NCBI RefSeq assembly: GCF_036013935.1
Contig: NZ_CP107902.1
Coordinates: forward strand, 1,054,001-1,118,000
DNA from: Streptomyces sp. NBC_00461
Lineage (GTDB): Bacteria > Actinomycetota > Actinomycetes > Streptomycetales > Streptomycetaceae
Direction of reading: 5' to 3'
Length of the DNA stretch: 64,000 bases
A program made the position numbers and the translations under genes. Positions 1 through 64,000 of this stretch are shown piece by piece (the first letter of the stretch is position 1; each line of letters begins with the position of its first letter). Under the pieces are notes generated by a model. It was given only the letters and a program-made list of their open reading frames with translations, was not told the DNA's origin and searched no databases.

Positions 1-936
1 CTGCTCGCCTCGTCCTTCTCACCCGGCACCGTCGCCGGCCTGGAAGGCTCCCTCCGCGCGCGCGTCAACGAAATCATCGACGGGTTCATCGACCGCGGTC
101 ACTGCGATTTCGCCAAGGAATTCGCGCTCAGGTTCCCGACCAGCATCTTCCTTGAGCACATCATCGGCCTGCCGGTCGAAGAACTGGACAAGTTCATCGC
201 GTGGGAGACCGACATCCTGCACCCGGAGTCGACGGATCGGGCCGAAGCGTACCGGACCTCGGTCCGGGCCCAGACCGAGGTCACCGCATACCTGTCGCAG
301 ATCCTGGAGGAGCGCAGGAAGACGCCGGCCGAGGAGCGCGGCTCCGACCTCATCTCGCGCGCCATGGACTGGCAGATCGACGGTGAGCCGATCCCGCACC
401 AGGAGCTGCTCTCCTTCTATCTCCTGCTGTTCCAGGCCGGTCTGGACACCGTCACCGCCTCGCTCGGCTACGGCTTCCACCATCTGGCGAGCCATCCGGC
501 CGACCGGGAGCGGATCGCGGCCGACCCGTCGGTGATTCCCAACGCGATCGAGGAGTTCCTCCGCGTCTACTCGGTCGTGAACATCGTGCGGACGGCGATG
601 ACCGACACCGAAGTGGACGGCTGCCCGGTGAAGAAGGGCCAGCGGTTCATCCTCAGCCTGCCGTCCGGGAACCGCGACGAGCAGCACTTCCCGGACGCCA
701 CGACGGTCGACTTCGACCGCACCGACATCTCGCATCTGGCGTTCGGTGCGGGGCCCCACCGGTGCCTCGGGTCTCACCTCGCGCGACAGGAGCTGGTGAT
801 CGCCTACGAGGAGTGGCACAAGCGCATTCCGGTGTACGAGATCGATCCGGACATCTCGTTCGACGAATCGCGCAGCATGCTGCTGGGGCTGAACAGCCTC
901 CCCCTGCGGTGGGACCCTGCCGCCGTCCGCAGGTAG
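1..936 (+). CDS. Cytochrome P450, 5' end outside window
   Basis: Heme-thiolate monooxygenase, expected to hydroxylate a small hydrophobic substrate with electrons from a ferredoxin. The frame is open from the first base, so the N-terminus lies upstream of the window. Visible P450 marks in order: the I-helix oxygen-binding stretch AGLDT (about 436-450), the ExxR pair EFLR (553-564), and the heme loop FGAGPHRCLG with the cysteine ligand at 763-765. About 311 residues are seen of the usual 400 or so. It ends with TAG just before a hairpin terminator (1244-1266), so it is probably the last gene of its transcript. The subfamily and substrate cannot be told. Confidence 0.93.
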   Translation: MLASSFSPGTVAGLEGSLRARVNEIIDGFIDRGHCDFAKEFALRFPTSIFLEHIIGLPVEELDKFIAWETDILHPESTDRAEAYRTSVRAQTEVTAYLSQILEERRKTPAEERGSDLISRAMDWQIDGEPIPHQELLSFYLLLFQAGLDTVTASLGYGFHHLASHPADRERIAADPSVIPNAIEEFLRVYSVVNIVRTAMTDTEVDGCPVKKGQRFILSLPSGNRDEQHFPDATTVDFDRTDISHLAFGAGPHRCLGSHLARQELVIAYEEWHKRIPVYEIDPDISFDESRSMLLGLNSLPLRWDPAAVRR

Positions 937-1243
937 CGGCCGGCGAGCCGAACCGCGAGGGTCCCGGTTCCCGTCCAGGCAGGGCCCGGTTGCGTCACGA
1001 GCACACTGGGGCCCGGCGGCAGGCTCGTCGCCGCCGGGCGTCGCACCACGCTGGTGACCGCGCCCGGCGAGCGGCTCTGAACCTGCCCGGCCGACACGGC
1101 GCCCAAGGCTCCGGCCCAGCCCTTGGCGACATGCATCCCACGAGGACGCGAACGGCCTGATGCGCCTGGGAGACTGTCGGCCGAGCCCTGCGGGAACCGG
1201 CCTCGACACGGCCGAACCGGCCCGGTGTCGCAGCGATCCCCGG
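937..1243. other. Intergenic, no gene seen
   Basis: About 300 bases between the P450 stop and the convergent TetR gene. Both strands give only GC-rich shadow frames with arginine-rich translations. Apart from the hairpin at the far end nothing could be assigned. Confidence 0.5.
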
Positions 1244-1266
1244 AAGCCGTCAGGATCCGGCTTTTT
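1244..1266. terminator. Hairpin terminator between convergent genes
   Basis: Perfect 6-base stem AAGCCG / CGGCTT (1244-1249 and 1258-1263) with an 8-base loop, followed on the + strand by a run of T. It would end the P450 transcript; the stop codon of the minus-strand TetR gene lies inside it. Confidence 0.65.
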
Positions 1267-2041
1267 TGCGAGCAGGGGCCTTACGGGCGGTCGTCGTGCT
1301 CCGCGCGGCCGTCGATCCGCGTGACGTCCTGCGAGGCCCCTGGCTCTGCTCGCTGTGGAGTACCTCGAACCCGCACATCAGGCGCGCAACGCCGAACTCG
1401 AAGTCCTCGTCGCTCGTCCCGGAGATCGGATGGCGGTCGATCAAGCCGTCCAGGACGGGAAAGTGGAACCAGTCCGTGATGCGACGCTGGCGGGCGGGGT
1501 CGGTCATCGGCGCGTTGGCCAGCCGAAGGATGCGCTCGTGGATGATCGAACCGCGGGTGTACACACCGATGGCGTTGCACACCATCATCGCGTTGTCGGG
1601 CGTGAAACCGTCCGCGACCAGCTTCGCCACCACGGACTCGAGCAGTTCCATGATGCGGCGGGTCGCCTCACGACTGTATGTGGAGGTGCGGATCAACAGC
1701 AGATCGGAGAGGACCGCATCCTCGCGGTGGATCTCGCGCTGCACGCGGAAGTGCGAGGACAGCATGTTCTGCCAGGTGTCATCCGCCCGGACCTCCGGCA
1801 TCAGCCGCAGGTACTTGTCGACGGCGATGTCCGTCATCGCATTGAGCAGCTCTTCCTTCTTCCGGAAGTACCAGTAGATGCTGGTGACGCCGACACCCAG
1901 ATGCTCGGCGAGGATCGGCATGCTCAGCTGGTCGAGCGAGGTGCCCCGCGCGACCTCGAAGGCACCCCCGAGGATCTCCTCGGCGTTGATCGAGTTACGC
2001 TGACGACGCTTACGCGTCCCGGCGGAATCGGCCTTGGTCAC
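1250..2041 (-). CDS. TetR/AcrR family transcriptional regulator
   Basis: DNA-binding repressor of the TetR family, 263 residues from a GTG start at 2041 chosen because a strong AAGGAGGAG lies just upstream; the open frame continues to 2284 but that extension looks non-coding. The N-terminal helix-turn-helix is near residues 38-62 (core AEHLGVGVTSIYWYF), followed by an alpha-helical ligand domain and an unusual Ala/Arg/Lys-rich tail ending in KKAGS. A perfect inverted repeat (2148-2168) sits about 110 bases before the start, so autoregulation is likely. Versions of the same repeat occur at other promoters in the window, which makes this the leading candidate for the shared regulator. The ligand is unknown, plausibly an acyl-CoA. 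Confidence 0.9.
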   Translation of the reverse strand: MTKADSAGTRKRRQRNSINAEEILGGAFEVARGTSLDQLSMPILAEHLGVGVTSIYWYFRKKEELLNAMTDIAVDKYLRLMPEVRADDTWQNMLSSHFRVQREIHREDAVLSDLLLIRTSTYSREATRRIMELLESVVAKLVADGFTPDNAMMVCNAIGVYTRGSIIHERILRLANAPMTDPARQRRITDWFHFPVLDGLIDRHPISGTSDEDFEFGVARLMCGFEVLHSEQSQGPRRTSRGSTAARSTTTARKAPARKKAGS

Positions 2042-2147
2042 GCTGCTTCTCCTCCTTGTCACCACCCCACCGGCCCGGCCCGAGCGTAGGCCGAGCCCGC
2101 GCTCCGAACTGACTGACACGGTACCAGCCAATGCCTCCCGGCATGGC

Positions 2148-2168
2148 ATACGGTAAGGGATTACCGTA
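2148..2168. promoter_or_regulatory. Operator-like inverted repeat (9-3-9)
   Basis: Arms ATACGGTAA and ATTACCGTA around GGG; the inner TACGGTAA / TTACCGTA pair is a perfect 8-base inverted repeat with a 4-base spacer. It lies upstream of the TetR gene. Similar elements with the same 9-3-9 layout occur at 12351, 18285, 50049 and 61195. Confidence 0.75.
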
Positions 2169-2519
2169 ACGCTGCCGCGACGGCTGGTCGACCGCCCCGG
2201 ACCACGTCGCCGCCTGCTGGTTCTCAGCGCGGTTCTGGTGAACCGGGTCGGAACGGGCACCTCACCCGCGATCCGTTCCGCCACGCGGCGGACGCTCGAC
2301 GAGTCGTCGGCGATTCCTGTGAGCAGCCGTCACCGCACCGCCTCGGCACCGGCCTTCCGCCCGGGGAACGAACAGCATCAGCCTGACCCGCGCCCGACCG
2401 ACGATCTCGAGCAGCACCACGATGGTGTCGGCCCCGCGTCACGGCCCCTCCGACAGCTGCACCGCGCCGTTGTCCCTCCGATCAGCCGGTGGTAGCTTAC
2501 CGAAATCATTCCCGGAACC

Positions 2520-2541
2520 TTTACCGGATAGAATACCGGTA
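2520..2541. promoter_or_regulatory. Degenerate operator-like repeat
   Basis: TTTACCGGA, TAG, AATACCGGT, with a complete TACCGGTA palindrome at 2534-2541. It sits about 125 bases before the enoyl-CoA hydratase start. It is related by eye to the TTACSGTAA elements but differs at key positions, so the assignment is weak. Confidence 0.35.
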
Positions 2542-2666
2542 GAGCACGCGCCTGGCCGCCGCAGTCCCGCAACCGACTGTATGCCGGCGCCACACCACCG
2601 GCGGAAGACGGTCGGGCCGCCGGGCCGGACACCCTTCAGCGAAACACCCACCAAAAGGCGGTCGAG

Positions 2667-3434
2667 ATGGATCTGCTCCGACGTCGTGAAGGCTCTGCCG
2701 AGGTCATCACACTCAACCGCCCCGACCAGCGCAACGCCCTCAGCCCCGGCCTGATCGCCGAACTCTCGCGGGCGCTGCGTGACTGCCTGGACGACGACGC
2801 GGTACGCGCGGTGGTGCTGACCGGTGCCGGCGACCGGGCGTTCTGCGCCGGCATGGACCTCAAAGCGTTCGCCTCCGGTTCCGATTCCTCCGGGCCGGAG
2901 TCCGACAACACGCATTTCACGATGTTCAGCCGAGGCGAGTACCCCAAGCCCGTCATCGGTGCCGCCAACGCCACCGCCGTCGCCGGAGGGTTCGAGCTCC
3001 TGCTCAACTGCGACATCGTCGTCGCCTCCGACAAGGCCAGGTTCGGCATCCCGGAGGTCAAGCGCGGCCTGTTCGCCGCCGGCGGCGGAACCACGCTGCC
3101 CGGCCGCATCCCCCTCGCGATCGCTCTCGAACTCGGGCTGACCGGAGATCTGATCGACGCCGAGCGCGCGTGTGCGCTGGGGCTGGTCAACTGTGTCGTT
3201 CCAGCCGGAGACGTGGTCGGCGCCGCGTTGGAGTTCGCCCGCCGTATCGGCGAGAACGGCCCGCTCGGCGTCCTCGCGACGAAGAAGCTCATGCGCGTGA
3301 CGCTCACCGAAGGCGTCGCCGCGGCGCGCGCGGCGCAGGAAGCCGAAAACTCCAAGGTGTTCAAGAGCGAGGACGCGCTCGAAGGGGCTCGCGCCTTCGC
3401 GGAGAAGCGCGCACCGCAGTGGAAGGGCCGGTGA
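2667..3434 (+). CDS. Enoyl-CoA hydratase/isomerase family protein
   Basis: Crotonase-fold enzyme of 255 residues, the usual length, expected to hydrate or isomerise an enoyl-CoA. The oxyanion-hole segments are visible as FCAGMDLKAF (about residues 60-70) and AVAGGFELLLNCDIVVAS (about 100-120), followed by FGIPEVKRGL, which carries the position of a catalytic glutamate. The ATG at 2667 follows AAAAGGCGG. A hairpin terminator begins one base after the stop, so the gene is probably monocistronic and controlled from the divergent region shared with the TetR gene. The exact substrate is unknown. Confidence 0.93.
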   Translation: MDLLRRREGSAEVITLNRPDQRNALSPGLIAELSRALRDCLDDDAVRAVVLTGAGDRAFCAGMDLKAFASGSDSSGPESDNTHFTMFSRGEYPKPVIGAANATAVAGGFELLLNCDIVVASDKARFGIPEVKRGLFAAGGGTTLPGRIPLAIALELGLTGDLIDAERACALGLVNCVVPAGDVVGAALEFARRIGENGPLGVLATKKLMRVTLTEGVAAARAAQEAENSKVFKSEDALEGARAFAEKRAPQWKGR

Positions 3435-3455
3435 GTCACCCCCGGCGGGGGTGAC
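3435..3455. terminator. Strong bidirectional hairpin
   Basis: Perfect 9-base stem GTCACCCCC / GGGGGTGAC with a GGC loop, immediately after the hydratase stop codon and between convergent genes. There is no T-run, as is common in actinomycetes. Confidence 0.7.
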
Positions 3456-3509
3456 CCACCGCAGGACCGGACGGGTCACGGAGGCCCAGGACCCGTTGGG
3501 TCTGCGCGG

Positions 3510-4373
3510 TCACACGGTGCCGAGGAATCGCCCTACCTGGTCGATGAACGCGTCGTTGTCGTCGCCGGCCACCATATGGCCGGTGCCGGCGACGTCGACC
3601 GCGCGCGAGCCGGACACGAGCGACAGGAGCTCGCGCACCCCCTCCTCACTGAGCACGTCCGACTGGGCACCGCGGACCAGGAGGGTGGGAACGCCGATGG
3701 CGCGGGCCGCCTCGCGCAGCCGCTCCGGGTCGGGCTGCCGCCTGGGCCCGTCGGCGTCCCGCCGCACCAGCGCCGGGTCCCAGTGCCAGTACCAGCGGCC
3801 GTCTTCGGCCAGGCGCACGTTCTTGCGCAACCCGTCCGGACTTCTCGGACGCCGACGCTGCGGGTTGTACTCGGACACCGCGGCGGCGACGTCCTCCAGG
3901 GTGGCGAAGCCGTCGACGTGGCGGCGCATGAACCCGGAGACCCGTTCGGCGCCGTCCCGTTCCATGCGAGGGGCGACATCGACGAGCACGAGCGCGCGAG
4001 CGTCCACCAGCCCTTCCCCGACGGCCAGCAGCGAGGTCAGGCCGCCCATCGACGCGCCGATCAGCGCGGGAGGACGCGGATCGCCCTCACCGACCCGGGC
4101 TGCCACGGCGACGAGATCGGCCACGAGGACGTCCATCGAGTAGTCCCCGTCCGGCGCCCACCCACTGTCGCCGTGACCGCGGGTGTCGAGCGAGAAGGTG
4201 CGCCAGCCGCTCCTGGCAAGCGTCAGGGCCGCGCCCTTCCACGAATGGCGGGTCTGGCCCCCGCCGTGCAGGAACAGCGCGGTGCCCTTCGGCGCGTCCA
4301 CCGGATATTCCTCGGCGGCCAGTTCCACGCCGGCGGCGGGGATCCGCCTGATGAGTGGCTCGGTCCAGGTCAT
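3510..4373 (-). CDS. Alpha/beta hydrolase
   Basis: 287-residue serine hydrolase. HGGG forms the oxyanion hole (near residue 34), GASMGG is the nucleophile elbow with the catalytic serine, and GTGHMV near the C-terminus carries the histidine. DTRGHGDS between the first two is typical of this fold. The ATG at 4373 was chosen for the GGGAGGG upstream; the frame stays open to 4559 without a plausible start. It is convergent with the enoyl-CoA hydratase. It could hydrolyse an ester or a ring-cleavage product in the same pathway, but substrate cannot be inferred. Confidence 0.88.
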   Translation of the reverse strand: MTWTEPLIRRIPAAGVELAAEEYPVDAPKGTALFLHGGGQTRHSWKGAALTLARSGWRTFSLDTRGHGDSGWAPDGDYSMDVLVADLVAVAARVGEGDPRPPALIGASMGGLTSLLAVGEGLVDARALVLVDVAPRMERDGAERVSGFMRRHVDGFATLEDVAAAVSEYNPQRRRPRSPDGLRKNVRLAEDGRWYWHWDPALVRRDADGPRRQPDPERLREAARAIGVPTLLVRGAQSDVLSEEGVRELLSLVSGSRAVDVAGTGHMVAGDDNDAFIDQVGRFLGTV

Positions 4374-4704
4374 GCGGTTGCACCCTCCCATCTCTCGGGT
4401 CACTTCCTCCGCCCGCACGTCGCCGGTCAGCGCACGCGGCACCTCTCGGCGCAGCGTGCAGTGAGGAGTTGCGCGGTCGCGCAGCCGACAAGCCTGCTTG
4501 CACGGGGATCTTCCTGACGCCGGCACCGGTCCCGCCTCCCGCGGAGGCTCCGCCGGCACCTGCCGTACGTGTGCGACTTCAGTACGCGGCGGGAACCAGG
4601 GGCGAGACGTCCTCGCCCTGGATCATCTCCCCGGCAGACTCGTGTCCCAGTAGTCGGCCCGGCGCGCGATCCGACCGTCGCACCCCTCGCACCTATTGAC
4701 CCCT

Positions 4705-4725
4705 GTACTATATACCTTACGGTAT
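4705..4725. promoter_or_regulatory. Operator-like element before the ligase operon
   Basis: Right arm TTACGGTAT (4717-4725) is identical to the arm at 12363 and 50061; the left arm GTACTATAT is degenerate. ATACC-TTAC-GGTAT is also a small palindrome. It lies about 100 bases before the small-protein gene at 4822, where an operator for the ligase operon would be expected. Confidence 0.6.
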
Positions 4726-4821
4726 GGGTGATGCGGCATCCCTTCCAGACGGCCCCGGCCGCTCTGCGGGACGGACGGCATCAGCAGTGCCCAAGCAATG
4801 CCCGTCGCCGAGGAGGACGAT

Positions 4822-5121
4822 ATGAGTTTGCAGGTCGGCAACCGGCTGCGCGGACAGAACTCGACGTGCGAAGTCATCGTCGTCAAGGGTTCCGCCAGCC
4901 CCGCGGTATTGATGTGCGCCGGCGCGGAGATGCGCACGACGGCCCCCGATCCCCCCGCCCCACAGGTGAGCGACGGCCCACCGATCCAGCTCGGCAAGCG
5001 GTACACGGACGACGCCAGCGGCATCGAGGTGCTGTGCACCAAGGCCGGAATCGGCCCTTTGACCTTCGGCGACAGCCAACTCACGCAGAAGGCAGCCAAG
5101 GCGCTGCCGGCGTCCGACTGA
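4822..5121 (+). CDS. Small desulforedoxin-like protein, unknown function
   Basis: 99 residues from ATG 4822, which follows GAGGAGG; an upstream in-frame ATG at 4798 lacks a comparable site. The protein has two similar halves: VGNRLR...CEVIVVKG...VLMCAGAEM and LGKRYTDD...IEVLCTKAG...GPLTF. By eye each half resembles the small desulforedoxin/desulfoferrodoxin N-terminal fold, but only three cysteines remain (C16, C32, C72) instead of the four needed for an iron site, so metal binding is doubtful. It ends 16 bases before the acyl-CoA ligase and is almost certainly co-transcribed with it. Small proteins of this kind are, from memory, seen beside ligases in other actinomycetes; the function is not known to me. 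Confidence 0.75.
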   Translation: MSLQVGNRLRGQNSTCEVIVVKGSASPAVLMCAGAEMRTTAPDPPAPQVSDGPPIQLGKRYTDDASGIEVLCTKAGIGPLTFGDSQLTQKAAKALPASD

Positions 5122-5137
5122 ACGGACCGCACCCGCG

Positions 5138-6661
5138 ATGAACCTCACGATGCTCCTCGACATGGTGGTCGAGGGGATGCCCGACCGGATCCTCATCGGT
5201 GACCGCACGGACGGCCTCACCGCCCGCGAACTCGCCCGACGGGCGCGCTCGGGCGCGGATCTCGTCCGGGCCGCCGATGCCGGCACCGTCGTCTACCTCG
5301 GCGGCAACGGTCCCGCGTTTCCGGTCGCCCTGTTCGCCGCGGCCTCCGCCGGCGTGCCGTTCCTGCCGGTCAACTACCGGCTGAGCGACGAGCAGCTGGA
5401 CGACGTCCTCGGCCGCCAGGCCAGGCCGCTCGTGATAACCGACTCACCCGAGCGGGTCCGGGGCATGGCGGCCGTGACGCTGGAGGAGTTCGCCGGACCG
5501 ACGGCCGTTGCCGCCGATCACGAAACCGAGCCCGCCGACCCGGACCCCGACTCGATCGCCGTGCTGCTGATGACGAGCGGGACGACCGCCGCCCCGAAGA
5601 GCGCGGTACTGCGGCACCGGCACCTGACGTCCTACATCTTCGGCTCCGTCGAGTTCGCGTCGGCCGAGCAGAGCGACGCGACCATCGTCAGCGTGCCGCC
5701 CTACCACATCGCCGCCGTCGCGAACCTGCTCTCCAACCTGTACGCCGGTCGCCGGATCGTGTATCTCGACCACTTCAGCGCCGCCGACTGGCTGCATCGC
5801 GTCCGGACCCAGGCCGTCACGCACGCGATGGTGGTGCCGACGATGCTCGTGCGCATCGTCAGCGAACTCGTCCACTCCGGCGTGCGGGGCCCTTCGACGC
5901 TGCGGTCGATGTCGTACGGCGGCGCGAAGATCGCCGTACCCGTGCTCGTGGAGGCGCTGCGGCTCTTTCCCGGCACCGGTTTCGTCAACGCCTACGGCCT
6001 CACCGAGACCGCCTCCTCCATCGCGGTGCTGGGACCGGACGACCACCGTACGGCCGCCGCGAGCGACGATCCCGCCGTGCGCGCGAGACTGGGGTCGGTG
6101 GGCCGTGCGCTGCCCAGCGTGGAGATCGAGGTCCATGCCCCGGACGGGCTGCCGTGCCCTCCCGGCGTGGTGGGAGACATCGTCGTACGCGGCCCGCAGG
6201 TCGCCGGTGAATACCTGGAGGCCGGCAGCCGGCTGGACAGCGCCGGCTGGTTCCCCACCCGTGACCGCGGCCATATCGACGAGGACGGCTTCATCTTCGT
6301 CGAGGGCCGGTCCGACGACACCATCATCCGCGGCGGCGAGAACATCGCCCCATCGGAGATCGAGAGCGTGCTCACCGAGCACGAATGGGTGGCGGACGTG
6401 GCCGTGGCCGGCATCCCGGACGACGAATGGGGGCAGCGCATCGGCGCGTTCGTCGTCGTCCAGCCCGGCGTGCGGCCGGACGCCGACGTCCTGCGCGAGT
6501 TCGTCCGCGGCCGACTGCGCAGCTCGAAGACCCCCGACGACATCGTCTTCCTGCCGGAACTCCCGACCACGCCGACGGGCAAGGTACTGCGCCGCAAGCT
6601 GGTCGCGGACATCGACAAGGACACCGGGGCCTCCGAGTCCACCAGGACACCCGTGCTCTAG
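5138..6661 (+). CDS. Acyl-CoA synthetase (AMP-forming ligase)
   Basis: 507-residue member of the adenylate-forming family, which activates a carboxylic acid with ATP and CoA. The phosphate loop reads MTSGTTAAPKS, which differs from the common SGTTGxPKG. Also visible are YGLTETAS, the hinge region DRGHIDEDGFIFVEGR, the GGENIAPSEIE motif and the C-terminal TPTGKVLRRKL with the catalytic lysine. It is the second gene of an operon with the small protein at 4822 and the 3-hydroxyacyl-CoA dehydrogenase at 6687. It likely feeds the pathway controlled by the element at 4705. The acid substrate is unknown. Confidence 0.94.
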   Translation: MNLTMLLDMVVEGMPDRILIGDRTDGLTARELARRARSGADLVRAADAGTVVYLGGNGPAFPVALFAAASAGVPFLPVNYRLSDEQLDDVLGRQARPLVITDSPERVRGMAAVTLEEFAGPTAVAADHETEPADPDPDSIAVLLMTSGTTAAPKSAVLRHRHLTSYIFGSVEFASAEQSDATIVSVPPYHIAAVANLLSNLYAGRRIVYLDHFSAADWLHRVRTQAVTHAMVVPTMLVRIVSELVHSGVRGPSTLRSMSYGGAKIAVPVLVEALRLFPGTGFVNAYGLTETASSIAVLGPDDHRTAAASDDPAVRARLGSVGRALPSVEIEVHAPDGLPCPPGVVGDIVVRGPQVAGEYLEAGSRLDSAGWFPTRDRGHIDEDGFIFVEGRSDDTIIRGGENIAPSEIESVLTEHEWVADVAVAGIPDDEWGQRIGAFVVVQPGVRPDADVLREFVRGRLRSSKTPDDIVFLPELPTTPTGKVLRRKLVADIDKDTGASESTRTPVL

Positions 6662-6686
6662 CAGCACCCGAAGACAAGGAGTGCGC

Positions 6687-7538
6687 GTGGAGTTCAAGAC
6701 ACTCGCGATAGTCGGCCTCGGCACCATGGGGGCCGGTATCGCGCAGACGGCCGTTTCCCTCGGCTTCGACGTGGTCGGCGTCGAGCGGGACGAGCAGGCC
6801 GTAGTGGCAGGTCGGGCACGGGTCGCCGCCGGGCTGGCGAAGTTCGTCGAGAAGGGGAAGTTCACCGGGGAACAGGCAGCCCAGGCACTGGCCCGCCTGC
6901 GCACCTCCACGGACCGGGCGGACATCGCCGGAGCCGACATCGTGATCGACGCGGCGTTCGAGGACGTCGACCTCAAGCGTGAGCTCTTCCGCGACTTCGA
7001 GCGCCACGCCTCTGCCACCGCGGTCCTCGCCTCGAACACCTCGACGATCCCGCTCGTGATCATGGCGGCCGAGACGTCCGCCCCCGAGCGGGTCGTCGGC
7101 CTGCACTTCTTCAACCCGGTCCCCCTCATGGACCTGGTGGAGGTCATCCGCACCCCGGCGACGAGCGAGGAGACCGTCCGGGCCGCCGTCGATCTGTCGA
7201 AGGCCCTCGGAAAGTCCCCGGTCATCATCAAGGACGTGCCCGGCTTCATCGGCAACCTGCTCGTCGTGCCGTTCCTCCTGGACGCCATCCGCGCCTTCGA
7301 GCGCGGCGTGGCCTCGATGGAGGACATCGACTCGGTCCTCAGGCTCGGCTTCAACCACCCGATGGGACCCTTCAGGCTCAGCGACCTGATCGGCCTGGAC
7401 ATCGTCCAGGACATGGCCGAGCGCATGTACGAGGAGTACCGCGATCCCAAATACTGGCCCCCGCCGCTGCTCAAGCAGTACGTACGGATGGGTTGGCTGG
7501 GCCGGAAGACCAAGCGCGGTTTCTACACGTACGACTGA
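6687..7538 (+). CDS. 3-hydroxyacyl-CoA dehydrogenase (3-hydroxybutyryl-CoA type)
   Basis: 283-residue soluble NAD-dependent dehydrogenase of the short 3-hydroxybutyryl-CoA dehydrogenase type. The Rossmann loop GLGTMGAGIAQ is at the N-terminus, the catalytic HFFNPVPLMDLVEV motif is in the middle, and the C-terminal dimer domain ends in GRKTKRGFYTYD. GTG 6687 is preferred because AAGGAG lies 5 bases upstream; GTG 6681 overlaps that site. The gene follows the ligase by 25 bases in the same operon. It would oxidise the 3-hydroxyacyl-CoA made by a hydratase such as the one at 2667. Confidence 0.93.
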   Translation: MEFKTLAIVGLGTMGAGIAQTAVSLGFDVVGVERDEQAVVAGRARVAAGLAKFVEKGKFTGEQAAQALARLRTSTDRADIAGADIVIDAAFEDVDLKRELFRDFERHASATAVLASNTSTIPLVIMAAETSAPERVVGLHFFNPVPLMDLVEVIRTPATSEETVRAAVDLSKALGKSPVIIKDVPGFIGNLLVVPFLLDAIRAFERGVASMEDIDSVLRLGFNHPMGPFRLSDLIGLDIVQDMAERMYEEYRDPKYWPPPLLKQYVRMGWLGRKTKRGFYTYD

Positions 7539-7804
7539 CGGCTGACGAGGGCCGTCCGGCCGGTCTTCCCCGGCCCGCGGGGTGGCTCGGTGAGCACGGG
7601 TTCCTGCCCGGCCGGCCTGGTCAGGCACGGATCGGTGCCGGCAGCACGGGCGGCCCACTCGACGAGCGCGGACGGTGGGGTCTCGTCACGCACGAGGTAG
7701 TCGGTGAGAGGGCCTGTGCCCAAGCCGGTGCGTTCGGCCCCGTTGAGCAGCCCGGCAAGGTGGAAGGCCGTCCCCTCCGCCGACGTCACCCCGTGGCGGT
7801 GCAC
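7523..7804 (-). CDS. Possible remnant of an unrecognised gene
   Basis: 93-codon open frame whose first two thirds read like real protein (AEGTAFHLAGLL, LTDYLVRDETPPSALVEWAA) while the tail looks random. No family was recognised and no good ribosome binding site is present. It overlaps the end of the dehydrogenase gene by 16 bases. It may be the 3' piece of a gene cut by IS activity. Confidence 0.25.
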   Translation of the reverse strand: MHRHGVTSAEGTAFHLAGLLNGAERTGLGTGPLTDYLVRDETPPSALVEWAARAAGTDPCLTRPAGQEPVLTEPPRGPGKTGRTALVSRQSYV

Positions 7805-8290
7805 CAGGTGCAGCGCGGCCTGCGCCTACAGGCGCCCCATGAAGACCCTGGGTCTTCCGCGAACCATCGCCCGCAGCAGTCCGGCGGGAGCCGCCGCGCA
7901 GCCGGGCGGCAACGTGTTCTGCTCGCGGACGGCCGGCTGAACGAATTCTGGCTGTTCGTGCGAAGCACGCCCGCACCGGTGAACCGGGAACCGCGCGCGG
8001 AGTTCGTTCTGCGCTGGGGCCGCGAGCTCTACCACGCCGACTTCAGACCCAGCGTCGCTTGGGAGCTGAACTACACAAGTGCCGACTGGGGCCGGATTCT
8101 CGGCAAACGGCAACGGCTCCTCTATGCGGCCGTCCGGCATGCCGTCGACCATCCCGACCTCGATGTCGAAGACCGCCCGCGCCTGCTGCGCCTGCTGCGG
8201 CGGTGTGCGGGATTCGACGAGTACACCATCGCCCGACACGCCCGTGTTCGACTCAACGTGACGGCTGCGGACCGTCCGTGACCCGTTCCC
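7805..8290 (+). pseudogene. Unassigned decayed coding stretch
   Basis: The + frame ending with TGA at 8281 has protein-like composition over its last ~100 codons (for example RPSVAWELNYTSADWG and LLRRCAGFDEYTIARH), without a start codon or ribosome binding site that fits. No family was recognised. It stops just before an IS5-like transposase relic, so it is probably the tail of a gene truncated during IS movement. Confidence 0.3.
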
Positions 8291-8761
8291 ATGTTCGGGG
8301 GCGTGGTGGGTGTCGCGGCGTTGGCGAAGGCGGCCGGGCTGACGCATGTGAACCTCGACGGAACTGTCATCCGCACCGACCACGCCGCCGCTCCGGGCCC
8401 CAACGGCGCAGACCTCTGGGGGTCCGGAAAACGCAGCACCATGGTGGAAACGCACAGGTCATCTCCACCCTGGACGGCCGGCCGAGCTGGACATGCCGAC
8501 CCTGGTCGACCTCGGCTACGAAAACACCGGCGGCAGTTTCCCTCACCCCGTCAAGAAACCCGCCAGAGCGCGCTGACCGCAGAGCAACAGGCGTACAACA
8601 CGGTCATCTGCGGCATCCACGGCGTCTGTGAGCGTGCCAACTCCCTGCTCAAGACGACCTTCAAGGCCCTGCGCATGGTCAGCCTCGACCCCAGCCGCAT
8701 CACACAGATCGCCGCCGCAGCTCTCGTCCTGCTCCAACTCGAGCACAACCTCACCACCTGA
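8291..8761 (+). pseudogene. IS5-family transposase relic, copy 1
   Basis: C-terminal two thirds of a DDE transposase closely related to the copy at 9443-10264: it shares LNLDGTVIRTD, AAPGP.GADLW, ERANSLLKTTFKALRMVSLDPS and the C-terminal ALVLLQLEHNL. The N-terminal helix-turn-helix part is missing and about 30 codons are lost in the middle, with frame changes near 8455 and 8560. The right end (about 8783-8805, GTTACTGGGAAAGGCTCAAT) matches the right end of copy 2. It is inactive. Confidence 0.8.
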
Positions 8762-8862
8762 TCGCACAACGTCATGATCTGTTACTGGGAAAGGCTCAAT
8801 GAGGTCTTCTCGGCAACGTGACGGTTGCGGTGTGTGACGGGGTGCGGGTGTCCGCTCGCGGC

Positions 8863-9258
8863 CTAGTTCTGCGGTGCCAGGGTGCGTACGACGTCGAACT
8901 AGTTGCCCTCGGGATCGGCCATGACCACCCAGTTTCGGTCTGACCCCTGGCCCACATCCGTCTTGGTGGCGCCGAGGCCGAGCAATCTGGTCACCTCATC
9001 CTCGGTGCTGCCGTCGATCGGGCTGACGTCGAGGTGAAGCCGGTTCTTCACGGTCTTGCCCTCAGGTACCTGGATGAACAGCAGGGTGGGCGGCATCTGG
9101 CGGGCCCGAACATCCTCGATGGTCGGCATCCAGGAGCCGATCTCGACCTTGCCCTCGCTCCGGTCGATCACCTTGAAGTCCAGGACCTCGCACCAGAAGG
9201 CCGCGAGCCTCTCCGGATCGTGGCAGTCAACGGCCAACTCGGTGAACCTACTTGTCAT
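8863..9258 (-). pseudogene. VOC family protein with premature amber codon
   Basis: Glyoxalase/bleomycin-resistance fold protein: FTELAVDCHDPERLAAFWCEVL at the start, RLHLDVSP in the middle and VVMADPEGN at the end. ATG 9258 follows GGGGAGAG. A TAG at 8899-8901 stops translation after ADPEGN, exactly where this family usually continues with a glutamate; the same frame then runs 11 more codons (FDVVRTLAPQN) to the expected stop at 8863. The truncated product would be 119 instead of 131 residues and lacks the last strand with its metal-ligand position. It lies between two IS5-like relics. Confidence 0.8.
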
Positions 9259-9442
9259 GACTCTCCCCAGGTAGTGCGGATGGGGCTCAGAGTATTGGCC
9301 ACGCCGCCCGTCCGACAGATCCGCGATCTTCCTGGCTGACCAGGGCCATCAGACGGGCCTGACCCGGCATCAGATACGCGAGAAGCCCCTGGTAGGAACA
9401 GGTCTGCGAAGATCACGTTCCGGAACCCAGAGGCTTCACGCG

Positions 9443-10264
9443 TTGACCAGTATCACCTACACCGCAACACTCGACGTCGGCAGGGAGACCGCCGAGACTC
9501 TCGCCCAGCTCTTGCGCAAGCACCGGGAACGGCTCGGCACCCGCAGGGGGACCCGCGCTCTGGGCGTCTAGCAGGGTATCCTGGTGCTGCGGTGGTTCGT
9601 CGACGGGACCCGGCTGGCCCAACTCGCCCGGGACAACGGGGTCTCGGTGCCCACCGCGTACCGCTACGTGCACGAAGGGCTGACCGTGCTCGCCGACCAC
9701 GCCCCGGATCTGTGCACCGCGCTGGAACGGGCGGCGGCCGCCGGCTACACCCATCTCAACCTGGACGGCACCGTCACCCGTACTGACCGCGTCGCCGCCC
9801 CCGGCCCCAAAGGCGCCGACCTCTGGTGGTCCGGGAAGCACAAGCACCACGGCGGCAACGTCCAGGTTGTCTCCGCCCCCGACGGCTGGCCGATCTGGGT
9901 CTCCCCGGTCCGCCCCGGCCGCGAGCATGACACCACCTGCGCCCGCACCCACGGCCTGGTCGACGCCCTCAACCGGCTCGCCTCCACCCTGGACATTCCC
10001 ACCCTGACAGACCTCGGCTACGAGAACGCCGGCGACGGCTTCCGCCACCCGGTCAAGAGGCCCAACGGCAGCGAACTCGACGACGAGCAGCAGGCATTCA
10101 ACTCGGTCATCCGAGGCGTCCATGCGGTCGCCGAGCGGGCCAACGCCCTGCTCAAGGTCACCTTCAAGGCCCTGCGCCGGGTCAGCCTCGACCCCAGCGG
10201 CATCACCCGGATCGCCCGAGCCGCCCTCGTCCTGCTCCAGCTGGAACACGGCCGCACCGCCTGA
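9443..10264 (+). pseudogene. IS5-family transposase, copy 2, with internal amber
   Basis: DDE transposase (DDE_Tnp_4-like, IS5 family) read from TTG 9443. The N-terminal part ends RGTRALGV, then an in-frame TAG at 9569-9571 interrupts it, and the frame continues with LRWFVDGTRLAQLARDNGVS (helix-turn-helix), LNLDGTVTRTD, GREHDTTCAR and the conserved C-terminal ERANALLKVTFKALRR. The right terminal sequence near 10290-10312 (GTTACCGAGAAGGGTTCAAT) matches that of copy 1; the left end could not be defined. Translation could only restart at 9584 or so without the first 45 residues, so activity is doubtful. Confidence 0.85.
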
Positions 10265-10357
10265 CGAAGATCACGAACCGTCACGAGACGTTACCGAGAA
10301 GGGTTCAATGAGCCGACGGGAATCAAAGTGCACCGACAACCCACTGCCGCCGACACC

Positions 10358-10386
10358 AACACCGTTCCACAACAACACCGTTCCAC
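10358..10386. repeat. Short tandem repeat, 16-base period
   Basis: AACACCGTTCCAC occurs twice, at 10358-10370 and 10374-10386. It lies just outside the right end of the IS5-like relic. No function is evident. Confidence 0.5.
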
Positions 10387-10502
10387 GTCAACTCATCAGC
10401 AAGAAGAGATTCGCGCAGTGAGCGGATGTTGCGTTGAAGGCTCGTCAGCTCTGATCGCCCCGATCCTCGGCCTTCGAGTCTGCTTCGCGGATGAAGAACG
10501 CT

Positions 10503-10958
10503 CTAAGCTTGTGCTCTTGGCGGCGGTGGCGGGCCCGCGAACCGGACGACTTCGCTATCCAGGGTGCATTGGAATCGGTAAGTCGCGCCTGAAGGAATCA
10601 TGACGCCGCCCCCCGGTCCGAGGTCGGCGACTAGCCTGGACTTTTCGGCGTAGAACTGCACAGAGCCCGCCAGTACCAGCCAGATTGAGTCGCCGGGGTG
10701 AGAGTGCAACCCGTTCTCGCCGCCTCCCGCCCGGTAGCGCGCCCGGTACAGACCCACTTCCGGCGTTCGGACAAGGGCCTCGACCCTCCTAGCCTCGGGT
10801 GCGCGCCCACCTGTGAACACCTGAAAGTCGAGATCGGTGCTGACGTCGCCGCCCAGAGCGATATCCCAGGCCTTCCGATCGGGAATGTGCCCATAGTGCT
10901 TTTCAGTGTCATCGCTCGGTTCCGGAGCAGGGGTATCTCCGGCTGTGGTGTCCATCAT
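10503..10958 (-). CDS. Cupin domain protein
   Basis: 151-residue single-cupin protein. The two conserved motifs are visible: GLHSHPGDSIWLVLAGSVQF (about residues 82-101) and GGGVMIPSGATYRFQC (about 115-130), with histidines available for metal binding in the first. ATG 10958 is preceded at some distance by GAGAGGG. Proteins of this type act as small dioxygenases, isomerases or sensors; no clue chooses among them here. It stands alone between an IS relic and a decayed hydratase, so its operon partners may be lost. Confidence 0.8.
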   Translation of the reverse strand: MMDTTAGDTPAPEPSDDTEKHYGHIPDRKAWDIALGGDVSTDLDFQVFTGGRAPEARRVEALVRTPEVGLYRARYRAGGGENGLHSHPGDSIWLVLAGSVQFYAEKSRLVADLGPGGGVMIPSGATYRFQCTLDSEVVRFAGPPPPPRAQA

Positions 10959-10989
10959 TACTCATAGACCCTCTCGTGGTTTGGGGCCC

Positions 10990-11365
10990 GGGCGGCAGCG
11001 GGCGGGGACTTCTGCAGCGGAGGCGACCTGGCCGAGTCCGACACCGGGCCCGACCCGGTCCGCTCGCATGCGATGAGTACCGCCGGGAGCACCGCCGCAC
11101 TCCTGGCCCGGTTGTCCGGACGTTCATCGGCGCGGGGATCGCAGTGCCGTCCTTCGCCTCCCTGGTCCCGGCCGATCCCGACATCCGCGTCCGGCTGCCC
11201 GAGATCGCGATGGGGCTGATCCCCGGCGCGGGCGGCACGGTCCGGCTCGTCGCCGGGCCGGGCGGTGGCGCACCGCGTTCCTGGCCCGTGCTCGACGCGC
11301 CCTGGAGTGGGGCCCGGTGGACGAGATCAGGCTCCACACGGGTAGCGCGCTCATCCGGCCGGCAG
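10990..11365 (+). pseudogene. Enoyl-CoA hydratase fragment
   Basis: Recognisable pieces of a crotonase gene in changing frames: FCSGGDLAESDTG near 11012, then ADPDIRVRLPEIAMGLIPG and AGGTVRLV near 11170-11250, then ALEWGPVDEIRL after a further frameshift near 11265. The first ~60 residues and the C-terminal third are missing. It converges on the VOC gene that starts at 12265. It is clearly non-functional. Confidence 0.8.
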
Positions 11366-12265
11366 GGCCCGCCGGTCGATCCACTCCAGCGGCAGGCCGA
11401 GCGTGCTCGCGGGATCCGTCCACGCCTGAGGCCCCGCACGCTCGACGACCGTCACGCCCTCGTCCTCCAACTGTCCCAGTGCGGTGTCGAGTTCGTCCAC
11501 CACGAGGCACACGCCGTGCAGCCGCTCGCCGTGCCGCTCCAGGGCCTCGGCGTACCGACTGCGGCCGCTGAGGGGTGACACGAGGCGTACCGTCACGCCG
11601 CCGATGCGTAGATCGACGGAGTCCTCGTGTTGCCCGACCGGGTGTCCCGGAGCCGGTGCCATCTCCATGAGCGAGGCGAGCAGCTCCGCGCTCTTTCGGG
11701 CGTCGCGCACGGTCACCGTCAGCCAGGCGACACCCCGTACGTCGACGAGTCCCGGCCGGCCGTCGACCGTCGGCTCGCCGCCGCGTGAGTCGTCGACGAA
11801 CTCGCTGTCCGTCCACTCGACCAACAGCCCCGATGTGTCCGCCGGATGCATGAAGAAATGCCGCCCCGGCACATCAGCCCCGGTGATCCGTACATTCCTG
11901 CGCCGCAGCAGCGTCTCCGCCGCCCACAGGTCGTCGATCGTCCAGGCGACCGAGTGCAGCCCGGGACCGTAGCGCGCTACGTAGCGCCCCAGCGGCCCCG
12001 AGGCGGCCGTCGCCGTGAACAGCGCGACGGGGTCCTGGCCGAGCCGCAGGAGCTGGATGTCGACACCCGACTCCTGCCAGTGGTTGCCGTCCTGGGTGTC
12101 TATCGGGAGGCCGTGCACCTGACGCGTCCGTACCTGGAGCGGCCGGGCCCCGAGCACGCGGCGCAGCCACGCGTCCATGTGCTGGCGGGGCTCGCATGCG
12201 ATGCCCAGTCGATGGAAGTGCCCGGGTCGTACCACCGGAGTTCCCACGATCGGTGCAGCGTTCAT
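11351..12265 (-). CDS. Two-domain VOC family protein
   Basis: 304 residues made of two vicinal-oxygen-chelate domains: the first has HFHRLGIACEP near the start and GLHSVAWTIDDLWAAE then HFFMHPADTSGLLVEW; the second has GVAWLTVTVRDARKSAELL and LHGVCLVVDELDTAL ending LGLPLEWIDR. The HFFMHP....EW segment has the pattern of lactoylglutathione lyase, methylmalonyl-CoA epimerase or ring-cleavage dioxygenase relatives. ATG 12265 follows AAGGAGAGG. The operator-like element at 12351-12371 lies about 90 bases upstream, so it should belong to the common regulon. The reaction is unknown. Confidence 0.85.
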   Translation of the reverse strand: MNAAPIVGTPVVRPGHFHRLGIACEPRQHMDAWLRRVLGARPLQVRTRQVHGLPIDTQDGNHWQESGVDIQLLRLGQDPVALFTATAASGPLGRYVARYGPGLHSVAWTIDDLWAAETLLRRRNVRITGADVPGRHFFMHPADTSGLLVEWTDSEFVDDSRGGEPTVDGRPGLVDVRGVAWLTVTVRDARKSAELLASLMEMAPAPGHPVGQHEDSVDLRIGGVTVRLVSPLSGRSRYAEALERHGERLHGVCLVVDELDTALGQLEDEGVTVVERAGPQAWTDPASTLGLPLEWIDRRALPAG

Positions 12266-12350
12266 CGGCCTCTCCTTGAAGCGCTGGGATCGGTTGCTGA
12301 CATAGGGCGTTGATGTGACGCACGGTGGCTGTCATCACCAATCAAATACC

Positions 12351-12371
12351 ATACCGTATTGCTTACGGTAT
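12351..12371. promoter_or_regulatory. Operator-like inverted repeat (9-3-9)
   Basis: Arms ATACCGTAT and TTACGGTAT around TGC; 8 of 9 positions pair. This is one of the best copies of the island-wide element. It lies between the minus-strand VOC gene and the decayed MFS gene on the + strand and could serve both. Confidence 0.78.
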
Positions 12372-12417
12372 GTTGTCCTGCAAGGATGCGGACAGTCAGC
12401 GCGAGCTCGAATGAAGG

Positions 12418-13140
12418 GTGGCGACAGGACAGCGATGGAGGCGACGCCACCCAGGCTGCTCTGGGGAAGCTTCATCAGGCTTTCTTGCGGTGCTGTGCTT
12501 CTTCTTCGCTCGCGGAATGGACCGACCGCACGGCACGGATCTCGCCGTCGGGATTGTCGGAGGCGTCATGGCCATGGCATCAATCGCCATCCGCCCGTTC
12601 GTGCCCCGGCGCACCCTGTTCGTCGACGACCTGCGCGCGTCGGGCACGCAGCGACTCTTCCTGTTTCTACGCGGTGGTCGTCCTCCTGGTGTGCATCGGC
12701 GGCGGCAACGTCCCGCACCGTATGGGACCGGCCAGGACCGGATGGACGGCGACGGTGCTGATCTGCCTCGGCGTCACCGGTTCCGCCGCCACTGCGGCGG
12801 TCTGGGGCATCTGCGTGAGCCTCGTGCCGCTGGGCATCGGTATCGCGCTCCAGTGCCCGGGGCTGCCGGCCCTGACGCTCAACCGTGTCTCCGACGACGA
12901 ACGTCCGCGCGCCCCTTCACGTTCACGGCGTTCTTCGACATCGCGACCGGATCCGGCGGGCAGTTCGTCGGAGGCATCGCCGCCACTGTCGGCGGCTACC
13001 GGTCCGCTTTCGCGGCGGCTGCCATGTGCTCTCTGGTGACCCTGCTGATCCTGCGGTTCCTCGTGCTCGTCAGTCCGGTGGAGGAGACCCTGCCGGACCC
13101 GGAGGTCGTCGTCCTCAGAGAGGGGTTGTCGGAGAAATGA
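12418..13140 (+). pseudogene. MFS transporter, decayed
   Basis: Pieces of a 12-14 helix transporter appear in alternating frames: hydrophobic IVGGVMAMASIAIRPF (near 12555), then YAVVVLLVCIGGGN and CLGVTGSAATAAVWGICVSL followed by ALTLNRVSDDERPRA in another frame (12660-12915), then FFDIATGSGGQFVGGIAA and SLVTLLILRFLVLV back in the first frame. Frame changes near 12650 and 12915 and a large internal deletion leave about half of the usual 400 residues. The last piece overlaps the next gene as ATGA at 13137-13140, so the two were once translationally coupled. Confidence 0.75.
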
Positions 13141-14171
13141 GCCGCACCATGGACCTGTCGGTGACCCTGGACTACACACAGGACGTCCTAGCCCTGCTGC
13201 CCGAGATCCGCGCGCTGGAGTCAGCGGGCGTCGACGGCATGTGGATCCAGGAGGGTTACAGTTTCGACGCCGTGTCCGCGATCGGATTCCTCGCCGCGCA
13301 CACTGCGGGTATCCGGCTCGGTACGGCGATTCTCAACGTGTTCAGCCGCAGCCCCGCCCTGCTCGCGATGACGGCCGCGGGCTGCGACCACCTCAGCGGC
13401 GGCCGGTTCTCGCTCGGCCTCGGCTCGTCCGGACCCCAGGTCGTCGAGGGCTTCCACGGGGTCGGCTACGACCGGCCGCTCACCCGGATCCGCGAGACCA
13501 TCGACGTCTGCCGCATGGTGTGGCGGCGCGAGCCTCTGCGCTATGAGGGCCGCACCGTCACCGTCCCGCTGACCGAGCGCGGCAGACCGCTGAAGCTCGT
13601 CAACCAGCCGGTCCGTCCCGCGATCCCGGTGTACTGGGCGGCGCTCGGCGACCGGTCGGTCACCGCGGCCGCCGAGACGGCCGACGGCTGGCTGCCCTTC
13701 TTCTTCGTGCCCGAGCGCGCCGACCGGGCCTTCGGCGACGCGCTGAGGGACGGTGCCAAACGCAGGGATCCCGTACTCGGTGCACTAGACGTGGTGGCAC
13801 ACGTCGACGTGGCCGTCGGCGAGGGCCTCGACGCCGACCGGCTCCTGGCCCCCGCCCGCTCCCGGATCGCGCTGTACGTGGGAGGAATGGGCTCACGGCA
13901 GTCGAACTACTACAACGCGCTGGCCCGCCGCATGGGCTGGGAGCGCGAGGCCGCCGAGATCCAGGACCACTTCCTGGCCGGGCGACGCGCCGAGGCCGCT
14001 GCCGCCGTGCCCGCTGAGTGGCTGTCCCTCGGCAACCTCGTCGGCCCCGAGTCCTGGATCGCCGAACGGCTGGCGGCCTTCGCCGAGTCGGGAGTCAGCA
14101 CGCTCGACATCACGGTGATCGGCGGCGCCGGACCGGCCGAAACGGTCGAGATCCTGCGCCGTCTGATGTGA
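13137..14171 (+). CDS. LLM class F420-dependent oxidoreductase
   Basis: 344-residue luciferase-like TIM-barrel protein. The N-terminal ESAGVDGMWIQEGYSFDA, the GIRLGTAILNVFSRSPALLA segment and GGRFSLGLGSSGPQVVEGFHG are typical of the coenzyme F420-binding oxidoreductases (relatives of methylenetetrahydromethanopterin reductase). The C-terminal GVSTLDITVIGG closes the barrel. The ATG overlaps the stop of the decayed MFS gene (ATGA), so it was part of that operon. It could oxidise or reduce an unsaturated acyl-CoA or cyclic substrate in the same pathway. Confidence 0.9.
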   Translation: MSRTMDLSVTLDYTQDVLALLPEIRALESAGVDGMWIQEGYSFDAVSAIGFLAAHTAGIRLGTAILNVFSRSPALLAMTAAGCDHLSGGRFSLGLGSSGPQVVEGFHGVGYDRPLTRIRETIDVCRMVWRREPLRYEGRTVTVPLTERGRPLKLVNQPVRPAIPVYWAALGDRSVTAAAETADGWLPFFFVPERADRAFGDALRDGAKRRDPVLGALDVVAHVDVAVGEGLDADRLLAPARSRIALYVGGMGSRQSNYYNALARRMGWEREAAEIQDHFLAGRRAEAAAAVPAEWLSLGNLVGPESWIAERLAAFAESGVSTLDITVIGGAGPAETVEILRRLM

Positions 14172-14217
14172 ACGGCCGCAGCCGTACTGGAAGTTCCATA
14201 CAGAAGGTGATGAATCC

Positions 14218-15219
14218 ATGGTGCAGCTGACCGCGGGCGGTACGCCGCCCGCCCTGTTCGGGGTCGCCGCGCGGCTGCCCGCACGTCGGCCGTCGTCGGC
14301 GCGGCGCACGTCCGACCTCCAGGTGACCCCACATCCGACCTGGGACCAAGACCTCCTCGTGCGGGCTGCCGCGCGCGACGCCGTCGTGGATGGACACGGC
14401 CGCCTCACGGAAACGGCGTCCGCGCGCCTGAGCGCCGTACTCGACAACGGGTCCGTGCTCTCCCGGCTGACGGCGCCGCTTCCGCGATCCGTCGTCGAAG
14501 CCGTGACCGGCCACCCCACCGTCAGCGGTTTTCGCGCCGGGCTCCGGGCGCTCGCGGACGCGGGGCTGCCGCCCGACTCGCTCGACGCCGCCCTCCTCGA
14601 CGACCTGCCGACGGTGCGACTGGTCTCGGGCTACGGCAGGATCGCGGAGCTGGGCGAACCACCCCGGCCGCGGCCCACGCCCCTGGTCGGCGTCTGCACG
14701 GGCTGGGCCGCGGACGGCACCGCGCACCGCCTGTCACAGACCGGCGGCCACCTCCTGAGCCGGACGCCCGAGGCCCCCGACTTCCCCGCGATGCTCGACC
14801 ACCCCGCCGACTTCCATCTCGAACACCCCTCACGGTCCAGCTCCATACACAGGCGCCGCATCCTCGAAGTCGCCGCGCAAGGACAGGAGTTGGCCATCTA
14901 CGAGTACTTCAGGGACAGCCACGTGGATCGTGACGGGCGCGAGGGCTCCCTGCACGAGTACGAGCTGCACGCCGTGGCCGACCGGGACTCGCTCGTGCTC
15001 TCGGCGATCACCGTGACCCCGCGGGCCCTGCCGTTCCCGGAGTGCCCGCTTGCGTCGGGCAACGTCCATGCCCTGCTGGGCACGTCCCTGCGTGCCGCGG
15101 ACAGCGAGGTCAAGGCACGCCTGCCCGGCACCCTCGGCTGCACCCACCTGTCGGACGTCCTGCGCTTCCTCAGGTTCGTGGAACCGCTCGGCGCCCGTAT
15201 CGCGGGAGGAGGAGACTGA
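14218..15219 (+). CDS. DUF2889 domain protein
   Basis: 333 residues, matching the DUF2889 family by its C-terminal signature: AITVTPRALPFPECPLA, then LGTSLR and LPGTLGCTHLSDVLRFLRFV. The N-terminal half is less conserved. The biochemical role of DUF2889 is not established; such genes are often found next to acyl-CoA catabolic genes. It starts 46 bases after the luciferase-like gene, preceded by AGAAGGTGATGAATCC, and its stop overlaps the next start (TGATG at 15217-15221), so it belongs to the 12.4-16.9 kb operon. Confidence 0.85.
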   Translation: MVQLTAGGTPPALFGVAARLPARRPSSARRTSDLQVTPHPTWDQDLLVRAAARDAVVDGHGRLTETASARLSAVLDNGSVLSRLTAPLPRSVVEAVTGHPTVSGFRAGLRALADAGLPPDSLDAALLDDLPTVRLVSGYGRIAELGEPPRPRPTPLVGVCTGWAADGTAHRLSQTGGHLLSRTPEAPDFPAMLDHPADFHLEHPSRSSSIHRRRILEVAAQGQELAIYEYFRDSHVDRDGREGSLHEYELHAVADRDSLVLSAITVTPRALPFPECPLASGNVHALLGTSLRAADSEVKARLPGTLGCTHLSDVLRFLRFVEPLGARIAGGGD

Positions 15220-15750
15220 TGGAGCAACTGCTTCAAGAACTCAGGTCGTTCCTGGACGCGGAGGTGCCGCGGTTCCGCGAGAAGTGGGGCGACGATGCCG
15301 GCTCCTGGGAGGCACGCTGCGCCTGGCAGCGCACCACGGCGGGCGGCAAGTGGCCCGCCCCCGCGTGGAGCGAGGAGCACGGCGGCCGCGGCACCTGCGT
15401 CGCCACGCTCGCGTCGGACGACGTGCACGGCGCTCGGACGACCGTCTCGGACGACGCCGCCGGAGGGCGGCTGAGCGGGGCGAAGACGCATGTGCTGGAC
15501 GCGCACATCGCTGATGTCCTGCTCGTGACGGCCGTGCGGGGCGAGCGGGTCCAGCTGTTCGCCGTGGACCCCCGCGCGGAGGGCGCCGAGCTGCGTCCGC
15601 TCACCGTGCTGGACCATACGCGCAAGCAGTTCCGGGTCGAACTGACCGATGTGAAAGGTCAGTTGCTGGACGAGGACTTCGGAGCCGGGCTCTCGCTCAC
15701 GCTGTACGTTGCCGCGGTCCGGTTTCCGGGAGACCTCGGCCACGGTCCTG
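15219..15750 (+). pseudogene. Acyl-CoA dehydrogenase fragment, internally deleted
   Basis: Translation from ATG 15219 gives an acyl-CoA dehydrogenase N-terminus (ELRSFLDAEVPRFREKWGDD, then WPAPAWSEEHGGRG) that jumps directly into the middle beta-domain (GGRLSGAKTHVLDAHIADVL, LLVTAVRGERVQLFAVD). The FAD-binding helices between these pieces and the whole C-terminal domain are missing. The remaining frame runs on without a stop into a thiolase fragment. Overlap with the DUF2889 stop shows it was a coupled operon gene. Confidence 0.8.
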
Positions 15751-15754
15751 AGCG

Positions 15755-16110
15755 AGGCGGAGCTGACCGCCGACGACGTCGACCACTCATGGTCTACGAC
15801 GCCTACGCGCGCATCCCCCTCTACGGGGTGGAGGACCTCGGATGCGTCGGACGGGGCGAGGCCGTCGTCTTCATCGAGAGCGGGGCCACCCGCCCCGGCG
15901 ACTCCCTGCCGATGAACACCAACGGCGGCGGACTGCTGTACACGCACGCCGGCTTGTCGGCATGTTCGCCATCCAGGGCAGTGCGTCAGTTGCGCGGGGA
16001 TGCCGCCGTACCCGTCGAGGGCGTGCGCACCAATCTCGTCCAGGGCATCGGGGGCCTGTTCAGCGCCGCCGGCACCCTCGTCCCGTCCCAGTTCTCAACC
16101 ATCGCACCCA
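15755..16110 (+). pseudogene. SCP-x type thiolase C-terminal fragment
   Basis: The frame carries the C-terminal part of a thiolase-like lipid-transfer protein: MVYDAYARIPLYGVEDLG, GEAVVFIESGATRP, LPMNTNGGGLLYTHAG, AVRQLRGDA and FSAAGTLV. The corresponding parts of the intact thiolase at 21240-22385 are CEIYDAFTSMLLVNLEDLG and ALPTNTDGGGLS. The N-terminal two thirds are missing, and the active-site GTGG region is altered. It is fused in frame to the acyl-CoA dehydrogenase remnant upstream. Confidence 0.78.
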
Positions 16111-16131
16111 CTACCGGATTGGCGGTACACC

Positions 16132-16956
16132 ATGCTCGACGAATTCTCCGAGGCCGGACTGGAGTTCAAGGTCGCGGACGGCATCGCCTGGATCACGCTG
16201 AACCGCCCGCACCTGCGCAATGCCGTGCACAAATCGCTGCGTAACGCGCTGATCGCCGCGATCGCGGAGGTGCGCGACGACCCCTCCATCCGCGCGGCGG
16301 TGGTCACCGGCACGGGCCGGGCCTTCTGCTCGGGCGCCGACCTCGGAGAGGCGGACCACATCGAGATCAGGCCCGAGCGGCGGCGTGGCGCACAGGCCAA
16401 CATCGCCCGCGAGGACGGCCGTCGGTACGGCTGGTGGCGGCTGATCCGCGACGTCTGGGAGAACGAGAAGCCCTTCGTCGCCGCCGTGAACGGCGCGGCC
16501 TACGGCTTCGGCTGCAACTTCGCACTCGCCTGCGACCTGGTCATAGCCGCCGAGTCGGCGAGCTTCTGCGAGGTGTTCGTGACGCGCGGGCTGCCCGTCG
16601 AAGCCGGTGGCGCGTATCTGCTCGCGCGTTCATTGAGCCCGGTCCGCGCGAAGGAGATCGCGCTGCTCGGCGAGCCGGTGAGCGGGCGGCAGGCGGAGCA
16701 GTGGGGCCTCGCCAACCGGTGCGTCCCGGACGACCAACTGCTCAGCGCCGCGGCGGACTTCGCCCACCGACTGGCCGCAGGACCGACGATCGGCCTGGGA
16801 CACGTCAAGGGCCAGATCAACGACGCCTATGACTCGTCGTTCGACCAGGCCTGCAAGAACGAGGTGACCCTCCTGGGCCTGGGCATCGGGGAGGACGCCC
16901 AGGAGGCCCGGCGGGCCTTCGAGGAGCGCAGGGCACCCATGTTCCGGGGCCGATGA
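16132..16956 (+). CDS. Enoyl-CoA hydratase/isomerase family protein
   Basis: 274-residue crotonase-fold protein: WITLNRPHLRNAVHKSLRN, the first oxyanion segment FCSGADLGEADH, the second AVNGAAYGFGCNFALACDLV and the downstream VTRGLPVEAGGAYLLAR. FCEVFVTRGLPVEAGGAYLL is close to FIESFVLRGITVDAAGAYLL of the hydratase at 28196, so the two are probably paralogues of one subfamily. ATG 16132 has no strong ribosome binding site; it may have depended on translation through the upstream genes. It is the last intact gene of the 12.4-16.9 kb operon. Confidence 0.92.
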   Translation: MLDEFSEAGLEFKVADGIAWITLNRPHLRNAVHKSLRNALIAAIAEVRDDPSIRAAVVTGTGRAFCSGADLGEADHIEIRPERRRGAQANIAREDGRRYGWWRLIRDVWENEKPFVAAVNGAAYGFGCNFALACDLVIAAESASFCEVFVTRGLPVEAGGAYLLARSLSPVRAKEIALLGEPVSGRQAEQWGLANRCVPDDQLLSAAADFAHRLAAGPTIGLGHVKGQINDAYDSSFDQACKNEVTLLGLGIGEDAQEARRAFEERRAPMFRGR

Positions 16957-16970
16957 AAATACAGAAAACC

Positions 16971-16991
16971 GTACGGTAATTAGTACTGCAT
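16971..16991. promoter_or_regulatory. Operator-like element
   Basis: GTACGGTAA, TTA, GTACTGCAT. The left arm matches the island-wide element; the right arm is degenerate. It lies directly upstream of the dead acyl-CoA ligase at 17080-17486, suggesting the ligase was once regulated like its neighbours. Confidence 0.55.
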
Positions 16992-17079
16992 AGAAAGGGC
17001 CGGTGCCACGCTCCGCGACTGCGCAACAGAGGAAGCGTCGCGATGGCAGGACTCGCAGTGGGAACGCATCCGCACCGCT

Positions 17080-17486
17080 GGGGCGGCGCGGTCGAGATCG
17101 CGAGGCTCTCAGCAGCCCCGACGTCGAGGTCCGGGCCCGGCCGACCTCCGCCGGACGCCCGTTGCCGTCGGTCAGCGTCGAGATCCGGGACGGGGACGGC
17201 TGGCCCTGCCCGCCCTGCACCGTCGGAATGAATCACGTCAGGGGTCCCCGATCGCGGGGGAGTTCCGCGGGAGCGGACCGGTCACCGACGCCGACGACTG
17301 GCTCGCCACCCGCAAAGAGGGCATCTCGACACAGACGCCTATCTGTTCGCCCGGGGCCGTGCCGACGACACCATCATCCGGGGTGGCGAGAACATCGCCC
17401 CGGCCGAGATCGAAGCCGCGCTCCAGCGTCTCCCGGACGTCCATGACGCTGCCGTCCTCGGCATACCCGACGACGAATGGGGTTAG
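17080..17486 (+). pseudogene. Acyl-CoA ligase C-terminal fragment
   Basis: Pieces of an AMP-forming ligase in two frames: SSPDVEVRARPTSAGRPLPS and VSVEIRDGDGWPCPP (to about 17230), then after a frameshift AYLFARGRADDTIIRGG and ENIAPAEIEAALQ ending IPDDEWG and TAG at 17484-17486. The intact ligase at 5138 has the matching IPDDEWGQRIGAFVV, so the stop replaces glutamine and the following sequence is unrelated. The ATP-binding N-terminal two thirds are absent. Confidence 0.82.
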
Positions 17487-17800
17487 CGGATCAGCTGCAG
17501 CTCGGCGGTGATCACGCGGTGCCCGGCGCCCAGAGCGCCGGCGATCAGTGCCGGGCCGATGACGTCGGTGGCGTACCCGCTGCGTGGCGCGCAGACGGCT
17601 GGGAGCAGCACGTGCGTGACCTGGCAGCCGCGGCAGCGTACGCGGGTGGGCCGGACCACCAGCCCCGCACCGTCGGCCTGGTGGATGGTGCGGGGCCGGG
17701 CGAAGCCCCACAGGGCGTACGGTCATCCGCACGCACAGGCCAGCCGGCCCGCGGCCACATCCGCGCGGGCCTGTGCCACGTCCGGCACCATGATCACGGC
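17483..17800 (-). pseudogene. DUF6431-like zinc-finger/HTH protein fragment
   Basis: Minus-strand frame reading LACACG, an in-frame TGA, then YALWGFARPRTIHQADG, VVRPTRVRCRGCQVTHVLLP and YATDVIGPALIAGALGAGHR before TAA. The paired CxxC motifs followed by THVLLP and a helical segment resemble the DUF6431/helix-turn-helix proteins common in Streptomyces mobile DNA. The last part of the helix-turn-helix is missing where it collides with the ligase fragment. Family naming is from memory and moderately sure. Confidence 0.55.
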
Positions 17801-18277
17801 ACGGTCCTCGGCTCATCCAGGCGGCATCCCCGGCCACGCCGGCACCGGGCAGGGGGAGTTGGTGTTGCAGTCTGCCGCCTGCACAGACCACCAGGGCCGG
17901 AACTCTCAATCCGGGGCAGCGGCGACACCGTGAACACCAAGCGGGCCATCCACGGTGCGGTGGCCGGCGGCGTGGTGTGGGCGTTCACCTGTCGTCGCAC
18001 ACCAGCGACTCCCCCTCGCCGCACCCGATCCCCCTGGCTCCCGCCGGGAATGACGCCAAGACCGGCTCTCAGCTCCATCCAGAATGGCGCTCAACAGTCT
18101 GACCCGCCACCAGCACGACCCCGACGTGCGGGATACCCCCCTACGGTTTGCCGGCGTCCTCCGTGTCCGCGAACAAGGCGTCCGCGGCCACGGCGAGCTC
18201 TTCGACATCGGCCGACACGGGGCTCACCAGCACAGGAGGCGAGTGCCTTGTCGGCTTGCGGGATTGACTCACAGTGG
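17801..18277. other. Intergenic, nothing assigned
   Basis: About 480 bases with only arginine- and proline-rich shadow frames on the + strand. A minus-strand stretch ending near 18135 (LVSPVSADVEELAVAADALF) looks protein-like but is too short to place in a family. Confidence 0.4.
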
Positions 18278-18284
18278 TACGGTA

Positions 18285-18305
18285 GTGCCGTAATGCTTAC
18301 GGTAA
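18285..18305. promoter_or_regulatory. Operator-like inverted repeat (9-3-9)
   Basis: Arms GTGCCGTAA and TTACGGTAA around TGC, the same spacer as at 12351 and 61195. It lies 180 bases before the amidohydrolase start and is followed without a gap by tandem 12-base repeats. Confidence 0.75.
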
Positions 18306-18331
18306 TACTTACTGAAAAACTTACTGCAAAC
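18296..18331. repeat. Three tandem 12-base repeats CTTACNGNAANA
   Basis: CTTACGGTAATA, CTTACTGAAAAA and CTTACTGCAAAC follow each other exactly, each beginning CTTAC. The first unit is the right arm of the 9-3-9 operator element. One helical turn is about 10.5 bases, so 12-base phasing could allow adjacent protein binding. The repeats lie in the amidohydrolase leader region. Confidence 0.65.
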
Positions 18332-18484
18332 GCTCGGGGCGGGTAGCCACACAAGGTCTTGGTCGTGGAGCGGACTGCCGAGCTACCCGCCTCCGCGGGG
18401 CGAATCCCGTGGGCAGTCGCACTCGCCGGCACTCGGGGGCTCCCACGTCGCGTCACAAGTCGGTGTTACTGAGAGGAAGAACTA

Positions 18485-19420
18485 ATGGCCACACCCACAT
18501 CGGGCCGGCTCGATGTTCATCATCACGTGATTCCCCCCGCTTTCGAACGTTTCGCGGGCCCGTCTACGCAGTGGTCGGCCGCGTCCACGCTGTCGTGGAT
18601 GGACGATCACCGTGTCGCCGCAGCGGTGATGTCAGTGTCGGCGCCAGGTCTCCCGTCCGCTGCCGACGAAGGCGGTCCCCGACTGACCCGGGAAATCAAC
18701 GAGTTCACCGCAGAACTGGTCAAGAACCGCCCGGACCGGTTCGGACATTTCGCCAGCCTGCCCATGGCTGATCACGATCCCGCCAGCGTGCTCGATGAGG
18801 TCGGCTACGCCTTCGACACCCTGCAGGCAGACGGGGTGGTGCTGATGTCCAACGCCGTCGGCATATACCTCGGCGACCGGCTGTGGGAACCGGTTTGGGA
18901 AGAACTCGATCGTCGCCAGGCCGTGGTCTTCATCCACCCCACGGCCACCGGACTCCGACCCCTCCACGGCCTTAGCCCAGCGGTGGTCGATTTCCCGTTC
19001 GACACTGCTCGTACCGCCGTCGACCTTGTGGTTTCCGGAGTGATGCACCGCCATCGGCACGTCAAGGTCATCCTGTCCCATGCGGGCGGATTCCTGCCCT
19101 ACGCGGCACAGCGCTTCGCCGGAATCATCCCGGTTCTCAGCTCGCCGAAGTCCACTCCGACGGCCCCCGACGCCATCCTGGCCGGCCTCAAACGCTTTTA
19201 CTTCGACACCGCCTTGTCGACCGGCCACGACGCCCTGAAATTGCTGGCCTCGTTCGCTGAACCCGGCCACGTGCTCTACGGCAGCGACTGGCCCTACGCC
19301 GGCACTGCAGGAACCGCATACTTCAATCATCTCCTGGACACCGCCGACCTCACCCAATCCGACCGCGAGGCGATCGAACACCGCAACGCCGAACTCCTCT
19401 TCCCTCGATTCGCCACCTGA
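18485..19420 (+). CDS. Amidohydrolase family protein (ACMSD/decarboxylase-like)
   Basis: 311-residue TIM-barrel metal enzyme of the amidohydrolase-2 type, which includes aminocarboxymuconate semialdehyde and gamma-resorcylate decarboxylases. Metal-ligand positions are visible: DVHHHVIPP at the start, FIHPTA in the middle, LSHAGG and the final YGSDWPYAGT aspartate. ATG 18485 follows GAGAGGAAG. A strong terminator follows the stop, and an operator-like element plus tandem repeats precede it, so it is probably a single-gene unit under the island regulator. Decarboxylation or hydrolysis of an aromatic acid is plausible but unproven. Confidence 0.9.
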   Translation: MATPTSGRLDVHHHVIPPAFERFAGPSTQWSAASTLSWMDDHRVAAAVMSVSAPGLPSAADEGGPRLTREINEFTAELVKNRPDRFGHFASLPMADHDPASVLDEVGYAFDTLQADGVVLMSNAVGIYLGDRLWEPVWEELDRRQAVVFIHPTATGLRPLHGLSPAVVDFPFDTARTAVDLVVSGVMHRHRHVKVILSHAGGFLPYAAQRFAGIIPVLSSPKSTPTAPDAILAGLKRFYFDTALSTGHDALKLLASFAEPGHVLYGSDWPYAGTAGTAYFNHLLDTADLTQSDREAIEHRNAELLFPRFAT

Positions 19421-19452
19421 CCGGAGCAGCCCAGCCCGCGGGGCTGCTCCGG
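19421..19452 (+). terminator. Strong hairpin terminator
   Basis: Perfect 12-base stem CCGGAGCAGCCC / GGGCTGCTCCGG with an 8-base loop, starting directly after the amidohydrolase stop. Confidence 0.85.
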
Positions 19453-19655
19453 TAATGGCCGGGAGCCTGGCACGCGGCGGACAACTGACTCAGGTCGGCC
19501 GTGAACGGCGGGACCGGTGTTTGAGCACGGCCGAGACATACGGCGGCATCATGGTGCCCCCAGTTGTCACAGCGCGCTCGGCCCAGTCCTGGCTAACCTT
19601 CGCCGTGATTGCGTTCGGAACGGGGCACGAGTGGCCCGTCCCCGGGCGCGAGCCC

Positions 19656-21023
19656 TCATTCGCGAGGCCCGGGCGAGTGCCTGGCTTCATCGGTGAACCC
19701 GAGGATCGCCCGGTCCAGCAGGTCAGCGATAAGGGTCTCCAGATATTCGGGCGACGGGTCGGTGTAATGGAGCACCAATGTGTCGGGAAATTGATCGAAG
19801 ACACCGCCGACAAAGATTCGGCTGGCGCTCAGGTGCATGGGATGGCCTCGCCGTGATCGGCTGAGTGCCAGAAAGAGCGCTCGCCGAATGGACGTGGCCA
19901 CATGCGCGCGCATGCCTTCCATGGCAGTGGTTGCCGGCCTCCGCTCCCGCCAGGCGCGAATCACCCCACGATATTCGCTGCTCGCCTTCAGTGTGGTGCG
20001 CACCCACTCCTTGAAGTCGTTCGTATAGTCATTCTCGTTGACACGTTCGAGGCGAAGCGCACCAGCGATCAGGTCGCGGGCACACATCTCGGCCAAGGCT
20101 TCCAGTAGCTCAACCTTGGTGTCGAAGTACTTGTAGAAGGTCCCTCGCGCGAACCCGGCCGTACGAACGATGTCGTCGATGTTGGTCTTCTGGTATCCAA
20201 ACTCGGCGAAGCATTCCCCACCTGCGCGCATCAGGATGTTCACCGTTTGGACGGCTCGAGCGGTCAGGCCGGCGACCCGGTCTGAGTATGGGGTGGGCAT
20301 CGGCCCCAGATCACGGGAGGCAAGTTTGCCGGTGATACGGTGGTTCTTCCATGCCCGTGGCACGGTACGATCCCCGCGTGTCACGTCCACTGGAGTCTCC
20401 GGAAAAAGCATGAGCTGCAGTGATACGGAGAAGTAGTAACGCAGCTCCTCACTCGGCAGCCGGGTACCGCTGCCGGATTCCTTGCTCGCATGGTCCGCAT
20501 AGTTGAGATAAATGATCAGACTCGTCAACATGTTGGCGGCATCACGGGGATCGACTCCGTTGACGCCGCTACTCGAAAGCCAATCCGCTATCCGCGTGTT
20601 GTACGTTTCATTGAATTTTGCTACCAGGGGCCGTACCGGCGCTCCCGGAGTGTCGATATTCGACCATTCGCGGAACAAAATCTCGTACCGCTCGTATACC
20701 TCAGCCCATCGGTCGAGCCACCATCGAAGGTTGCTGAAGCCTCGCTCCGTGGCGCTGAGCGGTTCTAGGTGGCGAGCAAGGTCCAGCAGTGACGCCCCGC
20801 ATTCTTCCAGAAGTTCGATGAAGATTCTTTCTTTGCTCTCGAAGTATTGGTAGAGCGTAGCGCGAGACATCCCGGCTTGGTCGGCGATATCCTGGATCGT
20901 CGTATTGTGGAATCCCTTTTCACCAAAGAGCGCCAGTGCGGTCTGCAGGACGTTTCCGACCGTGGTTGCACCGCGGTCCCCGATAGTGATGCTGTTCGGA
21001 CCGTAACTAGGACGCCGTTCCAT
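19656..21023 (-). CDS. Tandem TetR-TetR fusion regulator
   Basis: 455 residues, about twice the size of a TetR protein, with two complete TetR units. Unit 1 has its helix-turn-helix near residues 40-65 (TIQDIADQAGMSRATLYQYF); unit 2 near residues 280-305 (NIDDIVRTAGFARGTFYKYF). Each is followed by an alpha-helical ligand-type domain, and a linker of about 30 residues (around residue 225-255) joins them. ATG 21023 is preceded by GGAAAGGAAA. One polypeptide thus presents both DNA-binding heads, so it may act as a covalent pseudo-dimer or read two operator types. TGTCAGAC at 21092-21099, just upstream, matches a word repeated at other promoters of this module. Base composition of the gene is by eye less GC-rich than its neighbours. 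Confidence 0.9.
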   Translation of the reverse strand: MERRPSYGPNSITIGDRGATTVGNVLQTALALFGEKGFHNTTIQDIADQAGMSRATLYQYFESKERIFIELLEECGASLLDLARHLEPLSATERGFSNLRWWLDRWAEVYERYEILFREWSNIDTPGAPVRPLVAKFNETYNTRIADWLSSSGVNGVDPRDAANMLTSLIIYLNYADHASKESGSGTRLPSEELRYYFSVSLQLMLFPETPVDVTRGDRTVPRAWKNHRITGKLASRDLGPMPTPYSDRVAGLTARAVQTVNILMRAGGECFAEFGYQKTNIDDIVRTAGFARGTFYKYFDTKVELLEALAEMCARDLIAGALRLERVNENDYTNDFKEWVRTTLKASSEYRGVIRAWRERRPATTAMEGMRAHVATSIRRALFLALSRSRRGHPMHLSASRIFVGGVFDQFPDTLVLHYTDPSPEYLETLIADLLDRAILGFTDEARHSPGPRE

Positions 21024-21091
21024 TGTCTGATTTCCTTTCCGCTGAGCGACTGTCGAGCGGACCGAGAGCCTTCGCCCTGAAGTGTATAGGG

Positions 21092-21099
21092 TGTCAGAC
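21092..21099. promoter_or_regulatory. TGTCAGAY motif upstream of tandem TetR gene
   Basis: TGTATAGGG followed by TGTCAGAC, 70 bases before the tandem TetR start. The same word with a similar TRTAYA lead-in occurs at 22901 and 33560, and on the other strand at 23024 and 23450. Confidence 0.45.
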
Positions 21100-21239
21100 C
21101 GTGGAAGTGATAAGCGGCAAGCCAGGGCACCGCTAGGCCGGACAGGCTCGACGCCACTCGTGCTCGAACAGGAACGGAGTCCATCTACACAAACAGGTGT
21201 CGCTTTCGTCCGGCCGGCAGTTCCGCCATGGCGTCCTCG

Positions 21240-22385
21240 TCAGTCGGCTCCCAGGATCATGGTGCCGCTCGAGCAGAACCATCCTCCTGTACCGCTTACG
21301 CAGGCCAATCGGGCATCCGCTACCTGTCGAGCACCGGCTTGTCCCCTGAGTTGGCGCACCGCTTCAACCATCAGGAAGAGCCCGCGCTGACCCGGATGCA
21401 TTGCGGAGAGGCCACCTCCATCGGTGTTCGTCGGCAGCGCCCCGCCGACGCGCAGCCGGCCGTCCTGGACGAAGTCCCCGCCCTCGCCCTTCTTGCAGAA
21501 GCCCAGGTCTTCGAGATTCACCAGGAGCATGGAGGTGAAGGCGTCGTAGATCTCGCACACATCGATTTCCTGCGGCGTGACGCCGGCTCGTTCGAATGCA
21601 AGAGTGCCCGAGATCTTCGCGGGTCCGACCGTCACGTCCTCCCATTGGCTCGTCGACATATGGGAGATGGCCTCCCCCGTCCCGAGTATCCACACCGGCA
21701 GACCAGGTAGATCCTGCACGCGATCCTCAGCCACCAGGACCAACGCGGCGCCTCCGTCGGAACGGATGCAGCACTGCAGTTTTGTGAACGGGTCCGCGAT
21801 GACTCTGCCGGCGAGCACCTCCTCCACCGTCAAGGGAACGCGGAACGTCGCGTCCGGATTGAGCGAGGCGTTGTAACGGGCCGAGACCGCGATCTCGGCC
21901 AGCTGCTCCGCAGTGGTGCCGTACTCGTACATATGTCGTCGCGCGGCCATGGCGTACTTACTGATGACGGTGTGGCCATACGGCGCTTCCCACTGCAACG
22001 GGCCTCGCGACCCCCAGTCCAAGGTGGCCGTGCGCAGACCGTTCTTGATGTCCGAACGGGAGGAGGAGCCGTAGGCGAGCAGGACCACATCGGCCCTGCC
22101 CAGGGAAATCGCGTCCGCAGCGTGCGCGGCCATCACCTCCCAGGCCGCACCACCCACCGCGGTCGAGTCGATCCACGTCGGCCGGATACCGAGATACTCC
22201 GCGACATCGACCGGCGGAAGGGCGCCCAGACCCGTCGATGCGAACCCGTCGATCTCGTTCGGAGCCAGTCCGGCCTCCTCGACAGCTCGTCGTGCGGCCT
22301 CGCTGATGAGCGCGTACGGGTTGGTCAGCCGGTCGTCCCCGACGCCCGAAAGACCTACTCCCGCGATCGCTACCCGTCGAGTCAC
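21240..22385 (-). CDS. SCP-x type thiolase / acetyl-CoA acetyltransferase family
   Basis: 381-residue thiolase-fold protein of the lipid-transfer (SCP-x) group, expected to do the thiolytic or retro-aldol step of a side-chain or branched-acyl degradation. Visible marks: RVAIAGVGLSGVG at the start, STAVGGAAWEVMAAH where classical thiolases have the active cysteine, CEIYDAFTSMLLVNLEDLG, LPTNTDGGGLSAMHPGQRG and the final CVSGTGGW. Such proteins usually work with a DUF35 OB-fold partner, and one is encoded at 29055. The GTG start at 22385 overlaps the stop of the acyl-CoA dehydrogenase remnant by four bases (GTGA). Confidence 0.92.
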   Translation of the reverse strand: MTRRVAIAGVGLSGVGDDRLTNPYALISEAARRAVEEAGLAPNEIDGFASTGLGALPPVDVAEYLGIRPTWIDSTAVGGAAWEVMAAHAADAISLGRADVVLLAYGSSSRSDIKNGLRTATLDWGSRGPLQWEAPYGHTVISKYAMAARRHMYEYGTTAEQLAEIAVSARYNASLNPDATFRVPLTVEEVLAGRVIADPFTKLQCCIRSDGGAALVLVAEDRVQDLPGLPVWILGTGEAISHMSTSQWEDVTVGPAKISGTLAFERAGVTPQEIDVCEIYDAFTSMLLVNLEDLGFCKKGEGGDFVQDGRLRVGGALPTNTDGGGLSAMHPGQRGLFLMVEAVRQLRGQAGARQVADARLACVSGTGGWFCSSGTMILGAD

Positions 22386-22725
22386 GCGTCCTCCATTTCC
22401 AGCACTCGGGACAAGTGCAGGTCTCTGCTGCCCAGCTGGAGCGCCAGGACAGTTGCTCGTTTCGCGGCGAGGTGGAGGTCGTGCTCCCAGGTGTAGCCGT
22501 TTCCTCCATACAACTGGATCGCCATTCGCGCGTTGTCACTCGCCGCTCGTGCAGCTATCACGCGGGCGACGGAGGCCTGAGAGGCGACGCCCCCGTGTCC
22601 CGCTCGGAACCCTGCGGCGGCGTACAGGAGCTGGGACCTGCTCACCTCGCCGTGCATCGCCGTATCGGCGCACGCGTGCTTCGGCCTGGTCGGCACCGGT
22701 CGGCAAGGCGAAGCACATTGCGCCG
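22382..22725 (-). pseudogene. Acyl-CoA dehydrogenase C-terminal fragment
   Basis: The frame ending at 22382 encodes the C-terminal helical domain of an acyl-CoA dehydrogenase: HGEVSRSQLLYAAAGFRAG, ASVARVIAARAASDNARMAI and QLYGGNGYTWEHDLHLAAKR. The conserved GGxGYTWEHD loop identifies the family. The ~300 residues before it are missing and upstream codons do not read as this family, so the gene was truncated at its 5' side. It overlaps the thiolase start, as in an intact operon. Confidence 0.82.
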
Positions 22726-22900
22726 TTCCGGACGGTTCGGCATCAGACGACGACCTGACGCCTCGACCGACGGCGTAGGTCGTGTGCAGCAGGTTCGTTG
22801 GCACGCTCATGGTCTGCGGCCCGCCGCGTGAAGACCGGCCGACGGTGCCCAGGCACAGTTGACTCCCCGGCCATTCTCCCCTTCGCTTTGATATACATAC

Positions 22901-22908
22901 TGTCAGAT
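22901..22908. promoter_or_regulatory. TGTCAGAT motif
   Basis: ATATACATAC followed by TGTCAGAT. It pairs with the inverted copy at 23024. It may be a binding site for the tandem TetR protein, which is inference only. Confidence 0.45.
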
Positions 22909-23023
22909 TCGCGTTTGCGTCACAACCATACGGTCGGCGACTCATCTCGCAGGCGAGACGCCCAGCTCCCCCACGGCCGCCGCCCTGGGCGCCCATTCTT
23001 CGCACACCGCAAGCAGAAGACGG

Positions 23024-23031
23024 ATCTGACA
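23024..23031. promoter_or_regulatory. ATCTGACA motif (inverted TGTCAGAT)
   Basis: Inverted partner of 22901-22908 in the same divergent region, about 500 bases before the ligase start. Confidence 0.4.
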
Positions 23032-23214
23032 ACAGTGTCTACGATATTGTAAGTGAGCGAGCGATGCCCCGTCTGTTCACACCGGGCGGACCGCCCATCC
23101 GGCTCGACGGTAACGGCCGCAGCACGGAGACGGGCGTCGGAACTCGGCGAGTGCTGGATGCCCTTGCCGCAAAGCCCGGAACCGGCCGCAGTCACTGGCT
23201 CGCCGACTCTCGAC

Positions 23215-23400
23215 CCCCTCTCGGTCCTCGCGGAGCAAGTGGCAGAGATCAACGTGGCCTGTGCCGCCGCTGGTTAGCACCCGACCGAGGTGATGACTCG
23301 ACTCGCCGAGTACGGCGGCGCAGGGTTCACACGTGGCTGCCGATCGAGCCGGTGAGCCGCTCGGTCGCCGGCTTCGAACGTGACCTGACCACCATCGCCT
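23215..23400 (+). pseudogene. Luciferase-like monooxygenase C-terminal relic
   Basis: Short pieces resembling the C-terminus of an LLM oxidoreductase: LAEQVAEINVACAAAG, an in-frame TAG at 23275, HPTEVMTRLAEYGGAGF, then in another frame WLPIEPVSRSVAGFERDL. The match is by pattern only (helix, CAAAGRxP, RLAEY..AG, WLP..SR), so it is tentative. Confidence 0.4.
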
Positions 23401-23449
23401 ACTCGCAAGGAGCCGGACGTCCCGGGAGGCGACCCACATCGGTTCCAAG

Positions 23450-23457
23450 ATCTGACA
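23450..23457. promoter_or_regulatory. ATCTGACA motif before ligase
   Basis: Copy of the inverted TGTCAGAT word 70 bases before the ligase start at 23527, about the same distance as the copy before the tandem TetR gene. Confidence 0.45.
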
Positions 23458-23526
23458 TCCTGCCTACTGCACTGGAACTACTTCCCCACGACACTGCCGG
23501 ACGACATTCGAAAGGCCGACGCAGAC

Positions 23527-25143
23527 ATGAGGGCAGGGCGTTCAGCAGGAACTCAGACGCAGGGAACATCCGAAGCTCTGCCGGCGACGGACGGACAATG
23601 GTCGCCGACGCTGTGGGAGTCACTCGTTCACCGTGCGGATCTTGATCCAGGCTCAACACTCGTGTCGGATGAGCACGGCAGGACCCTCAGCGCCGGGGCT
23701 TTCGCCGACGAGGCCGAACGCGTCGCAGCCTGGCTGTACGCACTAGGTGTTCGGGAGGGCAGCGTCGTCTCGTGGCAACTACCGACCACGATCAACGCAC
23801 TCCTGGTCTCGGTAGCGCTCTCGCGCCTCGGTGCCGTCCAAAACCCTCTGGTCACAACGCTGCGCGAACCGGACGTCGAGTTCATGGTTCGGCAGTCGGG
23901 TTCCGCCCTCCTTCTGGTGCCAGAGAGCCAGCCACGGTACGACCATGCGTCGATGGCACGTCGACTCGAGGGCAGGGTGCCGGGTCTCCAAGCGCTGGTA
24001 CTCGAATCAGCGCTTCCCCATGGCTCCTCCGCCCCGCTTCCCCGCGCCCGCGGGGCGGCTCCTGACGACGTGCGCTGGCTCTACTACACGTCAGGCACCA
24101 CGGCGGTCCCGAAGGGAGCCCGCCACCGCGACAGCGACCTCGTCGCCGCCGCGCGAACGTTCTGCGCAGCCGTGTCGCCTGGTCCGAACGACGTCATCTC
24201 CTCCATCGCACCGGTCGCCCACATCGGGGGATTGGTGTTCTTCCTCGGCGCCGTACGGTCGGGGGCTCACCTGGTGGTCACCGAGAGCTTCGCGCCCCTC
24301 GAGACCGCTCGGCATCTTACGGCCGCCGGTACCACTCTGTGCTGTTCCGGTCTTCCATTCGTCCAGGGCTTCCTGGAGGTCCAGCGGCAGAATTCAGAGA
24401 CCCGCTTCTTCCCCGACCTGAGGGCTTTCCTGATCGGAGGCGCCCCCCGCGCCAAGGCCCTGCACGAGCAGGTGATGGAGACGTTCGGAGCCAAGATCGT
24501 CTCTGGCTATGGCATGACCGAGATGCCCTTGATCAGCATGGCGACCCTCGACGACAGCCTCGCGCACCTTGCGGTCGCTGACGGCCGACCCAGTGGCGTC
24601 TGTCTCAAGATCACCACGCCAGACGGCGCCCCCGTGCCACCAGGAGAGTCGGGCGAGGTCCGCGTTCGCGGAAACTCGCTGATGGCTGGCTACGTCGACG
24701 CGAACCTCGATTCGGAGGCCTTCGACGAGGATGGCTACTTCCGCACCGGCGACCTGGCACGCATCGACGACGAAGGCTTCCTCATCGTCACCGGACGTCT
24801 CAAGGACATCATCATCAGGAACATGGAGAACATCTCGGCGCGCGAACTCGAGCTGGCCCTCACCGAGCACCCTGCCGTCCGGGAGGCCGCCGTCATCGGC
24901 CTCCCGGACGACAAGACCGGCGAACGCGTCTGCGCGGTCATCGTACCGACCGGCGAGCCGCCCTCCCTCCAGTCGCTGTGCGACTTCCTGGACGGGCGCG
25001 GCGTGAACCGGCGGAAGTTCCCGGTCCAGCTCGAGACGGCCGCCGAACTACCGGTGAACTCCCTTGGAAAGCTGATGAAGAAGGAGATCAAAGACGCAGT
25101 GCTCCACCGCACCGAGGCAATCCCGCAAGCAGGAACTGTCTGA
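23527..25143 (+). CDS. Acyl-CoA synthetase (AMP-forming ligase)
   Basis: 538-residue adenylate-forming ligase: phosphate loop YYTSGTTAVPKGARH, SGYGMTEMPL, the hinge GYFRTGDLARIDDEGFLIV, then IIRNMENISARELE and the C-terminal lysine in NSLGKLMKKEIKD. ATG 23527 follows AAAGG at an acceptable distance; the frame is open further upstream to about 23390 with protein-like sequence (HWNYFPTTLPDDIRKADAD), so a longer start or a fused relic is possible. The stop overlaps the start of the next hydratase gene (TGATG). It activates the acid that enters the 18-35 kb module. Confidence 0.93.
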   Translation: MRAGRSAGTQTQGTSEALPATDGQWSPTLWESLVHRADLDPGSTLVSDEHGRTLSAGAFADEAERVAAWLYALGVREGSVVSWQLPTTINALLVSVALSRLGAVQNPLVTTLREPDVEFMVRQSGSALLLVPESQPRYDHASMARRLEGRVPGLQALVLESALPHGSSAPLPRARGAAPDDVRWLYYTSGTTAVPKGARHRDSDLVAAARTFCAAVSPGPNDVISSIAPVAHIGGLVFFLGAVRSGAHLVVTESFAPLETARHLTAAGTTLCCSGLPFVQGFLEVQRQNSETRFFPDLRAFLIGGAPRAKALHEQVMETFGAKIVSGYGMTEMPLISMATLDDSLAHLAVADGRPSGVCLKITTPDGAPVPPGESGEVRVRGNSLMAGYVDANLDSEAFDEDGYFRTGDLARIDDEGFLIVTGRLKDIIIRNMENISARELELALTEHPAVREAAVIGLPDDKTGERVCAVIVPTGEPPSLQSLCDFLDGRGVNRRKFPVQLETAAELPVNSLGKLMKKEIKDAVLHRTEAIPQAGTV

Positions 25144-25188
25144 TGCGATACGAGACGATGCTGTTCGAAGTTGCCGCGAGCGTCGCCA

Positions 25189-25197
25189 CGATCACGC
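25189..25197. repeat. Left target-site duplication of IS element
   Basis: CGATCACGC, identical to 26509-26517. Its position inside the ACG ATC ACG codons of the hydratase ITLNR motif proves a simple insertion. Confidence 0.9.
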
Positions 25198-26508
25198 CAG
25201 GGCGGTTGCAAGTTCCGGGGTCGTGCGGCTGATCGGGTTGTGACCGGTTGGGGCGCATAGCAGAGCAGGCACGGGCTTCGTGATCATTGGGGTGTCTAAG
25301 CCCGATGATCATGAGGTGGCCCGTGCCTGCTGCTGCATCCTCTCCCATCCCTGCCGTGCTGGTGAAACTGGGGCCGCTGGACACCGGCCGGATTGCCGAC
25401 CTGCGCCCGTACTTCGATTCCGTGCCCGACCCGCGCGCCCGCCGGGGCCGGTGGTACTCATTCACAGCGATCCTGCTGGTGTGTGCGTGCGCGGCCGTCT
25501 CGGGAGCGAGGAGCATCGATGAACTCGCCGAGTGGGGCCAGCGTGCTTCGAACGCAGTCCTGACAGTGATCGGGATCCGCCGCCACCTGCTCAGATGGCG
25601 GCGCGCTCCGGCGTCGGCCACGATCGGCCGTGTGCTGGGGGCTGTTGACGGTGACGCCCTGGACCGGGCGGTCGGCGCCTGCCTGGCCGACCGGCACCGG
25701 GCCGCCACCCAACCCGCCCAGGCGCCGTCACCCTCCGCGTCCGGGCGCTCGCGCGCGATCGCCGTCGACGCAAAGCACTCAAGGGATCAGCCCGTCTCAC
25801 CGGGACGCGCCGGCATCTGCTCTCCGCGGTCACCCACGGCACCCTCGTGCCCCTCGCCCAGGTGGAGGTCGGCGCGAAGACGAACGAAACCACGCACTTC
25901 CGGCCGCTGCTGGCACCGCTGGACCTGACCGGCGCCGTCGTCACCTTCGACGCCCTGCACTCGGTCAAGGCGAACGTCTCCTGGCTGGTGGAAACCAAGA
26001 AGGCCCACTACATCGCCGTGATCAAGACCAACCAGCCCACCGCCTACACCCAACTCGCCGCTCTGCCCTGGCAGTCCATCGCAGTCCAGCACACCGCCTC
26101 CGGGACCGGACACGGACGCCGCGAGTCCCGCTCGGTCAAGACCTGCGGTATCGCCGACGAACTCGGCGGAATCGCCTTTCCCCACGCCCGCCTGGCCATC
26201 CGCGTCCACCGCCGCCGCAAGCCCACCGGCAAGCGCGAGACCCGTGAGAGTGTCTACGCCGTCACCAGCGAACTCCTCGCACCACATCAGGGACGTCACC
26301 TTCGCCGAGGAGGCCTCCACCGTCCACGCCGGGACCGCACCACGGGCCCTGGCGACCCTCCGCAACCTCGCCATCGGCGTGCTGAAAACCCTCGGCGCCG
26401 ACAACATCGCCAAGACCACCCGGGCGATACGCGACGAGCCCCACCGAGCACTCCCCATCCTGGGCATCACCAACGATCCGGACAGCTACGGAGCTTGATC
26501 AAGCCCTG
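25198..26508 (+). mobile_element. ISAs1-family insertion sequence, 1311 bp
   Basis: Bounded by the 9-base direct repeat CGATCACGC (one base may be shared with the ends; ISAs1 elements make 8-10 base duplications). The terminal inverted repeats begin CAGGGC at 25198 and, on the other strand, CAGGGC at 26508; 14 of the first 20 bases match. One transposase gene fills the element but is broken by two frameshifts. Near the left end the sequence GATCATTGGGG...CCCGATGATC forms an imperfect hairpin. Confidence 0.9.
25305..26498 (+). pseudogene. ISAs1-family transposase, frameshifted
   Basis: Three consecutive frames make one transposase of about 390 residues. Segment 1 (25305-25785): DLRPYFDSVPDPRARRGRWY and SIDELAEWG, ending at RAIAVDAK, the first catalytic aspartate region. 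Loss of one G near 25776 moves the reading to segment 2 (to about 26280): LTGAVVTFDALHS with the second aspartate and YIAVIKTNQPT. Another break near 26280 leads to segment 3: SSHHIRDVTFAEEAS with the catalytic glutamate and GVLKTLGADNIAKTTRAIR. The element cannot make its own transposase. Confidence 0.88.
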
Positions 26509-26517
26509 CGATCACGC
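26509..26517. repeat. Right target-site duplication of IS element
   Basis: CGATCACGC, identical to 25189-25197; the hydratase codons resume immediately after it as CTC AAC CGG. Confidence 0.9.
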
Positions 26518-27279
26518 TCAACCGGCTCGAACGGCTTAACCGGCAGATGACCTTGGACATGACCGCTGCCTGGGCGGAGGTCCGAGGAGACAAAGACATC
26601 CACGCGGTCGTGCCGGGCGGCTGGCGGCCGAGCGTTCTGCACCGGTCTCGACCCCGATGAAGGACCGAGGTGGTTGGAGGAGCCGATCTTCAACCAGATG
26701 GACCCGGGTCAGTGGCTCGGGCCACGCGCCCAACGTCTGGAAGCGTGTTGTTGTCGCCTTTCAGGGCATGACCGCAGGCGGCCGGATGTACTTCATCAAT
26801 GAGTCCGACATCGTCATCGCCTCGGAGGGGGCGACCTTCTTCGACCCGCATGCCGGCGTCGGCATCGTCTCGGCACCGGAGCCGATCGGCAGGCTGTATC
26901 GCGCCCGCCGGGCGACGTGCTTCGCTGCGCCCCCGTCGGCAACGACGAACGGATCAGGGCCAGAACGGCCATGGGTCTGGGACTGGTCAGCGAGGTGGCC
27001 GCCCGTGAGGGATCTCTGGTCCATGCCGAGACGCTGGCAGGGACAATCGCCACACGCCGGTCGGACGCGGTGCAGGGAACCATCAAGGCGATCTGGGAAG
27101 CGCTCGACGTGCCTGCCGGCGTGGCCAACCAGCACGGCATGACGTATGTCCAGCTTGGCAATGGGACCGAGCCGCCTGGTACGGCTGCAGGCCGGGCACC
27201 GTCACAGACGCTGCGCTTGGGCGAGCAAGGCGGGGGACGCGGCGCCGCCCGGTCCGGATGGCGCCGCGTCCGCCGTAGG

Positions 27280-27711
27280 TCAGCTTGTGGATGCCGCGGA
27301 CTCCGGCACGAACAGGTCCGCGGAGCCTTCGAGAGCTGTCTCGCCCGACTGACGACGAAGCCGAAGCTCAACGGTAACGGCGCTACCTCCCTCGACCGCG
27401 GCGACCGCGACGACCTCCCCCGAGCATTCCAGGAGATCACCAGGCCAGACCAACTCTCGGAACCGGACCCCGAATCGCCGAATCCAGGCCGGCTCGAACC
27501 AATCAGAGAGGAAGGAGCCCAGGAGCGCGGCGGAGTTCATGCCCTGCGAGAACACGGTCGGGTAGCCGGCCTGCTGGGCGAAATCCTTGTCGTAGTGCAT
27601 CGGATTGAGGTCTCCTGATGCTGCCGAGTAGCGCACGATCGTCTCTGACGTGATGGGGCCGTAGGTACGTGGCTCGGCACGCTGACCGACTTCCGGTGTG
27701 GCGACGTTCAT
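27280..27711 (-). CDS. MaoC-like hydratase, C-terminal partner
   Basis: 143-residue hot-dog fold protein. YSAASGDLNPMHYD (residues 27-40) is the hydratase-2 active-site segment with the catalytic Asp/His, followed by FSQGMNSAALLG and FGVRFRELVWPGD. It overlaps the gene upstream on this strand by four bases (ATGA at 27708-27711). MaoC pairs of this kind form heteromers in which one subunit holds the active site; this is the catalytic one. It would hydrate the enoyl-CoA in the 18-35 kb module, perhaps making the interrupted crotonase at 25143 dispensable. Confidence 0.92.
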   Translation of the reverse strand: MNVATPEVGQRAEPRTYGPITSETIVRYSAASGDLNPMHYDKDFAQQAGYPTVFSQGMNSAALLGSFLSDWFEPAWIRRFGVRFRELVWPGDLLECSGEVVAVAAVEGGSAVTVELRLRRQSGETALEGSADLFVPESAASTS

Positions 27712-28139
27712 GCGTGCTCCCCCTTCGGCGCTGTACCGATGTAGGTCGCGCTCATCTCCGCGACAAGCCTTCCCGACTGGTCGTGGAACTCGGTCGTCAC
27801 GGTGACGAACTCCATCGTGCCGCCGCGGCGGCCCTGCTTCTGGTAACGCTCGGTGAGCTGCTCCCGGGCGGTGAGGGTGTGGCCGACCCGGGGAGGTTCC
27901 CCGTGGAAACGGAACTCCTGCCCGCCGTGCAGGAGCCGGGCCCTCGGGATGCCATGGTCGATCCGGTTCTCCTTCGTGGACCAACGGTGCGACGTCACCA
28001 GGAAGGTCGGCGGAACGACCGGGGCAGCTCCCGCGAAAGCGGGGTTTCCCGACTCCATGGCCTGGACGAACGCTCGCACCGCCCCGAGCTCTATAGGGAA
28101 CTCAAATGACGGTGGCGTCAGATGCGGGGCCTCAGTCAC
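27708..28139 (-). CDS. MaoC/FAS1-like dehydratase, N-terminal partner
   Basis: 143 residues from GTG 28139, which follows GAGGGAGAAA. VPPTFLVTSHRWS, RLLHGGQEFRFHGEPPRVGH and EFVTVTTEFHDQSGRLVAEM are typical of the non-catalytic hot-dog partner (FAS1_DH region). It overlaps the catalytic partner at 27711. The promoter is shared with the divergent hydratase at 28196, only 56 bases away. Confidence 0.9.
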   Translation of the reverse strand: MTEAPHLTPPSFEFPIELGAVRAFVQAMESGNPAFAGAAPVVPPTFLVTSHRWSTKENRIDHGIPRARLLHGGQEFRFHGEPPRVGHTLTAREQLTERYQKQGRRGGTMEFVTVTTEFHDQSGRLVAEMSATYIGTAPKGEHA

Positions 28140-28195
28140 GTGGTTTCTCCCTCATTGGTTGCCTAGTAAGTGACGATGATGCCAGAATAGCTGAC

Positions 28196-29041
28196 ATGAA
28201 CGACGACCAGGCAGTGGACACCCAGGCCGATGCGGTTGACGAAGAGGCAGCGCACGCTTCGATCCGTTCGGAGCTGTCGGATGGGATCCTGACCATCACC
28301 CTCGACCGGGCCGCCAAGGGCAACGCGTTGCGACCGTCGGACCGGCGGCAGGTCATCGCGCTACTCCAGAGCGCACACGAGACCGCCGCCGTGCGGTGCG
28401 TCGTCCTGCGTGCCGCGGGGCGGCACTTCTGCACCGGTGCGGACGTCACCGGCCTCCGCCGAACAGACGCCGAGACGGTTGTCGGGGAGGTCAGCAGGCG
28501 AATCATGGGCGGCGCCCAGCAGCTGATCGCTGCCGTCTTGGACTGCGACAAGCCAGTGATCGCTGTCGTCCAGGGTGCGGCGGCGGGGATGGGAGCTCAC
28601 CTGGCCCTCGCGGCGGATTTCGTGATCGCCACGGAGGAAGCGGTCTTCATCGAGTCGTTCGTTCTGCGCGGCATCACGGTCGACGCGGCCGGCGCCTACC
28701 TGCTCACTCGTCACCTCGGCATGCGCAAGGCCAAGGAACTGGCCCTGCTCGGCGACCGTCTTCCGGCCGAGGACGCGTTGCGGCTCGGACTAGTCAATTG
28801 GGTCGTGTCCGGTGACGATTTGGCATCCACGGTCTCCGCACTGGCCACCAGGTTGGCCGCAGCCCCCACCACCGCACTCGCGCTGACCAAACGCCTCTTC
28901 AACGTCGCCCTCGATCAGGATCGAGCGTCCTCCTTCGCCTTCGAGGGTCTGATGCAGGAGGCACAGAGCCACTCCATCGACTCCACGGAGGGCGTGGCCG
29001 CATTTCTGGAGAATCGCGCTCCCGTTTTCCGTGGCGTGTGA
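28196..29041 (+). CDS. Enoyl-CoA hydratase/isomerase family protein
   Basis: 281-residue crotonase-fold protein: ILTITLDRAAKGNALRPSD, FCTGADVTGLRR, VVQGAAAGMGAHLALAADF and FIESFVLRGITVDAAGAYLL. The start ATG 28196 has no ribosome binding site. A promoter-like pair TTGCCT (28159-28164), 18 bases, CAGAAT (28183-28188) would put the transcription start at or near the ATG, so it may be leaderless. It begins a + strand operon with the DUF35 protein and SDR that follow. It resembles the gene at 16132 in its FxExFVxRG..VxAGGAYLL segment. Confidence 0.93.
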   Translation: MNDDQAVDTQADAVDEEAAHASIRSELSDGILTITLDRAAKGNALRPSDRRQVIALLQSAHETAAVRCVVLRAAGRHFCTGADVTGLRRTDAETVVGEVSRRIMGGAQQLIAAVLDCDKPVIAVVQGAAAGMGAHLALAADFVIATEEAVFIESFVLRGITVDAAGAYLLTRHLGMRKAKELALLGDRLPAEDALRLGLVNWVVSGDDLASTVSALATRLAAAPTTALALTKRLFNVALDQDRASSFAFEGLMQEAQSHSIDSTEGVAAFLENRAPVFRGV

Positions 29042-29054
29042 GAAAGGATCTCTC

Positions 29055-29468
29055 GTGACTCGTGCCGACCGCCGGGACCTGCCCACCGTAGAGCCGGACA
29101 CACAGCCGTACTGGGACGCGATCCGCGATCGTGGCGTCCTACTCATCGCCCACTGCACGGACTGCGACCGGGTACACCACTACCCGCGTCCCTTCTGCCC
29201 GTTTTGCTGGAGCTGCGCCGTCGAGCCTCGTCCTGCCAGCGGCCGCGCCTCGCTGTACACGTTCTCCACGGTCTATGTCAACGACTTGCCGCCGTTCGCC
29301 GATCGCGTTCCGTACGTAGCCGCCCTCGTCGAGCTCGAGGAGGGGCCCCGGTTGATGACCACCATCGTGGACTGCGCTCCAGAGGACCTCCACATCGGGA
29401 TGGCTCTGACCGTCCGGGCCGAGCCGCTCGACGAGACATTGTCGGCTCCGGTCTTCGTACCTGCCTGA
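29055..29468 (+). CDS. DUF35 OB-fold zinc-ribbon protein
   Basis: 137 residues from GTG 29055, which follows AAAGGA. The zinc ribbon is HCTDCDRVHHYPRPFCPFC, followed by an OB-fold (SLYTFSTVYVNDLPPF, VPYVAALVELEEGPRLMT). In characterised cases (steroid side-chain aldolase/thiolases) DUF35 proteins bind the SCP-x thiolase and form the active complex; the likely partner here is the thiolase at 21240. It lies 13 bases after the hydratase and is co-transcribed. Confidence 0.92.
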   Translation: MTRADRRDLPTVEPDTQPYWDAIRDRGVLLIAHCTDCDRVHHYPRPFCPFCWSCAVEPRPASGRASLYTFSTVYVNDLPPFADRVPYVAALVELEEGPRLMTTIVDCAPEDLHIGMALTVRAEPLDETLSAPVFVPA

Positions 29469-29562
29469 GTCCGCGCTGTCCTCACCACATCACCGGCACG
29501 CCGGCGACCGCACCGGCCGTGTCACCACAAGGTGACAAGACAAGAAGGAGAATCACCACCTC

Positions 29563-30483
29563 ATGCCTGGACTGTTGGATGGCAAGGTCGCCATCGTCAC
29601 GGGAGCCGCGCACGGTATCGGCCGGGGTCATGCCCTGGAACTGGCCAAGCAAGGAGCGGCCGTCGTCGTCAACGACCTCGGGACGACGATCTCGGGCGAC
29701 GGATCCGGCCGCGACGCCGACGTTGTCGTCGACATCATCCGGTCACGCGGTGGACGAGCCATCGCGGACTACGGCGATGTCGGCGACGAGGACCAGGTGG
29801 AGGCACTGGTCGATCGGGCTTGGACGGAGTACGGGCGCGTGGACATCCTCGTGAACAACGCCGGCATCGTGCGGGATCGAGCCATCTGGAACATGCCGGT
29901 CACCGATTTCGACCTGGTGATGCGCGTGCACGTCCGCGGAACGTGGCTGGCGTGCCGTTCGGTCGCCCGCCGATGGCGCACGACCGCCAAAGCCTCCACG
30001 GGTACGACGTACGGCCGCATCATCAACACGGTCTCCGGTGCCGGGCTCCTGGGTCACTTCGGTCAGTCGAACTACGCGACCGCCAAGTCGGCGATCGCAG
30101 GCCTGACGCTCACCCTCAGTCTGGAACTGGCAAGCATCGGAGTGACCGTCAATGCGATCGGGCCCGGTGGCCTTACCCGTCTCTCCGCGTCCGGCAAGGA
30201 TGATGTCGTCCCCGAGCCGGACGAACGTCCCGAGGACTCCTTCGATCCCCTGGACGCCTCCCTTTGCTCCCCTGTCGTCGCGTGGCTCGCGAGCGAGCAG
30301 GCCAGCCAAATCTCCGGACAGGTCATCCGAGCAATCGGCGACAAGATCTATCTCATGGGCGGATGGACCGAGGACGCGGTCGCCTGCAGCAACGAGCAGC
30401 GCTGGGATGCCACCAGACTCGGTGAGGTATTCGGCACCGAGATCTTCGGGACACGAGCGCGTGGACTCCGGCTGGGCGGCTGA
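29563..30483 (+). CDS. Short-chain dehydrogenase/reductase (3-hydroxyacyl-CoA type)
   Basis: 306-residue classical SDR: TGAAHGIGRGHA cofactor loop, NDLG acidic turn, LVNNAGIVRD, and SNYATAKSAIAG carrying the catalytic tyrosine and lysine. The long C-terminal part (SQISGQVIRAIGDKIYLMGGW) resembles the dehydrogenase domain of peroxisomal multifunctional enzyme type 2, so oxidation of a 3-hydroxyacyl-CoA produced by the MaoC pair is likely. ATG 29563 is preceded by GAAGGAGA. It is the last gene of the + strand operon. Confidence 0.92.
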   Translation: MPGLLDGKVAIVTGAAHGIGRGHALELAKQGAAVVVNDLGTTISGDGSGRDADVVVDIIRSRGGRAIADYGDVGDEDQVEALVDRAWTEYGRVDILVNNAGIVRDRAIWNMPVTDFDLVMRVHVRGTWLACRSVARRWRTTAKASTGTTYGRIINTVSGAGLLGHFGQSNYATAKSAIAGLTLTLSLELASIGVTVNAIGPGGLTRLSASGKDDVVPEPDERPEDSFDPLDASLCSPVVAWLASEQASQISGQVIRAIGDKIYLMGGWTEDAVACSNEQRWDATRLGEVFGTEIFGTRARGLRLGG

Positions 30484-30639
30484 CCGCGCGGTGGGAGAAG
30501 GTCCGTGACCGGAGGTGGTGCGGCCTGCTGACCACCGGTCGGTAAGACACGGCTCGTTCTCCCCCGACGGAGGTCCGGTCGACGAATTCGCTCAACCGTG
30601 GGCTTCCATGGAACAGGGCGGACAAACTGCCTACGCAGC

Positions 30640-30810
30640 ATCAACTTCACCGATTGCAAGGCCGCTTGCTGCGACCTCGCACCCGATCCCGGCTGCGGTC
30701 AGGTGCCGGTACAGGTACGAAGCCGGTCGGCCGGTCTCGTAGGCGACCACCACCGCGCCTGGCAGGTCGCTGACCCAGTAACTCAGCTGCGAGAACGCCA
30801 CGCCGGAGCG
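30640..30810 (-). pseudogene. IS110-family transposase fragment
   Basis: Minus-strand frame reading LSYWVSDLPGAVVVAYETGR followed by PASYLYRHLTAAGIGCEVAA, the RuvC-like N-terminal section of IS110/IS116/IS902 transposases (compare ECTGSHGAGLARYL in the element at 45-46 kb). Only about 55 codons remain. Confidence 0.65.
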
Positions 30811-30859
30811 GATGTGGTCGCCGCCGGCCGCATGATGCAGGCATCGCTGGAGCATGTCG

Positions 30860-31330
30860 CCAACTGTGCCTGGTGCAGAAGGTCTTCGCTGGCGCAAGCT
30901 CGCGATCTGGGTCGCCGCCGCGGAACAGGCCCTGAGCATGGACGACGTGCGGGAAGGGCCGTGCCTGTTCCTGGAAACCATGTGCGAACTCCAGGCCCGC
31001 GACCGGGGCTTCAACGACTTCGCCTCGATCCGGCTGCCTGAGAACGTCTGCCTGGCCAGCCAGCAGACCCGGATCCATGACCCGGCGTGCGCATCGTCGA
31101 ACGGGCGCGAGAGCAGGGCCGCCTACGACCCGACCTGGTACCCGAGGACCTCGCCTTCGTCATCTGGTCCCACAGCCGGATCATCGAGGCGCCCGACGGG
31201 ATCGCCCGCACGCATGGCGCCGCCACCTGTACCTGATGCTCGACGGCTTCCGCGCCGAGCGCGCCCACCGACGCCGCACCCGAGACGTGGCGTCGGCTCG
31301 TCGCCTGCCTCATCCATCGCCTGGTAGGTG
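30860..31330 (+). pseudogene. TetR regulator, headless and frameshifted
   Basis: The ligand-binding part of a TetR protein appears in three frames: ALSMDDVREGPCLFLETMCE and LQARDRGFNDFASIRLP (to about 31050), then VRIVERAREQGRLRPDL and VPEDLAFVIWSHSRIIEA, then AWRRHLYLMLDGFRAERAH. The helix-turn-helix is gone; the IS110 fragment sits where it should be. The PEDLAFVIWSHSRI helix is characteristic of the C-terminal domain. Confidence 0.72.
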
Positions 31331-31755
31331 AATTGGTCGAAGAGCGCGTCGTAGGCCATCGTGTCGACCACCATTGTGTAGCAGTACTTGAAGCCGGTCC
31401 CGGACTTCGACAGCAGGTGCGGGGCCTGGCTCATCGACTGCATGCCGCCGACAGCGACGACATCATGCTCCCGGACACGGATCATCTGGCCGGCGGTGGC
31501 GATCGCCTTCACCCTGGCCACGCAACCTTGATGAGTGTCACCGCCGGCATCATCATCGCGTTACCACCCTTGACGGCGACCGTCGAGCGGTGTTCTGCCC
31601 GCATCCGGCCTGGATGACGTGCCGACGACGACGTAGTCGACCTGGTCCCCGCCTATCCTGGCCTTCTCCCGCCGGTTCACGATTCCACCCAGATCGGTGG
31701 CGGGCTCGAGCCGGACAGACCGCGGAGCAGCCGGCCCGTCGCGTGCGGGCATCCG
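31325..31755 (-). pseudogene. Classical thiolase (acetyl-CoA acetyltransferase) fragment
   Basis: N-terminal third of a thiolase in several frames on the minus strand: ATDLGGIV then IGGDQVDYVVVG, a short piece MMMPAVTLIKVAW, then VKAIATAGQMIRVREHDVV and AVGGMQSMSQAPHLLSKSG. The active-cysteine region (normally NKVCLSG) reads IKVAWPG, so the nucleophile is lost. The remaining two thirds of the gene are absent. Confidence 0.78.
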
Positions 31756-31808
31756 CGACGATGACCGCTGTGGGTGCTTCGACTCTTACTACTTGCTCCT
31801 CCTGTCGA

Positions 31809-33347
31809 TCAGCGGCCCACGCCGGCGGCAGATACCGGGGCGGTCTCGGTGGTCACGGAGGCCTTCGCCAACTCGCGCAGCGCGCTCCGATTGATCTTGT
31901 GCATCGCGTTCGCCGGCAGCTCCTGGATAACATGCAGAACGTCCGGCGCCTTGTAGTCGGCCAGGTTTCGTCGTACGAACTCCCGCAACTCATCCAAGGT
32001 GACCGTCTCACCGGGTACCGGCACCACGAAGGCAACACCAATCTCACCGATAGTCGGCGCCGGAGCAGCGACGATGCTGACATTGGCGACTTTCGGGTGG
32101 GTGACCAACAGGCTCTCCACCTCGGCGGGATAGACGTTGTAGCCGCCGCGGATGTACATGTCGCTGGAGCGGCCGGTGAGCACGAGGTTGCCGTCGGCAT
32201 CGAGATAGCCGAGATCGCCCGTCAGCAGCCAGCCCTCGGAGTCGAATGCCTTCGCCGTCCGTGCCGGGTCGTTCCAGTAGCCGCGCATCACGCAGGCCCC
32301 ACGGATGCGGACCATGCCGACTTCCCCCTCGTCGGCCAGCACGGAAACCTCCATGCCGACTTGGGGGCGGCCCACGGTGCGGAATTGCACCTCCGGCGGG
32401 TCCTCAGGTCGGGTGCCGGCGATGCTCGGGCTCTCCGTCATCGCATAGCGGACCACGAGCGGGCAGCCGAGGACCTCCTTGACCCGCTCCACCAACTCGG
32501 GTCGTGCGGGAGCGGTCGCGCTGAGCCCCACGCGGACGGAGCCGAGGTCGAGCTCGTCGATGCCGGGAAACTGAACAAGCTTCTCCCACTGGGTCGGTAC
32601 GGCGCCGATCACCGTGACTCTCTCCTCGACGATCTGCCGCAGCATGGAGTCCACCGACCATGGCATCACGCCAATGATCACGGTCGTCAGGTGGTGGATC
32701 TGGTCCCACAGGCGCGCCATGTAGCCGGCGTGCGGGAATGGTGTGGGAACCAGTCTGCGGTCACCGGGTGTGCTCATCGGTCCGGCAGCGTCGGAGACGG
32801 CCTTGAGGTTGCGGTGGTCAAGGTAGGGGCCCTTGGGGTTCCCGGTCGTACCACTGGTCCACATGATCACGACCGGGTCCGCGGGGTTGCACTGGCCACG
32901 CGGCAGGTCGACCGCCACGCGAGCGTAGATCCCCGCCAGCTCGGAACGAAGGAGGGACCGCGGCTCGCCGGGCAGCGGCGGGGTGGCCAGCGTGCCATCA
33001 CGCACCACCAGCCGTGGCAAGCATGTCTGGGCGATCGCCTCCATCTCCTGGGGCCCGAGCCGAGTGTTGAGTGCGGTGGTGACAGCACCGAGCTTCGCGA
33101 TCGCCGCGAACACGACGGCGAAGTCACACGAGTTGGGCATCACGAGCGCCACGACGTCGCCCCGGCCGACACCGCGTCGGCGGAGCTCCTCCGCCACCAG
33201 ATCGGAGCGGAGATGCCACTCTGCAAAGCTCATCCGATCGTCGGGACCGACGTACGCGTCGCGCTCCCCCTGTTGGGCGGCCGCCGCCGCCAACAGATGG
33301 TCGACGGTGTCGAAATCGCCGCTCACCACGAGGGTTTCATGCTGCAT
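31809..33347 (-). CDS. Acyl-CoA synthetase (AMP-forming ligase)
   Basis: 512-residue ligase with a canonical phosphate loop WTSGTTGNPKGPYL, YAMTESPS, the hinge GDLGYLDADGNLVLTGRSSD, GGYNVYPAEVE and the C-terminal lysine in NAMHKINRSAL. The start at 33347 gives MQHETLVVSGDFDTVDHLL with GAGAGGAAG upstream on this strand. The divergent region contains TGTCAGAT at 33560 shared with the regulator at 33623. It gives the module a second ligase, distinct in sequence from the one at 23527. Confidence 0.93.
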   Translation of the reverse strand: MQHETLVVSGDFDTVDHLLAAAAAQQGERDAYVGPDDRMSFAEWHLRSDLVAEELRRRGVGRGDVVALVMPNSCDFAVVFAAIAKLGAVTTALNTRLGPQEMEAIAQTCLPRLVVRDGTLATPPLPGEPRSLLRSELAGIYARVAVDLPRGQCNPADPVVIMWTSGTTGNPKGPYLDHRNLKAVSDAAGPMSTPGDRRLVPTPFPHAGYMARLWDQIHHLTTVIIGVMPWSVDSMLRQIVEERVTVIGAVPTQWEKLVQFPGIDELDLGSVRVGLSATAPARPELVERVKEVLGCPLVVRYAMTESPSIAGTRPEDPPEVQFRTVGRPQVGMEVSVLADEGEVGMVRIRGACVMRGYWNDPARTAKAFDSEGWLLTGDLGYLDADGNLVLTGRSSDMYIRGGYNVYPAEVESLLVTHPKVANVSIVAAPAPTIGEIGVAFVVPVPGETVTLDELREFVRRNLADYKAPDVLHVIQELPANAMHKINRSALRELAKASVTTETAPVSAAGVGR

Positions 33348-33559
33348 GAACTTCCTCTCCGAACGAAGTTATCGAGCCGCGCTCCTCCCCTCGGCACTGT
33401 AGGACGGGCGCCCGGGCGCGAGAAGCCTCGCCAGCAGTTCGGCATCCCCCCTACATGTACGAAGAATGCCGGTCGGTGCTCAACCCACATACCGAGACCC
33501 CGGTTGCTCGGACCACCGGCTCAGCCGGTCGTCTCCGACCTGCAGATCCTTGTACACGC

Positions 33560-33567
33560 TGTCAGAT
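33560..33567. promoter_or_regulatory. TGTCAGAT motif between divergent genes
   Basis: TTGTACACGC followed by TGTCAGAT. It lies 213 bases from the ligase start (33347, minus) and 56 bases before the regulator start (33623, plus). Confidence 0.45.
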
Positions 33568-33622
33568 ATGGCCATACTGGCTATGGCGCACGCCACTCAC
33601 CGTCGAGTTCGCGGAGGCTTCA

Positions 33623-34975
33623 GTGCACAACGACCGGCGTACCAATCCGCGCCCTGCGCCCCCGCTGGGCCTGACCGTGCCCACTAGATCGTCTGCGCCA
33701 AATGGCGGCCACCGCGGAACGGCCCTCGTGGTCGCGGACACAGAGCTCGGCGCCGCGGCCACATCCAGCGCCTTGGCTGCCATCGGCTGGAAGTGCGTGT
33801 GCACCACCGACCTGGACCGGGCATCGTGGCTGGTCTTGGTGCGCAACTTCGGACTCCTCTTCGTCGCCGGCACCTCGGATCCGTGGGCGATCGGCACCGT
33901 GTCGCTTCTGAGGCCGCTCTCCCGGGCTCCCATGGTCGCGCTGTCGTCGCCTGGCACGCAGTCCGAGCCCACTTTGCTCAACGCCGGAGCAGACCTGGTG
34001 TTGGAGCAGGGCTACTCCGGCGATCTGTTGCGAGCCGGCACCGACGCGCTCCTGCGCCGAGCCATCCCGAACCAGGCCGAGCTGCGGTTCCTGGAGAGCC
34101 CGGGCCTCCGGGTCGACCTGCTGGCTCGCAGAGTCACGGTTGACGGCCAGCAGGTCAGCCTTACCCCCACCGAGTTCGACCTGCTTCGCGTGCTGATGGG
34201 CCAGCCCTTCGTCGCGATCCGGCACCACGAGATCCTCAAGGAGGTCTGGGACTGGAAGCACACAGACGACCGCAACGCCCTGCGCCTGCAGATCAACCGA
34301 CTGCGCAAGAAGCTGGAGGCCTCCGGTGAGCGTCGCTACATCCGCGCGGCGCGCGGCATCGGGTACAGCTTCGACCAGCCCGTCACGGAACTGGCCGCCC
34401 ATCAGAAGAAGGGCACCGGTGTGGAGGACAGCAACTACGTGGCGACCTGGGAAGATCGTCTGAGCACGCTCATCCAGTCGCTCTTCGCCACCCACAGCCG
34501 GCTTGAGGCATGCCGGGCCCTCGTTGACCTCGCGGCCGACGACAGCCTGTGTGACGGTGCGGCCGTGTTCGCCCGGCGCCCGGGCTCGAACTTGCTGGAT
34601 CTGGTCGCGCAGGCCGGGATGCCGGAGGAGTGGCAGACCTCGGTAGCGGCAGGCGTGCCGCTAGACGGCGGATACCTCTCGGCCGACACCTTCAACACCC
34701 GGGCGATCCGGCGAGTCGTCGACATCACAAAGTTCAAGCGCCGTTATCCGGCGACGGTAAAGCTGACGCGCTTGGCCGAAACCGAAGTACCCTCGATCCT
34801 CTCGATTCCCCTGGCCGATGCCCATGGCACCTGGGGCCAGGTCGGCTTCGTCAGACGCTCCGACAGCCCCTTCACGCCTTTGCAGTGCATAGTGCTGGAG
34901 GCAGCCGGAGCCGTTCTCAGCGGCCTGTTTCCACGCCACCTGGGCGAGCCGGACGGCACGCTCGCCGCCATCTGA
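33623..34975 (+). CDS. OmpR-type winged-helix regulator with pseudo-receiver and GAF-like domain
   Basis: 450 residues from GTG 33623, chosen because GGAGG lies five bases upstream; the open frame begins earlier at 33455. Residues ~30-145 fold like a response-regulator receiver by pattern, but the phospho-acceptor aspartate is replaced (LLFVAGTSD where LVLLDLxLPD is normal) and the conserved lysine of LTKPF reads LEQGY. Residues ~158-255 are a Trans_Reg_C winged helix (LTPTEFDLLRVLMGQ; LRLQINRLRKKLEA; RAARGIGYSF). Residues ~275-440 look like a GAF sensor (LATHSRLEACRALVDLAADD and PSILSIPLADAHGTWGQVGF). So it probably responds to a ligand, not to a kinase. It shares a promoter region with the ligase. 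Confidence 0.87.
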   Translation: MHNDRRTNPRPAPPLGLTVPTRSSAPNGGHRGTALVVADTELGAAATSSALAAIGWKCVCTTDLDRASWLVLVRNFGLLFVAGTSDPWAIGTVSLLRPLSRAPMVALSSPGTQSEPTLLNAGADLVLEQGYSGDLLRAGTDALLRRAIPNQAELRFLESPGLRVDLLARRVTVDGQQVSLTPTEFDLLRVLMGQPFVAIRHHEILKEVWDWKHTDDRNALRLQINRLRKKLEASGERRYIRAARGIGYSFDQPVTELAAHQKKGTGVEDSNYVATWEDRLSTLIQSLFATHSRLEACRALVDLAADDSLCDGAAVFARRPGSNLLDLVAQAGMPEEWQTSVAAGVPLDGGYLSADTFNTRAIRRVVDITKFKRRYPATVKLTRLAETEVPSILSIPLADAHGTWGQVGFVRRSDSPFTPLQCIVLEAAGAVLSGLFPRHLGEPDGTLAAI

Positions 34976-34986
34976 CGCTGTCACCG

Positions 34987-35008
34987 GGATCATTGGACCC
35001 AGTGATCC
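34987..35008 (+). terminator. Possible hairpin after regulator gene
   Basis: GGATCA ... TGATCC with a 10-base loop, between the convergent regulator and broken maoC genes. The stem is short. Confidence 0.4.
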
Positions 35009-35049
35009 ACGGGTCACGCCAGGAAGAAGTCGGCAGTCCCGGTGATCAC

Positions 35050-35406
35050 GACTCGCCGGTGTGCTGCCTCGCTGCAGTTCTACGGTGGCCAGGCCGCCCT
35101 CGGCCCCTCCTCGACGGCAACGACGGTTCCCGAGCAGTTGAGGGTGTCGCCGTAGAAGACCTGAGAGCGGAACCGAACGCCGAAGCGGTGCACGGTCGCG
35201 GCACCGAGTAGGCCGGTTGCGTAAGTCGCCGGCAAGGCGCCTGGAGCATCCCGTGGGCGATCACCGTCGGATACCCGGCGCTGCGGGCGAAGTCCTTGTG
35301 GTGTAGAGATCCAGACCTGAGCGGACGAGGGCGTCCACAGCAGCGCGACGATGCCTTGGACATGATCGACGCCTTCGTCCACTGGGGCGTACTGATCCTC
35401 AGGCAT
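35050..35406 (-). pseudogene. MaoC-like hydratase, frameshifted
   Basis: ATG 35406 (overlapping the stop of the FAD hydroxylase by eight bases) begins MPEDQYAPVDEGVDHVQG, then the frame breaks. HHKDFARSAGYPTVIAHGML is read in a second frame and LLGAATVHRFGVRFRSQVFY plus GDTLNCSGTVVAVEEG in the first. These match FAQQAGYPTVFSQGM and FGVRFRELVWPGD of the intact gene at 27280. At least two frameshifts (near 35300 and 35240) make it inactive. It was the last gene of the 35-43 kb operon. Confidence 0.82.
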
Positions 35407-37027
35407 GGCCGGTGACCGTCAGCAGCAGGTCGCGGGGGTCGGGCAACTCGTCGCCGCGCCAGGTCACCATGCCGTCGGGGCGCACCAGCACCCACGGTCG
35501 ATCGTAGGCTGCGGCGACGGCCGGCTCACTGACTCGGACGACCGTGAGCGGAACGCCGAGACCCGCTGCGGCTGCCTCCGCGCGACCGATGTCGGCCGAC
35601 GCGGGCTCGTCGCCGAGAACGAGCAACGTGAAGGCGTCACGGTCGAGCAGGTCGATGGTGGCGGTGCCATCGGCGAACCGCACGAACGGGGCACGGTGCC
35701 CCGGGCGAGCGGTCTGCACGTAGACGCTGGCATCGTCCGGAGTCGGAGGCGTCCCGTCACCGACGACGATCGGCGACTCGTCGTACCGATAGCCCATCGC
35801 CACCCCGAAGGAGTGCCACTCGGGCTGCAGGCGGGCGTTCATCTGGTCCCCCAGCGCCCGGCGCTGCTTCTCCCCCTCGGGCGAGTCCTCGAAGAGCCGG
35901 TCCCACTTGGCTTCCTCGACCCACGCGCCGTAGTTGCGACTGGAGAAGTTGCCGTTGCGGATCGCCACCGGCCGACGCTCGGCGTTGTAGGCGTCGATCA
36001 GCGATCTGCCACCCCAGCCCTCGATGAGCGCCTGGAGCATCCACGCCAGGTCGCTGACGTCGCCGAGACCGGTATTGAGGCCGTGTCCGCCGGTGGGCGA
36101 AGTGGTATGGGCGGCGTCACCGGCAAGGAACAGCCGTCCTTGCGCGAAGCGCTCGGCCGTGTAGTGGCTGCGGCGCCACGGCATCACGCGGTGCAGAATC
36201 CAGTCGCCCTCGTCGGTGCCAAGGGCACGGCGCATGGCTGCGTCGTAGTCGTTGCTGTCGGGCTGCTGGCGCTCGGTGAAGCCGACGAGCGTCATCCGCC
36301 ATAGCTTCCGGCCGTCGACCGATGTGATGTTGGCCCAGGTCTTCCCGTCCTCGCCGACAAACATGAAGCGCTCGGCCCGGCCGTGAGGGTGCAGGTCCTC
36401 GAGCGCCTCGAACTCGATCATCGCGCTCACCGAGTAGTCGAGATCGTTGCCCTCGAAGGCGATGCCCGCTGCGCGGCGGACGGTGCTGCCGGCGCCGTCG
36501 CATCCGACGATGTACTTCGAGCGGACCGTTAGGTGCTCGCCGTCGGGGCCCTCGACGACCGACGTGACGCCCTCGGCGTCCTCGGACATCGAGCGCCAGA
36601 CAGCGCCGTAGAGGACCTGCGTCATGCCGAGTTCGAGGACCTTGCCGGCCATCAGCGGGTCGAAAACGTACTGCGGGCAGCGCGCGGGGATCTCCCTCGT
36701 CTCGGGAAACGGTATGCGATCCTTCGCCGAGGGCAGCGGGTCGCGGCCGAGCACGAAGCCGTTGAGCGAGGTGACGTAGAGCGTGTCCCGAGGGTAGTCG
36801 AGCGGGAACCCGGCGTTGATGATGTCGTCGGCGACGCCCATCTTCCGGAAGTACTCGACGGTCCGCTCGTTGAAGGTCCCTGCCTTGGCGAGTAGCTCGA
36901 GTCCGGTCCCGGCGTCGGCCTCGACGAGGACGCACGGGACGCCCCGGAGCCCGAGGTCGTAGGCGAGGGTGAGGCCGACGGGCCCCCCGCCGACGATTAT
37001 CACGGCGGTGTCGATGCGCTTGCTCAT
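35399..37027 (-). CDS. FAD-dependent aromatic monooxygenase (phenol hydroxylase-like)
   Basis: 542-residue flavoprotein hydroxylase of the PheA/MhpA/TfdB group. VIIVGGGPVGLTLAYDLGLR binds the ADP part of FAD, CDGAGSTVRRAAG is the DG motif, and GRLFLAGDAAHTTSPTGGHG contains the GD motif. The C-terminal ~130 residues (ATIDLLDRDAFTLLVLGDEP, RPWVLVRPDGMVTWRGDELP) form the thioredoxin-like tail found in this group. It should hydroxylate a phenolic or quinone-type ring using NAD(P)H. It follows the CoA-transferase remnant by about a dozen bases in the minus-strand operon. It is the clearest sign that an aromatic compound is handled here. Confidence 0.92.
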   Translation of the reverse strand: MSKRIDTAVIIVGGGPVGLTLAYDLGLRGVPCVLVEADAGTGLELLAKAGTFNERTVEYFRKMGVADDIINAGFPLDYPRDTLYVTSLNGFVLGRDPLPSAKDRIPFPETREIPARCPQYVFDPLMAGKVLELGMTQVLYGAVWRSMSEDAEGVTSVVEGPDGEHLTVRSKYIVGCDGAGSTVRRAAGIAFEGNDLDYSVSAMIEFEALEDLHPHGRAERFMFVGEDGKTWANITSVDGRKLWRMTLVGFTERQQPDSNDYDAAMRRALGTDEGDWILHRVMPWRRSHYTAERFAQGRLFLAGDAAHTTSPTGGHGLNTGLGDVSDLAWMLQALIEGWGGRSLIDAYNAERRPVAIRNGNFSSRNYGAWVEEAKWDRLFEDSPEGEKQRRALGDQMNARLQPEWHSFGVAMGYRYDESPIVVGDGTPPTPDDASVYVQTARPGHRAPFVRFADGTATIDLLDRDAFTLLVLGDEPASADIGRAEAAAAGLGVPLTVVRVSEPAVAAAYDRPWVLVRPDGMVTWRGDELPDPRDLLLTVTGHA

Positions 37028-37039
37028 GACGGCTCCTCG

Positions 37040-38120
37040 CTAGATGATCGCGTCGGTCCGCAGCGCCTCGACCTCGTCGTCGCTGAGGCCCAGCAGGTCG
37101 CGGTAGACGGCGGTGTTGTGTTCGCCGAGCTCCGGACCGAGGGCCCGGACGCATCGGGAATTCGCCGAGCACTTCGTGTTTGAGCCGGACGATCGACTCA
37201 CGTGCCTTGAAGTGCGGGTCCTCCAGCATGTCCTTGGCGCGGTAGATGAGTCCGGCGGGGACACCAGCCTCGTGGAGCGCGTCGAGGAGGTGACCGGATT
37301 CCTGCGGACTGCTCCAAGCGGAGATGATCCGGTCCAGCTCCTCGGAGTTGGCACCGCGCGCGTCATGGGTGGCGAACCTCGGGTCCGCGGCAAGCTCGGG
37401 CTGGCCCATCACCTCGGTAAGCCGCTGAAAGACCGTGTCGCGGTTGCCGGCCAGCACCGACCCTTCGAGCGCCGGGTAGACGTTGCTCGGCGCGACGCCC
37501 GGGAGGATCGAGCCAGTCCGCTCGCGCTGGTAGCCGCCGACCTCCCAGTCGGGAACGAGCGCCTCCATCATCGCAAACACGGACTCGTAGAGGGATGCGT
37601 CGACGACCTGCCCGCGGCCGGTGTTCTGCCGGTGGTGGAGCGCGACGAGCGTGCCAAGGGCCGCGAAGGTGCCAGCGAGTTCGTCCCCGATCGAGACGCT
37701 CACTCGGGCCGGTGGCGTCACCGGGTCGCCGGTCACGTACCGGAATCCGCCCATTGCCTCGCCAACGACGCCGAAGCCGGCGCGGGGTGCGTAGGGGCCC
37801 GTTTGGCCGTATCCCGTCACGCGGGTGACGACGAGGCCACGGTTGACCTTCCAGAGCTCCTCGGGGCTCAGGCCCCACCGCTCCAGGGTGCCGGGCCGGA
37901 AGTTCTCGACGAGCACATCCGCCTGCGCGACGAGTTTGCGCACGATCTCCTGGCCTTGGGCGCTGCGCAGGTTGAGCGTGATGGACTTCTTGTTGCGCCC
38001 GATGATCGGCCAGTGCAGCGACAAGCCCTGAGGCTTGACCCGACCCCAGCCGCGCATCGCGTCGCCCTCGCCAGGTGCCTCGACTTTGATCACCTCGGCA
38101 CCAAAGTCGCCAAGGAGCGC
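37040..38120 (-). pseudogene. Family III CoA-transferase, 5'-truncated and frameshifted
   Basis: CaiB/BaiF-type protein lacking its first ~25 residues: it begins at LLGDFGAEVIKVEAPGEGD and continues with NKKSITLNLRSAQGQEIV, VRVTGYGQTGPYAPRAGFG-like segments, and VVDASLYESVFAMMEALVPD. The catalytic aspartate region is present (VSIGDELAGTFAALGTLVAL). Near 37150 a frameshift moves the end (LGPELGEHNTAVYRDLLGLS) out of frame. Its start was removed by a deletion that joined it to the HMG-CoA lyase gene. Compare the intact homologue at 41836. Confidence 0.85.
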
Positions 38121-38670
38121 GGACCTGGGCCGGTACGCCGACTCCGATCGATTCGGCCAGGGAGATCTCCACCGCGCCGCCGTCGTACGCCTCTCCCGCG
38201 AGGCGGGCGACCAGCTCGGGGTCGGCCTCGCCCTCGAAAGGGCAGCCGAACGCGGCTGCGATCGCGACGGAAAGCGGAACGGCGCCGTTGGCCTCGGCGA
38301 CGATCTGGCGCCAGCGCCCGACCATCTGCCCGATGGTGGCGCCCTGGTTGCGCTGGCTGAGGGTCTCGCTCGCGACAAGAACGACGTTCACCTCGTCCAT
38401 TCCGGTCTCGATGGCGCGCGTGAGTCCACGGGGGTTGAGGACCAGGCCGCTGTAACTAACACCGGGCACCCGCTCAGTTCGCGCCATGGCCTCCTCGGCG
38501 GCCGCCATCTGCGGAACTGCCTTGGAGCTGACGAAGCTCACCGACTCGACCCGGCGAAGACCCGCCGCGGTGCTGCGGCGAATCAACTCGGCCTTGTCCT
38601 CCGGTGACAGCGGCGCCTTCTCGTTCTGGAGCCCATCGCGAGGTCCGACCTCGACGATCTCGACGCGCAT
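38120..38670 (-). pseudogene. HMG-CoA lyase, 3'-truncated by deletion
   Basis: From ATG 38670 (preceded by GAGGGGCGGGG) the protein reads VEIVEVGPRDGLQNEKAPL, VESVSFVSSKAVPQMA, YSGLVLNPRGLTRAIETG, and AAAFGCPFEGEADPELVA, all typical of hydroxymethylglutaryl-CoA lyase (TIM barrel, HMGL-like). It stops being recognisable after IGVGVPAQVRA, about residue 183 of ~300. The next codons belong, in another frame, to the CoA-transferase. The lost part contains the C-terminal half of the barrel, including the conserved catalytic cysteine loop. HMG-CoA lyase acts in leucine and acyclic terpene breakdown. Confidence 0.85.
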
Positions 38671-38733
38671 CCCCCGCCCCTCTCGCTGTGTCACCGACGG
38701 TTCGCGTGCGGCCATGTCTCGAACCTGTAATCG

Positions 38734-39726
38734 TCAAGCCGTGACGTCGATGACGACGCGACCCTGGACCTGGCCCTGCAGGATCTGCGGCGCCAGTGAC
38801 GGAAGCGCCGACATCGGCTCAACCCGGGACAACGATGCGAGCACATCGGGCTTGAGGTCGCGCGCCAAACGGCTCCAAGCAGCCTTACGCTTCGCCTGGG
38901 GGGCCATCACGGAGTCGACGCCGAGCAGCGCAACCCCGCGCAAGATGTGGGGCAGCACGGTCGCGCCGACTAGGTCACTGCCACCGGCCAGCCCGCAGGC
39001 GGCAGCGGCGCCGCCGTAAACGGTCTGCGACAGCGCGTTGACGAGGGTGACACCGCCGACGGTGTCGACTACCCCGGACCAGCACTCCTTCTGCAGCGGG
39101 CGCCCGGGCTCGAGGAGCTTGTTGCGGTCCACGATCGTCCCGGCTCCCAGCTCCGTGAGGAACTCGTGCGCGGAGGGGCGCCCGGTCGAGGCCGCCACGG
39201 GCACTCCGACCGCGGTAAGGAGTGCGACCGCGACCGACCCTACGCCTCCGGCCGCGCCGGTGACGAGCACATCGCCACCGGCCAGTGCGCCCCAGGCATC
39301 CAGTGCGTCGACGCACAGGGCTGAGGTGTAGCCGGCTGTGCCGATCGCCATCGCATCAAGGGTGCTGAACGGCTCGGGGATCTCGACGAGCCACTCGCTC
39401 TTGACCCGCTGATAGCGGGTGTAGCCACCGGACTCGGTCTCCGACATGCCCCAGCCGTTGACGACGACCTTGGCGCCGACCCTCCACTGGGCATTTGTGG
39501 TCTCCACGATGGTGCCGGCCAGGTCGGCGCCGGCGATCAGGGGCGTGCGCCGCGCAATCTTCTGGGCGCCGGAGACGTTGAGGCCGTCCTTGAAGTTGAG
39601 CGAGGAGTACTCGACCTCGATCAGGGTGTCGTAGTCGGGCAGGTCGGCGAGGCTGAGCCGGCGGAAGTCGCACACCCGCTTCCCGTCGGTCTCGTCGACG
39701 ACCAGTGCGGTGAAGGGTTCGTTCAT
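38734..39726 (-). CDS. Acrylyl-CoA reductase AcuI/YhdH-like MDR oxidoreductase
   Basis: 330-residue zinc-free medium-chain reductase of the AcuI/YhdH type: DYDTLIEVEYSSLNFKDGLN at the start, PLIAGADLAGTIVE, the NADPH loop VTGAAGGVGSVAVALLTAVG and SGVVDTVGGVTLVNALSQT. AcuI enzymes reduce acryloyl-CoA to propionyl-CoA; here a related short enoyl-CoA could be the substrate. It ends 63 bases before the HMG-CoA lyase start and lies 12 bases after the hydrolase. The length is normal. Confidence 0.9.
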   Translation of the reverse strand: MNEPFTALVVDETDGKRVCDFRRLSLADLPDYDTLIEVEYSSLNFKDGLNVSGAQKIARRTPLIAGADLAGTIVETTNAQWRVGAKVVVNGWGMSETESGGYTRYQRVKSEWLVEIPEPFSTLDAMAIGTAGYTSALCVDALDAWGALAGGDVLVTGAAGGVGSVAVALLTAVGVPVAASTGRPSAHEFLTELGAGTIVDRNKLLEPGRPLQKECWSGVVDTVGGVTLVNALSQTVYGGAAAACGLAGGSDLVGATVLPHILRGVALLGVDSVMAPQAKRKAAWSRLARDLKPDVLASLSRVEPMSALPSLAPQILQGQVQGRVVIDVTA

Positions 39727-39737
39727 TGCGGCGCCTT

Positions 39738-40952
39738 TCAGCGAAGTCGGGTGGGGGACGGAGGACTGAGGCCGAGCAGGCCGCGCTTGGCGACGAACTC
39801 GAGGGTCAGCTCGGTTGTCTGCTTGAGCAGTTCGGGGGTGCCCGCGTAGTAGTGGTCGGCTCCCTTGACGACCTTGTACTCCTTGTCGGTGCTGGCGACC
39901 GCCTCGAAGACCTCATGGACGTGGGCCGCCGGGGCGCAGTCGTCGGCGCTGTTCTCGATGGTGAGGAACGGCACCGTGACGTCCTCGGCACACACCTCGG
40001 CCCTGGCGCGGGTGTCGTCGATGGACCACTGCGACAGCCACGAGCGCAGCGTGCAGAACCGCGCGACGCCGACCGGTCCGGTGTTGACCGTCTCGGGATC
40101 ACCGGAGTAACACCACTCCGGCCGACGGTCGTTGGGCTCCAGGGTCGGGTCGAGCCAGCGCGGGTCGGCCTCGGTCCGGTGGACGACGAAGGCACCCTCG
40201 ATCTCCTTGCCGCCGCGGTTCTCGAGCATCTCGAGGCGCTCACGCACGGTCGCCGTGATACGGCGCATCCGGGACAGCTGGGCGGCACGGTACTCCGCGA
40301 CGAAGTCTGCGCTGTAGGGCCGACTGGCCAGGTTCTCGGGCCGGTAGAGGTCCAGGTGCGGGTCGCGGTCCTCGGGGTTGAGCTCATCGCGCACCGAGGC
40401 GTCGAGGGACTCCAGCAGCACCCGCGCCCGGGAGGCGTGCGCGGCCTGGAAGACCACAGCGTCGGCGGGTATGAGCCCGGCACCGACGACATCGACCGGG
40501 TCGCCGTACGGCGTATCCACGATCGTGGGATTCTCGGCCTGCGACTGGTAGAGCATCGACAAGGAGCCACCACCGCTCCACCCGACGAGCACCACCTTCT
40601 CGTAGCCGAGCTGTTCCTTGGCGTAGCGGATCCAGGCGCCGAAGTCGAGCAGCGTCTTCTCGAAGATCAGGGCCGCGTCGTTCTTGAAATATCGGGTGCG
40701 TCCGCACAGCACGTGCACACCGGACTCGGCCAGGCTCCGCGGCACGGGCAGCGCGTCCATCGGGGTGACCGGATGCATGAAGAAGAAGACGGTCTTCGAG
40801 GTGCCGGTGCGCGGCTTGAGCAACACGCCCTCGACATGGACCATGCCCTGGCTGCCGGCGTAGCCGTACACCTCGTTGAAGGAGCGATGCTCGGGGTAGT
40901 CGAGAGCGATGTACTGGTACTGCAAGTCCCCTTGGAGAACGTCGAGGATCAC
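39738..40952 (-). CDS. Alpha/beta hydrolase
   Basis: 404-residue alpha/beta-hydrolase. The nucleophile elbow is VLVGWSGGGSLSM; FFFMHPVTPMDALPVP precedes it and the C-terminal TIENSADDCAPAAHVHEV and VVKGADHYYAG supply the acid and histidine positions. The HP instead of HG oxyanion motif is unusual. Its start overlaps the stop of the hydratase at 40949 (ATGA), and it lies directly before the AcuI-like gene. Possible roles are thioester or ring-fission product hydrolysis. Confidence 0.85.
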   Translation of the reverse strand: MILDVLQGDLQYQYIALDYPEHRSFNEVYGYAGSQGMVHVEGVLLKPRTGTSKTVFFFMHPVTPMDALPVPRSLAESGVHVLCGRTRYFKNDAALIFEKTLLDFGAWIRYAKEQLGYEKVVLVGWSGGGSLSMLYQSQAENPTIVDTPYGDPVDVVGAGLIPADAVVFQAAHASRARVLLESLDASVRDELNPEDRDPHLDLYRPENLASRPYSADFVAEYRAAQLSRMRRITATVRERLEMLENRGGKEIEGAFVVHRTEADPRWLDPTLEPNDRRPEWCYSGDPETVNTGPVGVARFCTLRSWLSQWSIDDTRARAEVCAEDVTVPFLTIENSADDCAPAAHVHEVFEAVASTDKEYKVVKGADHYYAGTPELLKQTTELTLEFVAKRGLLGLSPPSPTRLR

Positions 40953-41839
40953 TGGTCTTCCTTCATGCTCGTCGGAGTCGGCAGCCAGCTCCCGGTGAAC
41001 TGGGAGTCGCGGGCCGCCTTGAGTCCGGTCACGCCCTCCGTGGCCAGAATGTCGGCGAAGCGCCGGCCATCAGGAGCTTCGGCGTAGCGGGCGTTCGAGA
41101 CGGTCACCACGTCGCGGGTACGCCCGGCCGCGCGGCCGTCGGTACGCCCCATGGCATCCGCGGTGGCGTTGACCGCGGCCTTGTTGAGGATCGCCGCTTC
41201 CCGGGGCGTCGCCGCGATCCGTGCGGCGAGGTCACCCGCCCGGACCGACAGCGCGTCGGGTGCGACCACGGCCAGGACGAGCCCGATCCGTTCGGCCACG
41301 GAGGCGTCGATCAGCTCTCCGGTGAGGATCAGGAACTTCGCCCACGCCGGCCCGATCAGCGGCACCAGCTCAGTGGCGCCCGGGTGGCCGATACGGCCCT
41401 CCACGAGACCGAAGCGGGCGTCCTCGGCCGCGACGACGAGGTCGAACTGGGCAAGCAAGCCCAGGCCCGCCCCCAGGCACAGGCCGTGCACGGCCGCGAC
41501 GATCGGCCTGCGGACGGCTCGGATGCCGGCGTGGAACCGGTCGACCTCCGCAACCATCTCCGTGACGTCGTACGGTCTGTCGGTCGGCGGCGCCCCGGTC
41601 AGGTCACCGCCGGCACAGAACGCCCGGCCCTCCGCGCTCACGAGGATCGCCCCGACGGACGCGTCGGCGTCGGCACGCTGCAGGGCGGCAAGGATCTCGG
41701 CCCGGCTGCCGTCCGGGCCGAAGCCCAGGACGTTGAGCTTGTCGGGCCGGTTGAGGCGGACGTGCGCGACCCCGTCCTCGACGTGATACGCGACATGGGC
41801 GTAGCCGGAGTCGCTCTCAGAGCTGGCCAGGGCACTCAC
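40949..41839 (-). CDS. Enoyl-CoA hydratase/isomerase family protein
   Basis: 296 residues from GTG 41839, overlapping the CoA-transferase stop by four bases. VAHVRLNRPDKLNVLGFG, FCAGGDLTGAPP, AVHGLCLGAGLGLLAQFDLV and GLVEGRIGHPGATELVPLIG show the crotonase fold and oxyanion hole. The stretch before the first motif is longer than usual. Tight overlaps on both sides put it inside one translationally coupled operon. Confidence 0.91.
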   Translation of the reverse strand: MSALASSESDSGYAHVAYHVEDGVAHVRLNRPDKLNVLGFGPDGSRAEILAALQRADADASVGAILVSAEGRAFCAGGDLTGAPPTDRPYDVTEMVAEVDRFHAGIRAVRRPIVAAVHGLCLGAGLGLLAQFDLVVAAEDARFGLVEGRIGHPGATELVPLIGPAWAKFLILTGELIDASVAERIGLVLAVVAPDALSVRAGDLAARIAATPREAAILNKAAVNATADAMGRTDGRAAGRTRDVVTVSNARYAEAPDGRRFADILATEGVTGLKAARDSQFTGSWLPTPTSMKEDQ

Positions 41840-43041
41840 CGCCCGCCTTCCCTCTTGATCTTCGCGGCGTCGTCCTTGCCATAGCCCAGCTCGACGAGGA
41901 CGTCCACGGTGTGCTCGCCCAGCTGCGGCGCGTGCCGGCGGAGGCCCGGAGGCGTCTTGGACCAGCCGACCGGACCGCGCACCGTGCGCAGCGGGCCCTC
42001 CGTGGGGTGCTCCGTCGTCTGGAAGAAGCCGACCGCGTTCAGGTGCGGGTCGTCGAAAATCGATTCCAGGGTGTGCAGCGGCGTGGCCGGGATATCGGCC
42101 TTCTCGAACACCCCCAGCCACTCAGCGGTGGTCCTCGCGGCCAGCTGCTCGCGCACGAAGGCGTACGTGTGATCGGCGTGGGTGGTGCGAACGCCGAAGT
42201 CGGCGAAGTACGGGTCATCTAGAAGGTCCGGCCGCCCGACGAGCTCTCCGAAGGACCGCCAGTGGTTGTCGGTGTAGATGATCGCGCATACGTAGCCGTC
42301 AGCCGTCTGGTAGGGGCGCCGTTCGGCGGTGAGTGTGCGCGGGTATCCGGGCGGACCCATGGGCGGCTCGAAGGCCATGCCGCCCATGTGGTCGCCGAGC
42401 ACGAACTGGGCCATCGACTCGAACATCGGCACTTCGATGTGCTGGGCCTCCCCGCTCCGCTCGCGGTGGAACAGGGCGGTCACGATGGCGTGCGCAGCGT
42501 ACAGACCCGTACCGCGGTCGTTGAACGAAGTGGGCACATAGCCGGGCTCCGGCGAGCCCGTGCGGGCCAGCAGGGAGGGCACGGCGGTGAGGCCCTGGAT
42601 GAGGTCCTCGTACGCTGGTCGGCCGGCATAGGGGCCGCCCTCGCCGAAACCGACGAGACTGACCGAGATGAGTTTGGGGTTGAGCTCGGCGAGGTCCTCG
42701 GGCCCCAGGCCGAGCCGGGCCATCGCCTGCGGGCGCACCGAATACATGAACACGTCGGCGCCGGCGAGGAGGTCGCGCATCGCCTCCATGTGCCGCTCGA
42801 TCTTGAGGTCGAGCACGACACTGCGCTTGTTCCGGTTGAGCTGCAGGAATGTGCAGCCCATCTCGGGGTTCTGCATCGGCGGAATACTCCGTGTCGTGTC
42901 ACCAGCCGGTGACTCGACCTTGATGACGTCAGCACCGTGGTCGCCGAGTAGCTGGCTCGCCATCGGCCCCATCACCGTGGCGCTCATGTCGACGACGCGG
43001 ATACCTGCCAGTGCAGACTCCACCTGCTCCTCCAAATTCAT
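41836..43041 (-). CDS. Family III CoA-transferase (CaiB/BaiF)
   Basis: 401 residues, full length. VVDMSATVMGPMASQLLGDHG, ADVIKVESPAGDTTRSIPP, RNKRSVVLDLKIE and PTSFNDRGTGLYAAHAIVTA (catalytic aspartate region) identify a type III CoA-transferase, which moves CoA between carboxylates. First gene of the minus-strand operon 35-43 kb; the ATG at 43041 is 118 bases from the divergent ligase. Together they offer two ways to activate an acid. The truncated homologue at 37040 shows the operon once had two. Confidence 0.93.
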   Translation of the reverse strand: MNLEEQVESALAGIRVVDMSATVMGPMASQLLGDHGADVIKVESPAGDTTRSIPPMQNPEMGCTFLQLNRNKRSVVLDLKIERHMEAMRDLLAGADVFMYSVRPQAMARLGLGPEDLAELNPKLISVSLVGFGEGGPYAGRPAYEDLIQGLTAVPSLLARTGSPEPGYVPTSFNDRGTGLYAAHAIVTALFHRERSGEAQHIEVPMFESMAQFVLGDHMGGMAFEPPMGPPGYPRTLTAERRPYQTADGYVCAIIYTDNHWRSFGELVGRPDLLDDPYFADFGVRTTHADHTYAFVREQLAARTTAEWLGVFEKADIPATPLHTLESIFDDPHLNAVGFFQTTEHPTEGPLRTVRGPVGWSKTPPGLRRHAPQLGEHTVDVLVELGYGKDDAAKIKREGGR

Positions 43042-43158
43042 GCCGCTCCCAGGCGGGACGTCCTCAGCCTAGGTGCGAATAGATGTCGATTGGGTGTCCG
43101 AGAGAGCGGTCCCGAAGTGGCATCCATTCGACAGGCACATCGGCCTACGGTTCCCCTT

Positions 43159-44682
43159 ATGACAATGGCTCACGGTCACCGGACACTCGGCTCGGTGCTC
43201 AAGGAATTCGCCCACCTGCAGCCCAACGCGCCCTTCCTCGCTTACGAGCGAGGTCCCGGGCTGGTCGAGACCACCACGTGGGGGCAGATGGCCGCGCGGG
43301 CGCTTTCCTCCGCCGAGCTGCTGTCCTCGCACGGCGTGCGGGCCGGCGACAAGGTAGGCGTCCACCTGACGAATTGTCCCGAATTCTACGACGTGTGGTT
43401 CGGCGCCGCGCTCCTTGGCGCAGCCATCGTGCCCACCAATCCACTGCTCACCGCCGACGAACTGCGCTACGTGGTCGACCACGCGGGATGCGAAGTCGTC
43501 GTGACCCAGGCCGACTTGGCCGACACAACCCGCGCCGCCGGCGCCCGGACGATCATCGACGTCGAGCACGCGTGGCACGTCAGCGACACCTTCGCCGACT
43601 GGGACTCAGTCGACCTCCGTCGCACCGACGGCGGCACGCTCGCGGCCATCATGTACACCTCCGGCACTACCAGCCGCCCAAAGGGTGTCATGGTGACCCA
43701 CGCGGCGTACCTGAACGCCGGAGACGTCGTCGCCGGTCACTTGCGGCTGCGTCGTTACGACCGCAACCTCATCGTCCTGCCCCTCTTCCACGGCAACGCG
43801 CAGTACTACTCGACCATGTCGGCCTTCGTCTCCGGAGCCTCTGTGGCGCTCACCCCCCGGTTCAGTGCCAGCCGATGGTCGGAGCAGGCGCTGGCCACCG
43901 GAGCGACGGTCGCCAGCCTTTTCGCCGCTCCGATCCGGATGCTGCTCGCTCAGTCGGTCTCCAATGCCGACCACATGCACCAGCTGCGCGTCGTGATCTT
44001 CGCGCAGAACGTCTCCGCGGCCCAGGTCACGGAGTTCCAGAAGCGGTTCGGGGTCGATCTGCTTCAGCTCTACGGCATGACCGAGACGGTCTTCCCGCCC
44101 TTGATGAACCCGCTGCTCGGCACGCGGAACTCCCAGGCGATGGGCAGGCCAGTCGCCGGCGCACGCATTCGTCTCGTGGACGACCAGGGCAACGACGTCC
44201 CGCTCGGCACTCCCGGGCAGTTGCTCGTCGGCGCCAATCCCGGATTCGACGTGATGACCGGCTACCTCGCCAACCCGGAGGCCACCGCGTCGACGCTCGT
44301 CGACGGATGGCTGCACACCGGAGACGTGGCCGCCACGGACTCCGACGGGTTCGTCATCTTCGTGGACCGGGCGAAGGACATGATCAAGCGGGCCGGCGAG
44401 AACGTCGCCTGCAGCGAGGTCGAGGCGGTGATCGGTCAGCACCCCGCCGTCTTCGAGTCCGCCGCTGTCGGCGTTCCCGACGAGATGCGCGACGAGGCGC
44501 TGGTCGCGTTCGTCGTGCTCTGCAAGGGCGCAGAGGCGACCCCGGACGAGATCCTCGACTTCTGCCGCGAGCGGCTCGCGAAGTTCAAGGTCCCCGACAG
44601 CGTCAAACTGGTCCGCGAACTGCCGCGCACGCCCGTCGGCAAGATCCAGAAGCACCGGCTGAAGGGGAGCCTGCCGGCCTGA
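43159..44682 (+). CDS. Acyl-CoA synthetase (AMP-forming ligase)
   Basis: 507-residue ligase: MYTSGTTSRPKGVMVTHAAY phosphate loop, YGMTETVFPPLMNP, GWLHTGDVAATDSDGFVIF, KRAGENVACSEVE and PVGKIQKHRLKG with the catalytic lysine. ATG 43159 has no ribosome binding site; TACGGT at 43146-43151 is placed so that transcription would start at the ATG, so a leaderless mRNA is likely. ATG 43165 is an alternative. It is followed by a good terminator, so it is a single-gene transcript divergent from the CoA-transferase operon. Confidence 0.93.
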   Translation: MTMAHGHRTLGSVLKEFAHLQPNAPFLAYERGPGLVETTTWGQMAARALSSAELLSSHGVRAGDKVGVHLTNCPEFYDVWFGAALLGAAIVPTNPLLTADELRYVVDHAGCEVVVTQADLADTTRAAGARTIIDVEHAWHVSDTFADWDSVDLRRTDGGTLAAIMYTSGTTSRPKGVMVTHAAYLNAGDVVAGHLRLRRYDRNLIVLPLFHGNAQYYSTMSAFVSGASVALTPRFSASRWSEQALATGATVASLFAAPIRMLLAQSVSNADHMHQLRVVIFAQNVSAAQVTEFQKRFGVDLLQLYGMTETVFPPLMNPLLGTRNSQAMGRPVAGARIRLVDDQGNDVPLGTPGQLLVGANPGFDVMTGYLANPEATASTLVDGWLHTGDVAATDSDGFVIFVDRAKDMIKRAGENVACSEVEAVIGQHPAVFESAAVGVPDEMRDEALVAFVVLCKGAEATPDEILDFCRERLAKFKVPDSVKLVRELPRTPVGKIQKHRLKGSLPA

Positions 44683-44707
44683 CGGGCCGCACGGCTGAGG
44701 CAAGCAG

Positions 44708-44733
44708 AAGAGGGGCCCGCGGTGGCCCCTCTT
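44708..44733 (+). terminator. Strong hairpin terminator
   Basis: Perfect 10-base stem AAGAGGGGCC / GGCCCCTCTT with a 6-base loop, 25 bases after the ligase stop. Confidence 0.85.
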
Positions 44734-44745
44734 CATTGGGCTTCT

Positions 44746-45163
44746 TCAGCGTTGCCGCTCCAGAGTGAGGATGGCCTTGGCGATTGACGTCATCCGGTTG
44801 GGGCTGCATCGGGATCTTCGGAAGATCCGCCAGGACTTCAATCGTGCGATGCCGCGTTCGACCGGTGCCCGTGCTGCGGACAGCGCGCGGTTGAGGGTCT
44901 TCTCGGTGAGGGTGAGTTCCTGCAGGGTTTGCGCTTGATGCCTGTGGTCAGCCAGGGCCGGCACCCTGGTAGGCGAGGTCGGCCAGGATGGGGACGCCTT
45001 GGCGCTCGCAGATGCGGATGATGCGGTGGGTACGGGCAGCGGTCAGGTCGTGAGCCCGGCCCGGCAACGCGGGCGAGAGCCACAACAATTGGCCGTCCGG
45101 ATCGGTGACCACCTGCACGTTCACCCCGTGCTGGCGGTGCTTGATGCCCCCTATGTTCGTCAA
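44746..45163 (-). pseudogene. IS5-family transposase, C-terminal part
   Basis: HGVNVQVVTDPDGQLLWLSP, ALPGRAHDLTAARTH and ILADLAYQGAG in one frame, then after a shift near 44960 LTTGIKRKP, LQELTLTEKTLNRALS and APVERGIARLKSWRIFRRSR (catalytic glutamate region). It is separated from its N-terminal part by the IS110-type insertion. Confidence 0.8.
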
Positions 45164-45164
45164 G

Positions 45165-46520
45165 CTGCGGCCATCAGAGTCGCTGAAGGATCAGACCGCT
45201 GGTGGCGCGTGATCATGTCGGCACGGATCAGTTGTATACCTCGCGGGCTACGTAGCGTTTGAGGCAGCGCATGACCTCACGTTTTCCCTTGCCTTCGGCG
45301 GTGCGTCGCTCAAGGTAGAGGCGGGTACGCTCGTCTTGTCTCATGCGCGTGACCACGATGCGGTGCAGTGCGGCGTTGGCCTGCCTGTCTCCGCCGCGAT
45401 TGAGCCGACGGCGTTGTGCTTTTCCCTGAGGACTTCTCGACGGGACTGACACCGCACAGGGCGGCGAAGGATGCCTCGCTGCCCAGCCGTTCCGGATTGT
45501 CGCCTGCAGTGATCAGCAGGGCCGCCGCGCTGTCGGGTCCCATCCCGAGCTGCTCCAACAGGCTGGGCGCGGTAGCCCTGATCGCTATGGTCATCCGCCT
45601 TTCGAGCTCGGTGGCTTCGTGTCGAAGCTGCACGACGCACTGTGCCAGCAGCCGCAGCGTGAAGACCGCCGTGTCGGCTGCCGGGTTGCCCTCGCGGGTG
45701 TCGGCCAGTTCTGCGCACCGGCGGAGCAGCCGCGAATTCGAGAGCGGCTCCAGCTCCTCGCGCAGGGCGGACAGAGCGTTGACCAGCACGGACTTGAGCT
45801 GGTTGAGCGCTTGAGTGCGGGCTTTGACCGCGGAGTTCTTCGCCAGCCGGAGCATCCGCAAGGCTTCCACTTGCCCGTCGCCGCTCTTCGGTAGCGCCCG
45901 TGCGATGCCGGACAGCGCGGCCCGGGCGGCAGCCTCGGCATCGACGGCGTCGGTCTTGCCGCGGCGGCGCCGGGTGGATCGGTCGGGCTGGTTCACCTCC
46001 ACCACCGCAACCTGCTGGGCCGCGAGGTAGCGGGCCAGGCCCGCACCGTGGGAGCCAGTGCACTCCACCCCGGCCCGCAGCACCGTCCCGCACTGGCGTG
46101 CCCAGTCGAGGAGCTGGCGGTAGCCGGCCCGGTGGCCGGGAACTCCCCGCTGCTCAGCAGCCTGCGAAGGTGGTCAAGGACGGCCGCGACGTGTACGTCT
46201 TTGTGGGTGTCGACGCCGAGCACCACCACGCGCGGCTCGGCCGCGGCCTCGACAGCATGAACAGCAGGAAAGGCAGCAGACTTGCCGAGGGTGGCCACCG
46301 TGCTCCTGTTCGACGACTTACCGAAAGTCAGCGCCGGTCGGTGGAGCGGTCAGAACTGTGACGGTGCCTTCGAGGCCATGGCCCCTATCGGGACACGCTC
46401 CGCCCGGCCCGGTGCCGGTGCGTGTCACTCCGGCCGGGCTGACAGATCAAACACAAGGCACAAGCGGCCAGTGAGAGTACGAGTCAAGCCGTGGCCGGAA
46501 CGACACACCGCCATCCTCAC
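45165..46520 (-). mobile_element. IS110-family element nested in an IS5-type relic
   Basis: Approximate span deduced from where the IS5-type transposase coding breaks off and resumes. IS110 elements often lack terminal inverted repeats and clear duplications, and none were seen. It carries one frameshifted transposase. Confidence 0.6.
45228..46298 (-). pseudogene. IS110/IS116/IS902-family transposase, frameshifted
   Basis: About 355 codons in three frames. The N-terminal RuvC-like part VVVLGVDTHKDVHVAAVLDH carries the first catalytic aspartate; after a shift near 46145 come GVECTGSHGAGLARYLAAQQ and TDAVDAEAAARAAL; then the C-terminal Transposase_20 region LLEQLGMGPDSAAALLITAG, FAALCGVSPVEKSSGK; after a further shift near 45425 AQRRRLNRGGDRQANAALHR and RTRLYLERR to the stop at 45228. 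Inactive as written. Confidence 0.85.
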
Positions 46521-46867
46521 AGTGGGAGTAGTCGGCCCGTCCGTCGCCGGCTCGGTCGCACTCGGCGAGCGTGCCGTCCAGCAGGACGAAGTCCGCATCG
46601 GCCTCGCGCATGACCTTCAGCAGACCCGGCGCGCGTTCGGCGAGCAGGTGGACGATCGTGCTGGTGTAGGCGTGGGCGGTGGACTCGCTGATCCCGAACC
46701 CGGCAGGGATCTTCGCCAGGGTGGTGTGCGCGCAGGTACACCAGTGCCACCATCGCGCGCTGGGACGGGCGGAGCTTGCAGCGCCGGTCACCCTCACGGG
46801 TGACGATGAGCATCGTCACCCACTCCACAAGGGCATGGGGCAGGTCGAGTGCGGCAGGATTGACCAA
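46517..46867 (-). pseudogene. IS5-family transposase, N-terminal part
   Basis: MVNPAALDLPHALVEWVTML, RPSQRAMVALVYLRAH in one frame, then LAKIPAGFGISESTAHAYTS (helix-turn-helix), ERAPGLLKVMREADADFVLL and DGTLAECDRAGDGRADYS in another, with a frameshift near 46733. The coding stops where the IS110-type element begins. Confidence 0.78.
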
Positions 46868-46929
46868 CGAGGCCCCCGAGCAGCGTGGTTGAGACGTCAG
46901 ACATCTCGATCAACAGCCCGGGGGCCTCG
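46868..46929. repeat. 11-base inverted repeat at IS border
   Basis: CGAGGCCCCCG (46868-46878) and CGGGGGCCTCG (46919-46929) pair perfectly around a 40-base loop. It lies between the transposase start and the flanking VOC gene, probably as part of the IS end. Confidence 0.6.
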
Positions 46930-46994
46930 CTCGTTGCGCTTCGTGGACCGTCACCTGATCGGAGGCCAAGCCGAAGAAGCTCATTCGGCGGATC

Positions 46995-47603
46995 TCAGGC
47001 CGGGGTGTTGCCGTGCGATTCGTTCCGGTAGACCTGAATGAACTTCATCACCGCCTCGGCGACGTCCTCGTTCCGCTCCGCCGCCTTGTGCTTGACCTCG
47101 ATCCAGGCCTTCAGCTCCCGCTGGGCCACGGCAGCGTTGTCGTTCCACTTGGGGTCGAGGGGCGTGGTGATCTCCAGGCGCAGGTCGTTGACCGGGTCAC
47201 GGAAGTAGACGCTGTAGACGATCCCGTGGTCGATCGGTCCGACCGTGGAGATGCCGTTGGCGTTCAGCCACTCCTTCCAGGCTTCGACGCGCTCCTTGCT
47301 GTCGACCTGCAGCGCCAGATGGTCGAAGATGTCGTACGCGGGGTGGCCCTTGGGGTTGGCCTTGGGCAAGCCCGGCGCCTCGAAGAAGGCGATCGTCGAG
47401 CCGTCGCCTTGGCGGAAGAAGATGTGGAAGTAGGGGAAGTCATCGCCGGTGCTGGGCACCTTGTCGCCGATCACGCTGTCGACCAACGGCATTCCCATGA
47501 TCTTCTCGTAGAACTCCACCGTCGCCTCGACGTCGTGGGTCACGTACGCCTGGTGGCTGAGCATGTCGGGCTGGCCCGGGTGTTGAAGGCTAGTGTCGGG
47601 CAT
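46995..47603 (-). CDS. VOC family protein (extradiol dioxygenase-like)
   Basis: 202-residue vicinal-oxygen-chelate protein. Metal-ligand positions are suggested by MLSHQAYVTHDVEATVEFYE near the start, AYDIFDHLALQVDSKERVEA in the middle and VNDLRLEITTPLDPKWN near the end (His, His, Glu pattern), as in catechol dioxygenases and related enzymes. The C-terminal ~50 residues are a charged helix (AQRELKAWIEVKHKAAERNE). ATG 47603 follows GGAGAAAGGG. It is isolated between IS relics on both sides, so its operon context is lost. Confidence 0.88.
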   Translation of the reverse strand: MPDTSLQHPGQPDMLSHQAYVTHDVEATVEFYEKIMGMPLVDSVIGDKVPSTGDDFPYFHIFFRQGDGSTIAFFEAPGLPKANPKGHPAYDIFDHLALQVDSKERVEAWKEWLNANGISTVGPIDHGIVYSVYFRDPVNDLRLEITTPLDPKWNDNAAVAQRELKAWIEVKHKAAERNEDVAEAVMKFIQVYRNESHGNTPA

Positions 47604-47849
47604 CACATGGCCCTTTCTCCGGAGAATGTCCTTGCGACTCCACACTCACACCCTGGACGTGTCACAAGGATGTCACTTGCCCGAGGCTTGAGCGATCCGG
47701 TTGCCACCTGCAGCAGGTCGTGAGCCAGCTGCCGGTCTGGGGCGGCCTGACCACCAGCAGCGAAAGCGGCGAGAACCAAGGAATCCCGAGTGAGCATCCG
47801 GACAGCGAGGTCCGGCGGACCATCGCGCCCTCCACGCCTCACCCGGCGA

Positions 47850-48280
47850 CGACCCGGATCACGCGACCAAGGTGCGTCTGAGAAAAAGCACCAGTTGGGG
47901 TTCTCAATACCCAACCACTGGTCGTTCGGGGTGCCGGGGCGTCCGAAGTGCTGGGCGATGCGGGCGCCGGCCATGAACAGGGCGGTGGCTGTGGAGGCGA
48001 TCTGCGGGCCGTTGTCCGAGACCGCGAGTATCACCGGTACCCGTTCGTCGTTGTCCGACACGACGCCGTGCGCGAGTTCGTCAAGCAGCGCCTCGTCGAG
48101 CAGGTGCTCCTTGCCCTCGGCGACGAGGGCGCGGGGTGAACGACCTCGGCCTGTGTGGAGGACTCCTGCGCGGAGACCACGGTCGCGAGCCACTTGCTGG
48201 ACACCACGCTGATAACTGCGACCGCGCAGCGTTTGCTCGCCCCGAAGTGCATGAAGTCGTAGATCCATATCATGCCGGGA
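47850..48280 (-). pseudogene. Integrase-core transposase fragment (IS3/IS481-like)
   Basis: WIYDFMHFGASKRCAVAVIS and SSKWLATVVSAQESSTQ in one frame near 48150-48270, then LAHGVVSDNDERVPVILAVS, DNGPQIASTATALFMAGARI and QHFGRPGTPNDQ in another. These are the DDE integrase core with its DNG and GxPxxN..W motifs. Both ends are missing and at least one frameshift is present. It abuts head-to-head a different transposase relic on the + strand. Confidence 0.75.
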
Positions 48281-48299
48281 ACGAGGTTGGCCCACTCCG

Positions 48300-49060
48300 G
48301 GAACGGCCGCTCCTCGCGGCGCCCCCGCGTGGCCTCGAAGGGTGCCTACGGTGTTCCGCGCGTGCACGCCGAGCTGCGGCGACTGGGCCGGACGGTCAAC
48401 CGCAAGCGGGTGGAGCGGGTCGTGCGCGAACGCGGCATCGTCGGCGTCACGCGTAGAAGACGCCGTTCGCTGACCCGTCCCGACAAGCAGGCACGGCCGG
48501 ATCTGATCGGCCGTGACTTCACCGCCGCCCGGCCCGGCACCCTCCTGGGCGGGGACATCACGTACCTGCCCACCCAGGAGGGCTGGCTGGACCTGGCCAC
48601 CCGCGAGGTCATCGGCTACGCGATAGCCGACCACCACCGCGCCGAGTCGAGGGCCGCCCCGGCGACTTCATCGGCGACCGACCCGTCAGCTCCGTCATCC
48701 AACCCGCTGGTCGTCCCACAACACACCTCTCTAATCAGGAGTGTTGCTACGACTGGTTGAACCTGGCGAGTACACCTCGGCTCAATTCCGCATGGAAATA
48801 CGCGCGTTGGGGCTTCGCCAGAGCACCGGACAAACAGGTTCCTGTTTCGATAACGCCGCAGCGGAGAGCTTCTGGGCCGTACTCAAGGAAGAGATCGCAC
48901 GCGGATCTGGCCCGACCGAGCGACCGCCCGTGCCGAGGTGTTCGCGTTCATCGAGCCCTTCTACAACCGGCGCCGCCTACGCATACACGCTGTCTTCGGG
49001 TACCTCACACCCCACGAGACACGTCAGCGGTTCCGGAACGACCAGACGCTCGCAGCGTAG
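48300..49060 (+). pseudogene. IS3-family transposase (OrfB) relic
   Basis: KGAYGVPRVHAELRRLGRTV and NRKRVERVVRERGIVGVTRR (HTH_21 part), then TLLGGDITYLPTQEGWLDLA with the first catalytic aspartate, and after frameshifts YTSAQFRMEIRALGLRQSTG, CFDNAAAESFWAVLKEEIAR and EVFAFIEPFYNRRRLRIHAV. The order is that of an IS3 OrfB, but the middle is deleted and three frames are needed. Confidence 0.82.
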
Positions 49061-49090
49061 AAGAAGGGTGTCCAGGGTCGCGGGGAAACT

Positions 49091-49870
49091 TCACGGCCGC
49101 AAGGACTCGGACTGGATCAGCATCGTCTGCGCGAGACGATCGATGTCCCGGGCCGTTCGCCGATCCACCTCGGACGCCGCGTCGATCGCAAGCTTGGCCA
49201 GACCGAGCGCCTCGGCCGGCAACGCAGCCAGCTTGCGTGCGAACTCGTCAACATCGCGGTCGAAGGTCTCGGACGGGTACACGGCATGCACCAGTCCGAT
49301 GTCCGTCGCAGCGGAGGCATCCACCAAGGCGTCCGTCATGACCAGCCACTTGGCCCAGTGGGTTCCGAGCAACCGCGTCAGCCGGCTTATCCCGCCGGAG
49401 CCTGGAATCATCGCCAGCTTTGCTACTTCCGGCAGACGGAAACTGGCTGCCTCCGACGCCAGCCGGAAGTCACACGACACCGCCATTTCGACGCCGATGC
49501 CCATGCAGGGCCCGTTGGCAGCCAGGATCACCGGCTTCTCGACCATCTCCAGCCGGTCGAACAGGTCGTGCCGAGCGTCTGCCCGGTACCTGCGCCGAAA
49601 GTCGTATCCGCTCCGCGAGGCGTCGCCGCCTGGATCCACCGTCGCGCCGACCGTCAAGATGTCGATACCGGCGGTGAAGTACCGGCCGCGGCCGCGGATG
49701 ACCAGGACTCTGAGGTCTGCGCGCTGTTCGAGCTGAATGACGGCAGCGTCGAGCGCATCGAACATCGCCGGCGTGATGGCGTTCAGCTTGGCGTCACGAC
49801 AGAACGTCACATTAATGATTCTTTCGGACTCCGAAACCTCGACGTCCGACAATGAGCTGTCATCCACCAC
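49091..49870 (-). CDS. Enoyl-CoA hydratase/isomerase family protein
   Basis: 259-residue crotonase-fold protein from GTG 49870, preceded by AAGGAG. IINVTFCRDAKLNAITPAMF, YFTAGIDILTVGATVDPGG, AANGPCMGIGVEMAVSCDFR and FRLPEVAKLAMIPGSGG are the fold and oxyanion marks; the PGSGG loop is typical of the branch acting on carboxylated or aromatic acyl-CoAs, though this is not decisive. An operator-like element lies 180 bases upstream (50049-50069), so it is probably in the island regulon. It stands alone downstream of the PucR regulator. Confidence 0.91.
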   Translation of the reverse strand: MVDDSSLSDVEVSESERIINVTFCRDAKLNAITPAMFDALDAAVIQLEQRADLRVLVIRGRGRYFTAGIDILTVGATVDPGGDASRSGYDFRRRYRADARHDLFDRLEMVEKPVILAANGPCMGIGVEMAVSCDFRLASEAASFRLPEVAKLAMIPGSGGISRLTRLLGTHWAKWLVMTDALVDASAATDIGLVHAVYPSETFDRDVDEFARKLAALPAEALGLAKLAIDAASEVDRRTARDIDRLAQTMLIQSESLRP

Positions 49871-50336
49871 TGCCTGTGCTCCTTCGTACGGGTGCCCTGC
49901 ACCACTGGGGTCTCAGGTACTTCACACGTGCACGGACGGGGAGGATCGAGCTCGATCGTCCCTGGCCGGCGCTGCGACGAGCGCCGGACGCATCGCAGTT
50001 TGGCGTCCTCAGGAATCGTCTGCTCCTCCTCCAGGTCTCCCAACGAGTATGCCGTAAGTCTTACGGTATAACTATCGGGAAGGGCTGTCGCCACCCCAGA
50101 ACTCCCTCGTGGGCGCACAGTTTTCTCCCGGCCTGACCGAACGGGCCCTCGTCATCAGCGAGGCCGCAGCGGCTGAGCACACGCTCGCTGCTGCTCGCAT
50201 CAGGCGATACACCGAGCGCGCGTCCTTCGCGGGCTCAACGCAGGAGAGTCGACCCACGAGATTTTTCGGGATTGGGCGCGCCCGCATACCGACGCGACGA
50301 ACTGGTTCGGCACTCGCGCCGTAGCCGTGGCTGACC
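49871..50336. other. Promoter region of the hydratase gene
   Basis: 466 bases without a recognised gene. It holds the 9-3-9 operator-like element at 50049-50069. The open frames crossing it are short and low in quality. Confidence 0.55.
50049..50069. promoter_or_regulatory. Operator-like inverted repeat (9-3-9)
   Basis: Arms ATGCCGTAA and TTACGGTAT around GTC; 8 of 9 positions pair. It is 180 bases upstream of the hydratase at 49870 and 268 bases downstream of the PucR stop. Confidence 0.78.
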
Positions 50337-51500
50337 TTATGGTCGGCGGGCCTCCTGAGCAGCGATCCACGACTGGAGAAGTGTCGGTGCCGATCGGGGG
50401 TCGAGTCCCGTCAGGTCCCGCCACCGGCCCAAGCGGTAAGTGAGCGTGTTCGCGTGCATGTTGAGCGCCTTCGCCGTGGCCGCCAACGAGAGCGAGTTCT
50501 CCCAGTGAGCGATGACGGCATCGGCGAGGTGGGGGTGCTCGCGAGCGACCGCGACGAGGTCGGCCACGAGGGGCACGAGGCGGTCGCGGTGCGCCGCGAC
50601 ACACGCGAGAACCCAGTTGTCCGAGAAGTCACTGACCCGCCGCGGCGCGGTGGCAGCGTCCAACGCCAGCCGTGCGTCTTCAAGACTCGCGGCGGCGCCG
50701 TCCAGTCCCTGGCGGAGCATCCCGATGCCCCACCGGCCCTCCCGATGACTTTCCGCGTAGGCGCGAACAGCGGTCGACGATGATTCGTCGGCGAGTACGA
50801 CGAGGTGAGCTCCTCGCGCGGCACAGATGATCTGGGCACCGAGTCCGGTGATGCTGCGTTGCAGCTCGAAGGACACCTCGGCGTTAGATCGTGGCGGCGC
50901 CCACACGAGCACCTGCCAGCTCGCGGTGGCCGGCATGCGCAGCGTCTCCGCGATGGCGCGGACTTCGTCGTCGACCACACCATTGGTGAGCCTCTCGACG
51001 AGGCGGTGGATCAGGGTGATTCTGTGCCCTTGGAGGCTCTGCGTCACCTCGGAGTGGGCCGCTGTGAGTGCTGACGAGAGCACGTGCAGCGAATCCATCA
51101 TCCGGCTGGCGAGCCGTGGCAGCTCGGGGGCGCTCGCTTCGTCGGAAGCGCGCACGAGAGCATTCCAGACCTCGCTGTCACCGATGTGATAGGCGTCGAT
51201 CAGGCTTGAGATCTGTACGTGCTGCCGCGCGCGAGCCCTCGCTAGCCGTGCGGCGGACTCAAGGTCCGCAGTTTCAGGTGGTCGGTCGTACCGCACCGCC
51301 TCGAGGCGACGGCGGAGCTGCTCGTGAACAGCCTCCCAGTGCTCGTTTTCCGCGACAACAAGGTATTCGGGCAGCTCGTGTCGGATCCGTCTAACCGCCT
51401 TGGAGACCACCGCGTCCAGGTCGTCCCGCACTCGGGAGCACAGCGCCTGCACCTCCGCCCGGGAACCGGAGTCAAAATGGGGAATCTCACCAACCTGCAT
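50337..51500 (-). CDS. PucR/CdaR family transcriptional regulator
   Basis: 387 residues. The C-terminal helix-turn-helix is characteristic of PucR proteins: NSLSLAATAKALNMHANTLT then YRLGRWRDLTGLDP. The middle carries the GGDEF-like region (WGIGMLRQGLDGAAASLEDA, RLALDAATAP) and the N-terminal part is a helical RsbRD-type domain. ATG 51500. It is divergent from the oxidoreductase operon at 51654 with 153 bases between them, so it most likely controls that operon. Confidence 0.9.
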   Translation of the reverse strand: MQVGEIPHFDSGSRAEVQALCSRVRDDLDAVVSKAVRRIRHELPEYLVVAENEHWEAVHEQLRRRLEAVRYDRPPETADLESAARLARARARQHVQISSLIDAYHIGDSEVWNALVRASDEASAPELPRLASRMMDSLHVLSSALTAAHSEVTQSLQGHRITLIHRLVERLTNGVVDDEVRAIAETLRMPATASWQVLVWAPPRSNAEVSFELQRSITGLGAQIICAARGAHLVVLADESSSTAVRAYAESHREGRWGIGMLRQGLDGAAASLEDARLALDAATAPRRVSDFSDNWVLACVAAHRDRLVPLVADLVAVAREHPHLADAVIAHWENSLSLAATAKALNMHANTLTYRLGRWRDLTGLDPRSAPTLLQSWIAAQEARRP

Positions 51501-51653
51501 GCCGAAACAATACGGGCTTCGTGGGTTCTGCCGTAGCTTCCGCCGAGTGGCGTTCTCGACAATATGGGTGAGATCCCGAAGTGCGGCAGGTTTGCCGCTG
51601 TCTCCCGCGCTGCTTGTCGGGCAGCGCCGGAGCCTGAGCAGTCAGGAACTGAC

Positions 51654-54600
51654 ATGACGGTCGCCATGCACGATCGCGCCGCGCCGGACCCGGCGGCGTA
51701 CCGACTCGAAGACCGCTACGAGGTCGGGGGCGGACGCTCACTACTGACCGGCGTGCAGGCGATCGCGCGAGCCCTGATCGAGCTCCGCGCGCGCGACGCG
51801 GCTCGCGGTCGAGATGTCGCAGTCTTCGTCTCCGGGTACCAGGGCTCCCCGCTAGGCGGCCTCGACAGTCTGCTCGAGTCCATCCCGCGCCTGCGTGAGA
51901 ACCACCGCATCCACCTCACCCCCGGGGTCAACGAGGAACTGGCGGCGACGTCGGTCTGGGGTACGCAGCTGCCGCTCCCCGACGACAAGAGGACGGTCGA
52001 TGGGGTCGTGGGTGTCTGGTACGGGAAGGGGCCAGGCCTTGACCGCGCCTCTGACGCCATCCGTCACGCCAATATGTACGGAACTGACCCCGGCGGCGGG
52101 GTGGTGGCCTTCGTGGGTGACGACCCGTCGTCGAAGTCTTCCACGCTCCCGTACGCCAGCGACGCGACCCTGGCGGCGTTGAACATGCCGTTCTTCACCC
52201 CCCGCAACGCCGAGGAGGTCATCCTGCACACGCTCGCGGCTGTCGAGCTGTCACGGTTCTCAGGATGCTGGGTCGGAGTCAAGGTGTTGAGCGACGTCGC
52301 AGATGGCATGTGGACCGTTGCACGGGACTTCCAGTCACTGGAGTTCGAGCGACCGCTTGTCGAATGGGAGGGACGTCCTTGGACTTACGCCCAGCGACCG
52401 GTGCGCACCCCATCCGAGAGTCTTCGGGTTGAATCGGACCTCGTCGGGCCACGTTGGGCTGCGGCCGAGTCGTTCCTGGCGGCCAACGACCTGGACACCG
52501 TGCGGCCCGCAACCGCCCCCGCAGTCCTCGGCATCATGGGCAGTGGGACGGCAATCGACGCCGCCGTGCAGGCCTTCCGTGACCTTGGTGTCGACCATGA
52601 GGCGCTGTCCCGCGGGGGAATCCGCCTGATGGACGTTGCCGCACCGTACCCACTCGCCCGAGAGCGGGTCGCGGCATTCGCCGACGGCCTCGAGAAGATC
52701 CTGGTGGTCGAGGAAAAGAGTCCGGTGATCGAGCGGCAGATCAAGGATCTCCTGTACGCGCACCCTGACCGCCCGGCGATTGTCGGGAAGCGGGACGAGT
52801 CGGGAGCTGTGCTGGTTCCTGCCGACGGAGAGCTCGTCGCCGAGCGGCTGTACGGACCTGTGCGTCGCTTCGTCGGCGACAGGGTCCAGTTCACCTCGAG
52901 GCCGGCGCGTCGTGTCACCCTCGACCTTCTCAGCGTGCAGCGCACTCCCTATTTCTGCTCGGGCTGTCCGCACAACACCTCGACCGTGGTCCCTGACGGC
53001 TCCGTGGCAGGAGGCGGAATCGGCTGCCACACCCTCGCGTCGGTGTCCTCACGACAGGACTCGGCAATCACGGGATGGACCCAGATGGGTGGCGAGGGCG
53101 CCCAGTGGATCGGTCAAGCGGCATGGAGCTCGCACCGTCACATCTTCCAGAATGTCGGGGACGGTACCTTCTTCCACTCGGGCCAGCTCGCTGTACAGGC
53201 GGCCATCGCCGCCGGCGTCAACATCACGTACAAGGTTCTGTACAACTCAGCCGTCGCCATGACCGGCGCCCAGGACCCGCAGGCAGCACTACCAGTGCCG
53301 GCGCTCTCCCGGAAACTCCTCGCCGAAGGGGTAACCCGAATTGTCGTGTGTGCCGACGAGCCGGAGCGCTACCGGAGGATCCGCATGCCTCGCGGCTCGG
53401 TCGTGTGGCCGCGTGAGCGACTCGACGAGGCGCAGCGCCTCCTCCGGGACGTCGAGGGCGTAACGGTCCTGGTCTACGACCAGCAGTGCGCCGCAAACGC
53501 CCGCCGGATGCGAAAGCGAGGCAAACTCGAGCCGCGTCCGACCCGCGTCGTGATCAACCCTGAGGTCTGTGAGGGGTGCGGGGACTGCGGGGTCAAGAGC
53601 AACTGTCTCTCCGTGCAGCCCGTCGAGACCGAGCTCGGCCGCAAGACCAGCATTGAACAGACCAGCTGCAACTCCGACTACAGCTGCCTGCGCGGAGACT
53701 GTCCGAGCTTCGTCACCGTGACGGATGCGCCGACCCCCACCAAGAGGCGATCGAAGCGGACAGTTCCTACGGCGCCGAAGGTGCCGGACCTGGACGTCGA
53801 GTTGACTGACTCGAACGTTTTCATGGCTGGGATCGGTGGGACCGGGATCGTTACCGTCAGCCAGGTGATCGCCACAGCGGCGATGAGCGCGGGCTACGAG
53901 GTCAGGGGCTTGGACCAGACCGGCTTGAGCCAGAAGGCCGGACCGGTCGTGTCGCACCTCCGTCTGGTGGTGGACGCCGACGCCCCCGCGAACCGCGTCA
54001 GCGAGCAGGCGGCCGACCTCTATCTGGCCTTCGACCTGCTCGTGGCGGCCGACGCGAAGAACGCAGCGCGCACCGGAACCGAGAAGACCATGGTGATCGC
54101 CTCCACCAGTGCGACGCCTACAGGTGACATGGTCGCCGACGCGTCCATCACCTACCCAGACACCGATCTGCTGCTCGAACGCCTCCGCGGCGGCTCGAAG
54201 CGGGTCGTCGACTTCGACGCGCTGGCCCTGGCCGAGGGGCTCTTCGGTTCGATCCAGACAGCGAACCTGTTGCTGGTCGGGGCCGCGTACCAGGCAGGCA
54301 GCCTGCCGATCCCGGCCCAGGCCATCGAGGCCGCCATCACCCTCAATGGCGTGGCTGTGGACACCAACATCGCCGCGTTCCGGTGGGGACGTGCGATCGT
54401 CGCTGATCCTGGGTCGCTGCCGACTCGTGCGGAGACCGCGAAGAAAGACCCCTCGTCCCGGACCCAGGAAGCTCTCGAGGCGTCGGGGATCGAGGGCGAG
54501 ACCCTTCGGATCACCACAGACCGGGCGACCCGGCTCGAGTCCTACCAGGGCACTGCCCTAGCCCGCTCGTACGTCGGCGTCGTCGCGCGGGCGTGGAGCG

Positions 54601-55121
54601 CCGAACGGGCGGTGGGAGTCGCCACGGCCTTCAGCGAGCAGGTCGCGCGCAACTTCTACAAGCTCGCCGCCTACAAGGACGAGTACGAAGTCGCGCGGCT
54701 CCTGACGGCGCCGGACGCGCTGGCCGCCGTTCATGCCGAGGCTGGGCCTGGGAAACTCCGGTTCAACCTGCACCCTCCGACCCTGCGCGCCCTCGGCTTG
54801 GGCAAGAAGATCCAGCTCGGTCCCTGGTTCCACCCAGTGATGCGGCTGCTCGCGACACTCAAGTTCGTCCGGGGCCACTGGTTCGACCCTTTCGGTCACA
54901 CCGCTGTACGACGACTTGAGAGGAGGCTGGTGAGCGAATACGCGGCAGTGGTGCAGGAGTTGACCACGTCGCTCTCGCCGACCACCTACGAGATCTCGAC
55001 CCGGATCGCGGCCCTGCCGGACACGGTGCGGGGTTATGAGGACGTCAAGGTCAAGAACGCCGAGGCCTACGAGTTCGAGCTCCGCGCACTCCGAGCCGAG
55101 CGGCAGGGGCTGGCCTCGTGA
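51654..55121 (+). CDS. Indolepyruvate:ferredoxin oxidoreductase, fused alpha-beta
   Basis: 1155-residue single-chain 2-oxoacid:ferredoxin oxidoreductase, the type found in aerobic bacteria, which converts aryl- or branched 2-oxoacids to acyl-CoA with TPP and FeS clusters. The N-terminal pyrimidine-binding region begins SLLTGVQAIARALIELRARD; the TPP domain has FCSGCPHNTSTVVPDGSVAG then GGIGCHTL and GGEGAQWIGQA. The FeS part is INPEVCEGCGDCGVKSNC, TSCNSDYSCLRGDCPSF; the C-terminal gamma domain starts VFMAGIGGTGIVTVSQVIAT. ATG 51654 is used (AGGAAC upstream). The stop overlaps the next gene (GTGA), so amino acid to 2-oxoacid to acyl-CoA is a plausible sequence. Confidence 0.92.
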   Translation: MTVAMHDRAAPDPAAYRLEDRYEVGGGRSLLTGVQAIARALIELRARDAARGRDVAVFVSGYQGSPLGGLDSLLESIPRLRENHRIHLTPGVNEELAATSVWGTQLPLPDDKRTVDGVVGVWYGKGPGLDRASDAIRHANMYGTDPGGGVVAFVGDDPSSKSSTLPYASDATLAALNMPFFTPRNAEEVILHTLAAVELSRFSGCWVGVKVLSDVADGMWTVARDFQSLEFERPLVEWEGRPWTYAQRPVRTPSESLRVESDLVGPRWAAAESFLAANDLDTVRPATAPAVLGIMGSGTAIDAAVQAFRDLGVDHEALSRGGIRLMDVAAPYPLARERVAAFADGLEKILVVEEKSPVIERQIKDLLYAHPDRPAIVGKRDESGAVLVPADGELVAERLYGPVRRFVGDRVQFTSRPARRVTLDLLSVQRTPYFCSGCPHNTSTVVPDGSVAGGGIGCHTLASVSSRQDSAITGWTQMGGEGAQWIGQAAWSSHRHIFQNVGDGTFFHSGQLAVQAAIAAGVNITYKVLYNSAVAMTGAQDPQAALPVPALSRKLLAEGVTRIVVCADEPERYRRIRMPRGSVVWPRERLDEAQRLLRDVEGVTVLVYDQQCAANARRMRKRGKLEPRPTRVVINPEVCEGCGDCGVKSNCLSVQPVETELGRKTSIEQTSCNSDYSCLRGDCPSFVTVTDAPTPTKRRSKRTVPTAPKVPDLDVELTDSNVFMAGIGGTGIVTVSQVIATAAMSAGYEVRGLDQTGLSQKAGPVVSHLRLVVDADAPANRVSEQAADLYLAFDLLVAADAKNAARTGTEKTMVIASTSATPTGDMVADASITYPDTDLLLERLRGGSKRVVDFDALALAEGLFGSIQTANLLLVGAAYQAGSLPIPAQAIEAAITLNGVAVDTNIAAFRWGRAIVADPGSLPTRAETAKKDPSSRTQEALEASGIEGETLRITTDRATRLESYQGTALARSYVGVVARAWSAERAVGVATAFSEQVARNFYKLAAYKDEYEVARLLTAPDALAAVHAEAGPGKLRFNLHPPTLRALGLGKKIQLGPWFHPVMRLLATLKFVRGHWFDPFGHTAVRRLERRLVSEYAAVVQELTTSLSPTTYEISTRIAALPDTVRGYEDVKVKNAEAYEFELRALRAERQGLAS

Positions 55122-56218
55122 CCGCGCGAGATCTCACCAGCCACGATGCGAACTCGTCCGTGCTCGAGGCCATGAGCGATGCCGACAGCCCTCACGAGCA
55201 GGTCATCTACTGCAACGACCCGGAGTCGGGGCTGAGGGCGATCATCGCCATCCACTCGCTCGCGTTGGGGCCTGCGGTCGGGGGCTGTCGCTTCCTGCCG
55301 TACGACGACGAAGCGAGTGCGCTGGCCGACGTCCTCCGGCTATCGCGTGGGATGACCTACAAGGCGGCCGCTGCCGGGCTCGACACGGGCGGGGCCAAGG
55401 CCGTCATAATCGGCGACCCCAGTCGCGACAAGACCCCGAAGTTGCTCGAGGCGTTCGGCAGGTTCGTCGACCGCCTCGGAGGCAGCTACTCCACCGCGGG
55501 CGACGTCGGCACCGACTCCGACGACATGGACATCATCGGCCGCGCCACCCGCCACGTCGCCTTCCGCAACACCGGCCGCGGTGGATCCGGTGACAGCGGC
55601 AGCAACACAGCGCTCGGGGTCTTCCAGGGCATTCTCGCCGCGGCTGACCACCGGTGGGGTTCGCCCGAGCTCCGTGGCCGACACGTCGGCGTCGAGGGGC
55701 TGGGAAAGGTCGGCTTCCAGCTGGCCGTGATGCTGCACGAGGCGGGCGCCAAGGTGACGGCAGCGGACCCGTCCGAGTTGGCCCGCGCCAAGGCGACATC
55801 GGCTGTTCCCGATCTGCCGATCGTCGAGTCCGTCCGTGAGCTGCGGACGGACGTGTACGCACCCTGCGGACTGGGCGGCACCCTCGACCACGACCTCGCC
55901 AGGCGAATCGAGGCCGAGATCGTCTGCGGAGGCGCGAACAGCCAGTTGGCCTCGTCTGACGTGGCGGAGGTCCTTCTCCGGGCCGGAGTGACCTGGGTCC
56001 CTGACTTCGTCGCGAACGTGGGTGGACTGATCCAGGCGGTGGCTGAGCTGCGTGGGGAGATTCCTGCTTCGGCGCGGGAGCGCGTGCTCGGAGTCCGAGC
56101 AACGGTGCTCGACATCCTGGAGGACGCCGGCGCAGCCGGGTCCACCACGCTCCATGCCGCCGAGGTCAGGGTTGAGCGACGTCTCGCTGCTGCCCGCTCT
56201 CGCCGGAGCGCCGTCTAA
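55118..56218 (+). CDS. Glu/Leu/Phe/Val dehydrogenase
   Basis: 366-residue NAD-dependent amino acid dehydrogenase. GPAVGGCRFLPYDDEASALA and GMTYKAAAAGLDTGGAKAVI contain the substrate-binding and catalytic lysine region; YSTAGDVGTDSDDMDIIGRA and VGVEGLGKVGFQLAVMLHEA (Rossmann loop) follow. The size fits the leucine/phenylalanine/valine dehydrogenase group, and GLDTGGAKAV departs slightly from the common PLGGGKAV. GTG 55118 overlaps the previous stop; ATG 55172 is an alternative. It would feed 2-oxoacids to the fused oxidoreductase, giving amino-acid-derived acyl-CoAs. Confidence 0.9.
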   Translation: MTARDLTSHDANSSVLEAMSDADSPHEQVIYCNDPESGLRAIIAIHSLALGPAVGGCRFLPYDDEASALADVLRLSRGMTYKAAAAGLDTGGAKAVIIGDPSRDKTPKLLEAFGRFVDRLGGSYSTAGDVGTDSDDMDIIGRATRHVAFRNTGRGGSGDSGSNTALGVFQGILAAADHRWGSPELRGRHVGVEGLGKVGFQLAVMLHEAGAKVTAADPSELARAKATSAVPDLPIVESVRELRTDVYAPCGLGGTLDHDLARRIEAEIVCGGANSQLASSDVAEVLLRAGVTWVPDFVANVGGLIQAVAELRGEIPASARERVLGVRATVLDILEDAGAAGSTTLHAAEVRVERRLAAARSRRSAV

Positions 56219-57086
56219 TGCGCCGGATCGGCGTCGTCGGAGGGGGCCTGATGGGCGCGGGCATCGCCGAGGTGGGCGCTCGCGCCGGACTCGACGTGAT
56301 TCTCGTCGAGTCCACCACGCAAGCGGCGACGTCCGCGCGGTCTCGCATCGATACCTCGCTTCAACGTGCCGAGGCGAAGGGCAAGCTGGGCCAGGGCGAG
56401 ACGGCGCACCAGGTGCTGGATCGGATCTGCCGTGGCCACGGATCTCGGCGCCCTGGAGGATCGTGATCTCGTTGTCGAGGCCATCACAGAGGACGAACGG
56501 GCCGAGACCGTCCTTTTCGGTAAGCCGGACAGGATCGTCTCGACGCCTGACGCAATCCTCGCGTCGAACACATCGTCGATACCGATCATGAAACTGGGCG
56601 TCGCGACTCAGCGGCCTGAGCACGTAGTCGGCATCCACTTCTTCAATCCGGTCCCAGTGCTGCCGCTCGTCGAACTCGTCCCCTCACTGCTCACCGCGCC
56701 CGACACCGTGCGGCGATCCCGAGCCTTCGTCGAGGACCAGCTCGGCAAGCAAGCGATCGACTGTCAGGACCGCGCAGGCTTCGTCGTGAACGCGCTGTTG
56801 ACCCCCTTCATCCTCTCCGCCATCCGGATGTGCGAGTCGGGCTTCGCGCCGCCCCGAGGACATCGACCGAGGACTCGTCCTCGGGGCGGCGCACCCACAG
56901 GGCCCGCTGGCGCTCGCGGACCTCATTGGGTTGGACACGACGAAGGCCGTGGCCGACTTGCTCTACGACGAGTTCAAGGAGCCGCTTTACGCGGCGCCGC
57001 CGCTGCTTCAGCGGATGGTGGACGCCGGCCTCCTCGGACGTAAGGCGGGACGAGGCTTCTACAGCTACGAAGGGAGTCCGCGATGA
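56218..57086 (+). pseudogene. 3-hydroxyacyl-CoA dehydrogenase with two frameshifts
   Basis: Start ATG 56218 overlaps the previous stop by one base. IGVVGGGLMGAGIAEVGARA is the NAD loop; near 56430 one base too many moves the reading to the next frame (DLGALEDRDLVVEAITEDER, SNTSSIPIMKLGVATQRPEH, VGIHFFNPVPVLPLVELVPS); near 56845 an extra C in a C-run shifts it again (EDIDRGLVLGAAHPQGPLAL, GLLGRKAGRGFYSYEGSPR). All three segments join into a normal 285-residue protein, so either the gene was lost recently or the sequence has two indel errors. Compare the intact homologue at 6687. Confidence 0.85.
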
Positions 57087-57214
57087 AGCGTGTGAACACC
57101 GCCTGCGATGTGAGCGACGTACAGTCCGACGCGGCGGGACGCGAACCCACCATTGGGCCGCTGACTCCAGAGGAGTGGCGTGCGGCGATCCTCAGCACGG
57201 TTGAGACGGACTGA
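57083..57214 (+). CDS. Small ORF, 43 residues, unknown
   Basis: ATG 57083 overlaps the preceding stop (ATGA) after GGGAGTCCGCG, a coupling typical of operons. The peptide ends PTIGPLTPEEWRAAILSTVE. No family recognised; it may be the start of a gene truncated by the IS fragment that follows. Confidence 0.4.
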   Translation: MKRVNTACDVSDVQSDAAGREPTIGPLTPEEWRAAILSTVETD

Positions 57215-57226
57215 GCCGTGGACAGT

Positions 57227-57410
57227 TCACTGACATCGTTCACCTTGTCCGAGGAGCACCCGGCGGCGGCCCCGGACCCGGCGGGGATCGGGTATCCGCC
57301 CCAGAACCTCGGCCAGAGAGGTGAACTGCTGCGGACCCGGGCAGGCGGAGTCGATGTCCTCGCAGTGGCGCTGCAGGACACCGATCAGGGAGGATGGCAC
57401 GCGAACGCGA
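57227..57410 (-). pseudogene. Transposase N-terminal fragment (DDE_Tnp_1-associated)
   Basis: Minus-strand VPSSLIGVLQRHCEDIDSAC, then FTSLAEVLGRIPDPRRVRGR, the N-terminal cap of ISAs1-like transposases; after that the frame loses similarity. About 45 codons remain. It separates the dehydrogenase operon from the truncated etfB. Confidence 0.65.
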
Positions 57411-57540
57411 CCCCTGTTCGTGATCAAAGGCTTCGACACCCTTGATCATCAGGGGTCGCGTCTCTCGTTACCGAACCGGGCGAACCGCACGCAGCGGCGC
57501 GTACGCAGGCGATCAGCTCATCTCGCCCGCTGAGAACGCA

Positions 57541-58019
57541 TCAGCCCTGGGCCGCGACCAAGACCTCGGACAGCAGGGTGACCTGCGGGACGCCCAGGCG
57601 CTCGGCCAGCAGCGCGGGCACCACACCCATCGTGCCGTCGGTGGAAGCCATGCCCGAGACGACCAGGTCGAAGCCGGCCTTCTCGATCGCCTTCGCCAGC
57701 ACCAGCGAGGTACCGATCGCATCCGTGCCGTGCAGGCCGTCGTCCTCGACGTGGACGGCCCTGTCCGCGCCCATCGACAGCGCCTTGCGCAACGCGTCCT
57801 TGGCGTCCTCGGGGCCGACGGTCAGGACGGTGACCTCGGCGTCTGCTGCTTCCTGCCGCCGGCCTTCGGCGATCCGCAGCGCCTGCTCGACCGCGTACTC
57901 GTCCAGCTCGGAGAGCAGACCCTCCACGCCGTCCCGGTCGACGGTCAGGTCATCGGCGAAGGGCCGGTCGCCGTGGCGTCGGGCACGTACTTCACCGTGA
58001 CAACGATCCTCAGACTCAC
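57541..58019 (-). pseudogene. Electron-transfer flavoprotein beta subunit, truncated
   Basis: GTG 58019 follows GAGGAG and begins SLRIVVTVKYVPDAT; loss of one base near 57970 breaks the frame. The second frame continues FADDLTVDRDGVEGLLSELD, EYAVEQALRIAEGRRQ, GPEDAKDALRKALSMGADRA and TDGTMGVVPALLAERLGVPQ, ending LLSEV and a stop. About 150 of 260 residues remain and the FAD-side C-terminus is gone. No etfA is present in the window, so the acyl-CoA dehydrogenases here must use ETF from elsewhere. Confidence 0.85.
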
Positions 58020-58043
58020 TCGTGTTTCTCCTCACATGGCGGT

Positions 58044-58550
58044 TCAGGACGCGCTCGGCGCCTGCGGGCGATAGAAGAGCGCGAGCAGGGTCCCCGTCCC
58101 GAGGACCGCGGCGCCGAGCGCGACGCCGGTGCCCGGCCAGCCGGTCAGCTCGATGCCGGCGGCCGTGTCCACCGCGTACTCGCCGGGCCCCCAGGCCGCG
58201 AGTGCCAGCGACAGCACGGCGAGGACCAGGACGTACTCGTAGCCGTCCTTGAAGACGAAGAAGCCGTTGCGGCGGTGCGCGAGCAGACCCGCGACCAGCA
58301 TCACCGAGATGACGGCGGCGCCGGCGAGCGAGGTGAACAGCCCGGCGGCCAGCAGGACGCCCGCGCCGATCTCGGTGAGCACGCTCAGGTGCGCCTGCAG
58401 GCGTGGTCGGCGCAGCCCGAGTCCGCCGAACCAGCGCGCGGTGCCCTCGATCCCGCCTCCGCCGCGCCAGTGGTTCCAGCCGTGTACGGCCATCACCGCG
58501 CCCACAGTGAGCCGTACCAGCAGCAGAGCGGCGTCACCCGCCTCACCCAT
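58044..58550 (-). CDS. DoxX family membrane protein
   Basis: 168 residues with four hydrophobic segments: LLLVRLTVGAVMAVHGWNH, LTEIGAGVLLAAGLFTSLAG, AVISVMLVAGLLAHRRNGFF and YVLVLAVLSLALAAWG, plus a final GVALGAAVLGTGTLLALFYR. MAVHGWNHW and the KDGYEYVL motif fit the DoxX/DoxD group. Function in such clusters is uncertain; it may be linked to redox balance at the membrane. Start ATG 58550. Confidence 0.82.
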   Translation of the reverse strand: MGEAGDAALLLVRLTVGAVMAVHGWNHWRGGGGIEGTARWFGGLGLRRPRLQAHLSVLTEIGAGVLLAAGLFTSLAGAAVISVMLVAGLLAHRRNGFFVFKDGYEYVLVLAVLSLALAAWGPGEYAVDTAAGIELTGWPGTGVALGAAVLGTGTLLALFYRPQAPSAS

Positions 58551-58690
58551 GTCGTTCCTCCTCGCAGGGCAGGGCCCGCACGATGCGCCGGACCACGTCC
58601 GCGGCCGACAGGGTGGTGGCGAGGGAGGGTTCTGCTGTGGTCATGTTCCGTTATGTCCTTCCCGAGGACCTCAGGTGCGTTGTTCGGCCT

Positions 58691-59971
58691 TCAGCGCCCG
58701 TGCCGGACCTGGTTGAAGGGGACGTCGCGGTCGGCGGCGTACTCGCGGGGCATTCCGAGGATCCGTTCGCTGATGATGTTGCGTGCCATCTCGGTGCTGC
58801 CGCCGCCGAGCTGCTCGGCCTGGCGGAACAGGAAGGACACGCCCACCTCGCGGGTGTCGGGCCCGTCGGGGGCGGACATCGCGGCGGCCGGGCCGGCGAG
58901 TTCGAGTGCGATCTCTGCCTGGCGGGTGGCGCTCTCGCCGTGGAAGAGGCGGATGAGCGAGCCGGCGGCGGGAGGCATCTTCTGCGTGCGCATGCCCGCG
59001 GTGACCCGGTCGACGAGATGCCCGTGGATGACGCCGAGGGCGTGCGCCTCGGCGATCAGCTCCCGCGCGTAGGGGTCGTCCGCCCGGCCGGTTCGGCGGA
59101 CCAGGTCGATGAGCGGATCGGTCTCCGTGCCGCGCCGCCCTTCGGCCCGCGCGCCGCTGAAGTACGGTGAGCCGCCGCCGACGGCGTTGCGCTCGTGGAA
59201 CAGCTGGCGCGAGGCGACCGCCCAGCCGCCGCCCACCTCGCCGACCACCGCGGAGGCCGGGACGACGACGTCGTCGAAGAACTCCTGGCAGAACTCGTCG
59301 CCGCCGTTGACCTGCTTGATGCGTTCGATGTGCACACCAGGCTGATGCACCTTCATCAGGAACATCGTCAGTCCCCGGTGCTTGGGCGCGTCCCAGTCGG
59401 TGCGGGCCAAGCACAGCGCGTAGTCGGCGGCGTAGGCGCCCGAGCTCCAGATCTTCGAGCCGTTGAGGACGAACACGTCGCCGTCGCGCTCGGCGCGGGT
59501 CGTCCCTCCGGCGAGGTCGGAGCCGCCGCCCGGTTCGGACAGGAACTGCACGAGCACCTCGTCACCGCGGATCGCGGCGGCCAGGTGCTCACGCCTCTGC
59601 TCCTCGCTGCCCATGTCGAGGATGGTCGGGCCGCAGATGGTGAACGTCGGCACATTCAGCAGCATCGGCATCTCGTAGTCGGTGACCTCCTCGTTGAAGG
59701 CGCGCTGGTGCGCGGGGGTGAGGCCGAGACCGCCGTACTCCTCGGGGTAGCAGATTCCGGCGAAGCCACCCTCGTACAGCGTGCGTTGCAGGACACGGGC
59801 CCGCTGCCAGGCGCTCTGGTCGCTCGACACGTTCCTTTGCGCACGTTCGTCGGCGGGCAGGTCGGCCAGGCGCCGCAGGTTCGCCGGGATCCACTCGCGG
59901 GCCCGCAGGCGGAAGCTGTCGACGCTCTCCATGCCGGTAGCGTCGGACACGGCCGTCGTCGTCGCGGTCAT
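58691..59971 (-). CDS. Acyl-CoA dehydrogenase
   Basis: 426 residues from ATG 59971, preceded by GAGGAG. YPEEYGGLGLTPAHQRAFNE, FLSEPGGGSDLAGGTTRAER, VLNGSKIWSSGAYAADYALC are the FAD- and substrate-binding regions; EQLGGGSTEMARNIISERIL is the C-terminal catalytic-helix segment. It lies 12 bases after a second acyl-CoA dehydrogenase on the same strand, and such pairs often form alpha2beta2 FadE heteromers in actinomycete steroid and terpenoid catabolism. The unit is preceded by the operator-like element at 61195. Confidence 0.93.
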   Translation of the reverse strand: MTATTTAVSDATGMESVDSFRLRAREWIPANLRRLADLPADERAQRNVSSDQSAWQRARVLQRTLYEGGFAGICYPEEYGGLGLTPAHQRAFNEEVTDYEMPMLLNVPTFTICGPTILDMGSEEQRREHLAAAIRGDEVLVQFLSEPGGGSDLAGGTTRAERDGDVFVLNGSKIWSSGAYAADYALCLARTDWDAPKHRGLTMFLMKVHQPGVHIERIKQVNGGDEFCQEFFDDVVVPASAVVGEVGGGWAVASRQLFHERNAVGGGSPYFSGARAEGRRGTETDPLIDLVRRTGRADDPYARELIAEAHALGVIHGHLVDRVTAGMRTQKMPPAAGSLIRLFHGESATRQAEIALELAGPAAAMSAPDGPDTREVGVSFLFRQAEQLGGGSTEMARNIISERILGMPREYAADRDVPFNQVRHGR

Positions 59972-59982
59972 CTCGAATCTCC

Positions 59983-61110
59983 TCAGACGTTCAGCAGATC
60001 GGCGATACGGCGGCGGTGCGCGGACGGCGTGCCCCACATGAGCCGGTTCACCGTCGCCCGGCGCAGGTAGATGTGGATGTCGTGCTCCCAGGTGACTCCC
60101 AGGCCGCCGTGCAACTGGACGCAGTCCTGGATGATGTCGGTGGCCCGCTGGCCGAGGTAGGACTTCGCGACGCTGACCAGCTCACCGGCGTCGGCCCGGC
60201 GCTCCTGCACCGCGCGGGCGGCGGCGGCCATCGTCGCCTGGCCGGACTCCGACCACAGCGTCATGTCCGCCATCCGGTGCTTGAGCTCCTGATAGGAGGC
60301 GAGCGGCCGGCCGAAGGAGTAGCGGTCGAACATCCACTGCCGGGTGAACTCCAGCACGCGCTCGACGACACCGACGAGTTCGGCGCACTGCAGCACGACG
60401 GCGAGCTGGAACTGGCGCTCGACGGCGGCCGCGGCACCGCCGGCCGCTCCCACGAGCGCGGTGGCCGGGACGCGTACGCCGGTGTAGTCGACGCGTGCGA
60501 AGCCGCGCACCATGTCGAGGCTCTCCAGCGGGAGGACGGACACGCCGTCCGCGTCGCGCTCGACGACGAACTGGCTCAGGCCCTCGGGGGTACGGGCGAG
60601 TACGAGGAACGCGTCCGCGTCGCCGCCGTGCTCGACGCCGTCGTGCGTGCCGTCGAGGACGTACCCGTCCCCGTCGGGCCGTGCCTCGATCGCGCCCGCT
60701 TCGGGGTCCCAGCCCCCTCCCGGCGCACAGCAGGCCCAGGCGGCGACCGTCGAGCCGTCGAGCAGCCTGCCGAGGAGTCCGGCGTGCCGGTCCGCTCCGG
60801 CCGCTTCGGCGAGGGCGGCGGCGACGACGTTGACCGCGGCGAGCGGTCCGGGCGCGCACCCGCGTCCGAACTGCTCGGCGATGAGCGTCGCGTCGACGAC
60901 CCCCTCGCCGGATACGCTGCCGCCGCCCGTCTCCTCCGGCACGACGAGCGACGTCCACCCCAGTTCCGCCCCGCGCTGCCAGGTGACCCGGTCGAACGTG
61001 CGGCCCTCGTCGTGCAACGCGCGGATCACACCGAGCGGGGCGGACTTCTCCAGGTAGTCCGCTGTCGCCGTCTGCAACAAGCGCTGGTCGGCGGTCAGTT
61101 CGAATCTCAT
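59983..61110 (-). CDS. Acyl-CoA dehydrogenase, partner subunit
   Basis: 375 residues. LQTATADYLEKSAPLGVIRA, VVPEETGGGSVSGEGVVDAT, DRYSFGRPLASYQELKHRMA and CVQLHGGLGVTWEHDIHIYL are typical; the expected GSD substrate loop of the first domain is poorly formed (VLDGTHDGVEHGGDADAF), as in the non-catalytic-looking member of heteromeric pairs. It is the first gene of this minus-strand unit; ATG 61110 is about 85 bases from the operator-like element at 61195. Pairing with the next gene is inference. Confidence 0.92.
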   Translation of the reverse strand: MRFELTADQRLLQTATADYLEKSAPLGVIRALHDEGRTFDRVTWQRGAELGWTSLVVPEETGGGSVSGEGVVDATLIAEQFGRGCAPGPLAAVNVVAAALAEAAGADRHAGLLGRLLDGSTVAAWACCAPGGGWDPEAGAIEARPDGDGYVLDGTHDGVEHGGDADAFLVLARTPEGLSQFVVERDADGVSVLPLESLDMVRGFARVDYTGVRVPATALVGAAGGAAAAVERQFQLAVVLQCAELVGVVERVLEFTRQWMFDRYSFGRPLASYQELKHRMADMTLWSESGQATMAAAARAVQERRADAGELVSVAKSYLGQRATDIIQDCVQLHGGLGVTWEHDIHIYLRRATVNRLMWGTPSAHRRRIADLLNV

Positions 61111-61194
61111 GACGGCACCTTGCCCTCCCGACGATGCACTGCGAAGCCGACGGCCATGGCGCCGGGGCTGCCTTGACCGGCAGTCTACACGCCA

Positions 61195-61215
61195 TTACGG
61201 TAATGCATACAGTAA
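61195..61215. promoter_or_regulatory. Operator-like element (9-3-9)
   Basis: TTACGGTAA, TGC, ATACAGTAA; the spacer TGC is the same as at 12351 and 18285. It lies between the acyl-CoA dehydrogenase pair (minus) and the decayed MoxR gene (plus). Confidence 0.65.
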
Positions 61216-61280
61216 AAGCAATGTGCGGCCGGGCGCAGGGCTGACGGGTCGGCACGTCACCCAGCACGGGAGCGTCGCAG

Positions 61281-62141
61281 ATGCCCGACTCGCCGCATTT
61301 CGACTCCTCCCAGCAGGTCACGGACCGGCTGCGGGGCACCGGTCATGCCCCGAGTCCGCGCATCGCGGGTGTCGTACACCTGGCCGAACGCCTCGGCAAG
61401 CCGGTCCTCGTCGAGGGTCCGGCCGGCACGGGCACGACGCAGCCGACCAAGAGCGTCGCCGAGTCCTGCGGGCCGCGGCTGATACCGCTGCAGTGCTACG
61501 AGGGCCTCGACGAGGCGAAGGCGCTGCACGAGTGGGACTACCGCAAGCAGCTCCTGCACATCGCGCGGGCCGGGACCGCGGGCGGGGACGCGTGGAGAGC
61601 GAGTTGTTCCACGAGCGCTTCCTGCTCACCCGTCCGCTGCTGGAGGCGATCCGCTCCGAGGAACCGGTCATGCTCCTCGTCGACGAGGTCGACCGGCTCG
61701 ACATCGAGACCGAGGCACTGCTGCTGGAGGTGCTGTCGGAGTATCAGGTGTCCCCCCGAGCTGGGGACACTGCGGGCGCGTACCACTCCCCTGGTCTTCC
61801 TCACCTCGAACAACAACCGTGAGCTCTCCGAGGCGCTCAAGCACCGCTGTCTCTACCTGCACATCGGCTATCCGACCGCGGAGCACGAGCGGGACATCGT
61901 GCTGGCGCAGGTCCCCGGCATCGAGGCGGTCCTCGCCGGCAGGGTCGGCCAACTGGTGCGGTCGCTGCGCTCGCTGGAACTGCGGAAGAAGCCGTCCGTG
62001 GCGAAGACCCTGGACTGGGCGCGCACCCTCGTCCTGCTCGGCGCCGACGACGTCACGACCGAACTGCTCGCCGACACCCTTCCGGTACTTCTCAAGAACG
62101 AGAGCGACATCGCTCTCGCCCTGAAGGAGTTCGGCGAGTGA
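61281..62141 (+). pseudogene. MoxR-type AAA ATPase, decayed
   Basis: N- and C-terminal parts share one frame (GKPVLVEGPAGTGTTQ; LIPLQCYEGLDEAKALHEWD; LVFLTSNNNRELSEALKHRC; RCLYLHIGYPTAEHERDIVL) while the middle (ESELFHERFLLTRPLLEAIR, PVMLLVDEVDRLDIETEALL) is in another, with compensating shifts near 61580 and 61760. The Walker A lysine is also changed: GTGTT instead of GTGKT. MoxR ATPases work with VWA (CoxE-type) proteins on metalloenzyme maturation, and a CoxE remnant follows. Confidence 0.82.
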
Positions 62142-62142
62142 C

Positions 62143-62159
62143 ACCCCGCCCCACGGGGT
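62143..62159. terminator. Short hairpin between convergent genes
   Basis: ACCCCG / CGGGGT around a 5-base loop, just after the MoxR frame ends and at the end of the convergent hydrolase fragment. Confidence 0.45.
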
Positions 62160-62440
62160 CAGTCCCCGTCGAGGAAGCGGAGTACGGAGTCGACGCATCC
62201 GATGTCACGCGGAATCGCGAAGTGGTCGACACCCTTCAGGACGACCCGCGAGCAGCGTGGTAGCGCTGCGGCGACCTGCTCGGCCGGGCCGCCGCGGTCG
62301 GCGCCACCCTCCACGACCAGGCAGCGAGTGGTGATCGCCGCGAGATCGGCCGTTCCGGCGCGTGGCTGACTCGACCGGGCGAACGCGGCGACCGAGGCCC
62401 GGTCGTTGCCCGCCACGTCGACGAGACGGCGGATCAGGCG
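62159..62440 (-). pseudogene. Alpha/beta hydrolase C-terminal fragment
   Basis: Frame ending at 62159 reads RLIRRLVDVAGNDRASVAAF, TRCLVVEGGADRGGPAEQVA, ALPRCSRVVLKGVDHFAIPR, with the C-terminal VDHFAI histidine motif of hydrolases. The nucleophile half is missing; its place is taken by the CoxE fragment on the other strand. Confidence 0.65.
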
Positions 62441-62848
62441 CGGCACGCCGACGGCCTCGACGAGGTGACCGACCTGATCGAGCGGTCCGCGAACGTGCTG
62501 GAGGTGGCGAGCGAGATCAACCGGCTCGGGCTCGGCGTCTGGCTGGACGGCCGCTCGGACTACGGCAACGCCATCGAGACCTTCAGCCGGGATCACGCCG
62601 GTGAGCTGCGCGCCCGCACCACGGTCCTGGTCCTGGGCGACGCCCGCTCCAACTACCACGCACCGCGCGCCGACGCGCTCGGCAGGATCGCCGGCCGCTG
62701 CGGGCACCTGTTCTGGCTCAACCCCGAGCCACGGGCCGCCTGGGACAGCGGCGACTCCGTGATCGGTCGGTACGCCGGGTACTGCGACGAGGTGGTGGAG
62801 TGCCGCAGCCTGCGGCAGCTGCGCGCCTTCGTCGAGCGCCTCGCCTGA
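62435..62848 (+). pseudogene. VWA domain CoxE-like protein, C-terminal fragment
   Basis: DLIERSANVLEVASEINRLG, VWLDGRSDYGNAIETFSRDH, TTVLVLGDARSNYHAPRADA and LFWLNPEPRAAWDSGDSVIG are the C-terminal VWA domain of CoxE-like proteins. The N-terminal ~250 residues are absent. It lies downstream of the decayed MoxR gene, its usual partner. Confidence 0.8.
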
Positions 62849-62894
62849 GCCACCCCATGCCGTCCACACCACAGACCGAAGAGAGGTGACCCGC

Positions 62895-62996
62895 ATGGCA
62901 GATGACGTGCTGGGCCTGCTCCGGCCGGCGTACCCCGCCAGCAAGGCCTTCCTGCCGAACGGGCACCGTAACCCCACAGGAGCAGTGCAGTCATGA
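62895..62996 (+). CDS. Small ORF, 33 residues, unknown
   Basis: ATG 62895 follows AGAGGTGA and the stop overlaps the next start (ATGA at 62993), which suggests translational coupling to the MaoC pair. Sequence MADDVLGLLRPAYPASKAFL; no family recognised. It may be a leader peptide or the remnant of a longer gene. Confidence 0.45.
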   Translation: MADDVLGLLRPAYPASKAFLPNGHRNPTGAVQS

Positions 62997-63538
62997 CGGA
63001 CACCACGAAACCAGCGCAGGCCGCGGTGAGTCACATCTCCGGCGAGATGCTGGCGGCCGTCGGCCGCACCCTGTCCCGCCGCGTCTCCTTCCCCGTCTCC
63101 GAGTCGGACATCCGCCGCTGGGCGCTGGCCGTCTACTACCCCGACGCCCCGCCCGAGCGCTTCATCGAGGCGGAGACCGCCGCGAAGCCGCGCCACGGCG
63201 GGATCACCGCACCGGAGGACTTCAACCCCTTCGCCTGGCTGGCGGCGCTGCAGAGCGCGGCTCCGTCCGGCGGGAAGGAGAACGATCCCGGCTCCCTCGA
63301 GCGCATGCTCGGTATCACTCCGCCGCCGTTGGAGTTCCAGCTGAACGGGGGCCTGGAGGCCGACTACGGCGTGCCGATGCGGCCGGGTGACGTGATCACC
63401 TCGGAGAACCGGCTGATGTCGTACGCCGAGCGCCCCGGCCGGCTCGGTCTGATGCTGTTCACCGTCACCGAGGACACCTGGACGAACCAGGACGGCAAGC
63501 TCGTCAAGCGCAGCCGTACGACTCTCATCCGCTACTGA
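62993..63538 (+). CDS. MaoC/FAS1-like dehydratase, N-terminal partner
   Basis: 181-residue hot-dog fold protein of the FAS1_DH group: PVSESDIRRWALAVYYPDAP, ITAPEDFNPFAWLAALQS, LNGGLEADYGVPMRPGDVIT and LGLMLFTVTEDTWTNQDGKL. YYPDAPPERF is the family hallmark near residue 45. It precedes the catalytic MaoC partner by 15 bases. The second such pair in the window (the other is 27280-28139) but on the opposite strand and only distantly similar. Confidence 0.9.
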   Translation: MTDTTKPAQAAVSHISGEMLAAVGRTLSRRVSFPVSESDIRRWALAVYYPDAPPERFIEAETAAKPRHGGITAPEDFNPFAWLAALQSAAPSGGKENDPGSLERMLGITPPPLEFQLNGGLEADYGVPMRPGDVITSENRLMSYAERPGRLGLMLFTVTEDTWTNQDGKLVKRSRTTLIRY

Positions 63539-63553
63539 CCGCGTCGAGGAATC

Positions 63554-63967
63554 ATGACCACCATACTCAGTCCGGCCGTCGGCGACAGTCTGCCGGAGTT
63601 CACCCGCACGACCGATTTCGCCCACTGGAACCGTTACGCGGCCGTGAACGACGAGTTCGTCCCGATCCACATGGACGAGGAGGCCGGGCGGGCCGCCGGC
63701 TACTCGGGGGCCTTCGGGATGGGCAATCTGCAGTGGGCCTACCTGCACAACCTGGTGCGCGACTGGCTCGGCGGCGCCGGCCGAATCGTGTCGCTGCGCT
63801 GCCGGTTCCGGGCCGTCAACACACGCGGCATGACCGTCTGCGCACGCGGCAGGGTCACCGCGGTGCGCGTCGAGGACGGCGTGCGCCTGGTCGACCTCGA
63901 CGTGTGGACCGAGGACCAGGACGGCAACCAGATCGCTCCCGGGAAGGCCGTCGTCGAGCTCGAGTGA
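63554..63967 (+). CDS. MaoC-like hydratase, catalytic partner
   Basis: 137-residue hot-dog protein. FAHWNRYAAVNDEFVPIHMD carries the Asp/His dyad in the form NDEFVPIHMD, and GYSGAFGMGNLQWAYLHNLV follows as the second structural motif. ATG 63554 follows GAGGAATC. With the previous gene it would form a heteromeric enoyl-CoA hydratase. It is the last complete gene of the window. Confidence 0.9.
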   Translation: MTTILSPAVGDSLPEFTRTTDFAHWNRYAAVNDEFVPIHMDEEAGRAAGYSGAFGMGNLQWAYLHNLVRDWLGGAGRIVSLRCRFRAVNTRGMTVCARGRVTAVRVEDGVRLVDLDVWTEDQDGNQIAPGKAVVELE

Positions 63968-64000
63968 CGTCGTCACATGGCGGGCCCGTCCCCGGTGACC

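What the first reader, a model, noticed from the sequence alone, without database searches (positions are those of the whole stretch)
2148..61215. One operator element, two 9-base arms around 3 bases, repeated across the whole island
Near-identical elements lie at 2148, 12351, 18285, 50049 and 61195, with weaker ones at 4705 and 16971 and a doubtful one at 2520. All fit ATACCGTAA, n3, TTACGGTAT, and three share the spacer TGC. All lie in promoter positions: the TetR gene, the ligase operon, the VOC gene, the amidohydrolase, a hydratase and the acyl-CoA dehydrogenase pair. The core TTACSGTAA is itself palindromic. This implies one TetR-type regulator controlling modules up to 59 kb apart, although they look separately acquired. 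The TetR gene at 1250-2041 is the natural candidate because the first site sits in front of it.
Basis: partly seen in the sequence, partly recalled or inferred. Interest (0 to 1): 0.82.

Follow-up and report, generated by a model that had tools for sequence, protein, structure and literature searches.

The report
TetR operator marking a catabolic island
A short repeated DNA tag sits in front of many gene groups of one degradation island, clusters there rather than elsewhere in the genome, and travels with one family of TetR regulators across soil bacteria, so it is very probably that family's operator.

Summary
The element is real and far beyond chance. Restated: the unit is the heptamer TACNGTA (centre base free), itself palindromic, repeated two to four times at 12-bp pitch; the 2148 copy has 13 bp. 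In the 10.37-Mb genome all 11 matches to TACNGTA-N5-TACNGTA with at most one mismatch lie in one 87-kb region reaching past both window ends. All 47 arrays scored here and in relatives lie in intergenic gaps. The genome has two close members of the 1250-2041 TetR clade, that gene and a 62% identical paralogue at window-relative 68457-69164; both lie in the island with the element upstream. In 12 clade genomes 50 of 56 whole-genome matches lie within 50 kb of a clade gene. Of 293 genomes of the order two carry the clade; the other 291 have 0-3 matches each, against 11 here. A Rhodococcus plasmid repeats the pattern. Best reading: this TetR clade represses the island through the element, and two paralogues probably share it. 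In two close relatives the 59-kb-apart modules are adjacent, so they need not be separate acquisitions. Binding is inferred, not shown. Three clade genomes lack the element near the gene.

The parts
1250..2041 (-). TetR1, proposed regulator (TetR_N + TetR_C_1)
   Evidence: Pfam PF00440 and PF02909; one of two close clade members in the genome
2136..2169 (.). operator array upstream of TetR1; two perfect units at 13-bp pitch plus a weak unit
   Evidence: the same exact 13-bp-pitch pair lies about 106 bp upstream of the orthologue in S. humidus and NRRL WC-3618
2497..2541 (.). four-unit degenerate operator array upstream of enoyl-CoA hydratase
   Evidence: similar array in S. humidus
2667..3434 (+). 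enoyl-CoA hydratase, predicted target
   Evidence: Pfam ECH_1
4705..4725 (.). operator upstream of the ligase operon; a TTGACC-16-TACGGT pair overlaps it
   Evidence: equivalent promoters in pYLL1 and Arthrobacter
4798..7538 (+). predicted target operon: 107-aa protein, CoA ligase, 3-hydroxyacyl-CoA dehydrogenase
   Evidence: Pfam (none for the 107-aa protein), gene calls
11351..12265 (-). VOC/glyoxalase-family gene, predicted target
   Evidence: Pfam
12351..12371 (.). only site in the genome with 0 mismatches to WTACSGTAW-N3-WTACSGTAW
16959..16991 (.). three-unit operator array; downstream target not identified
18277..18329 (.). four-unit operator array plus an extra out-of-phase unit, upstream of amidohydrolase
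18485..19420 (+). Amidohydro_2 family gene, predicted target
   Evidence: Pfam
49091..49870 (-). enoyl-CoA hydratase, predicted target
   Evidence: Pfam
50049..50081 (.). operator (two good units, third weak) upstream of 49091-49870
58691..61110 (-). acyl-CoA dehydrogenase pair, predicted target
   Evidence: Pfam
61195..61215 (.). operator in divergent promoter; a TTGACC-17-TACGGT pair on the + strand overlaps it
   Evidence: same promoter marked in S. humidus, pYLL1, Arthrobacter
61281..62141 (+). gene divergent from the acyl-CoA dehydrogenase pair; stands where pYLL1 has an annotated MoxR ATPase
   Evidence: no Pfam hit here; position in pYLL1

Best explanation
The element is the operator of one clade of TetR-family regulators encoded inside the island. 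Homodimers (possibly heterodimers of the two paralogues) bind arrays of two to four TACNGTA units at 12-bp pitch in the promoters of the island's catabolic operons and of the regulator genes themselves, and block transcription. A pathway metabolite, by analogy with other catabolic TetRs probably an acyl-CoA or the substrate, releases them and the island is induced together. Shown by computation: element architecture, confinement to the island, promoter position, and co-occurrence with the TetR clade in distant genomes and on a plasmid. Inferred: binding, repression, ligand, sharing by both paralogues.
For: Own genome: 11 of 11 core sites (<=1 mismatch) in 0.83% of the genome, 20 of 20 with the longer pattern. 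Two close TetR paralogues, both in the island with the element upstream; next best match in the genome E=2e-7. Of 293 genomes of the order the clade occurs in 2 at E <= 1e-35; the core pattern is found 11 times here, 0-3 times in each other genome, and in the second clade genome (G015) both of its matches lie within 3 kb of the TetR gene. In 12 clade genomes 50 of 56 matches lie within 50 kb of a clade gene; of the reversed pattern in the same genomes and this one, 1 of the 75 listed matches does (95 in all, 20 not listed). A PWM from 17 own-genome sites finds >=12 bits in the ~300 bp upstream of the TetR homologue in 72 of 77 windows, against a mean of 0.25 (largest 3) with 40 column-shuffled PWMs. 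47 of 47 arrays lie in gaps although 84% of the sequence is called coding; 46 of 47 within 350 bp upstream of a start (one place counted twice through overlapping loci). Rhodococcus plasmid pYLL1: 13 of 14 matches (<=2 mismatches) in the 48 kb holding the TetR and the same kinds of catabolic genes, at equivalent promoters. Recognition region VGVTS[ILV]YW[YH]FRKK in 80 of 80 loci. In 4 of 21 site-strand combinations a -35/-10-like pair has TACNGT as -10 (weak).
Against: No binding or expression data. Raw counts are not raised: reversed-pattern controls are 138 against 46 here at 2 mismatches, 91 against 56 in the 12 genomes and 19 against 14 on pYLL1; only the clustering is. 74 of 291 clade-less genomes of the order have 1-3 matches, and one (G229) has two of them 12 bp apart. 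Clade retrieval used YWYFRKK and SLDQLSMP as search words, so helix conservation is partly selected for. In Amycolatopsis (G296) the two strong sites are 20-29 kb from the aligned TetR and those upstream of it are weaker. The 16959 array has no identified target, and TetR1's own site has 13-bp pitch.
Confidence: 0.87

Rival explanations
1. Only one paralogue (TetR1 or TetR2) binds these operators in vivo; the other has a different role or different sites.
For: They are 62% identical overall, so ligands or partners may differ. The pYLL1 plasmid shows a single clade place.
Against: HTH regions are near-identical and both genes have the element upstream, also in S. humidus and NRRL WC-3618.
Confidence: 0.35
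2. Another regulator binds the element: the two-domain TetR at 19656-21023, the PucR-type gene at 50337-51500, the Trans_reg_C protein at 33728-34975, or an unlinked regulator.
For: These regulators lie in the window.
Against: All three lie in the 50-kb segment that S. humidus and NRRL WC-3618 lack at this place, while the elements outside it remain there. tblastn at E <= 1e-15 found no relative of the three in the 20 relative loci searched, which are not whole genomes. An unlinked regulator would not be expected to track the TetR clade.
Confidence: 0.04
3. The element is not an operator but a promoter element, for example a -10 box of a particular sigma factor.
For: In 4 of 21 site-strand combinations TACNGT stands 16-17 bases from a -35-like hexamer.
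Against: Units are symmetrical, repeated at 12 bp up to four times, and several stand between divergent genes; they track a TetR clade.
Confidence: 0.03
4. The regulator binds the element but acts as an activator.
For: Several arrays are over 100 bp from the next called start.
Against: Most TetR proteins are repressors (general knowledge); arrays in front of the regulator genes and over -10-like boxes fit repression.
Confidence: 0.08

Closest known systems
KstR and KstR2 (TetR repressors of steroid catabolic clusters in actinobacteria; recalled, not examined here)
   Same: Recalled as TetR repressors of catabolic gene clusters, induced by CoA thioesters, with similar kinds of genes (acyl-CoA dehydrogenases, thiolases, hydratases)
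   Different: Their operators are recalled as single palindromes of another sequence; here two to four TACNGTA units at 12-bp pitch. Sequence relation was not tested.
MbdR of Azoarcus (PMC4424350; abstract and passages seen)
   Same: TetR repressor of a catabolic cluster with several operators including its own promoter; ATAC/GTAT-ended palindrome; inducer an acyl-CoA
   Different: Operator ATACN10GTAT; here the outer ATAC and GTAT are 13 bases apart (12351) and an inner GTA/TAC pair is about equally conserved
TetR repressors of tetracycline resistance
   Same: Among the best matches in the PDB and NCBIfam searches, with engineered sulfonylurea repressors on top in PDB
   Different: NCBIfam score 64.6 against cut-off 265; different operator (recalled)
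MftR2 (NCBIfam NF038211)
   Same: Weak profile match
   Different: 35.3 and 47.1 bits against cut-off 285

Membership tests
TetR family regulator | TetR_N DNA-binding domain above Pfam cut-off | tested here: met
   38.3 bits against cut-off 24; TetR_C_1 30.9 against 21
TetR family regulator | binds a palindromic operator, usually near its own gene | tested here: inconclusive
   operator-like arrays upstream of both genes and in 72 of 77 windows upstream of homologues; binding itself not testable here
TetR tetracycline repressor (NF010319) | curated profile cut-off | tested here: not met
   64.6 and 63.6 of 265 bits
MftR2 (NF038211) | curated profile cut-off | tested here: not met
   35.3 and 47.1 of 285 bits
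MbdR-type operator | ATACN10GTAT | tested here: not met
   paper passages against the 12351 site with 13 bases between ATAC and GTAT
KstR/KstR2 | orthology and operator sequence | not tested
   recalled only
island-confined operator set | sites confined to one gene cluster and to promoters | tested here: met
   11 of 11 core sites in 0.83% of the genome; 47 of 47 arrays in gaps

The most novel reading that the evidence does not exclude
The island is run by two paralogous repressors that read one and the same phased-array operator, as separate homodimers or as heterodimers, so that two different pathway ligands would have to be present for full release: an AND gate. The operator acts as a portable tag that keeps a horizontally moving catabolic module set under one control in hosts from Streptomyces to Rhodococcus plasmids, and tagged operons gained or lost (such as those in the 50-kb segment) stay in the regulon.
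Probability: 0.35. Interest if true: 0.72.

Novelty: new variant of a known kind. Interest (0 to 1): 0.56.

Why it matters
It gives a precise, directly testable operator to a large TetR clade without a named function in the search listing (1420 homologues at E <= 1e-20, of which the best 120 were listed, with only generic names where any). The regulon of most clade members could be read off a genome by a simple pattern, it helps decide which of dozens of beta-oxidation-type genes form one pathway, and it offers an example of two paralogous regulators apparently sharing one operator set. The architecture, palindromic heptamers at 12-bp pitch in arrays of two to four, raises a concrete structural question: how TetR dimers pack on it.

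Tried and rejected
Tried: the literal 9-3-9 consensus (too strict). Estrogen catabolism as the island's substrate, prompted by a window gene of the indolepyruvate ferredoxin oxidoreductase family: one literature search (listing only); that gene stands beside a Glu/Leu/Phe/Val-type dehydrogenase and has no site directly in front of it, so the idea was dropped and the substrate left open. PDB sequence searches of three island enzymes showed acyl-CoA dehydrogenase, carboxyltransferase and CoA-ligase kin but no pathway. Eight literature searches bearing on the motif, the clade or such an operator (of ten made, the others being 31 and 66) listed no paper I could link to it; passages were read only in PMC4424350 and PMC12915292, and only openly licensed papers are held. 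A protein tree had long branches and is not relied on. The third-unit statistic (42% against 1-14% at control offsets) counts pairs, so longer arrays count more than once, and the 21-mers were picked by closeness to the unit. The binomial values treat sites as independent, which neighbours in one array are not. Insertion of the 50-kb segment here versus deletion in the relatives was not decided.

Full report
WHAT IS THERE. The window is positions 1,054,001-1,118,000 of a 10.37-Mb single-contig genome, very probably a Streptomyces: the TetR at 1250-2041 is 98% identical to a protein named for that genus, and S. humidus DNA matches at 95-97% over the cluster. The listed elements exist at the listed coordinates. 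The literal consensus gives 3 matches with up to 3 mismatches, against 0.00 expected.

A BETTER DESCRIPTION. Laid out in steps of 12 bases, the elements become tandem arrays of one palindromic unit, TACNGTA. Over 83 distinct 21-mers from this genome and relatives, picked by closeness to the unit, the twelve specified bases are kept at 72-99% and the centre base is free (T 48, G 48, C 37, A 33). The arms therefore have no orientation of their own. A third unit one step further on either side is present in 42% of pairs against 1-14% at other offsets, with longer arrays counted more than once. 18285 starts four units, 2497-2541 holds four degenerate ones, 16959-16991 three. 2148 is the exception, with perfect units 13 bp apart.

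GENOME-WIDE TEST. WTACSGTAW-N3-WTACSGTAW with up to 3 mismatches: 20 sites, all 20 within 87 kb (reversed-pattern control 8). TACNGTA-N5-TACNGTA: 3 of 3 exact and 11 of 11 with at most 1 mismatch lie in that region; 21 of 46 with up to 2, against 138 for the reversed control over the genome. So the raw count is not raised; the clustering is. Binomial values under even spread are 1e-23 for 11 of 11 and 1e-31 for 21 of 46, treating sites as independent. Sites continue outside the window at window-relative -398, 66235, 67513, 69231, 71947, 74003, 77761, 77877 and 86083. The 19.6-48 kb stretch has none above 12 bits; one 13-bit match at 56515 was not assigned.

POSITION. In this genome and 17 relative loci of my choice, 47 arrays scored at least 19 bits; 47 of 47 lie in gaps between called genes and 46 of 47 within 350 bp upstream of a start, while 84% of the sequence is called coding. 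Gene calls are my own script, one place is counted twice through overlapping loci, and S. humidus places are orthologous to own ones. Predicted targets in the window: TetR1, two enoyl-CoA hydratases, the ligase operon, a VOC gene, an amidohydrolase, the acyl-CoA dehydrogenase pair. Outside it, by call: a fused acyl-CoA dehydrogenase, OB-fold and thiolase-like genes, a thiolase, a VOC-type gene, an aldehyde dehydrogenase and a flavoprotein gene; by look of the sequence only: a P450-like gene at -329, an SDR at 67672 and a second aldehyde dehydrogenase at 84419. In 5 of 21 site-strand combinations a -35/-10-like pair overlaps the array, in 4 of them with TACNGT as -10, weak support for repression.

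WHICH REGULATOR. The genome has two close relatives of the 1250-2041 protein: itself and a 62% identical paralogue at window-relative 68457-69164; the next match has E=2e-7. Both genes have the element upstream. Their HTH regions are near-identical, and VGVTS[ILV]YW[YH]FRKK is present in 80 of 80 loci fetched (FRSK in G015), though retrieval by YWYFRKK biases this.

CO-OCCURRENCE. (a) Of 293 genomes of the order, 2 carry the clade at E <= 1e-35. In the same 293 genomes the core pattern (at most 1 mismatch) occurs 11 times here and 0-3 times in each other; 74 of the 291 clade-less genomes have 1-3 matches, one of them (G229) with two matches 12 bp apart. In the second clade genome both of its matches lie within 3 kb of its TetR gene. 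(b) I chose 12 clade genomes (11 of the 80 loci, plus G015): 50 of 56 matches lie within 50 kb of the TetR gene (contig of G296 confirmed by length). The reversed pattern in these and the own genome has 95 matches, 75 of them listed, of which 1 (G298) lies within 50 kb. (c) A PWM made only from 17 sites of this genome scores >=12 bits upstream of the homologue in 72 of 77 windows (80 loci, three left out as duplicate or too short); 40 column-shuffled PWMs give a mean of 0.25 and at most 3, and random windows of the same loci 37 of 770. (d) Rhodococcus plasmid pYLL1 carries a 50.5% identical TetR and much the same kinds of catabolic genes; 13 of 14 matches (at most 2 mismatches; reversed control 19) lie in its first 48.2 kb of 393 kb, among them sites in front of the TetR, the hydratase pair, thiolase/SDR, succinate-semialdehyde dehydrogenase/3HCDH, MoxR/acyl-CoA dehydrogenases, the ligase and the OB-fold/CaiB genes. 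Side-by-side promoters from this genome, pYLL1 and Arthrobacter share the units and little else.

RESULTS AGAINST. L070, L079 and L088 carry the clade with the same helix but no upstream site, and 1, 2 and 0 matches genome-wide, none on the TetR contig by length. In two metagenome bins some matches lie on other contigs than the TetR (G307 2 of 4, G308 6 of 9). In G296, G299, G300, G301 and G303 together six matches lie elsewhere. L043 and L044 have sites 1.1-1.5 kb away rather than in the 300-bp window.

SEPARATE MODULES? In S. humidus and NRRL WC-3618 window -7984..7918 adjoins 58003..79147 with about 0.5 kb between. The 50-kb segment between them is missing there; here it carries transposases and the sites 12351, 16959, 18285 and 50049. 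So the 59-kb distance is not the only arrangement. A hydratase from the segment (16132-16956) has an 80% relative at the end of a clade locus that also carries sites (L042), so part of the segment may be old regulon material; insertion or deletion was not decided.

MECHANISM. Most likely an island-specific TetR repressor pair acting on phased arrays, released by a pathway metabolite. Architecture, confinement, promoter position and co-occurrence are shown by computation; binding, sign of action, ligand and sharing by the two paralogues are inferred. The catabolic substrate is unknown; gene content resembles CoA-dependent breakdown of a ring or branched compound (inference).

KNOWN OR NEW. Catabolic TetR repressors with local regulons are well known (KstR, KstR2 recalled; MbdR, PMC4424350, abstract and passages seen). 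The clade has 1420 homologues at E <= 1e-20, the best 120 listed with only generic names where any, and eight literature searches listed no paper I could link to this operator. I rate it a new variant of a known kind.

Noticed in passing
7918-58003: A 50-kb segment absent from the same place in S. humidus and Streptomyces sp. NRRL WC-3618; carries a DDE transposase (9584-10264) and an IS110-type transposase (45310-46083).
   Followed up: partly
19656-21023: A single 455-aa protein with two TetR_N stretches, a different regulator type inside the element-free stretch.
   Followed up: no
50337-56218: PucR-type regulator, indolepyruvate ferredoxin oxidoreductase family protein (1155 aa) and a Glu/Leu/Phe/Val dehydrogenase, possibly an amino-acid catabolic unit within the segment.
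   Followed up: no
33728-37027: A Trans_reg_C protein beside a FAD-dependent aromatic-ring hydroxylase family protein.
   Followed up: no
L157 / L158 (Rhodococcus sp. YL-1 plasmid pYLL1, 1-48 kb): A linear plasmid carries much the same kinds of catabolic genes with the TetR and 13 element matches; also transporters and a mycofactocin-coupled SDR, hinting at the pathway.
   Followed up: partly
L070, L079, L088: Mycobacterial clade TetRs with the same recognition helix but no element around them; what they bind is open.
   Followed up: partly
L025:36-2183 (-): A 715-aa protein with two fused acyl-CoA dehydrogenase halves, matching among others the separate Tcur3481 and Tcur3483 chains in PDB.
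   Followed up: no
L039 contig (Amycolatopsis sp. GM8): Three clade TetR proteins named for this strain share the same longest contig length (P0007, P0009, P0025), suggesting further multiplication of the regulator.
   Followed up: no
L162 (G229:C73:46001-50000): A clade-less genome of the order has two core matches 12 bp apart at C73:47770 and 47782, an array without the TetR clade; not examined.
   Followed up: no
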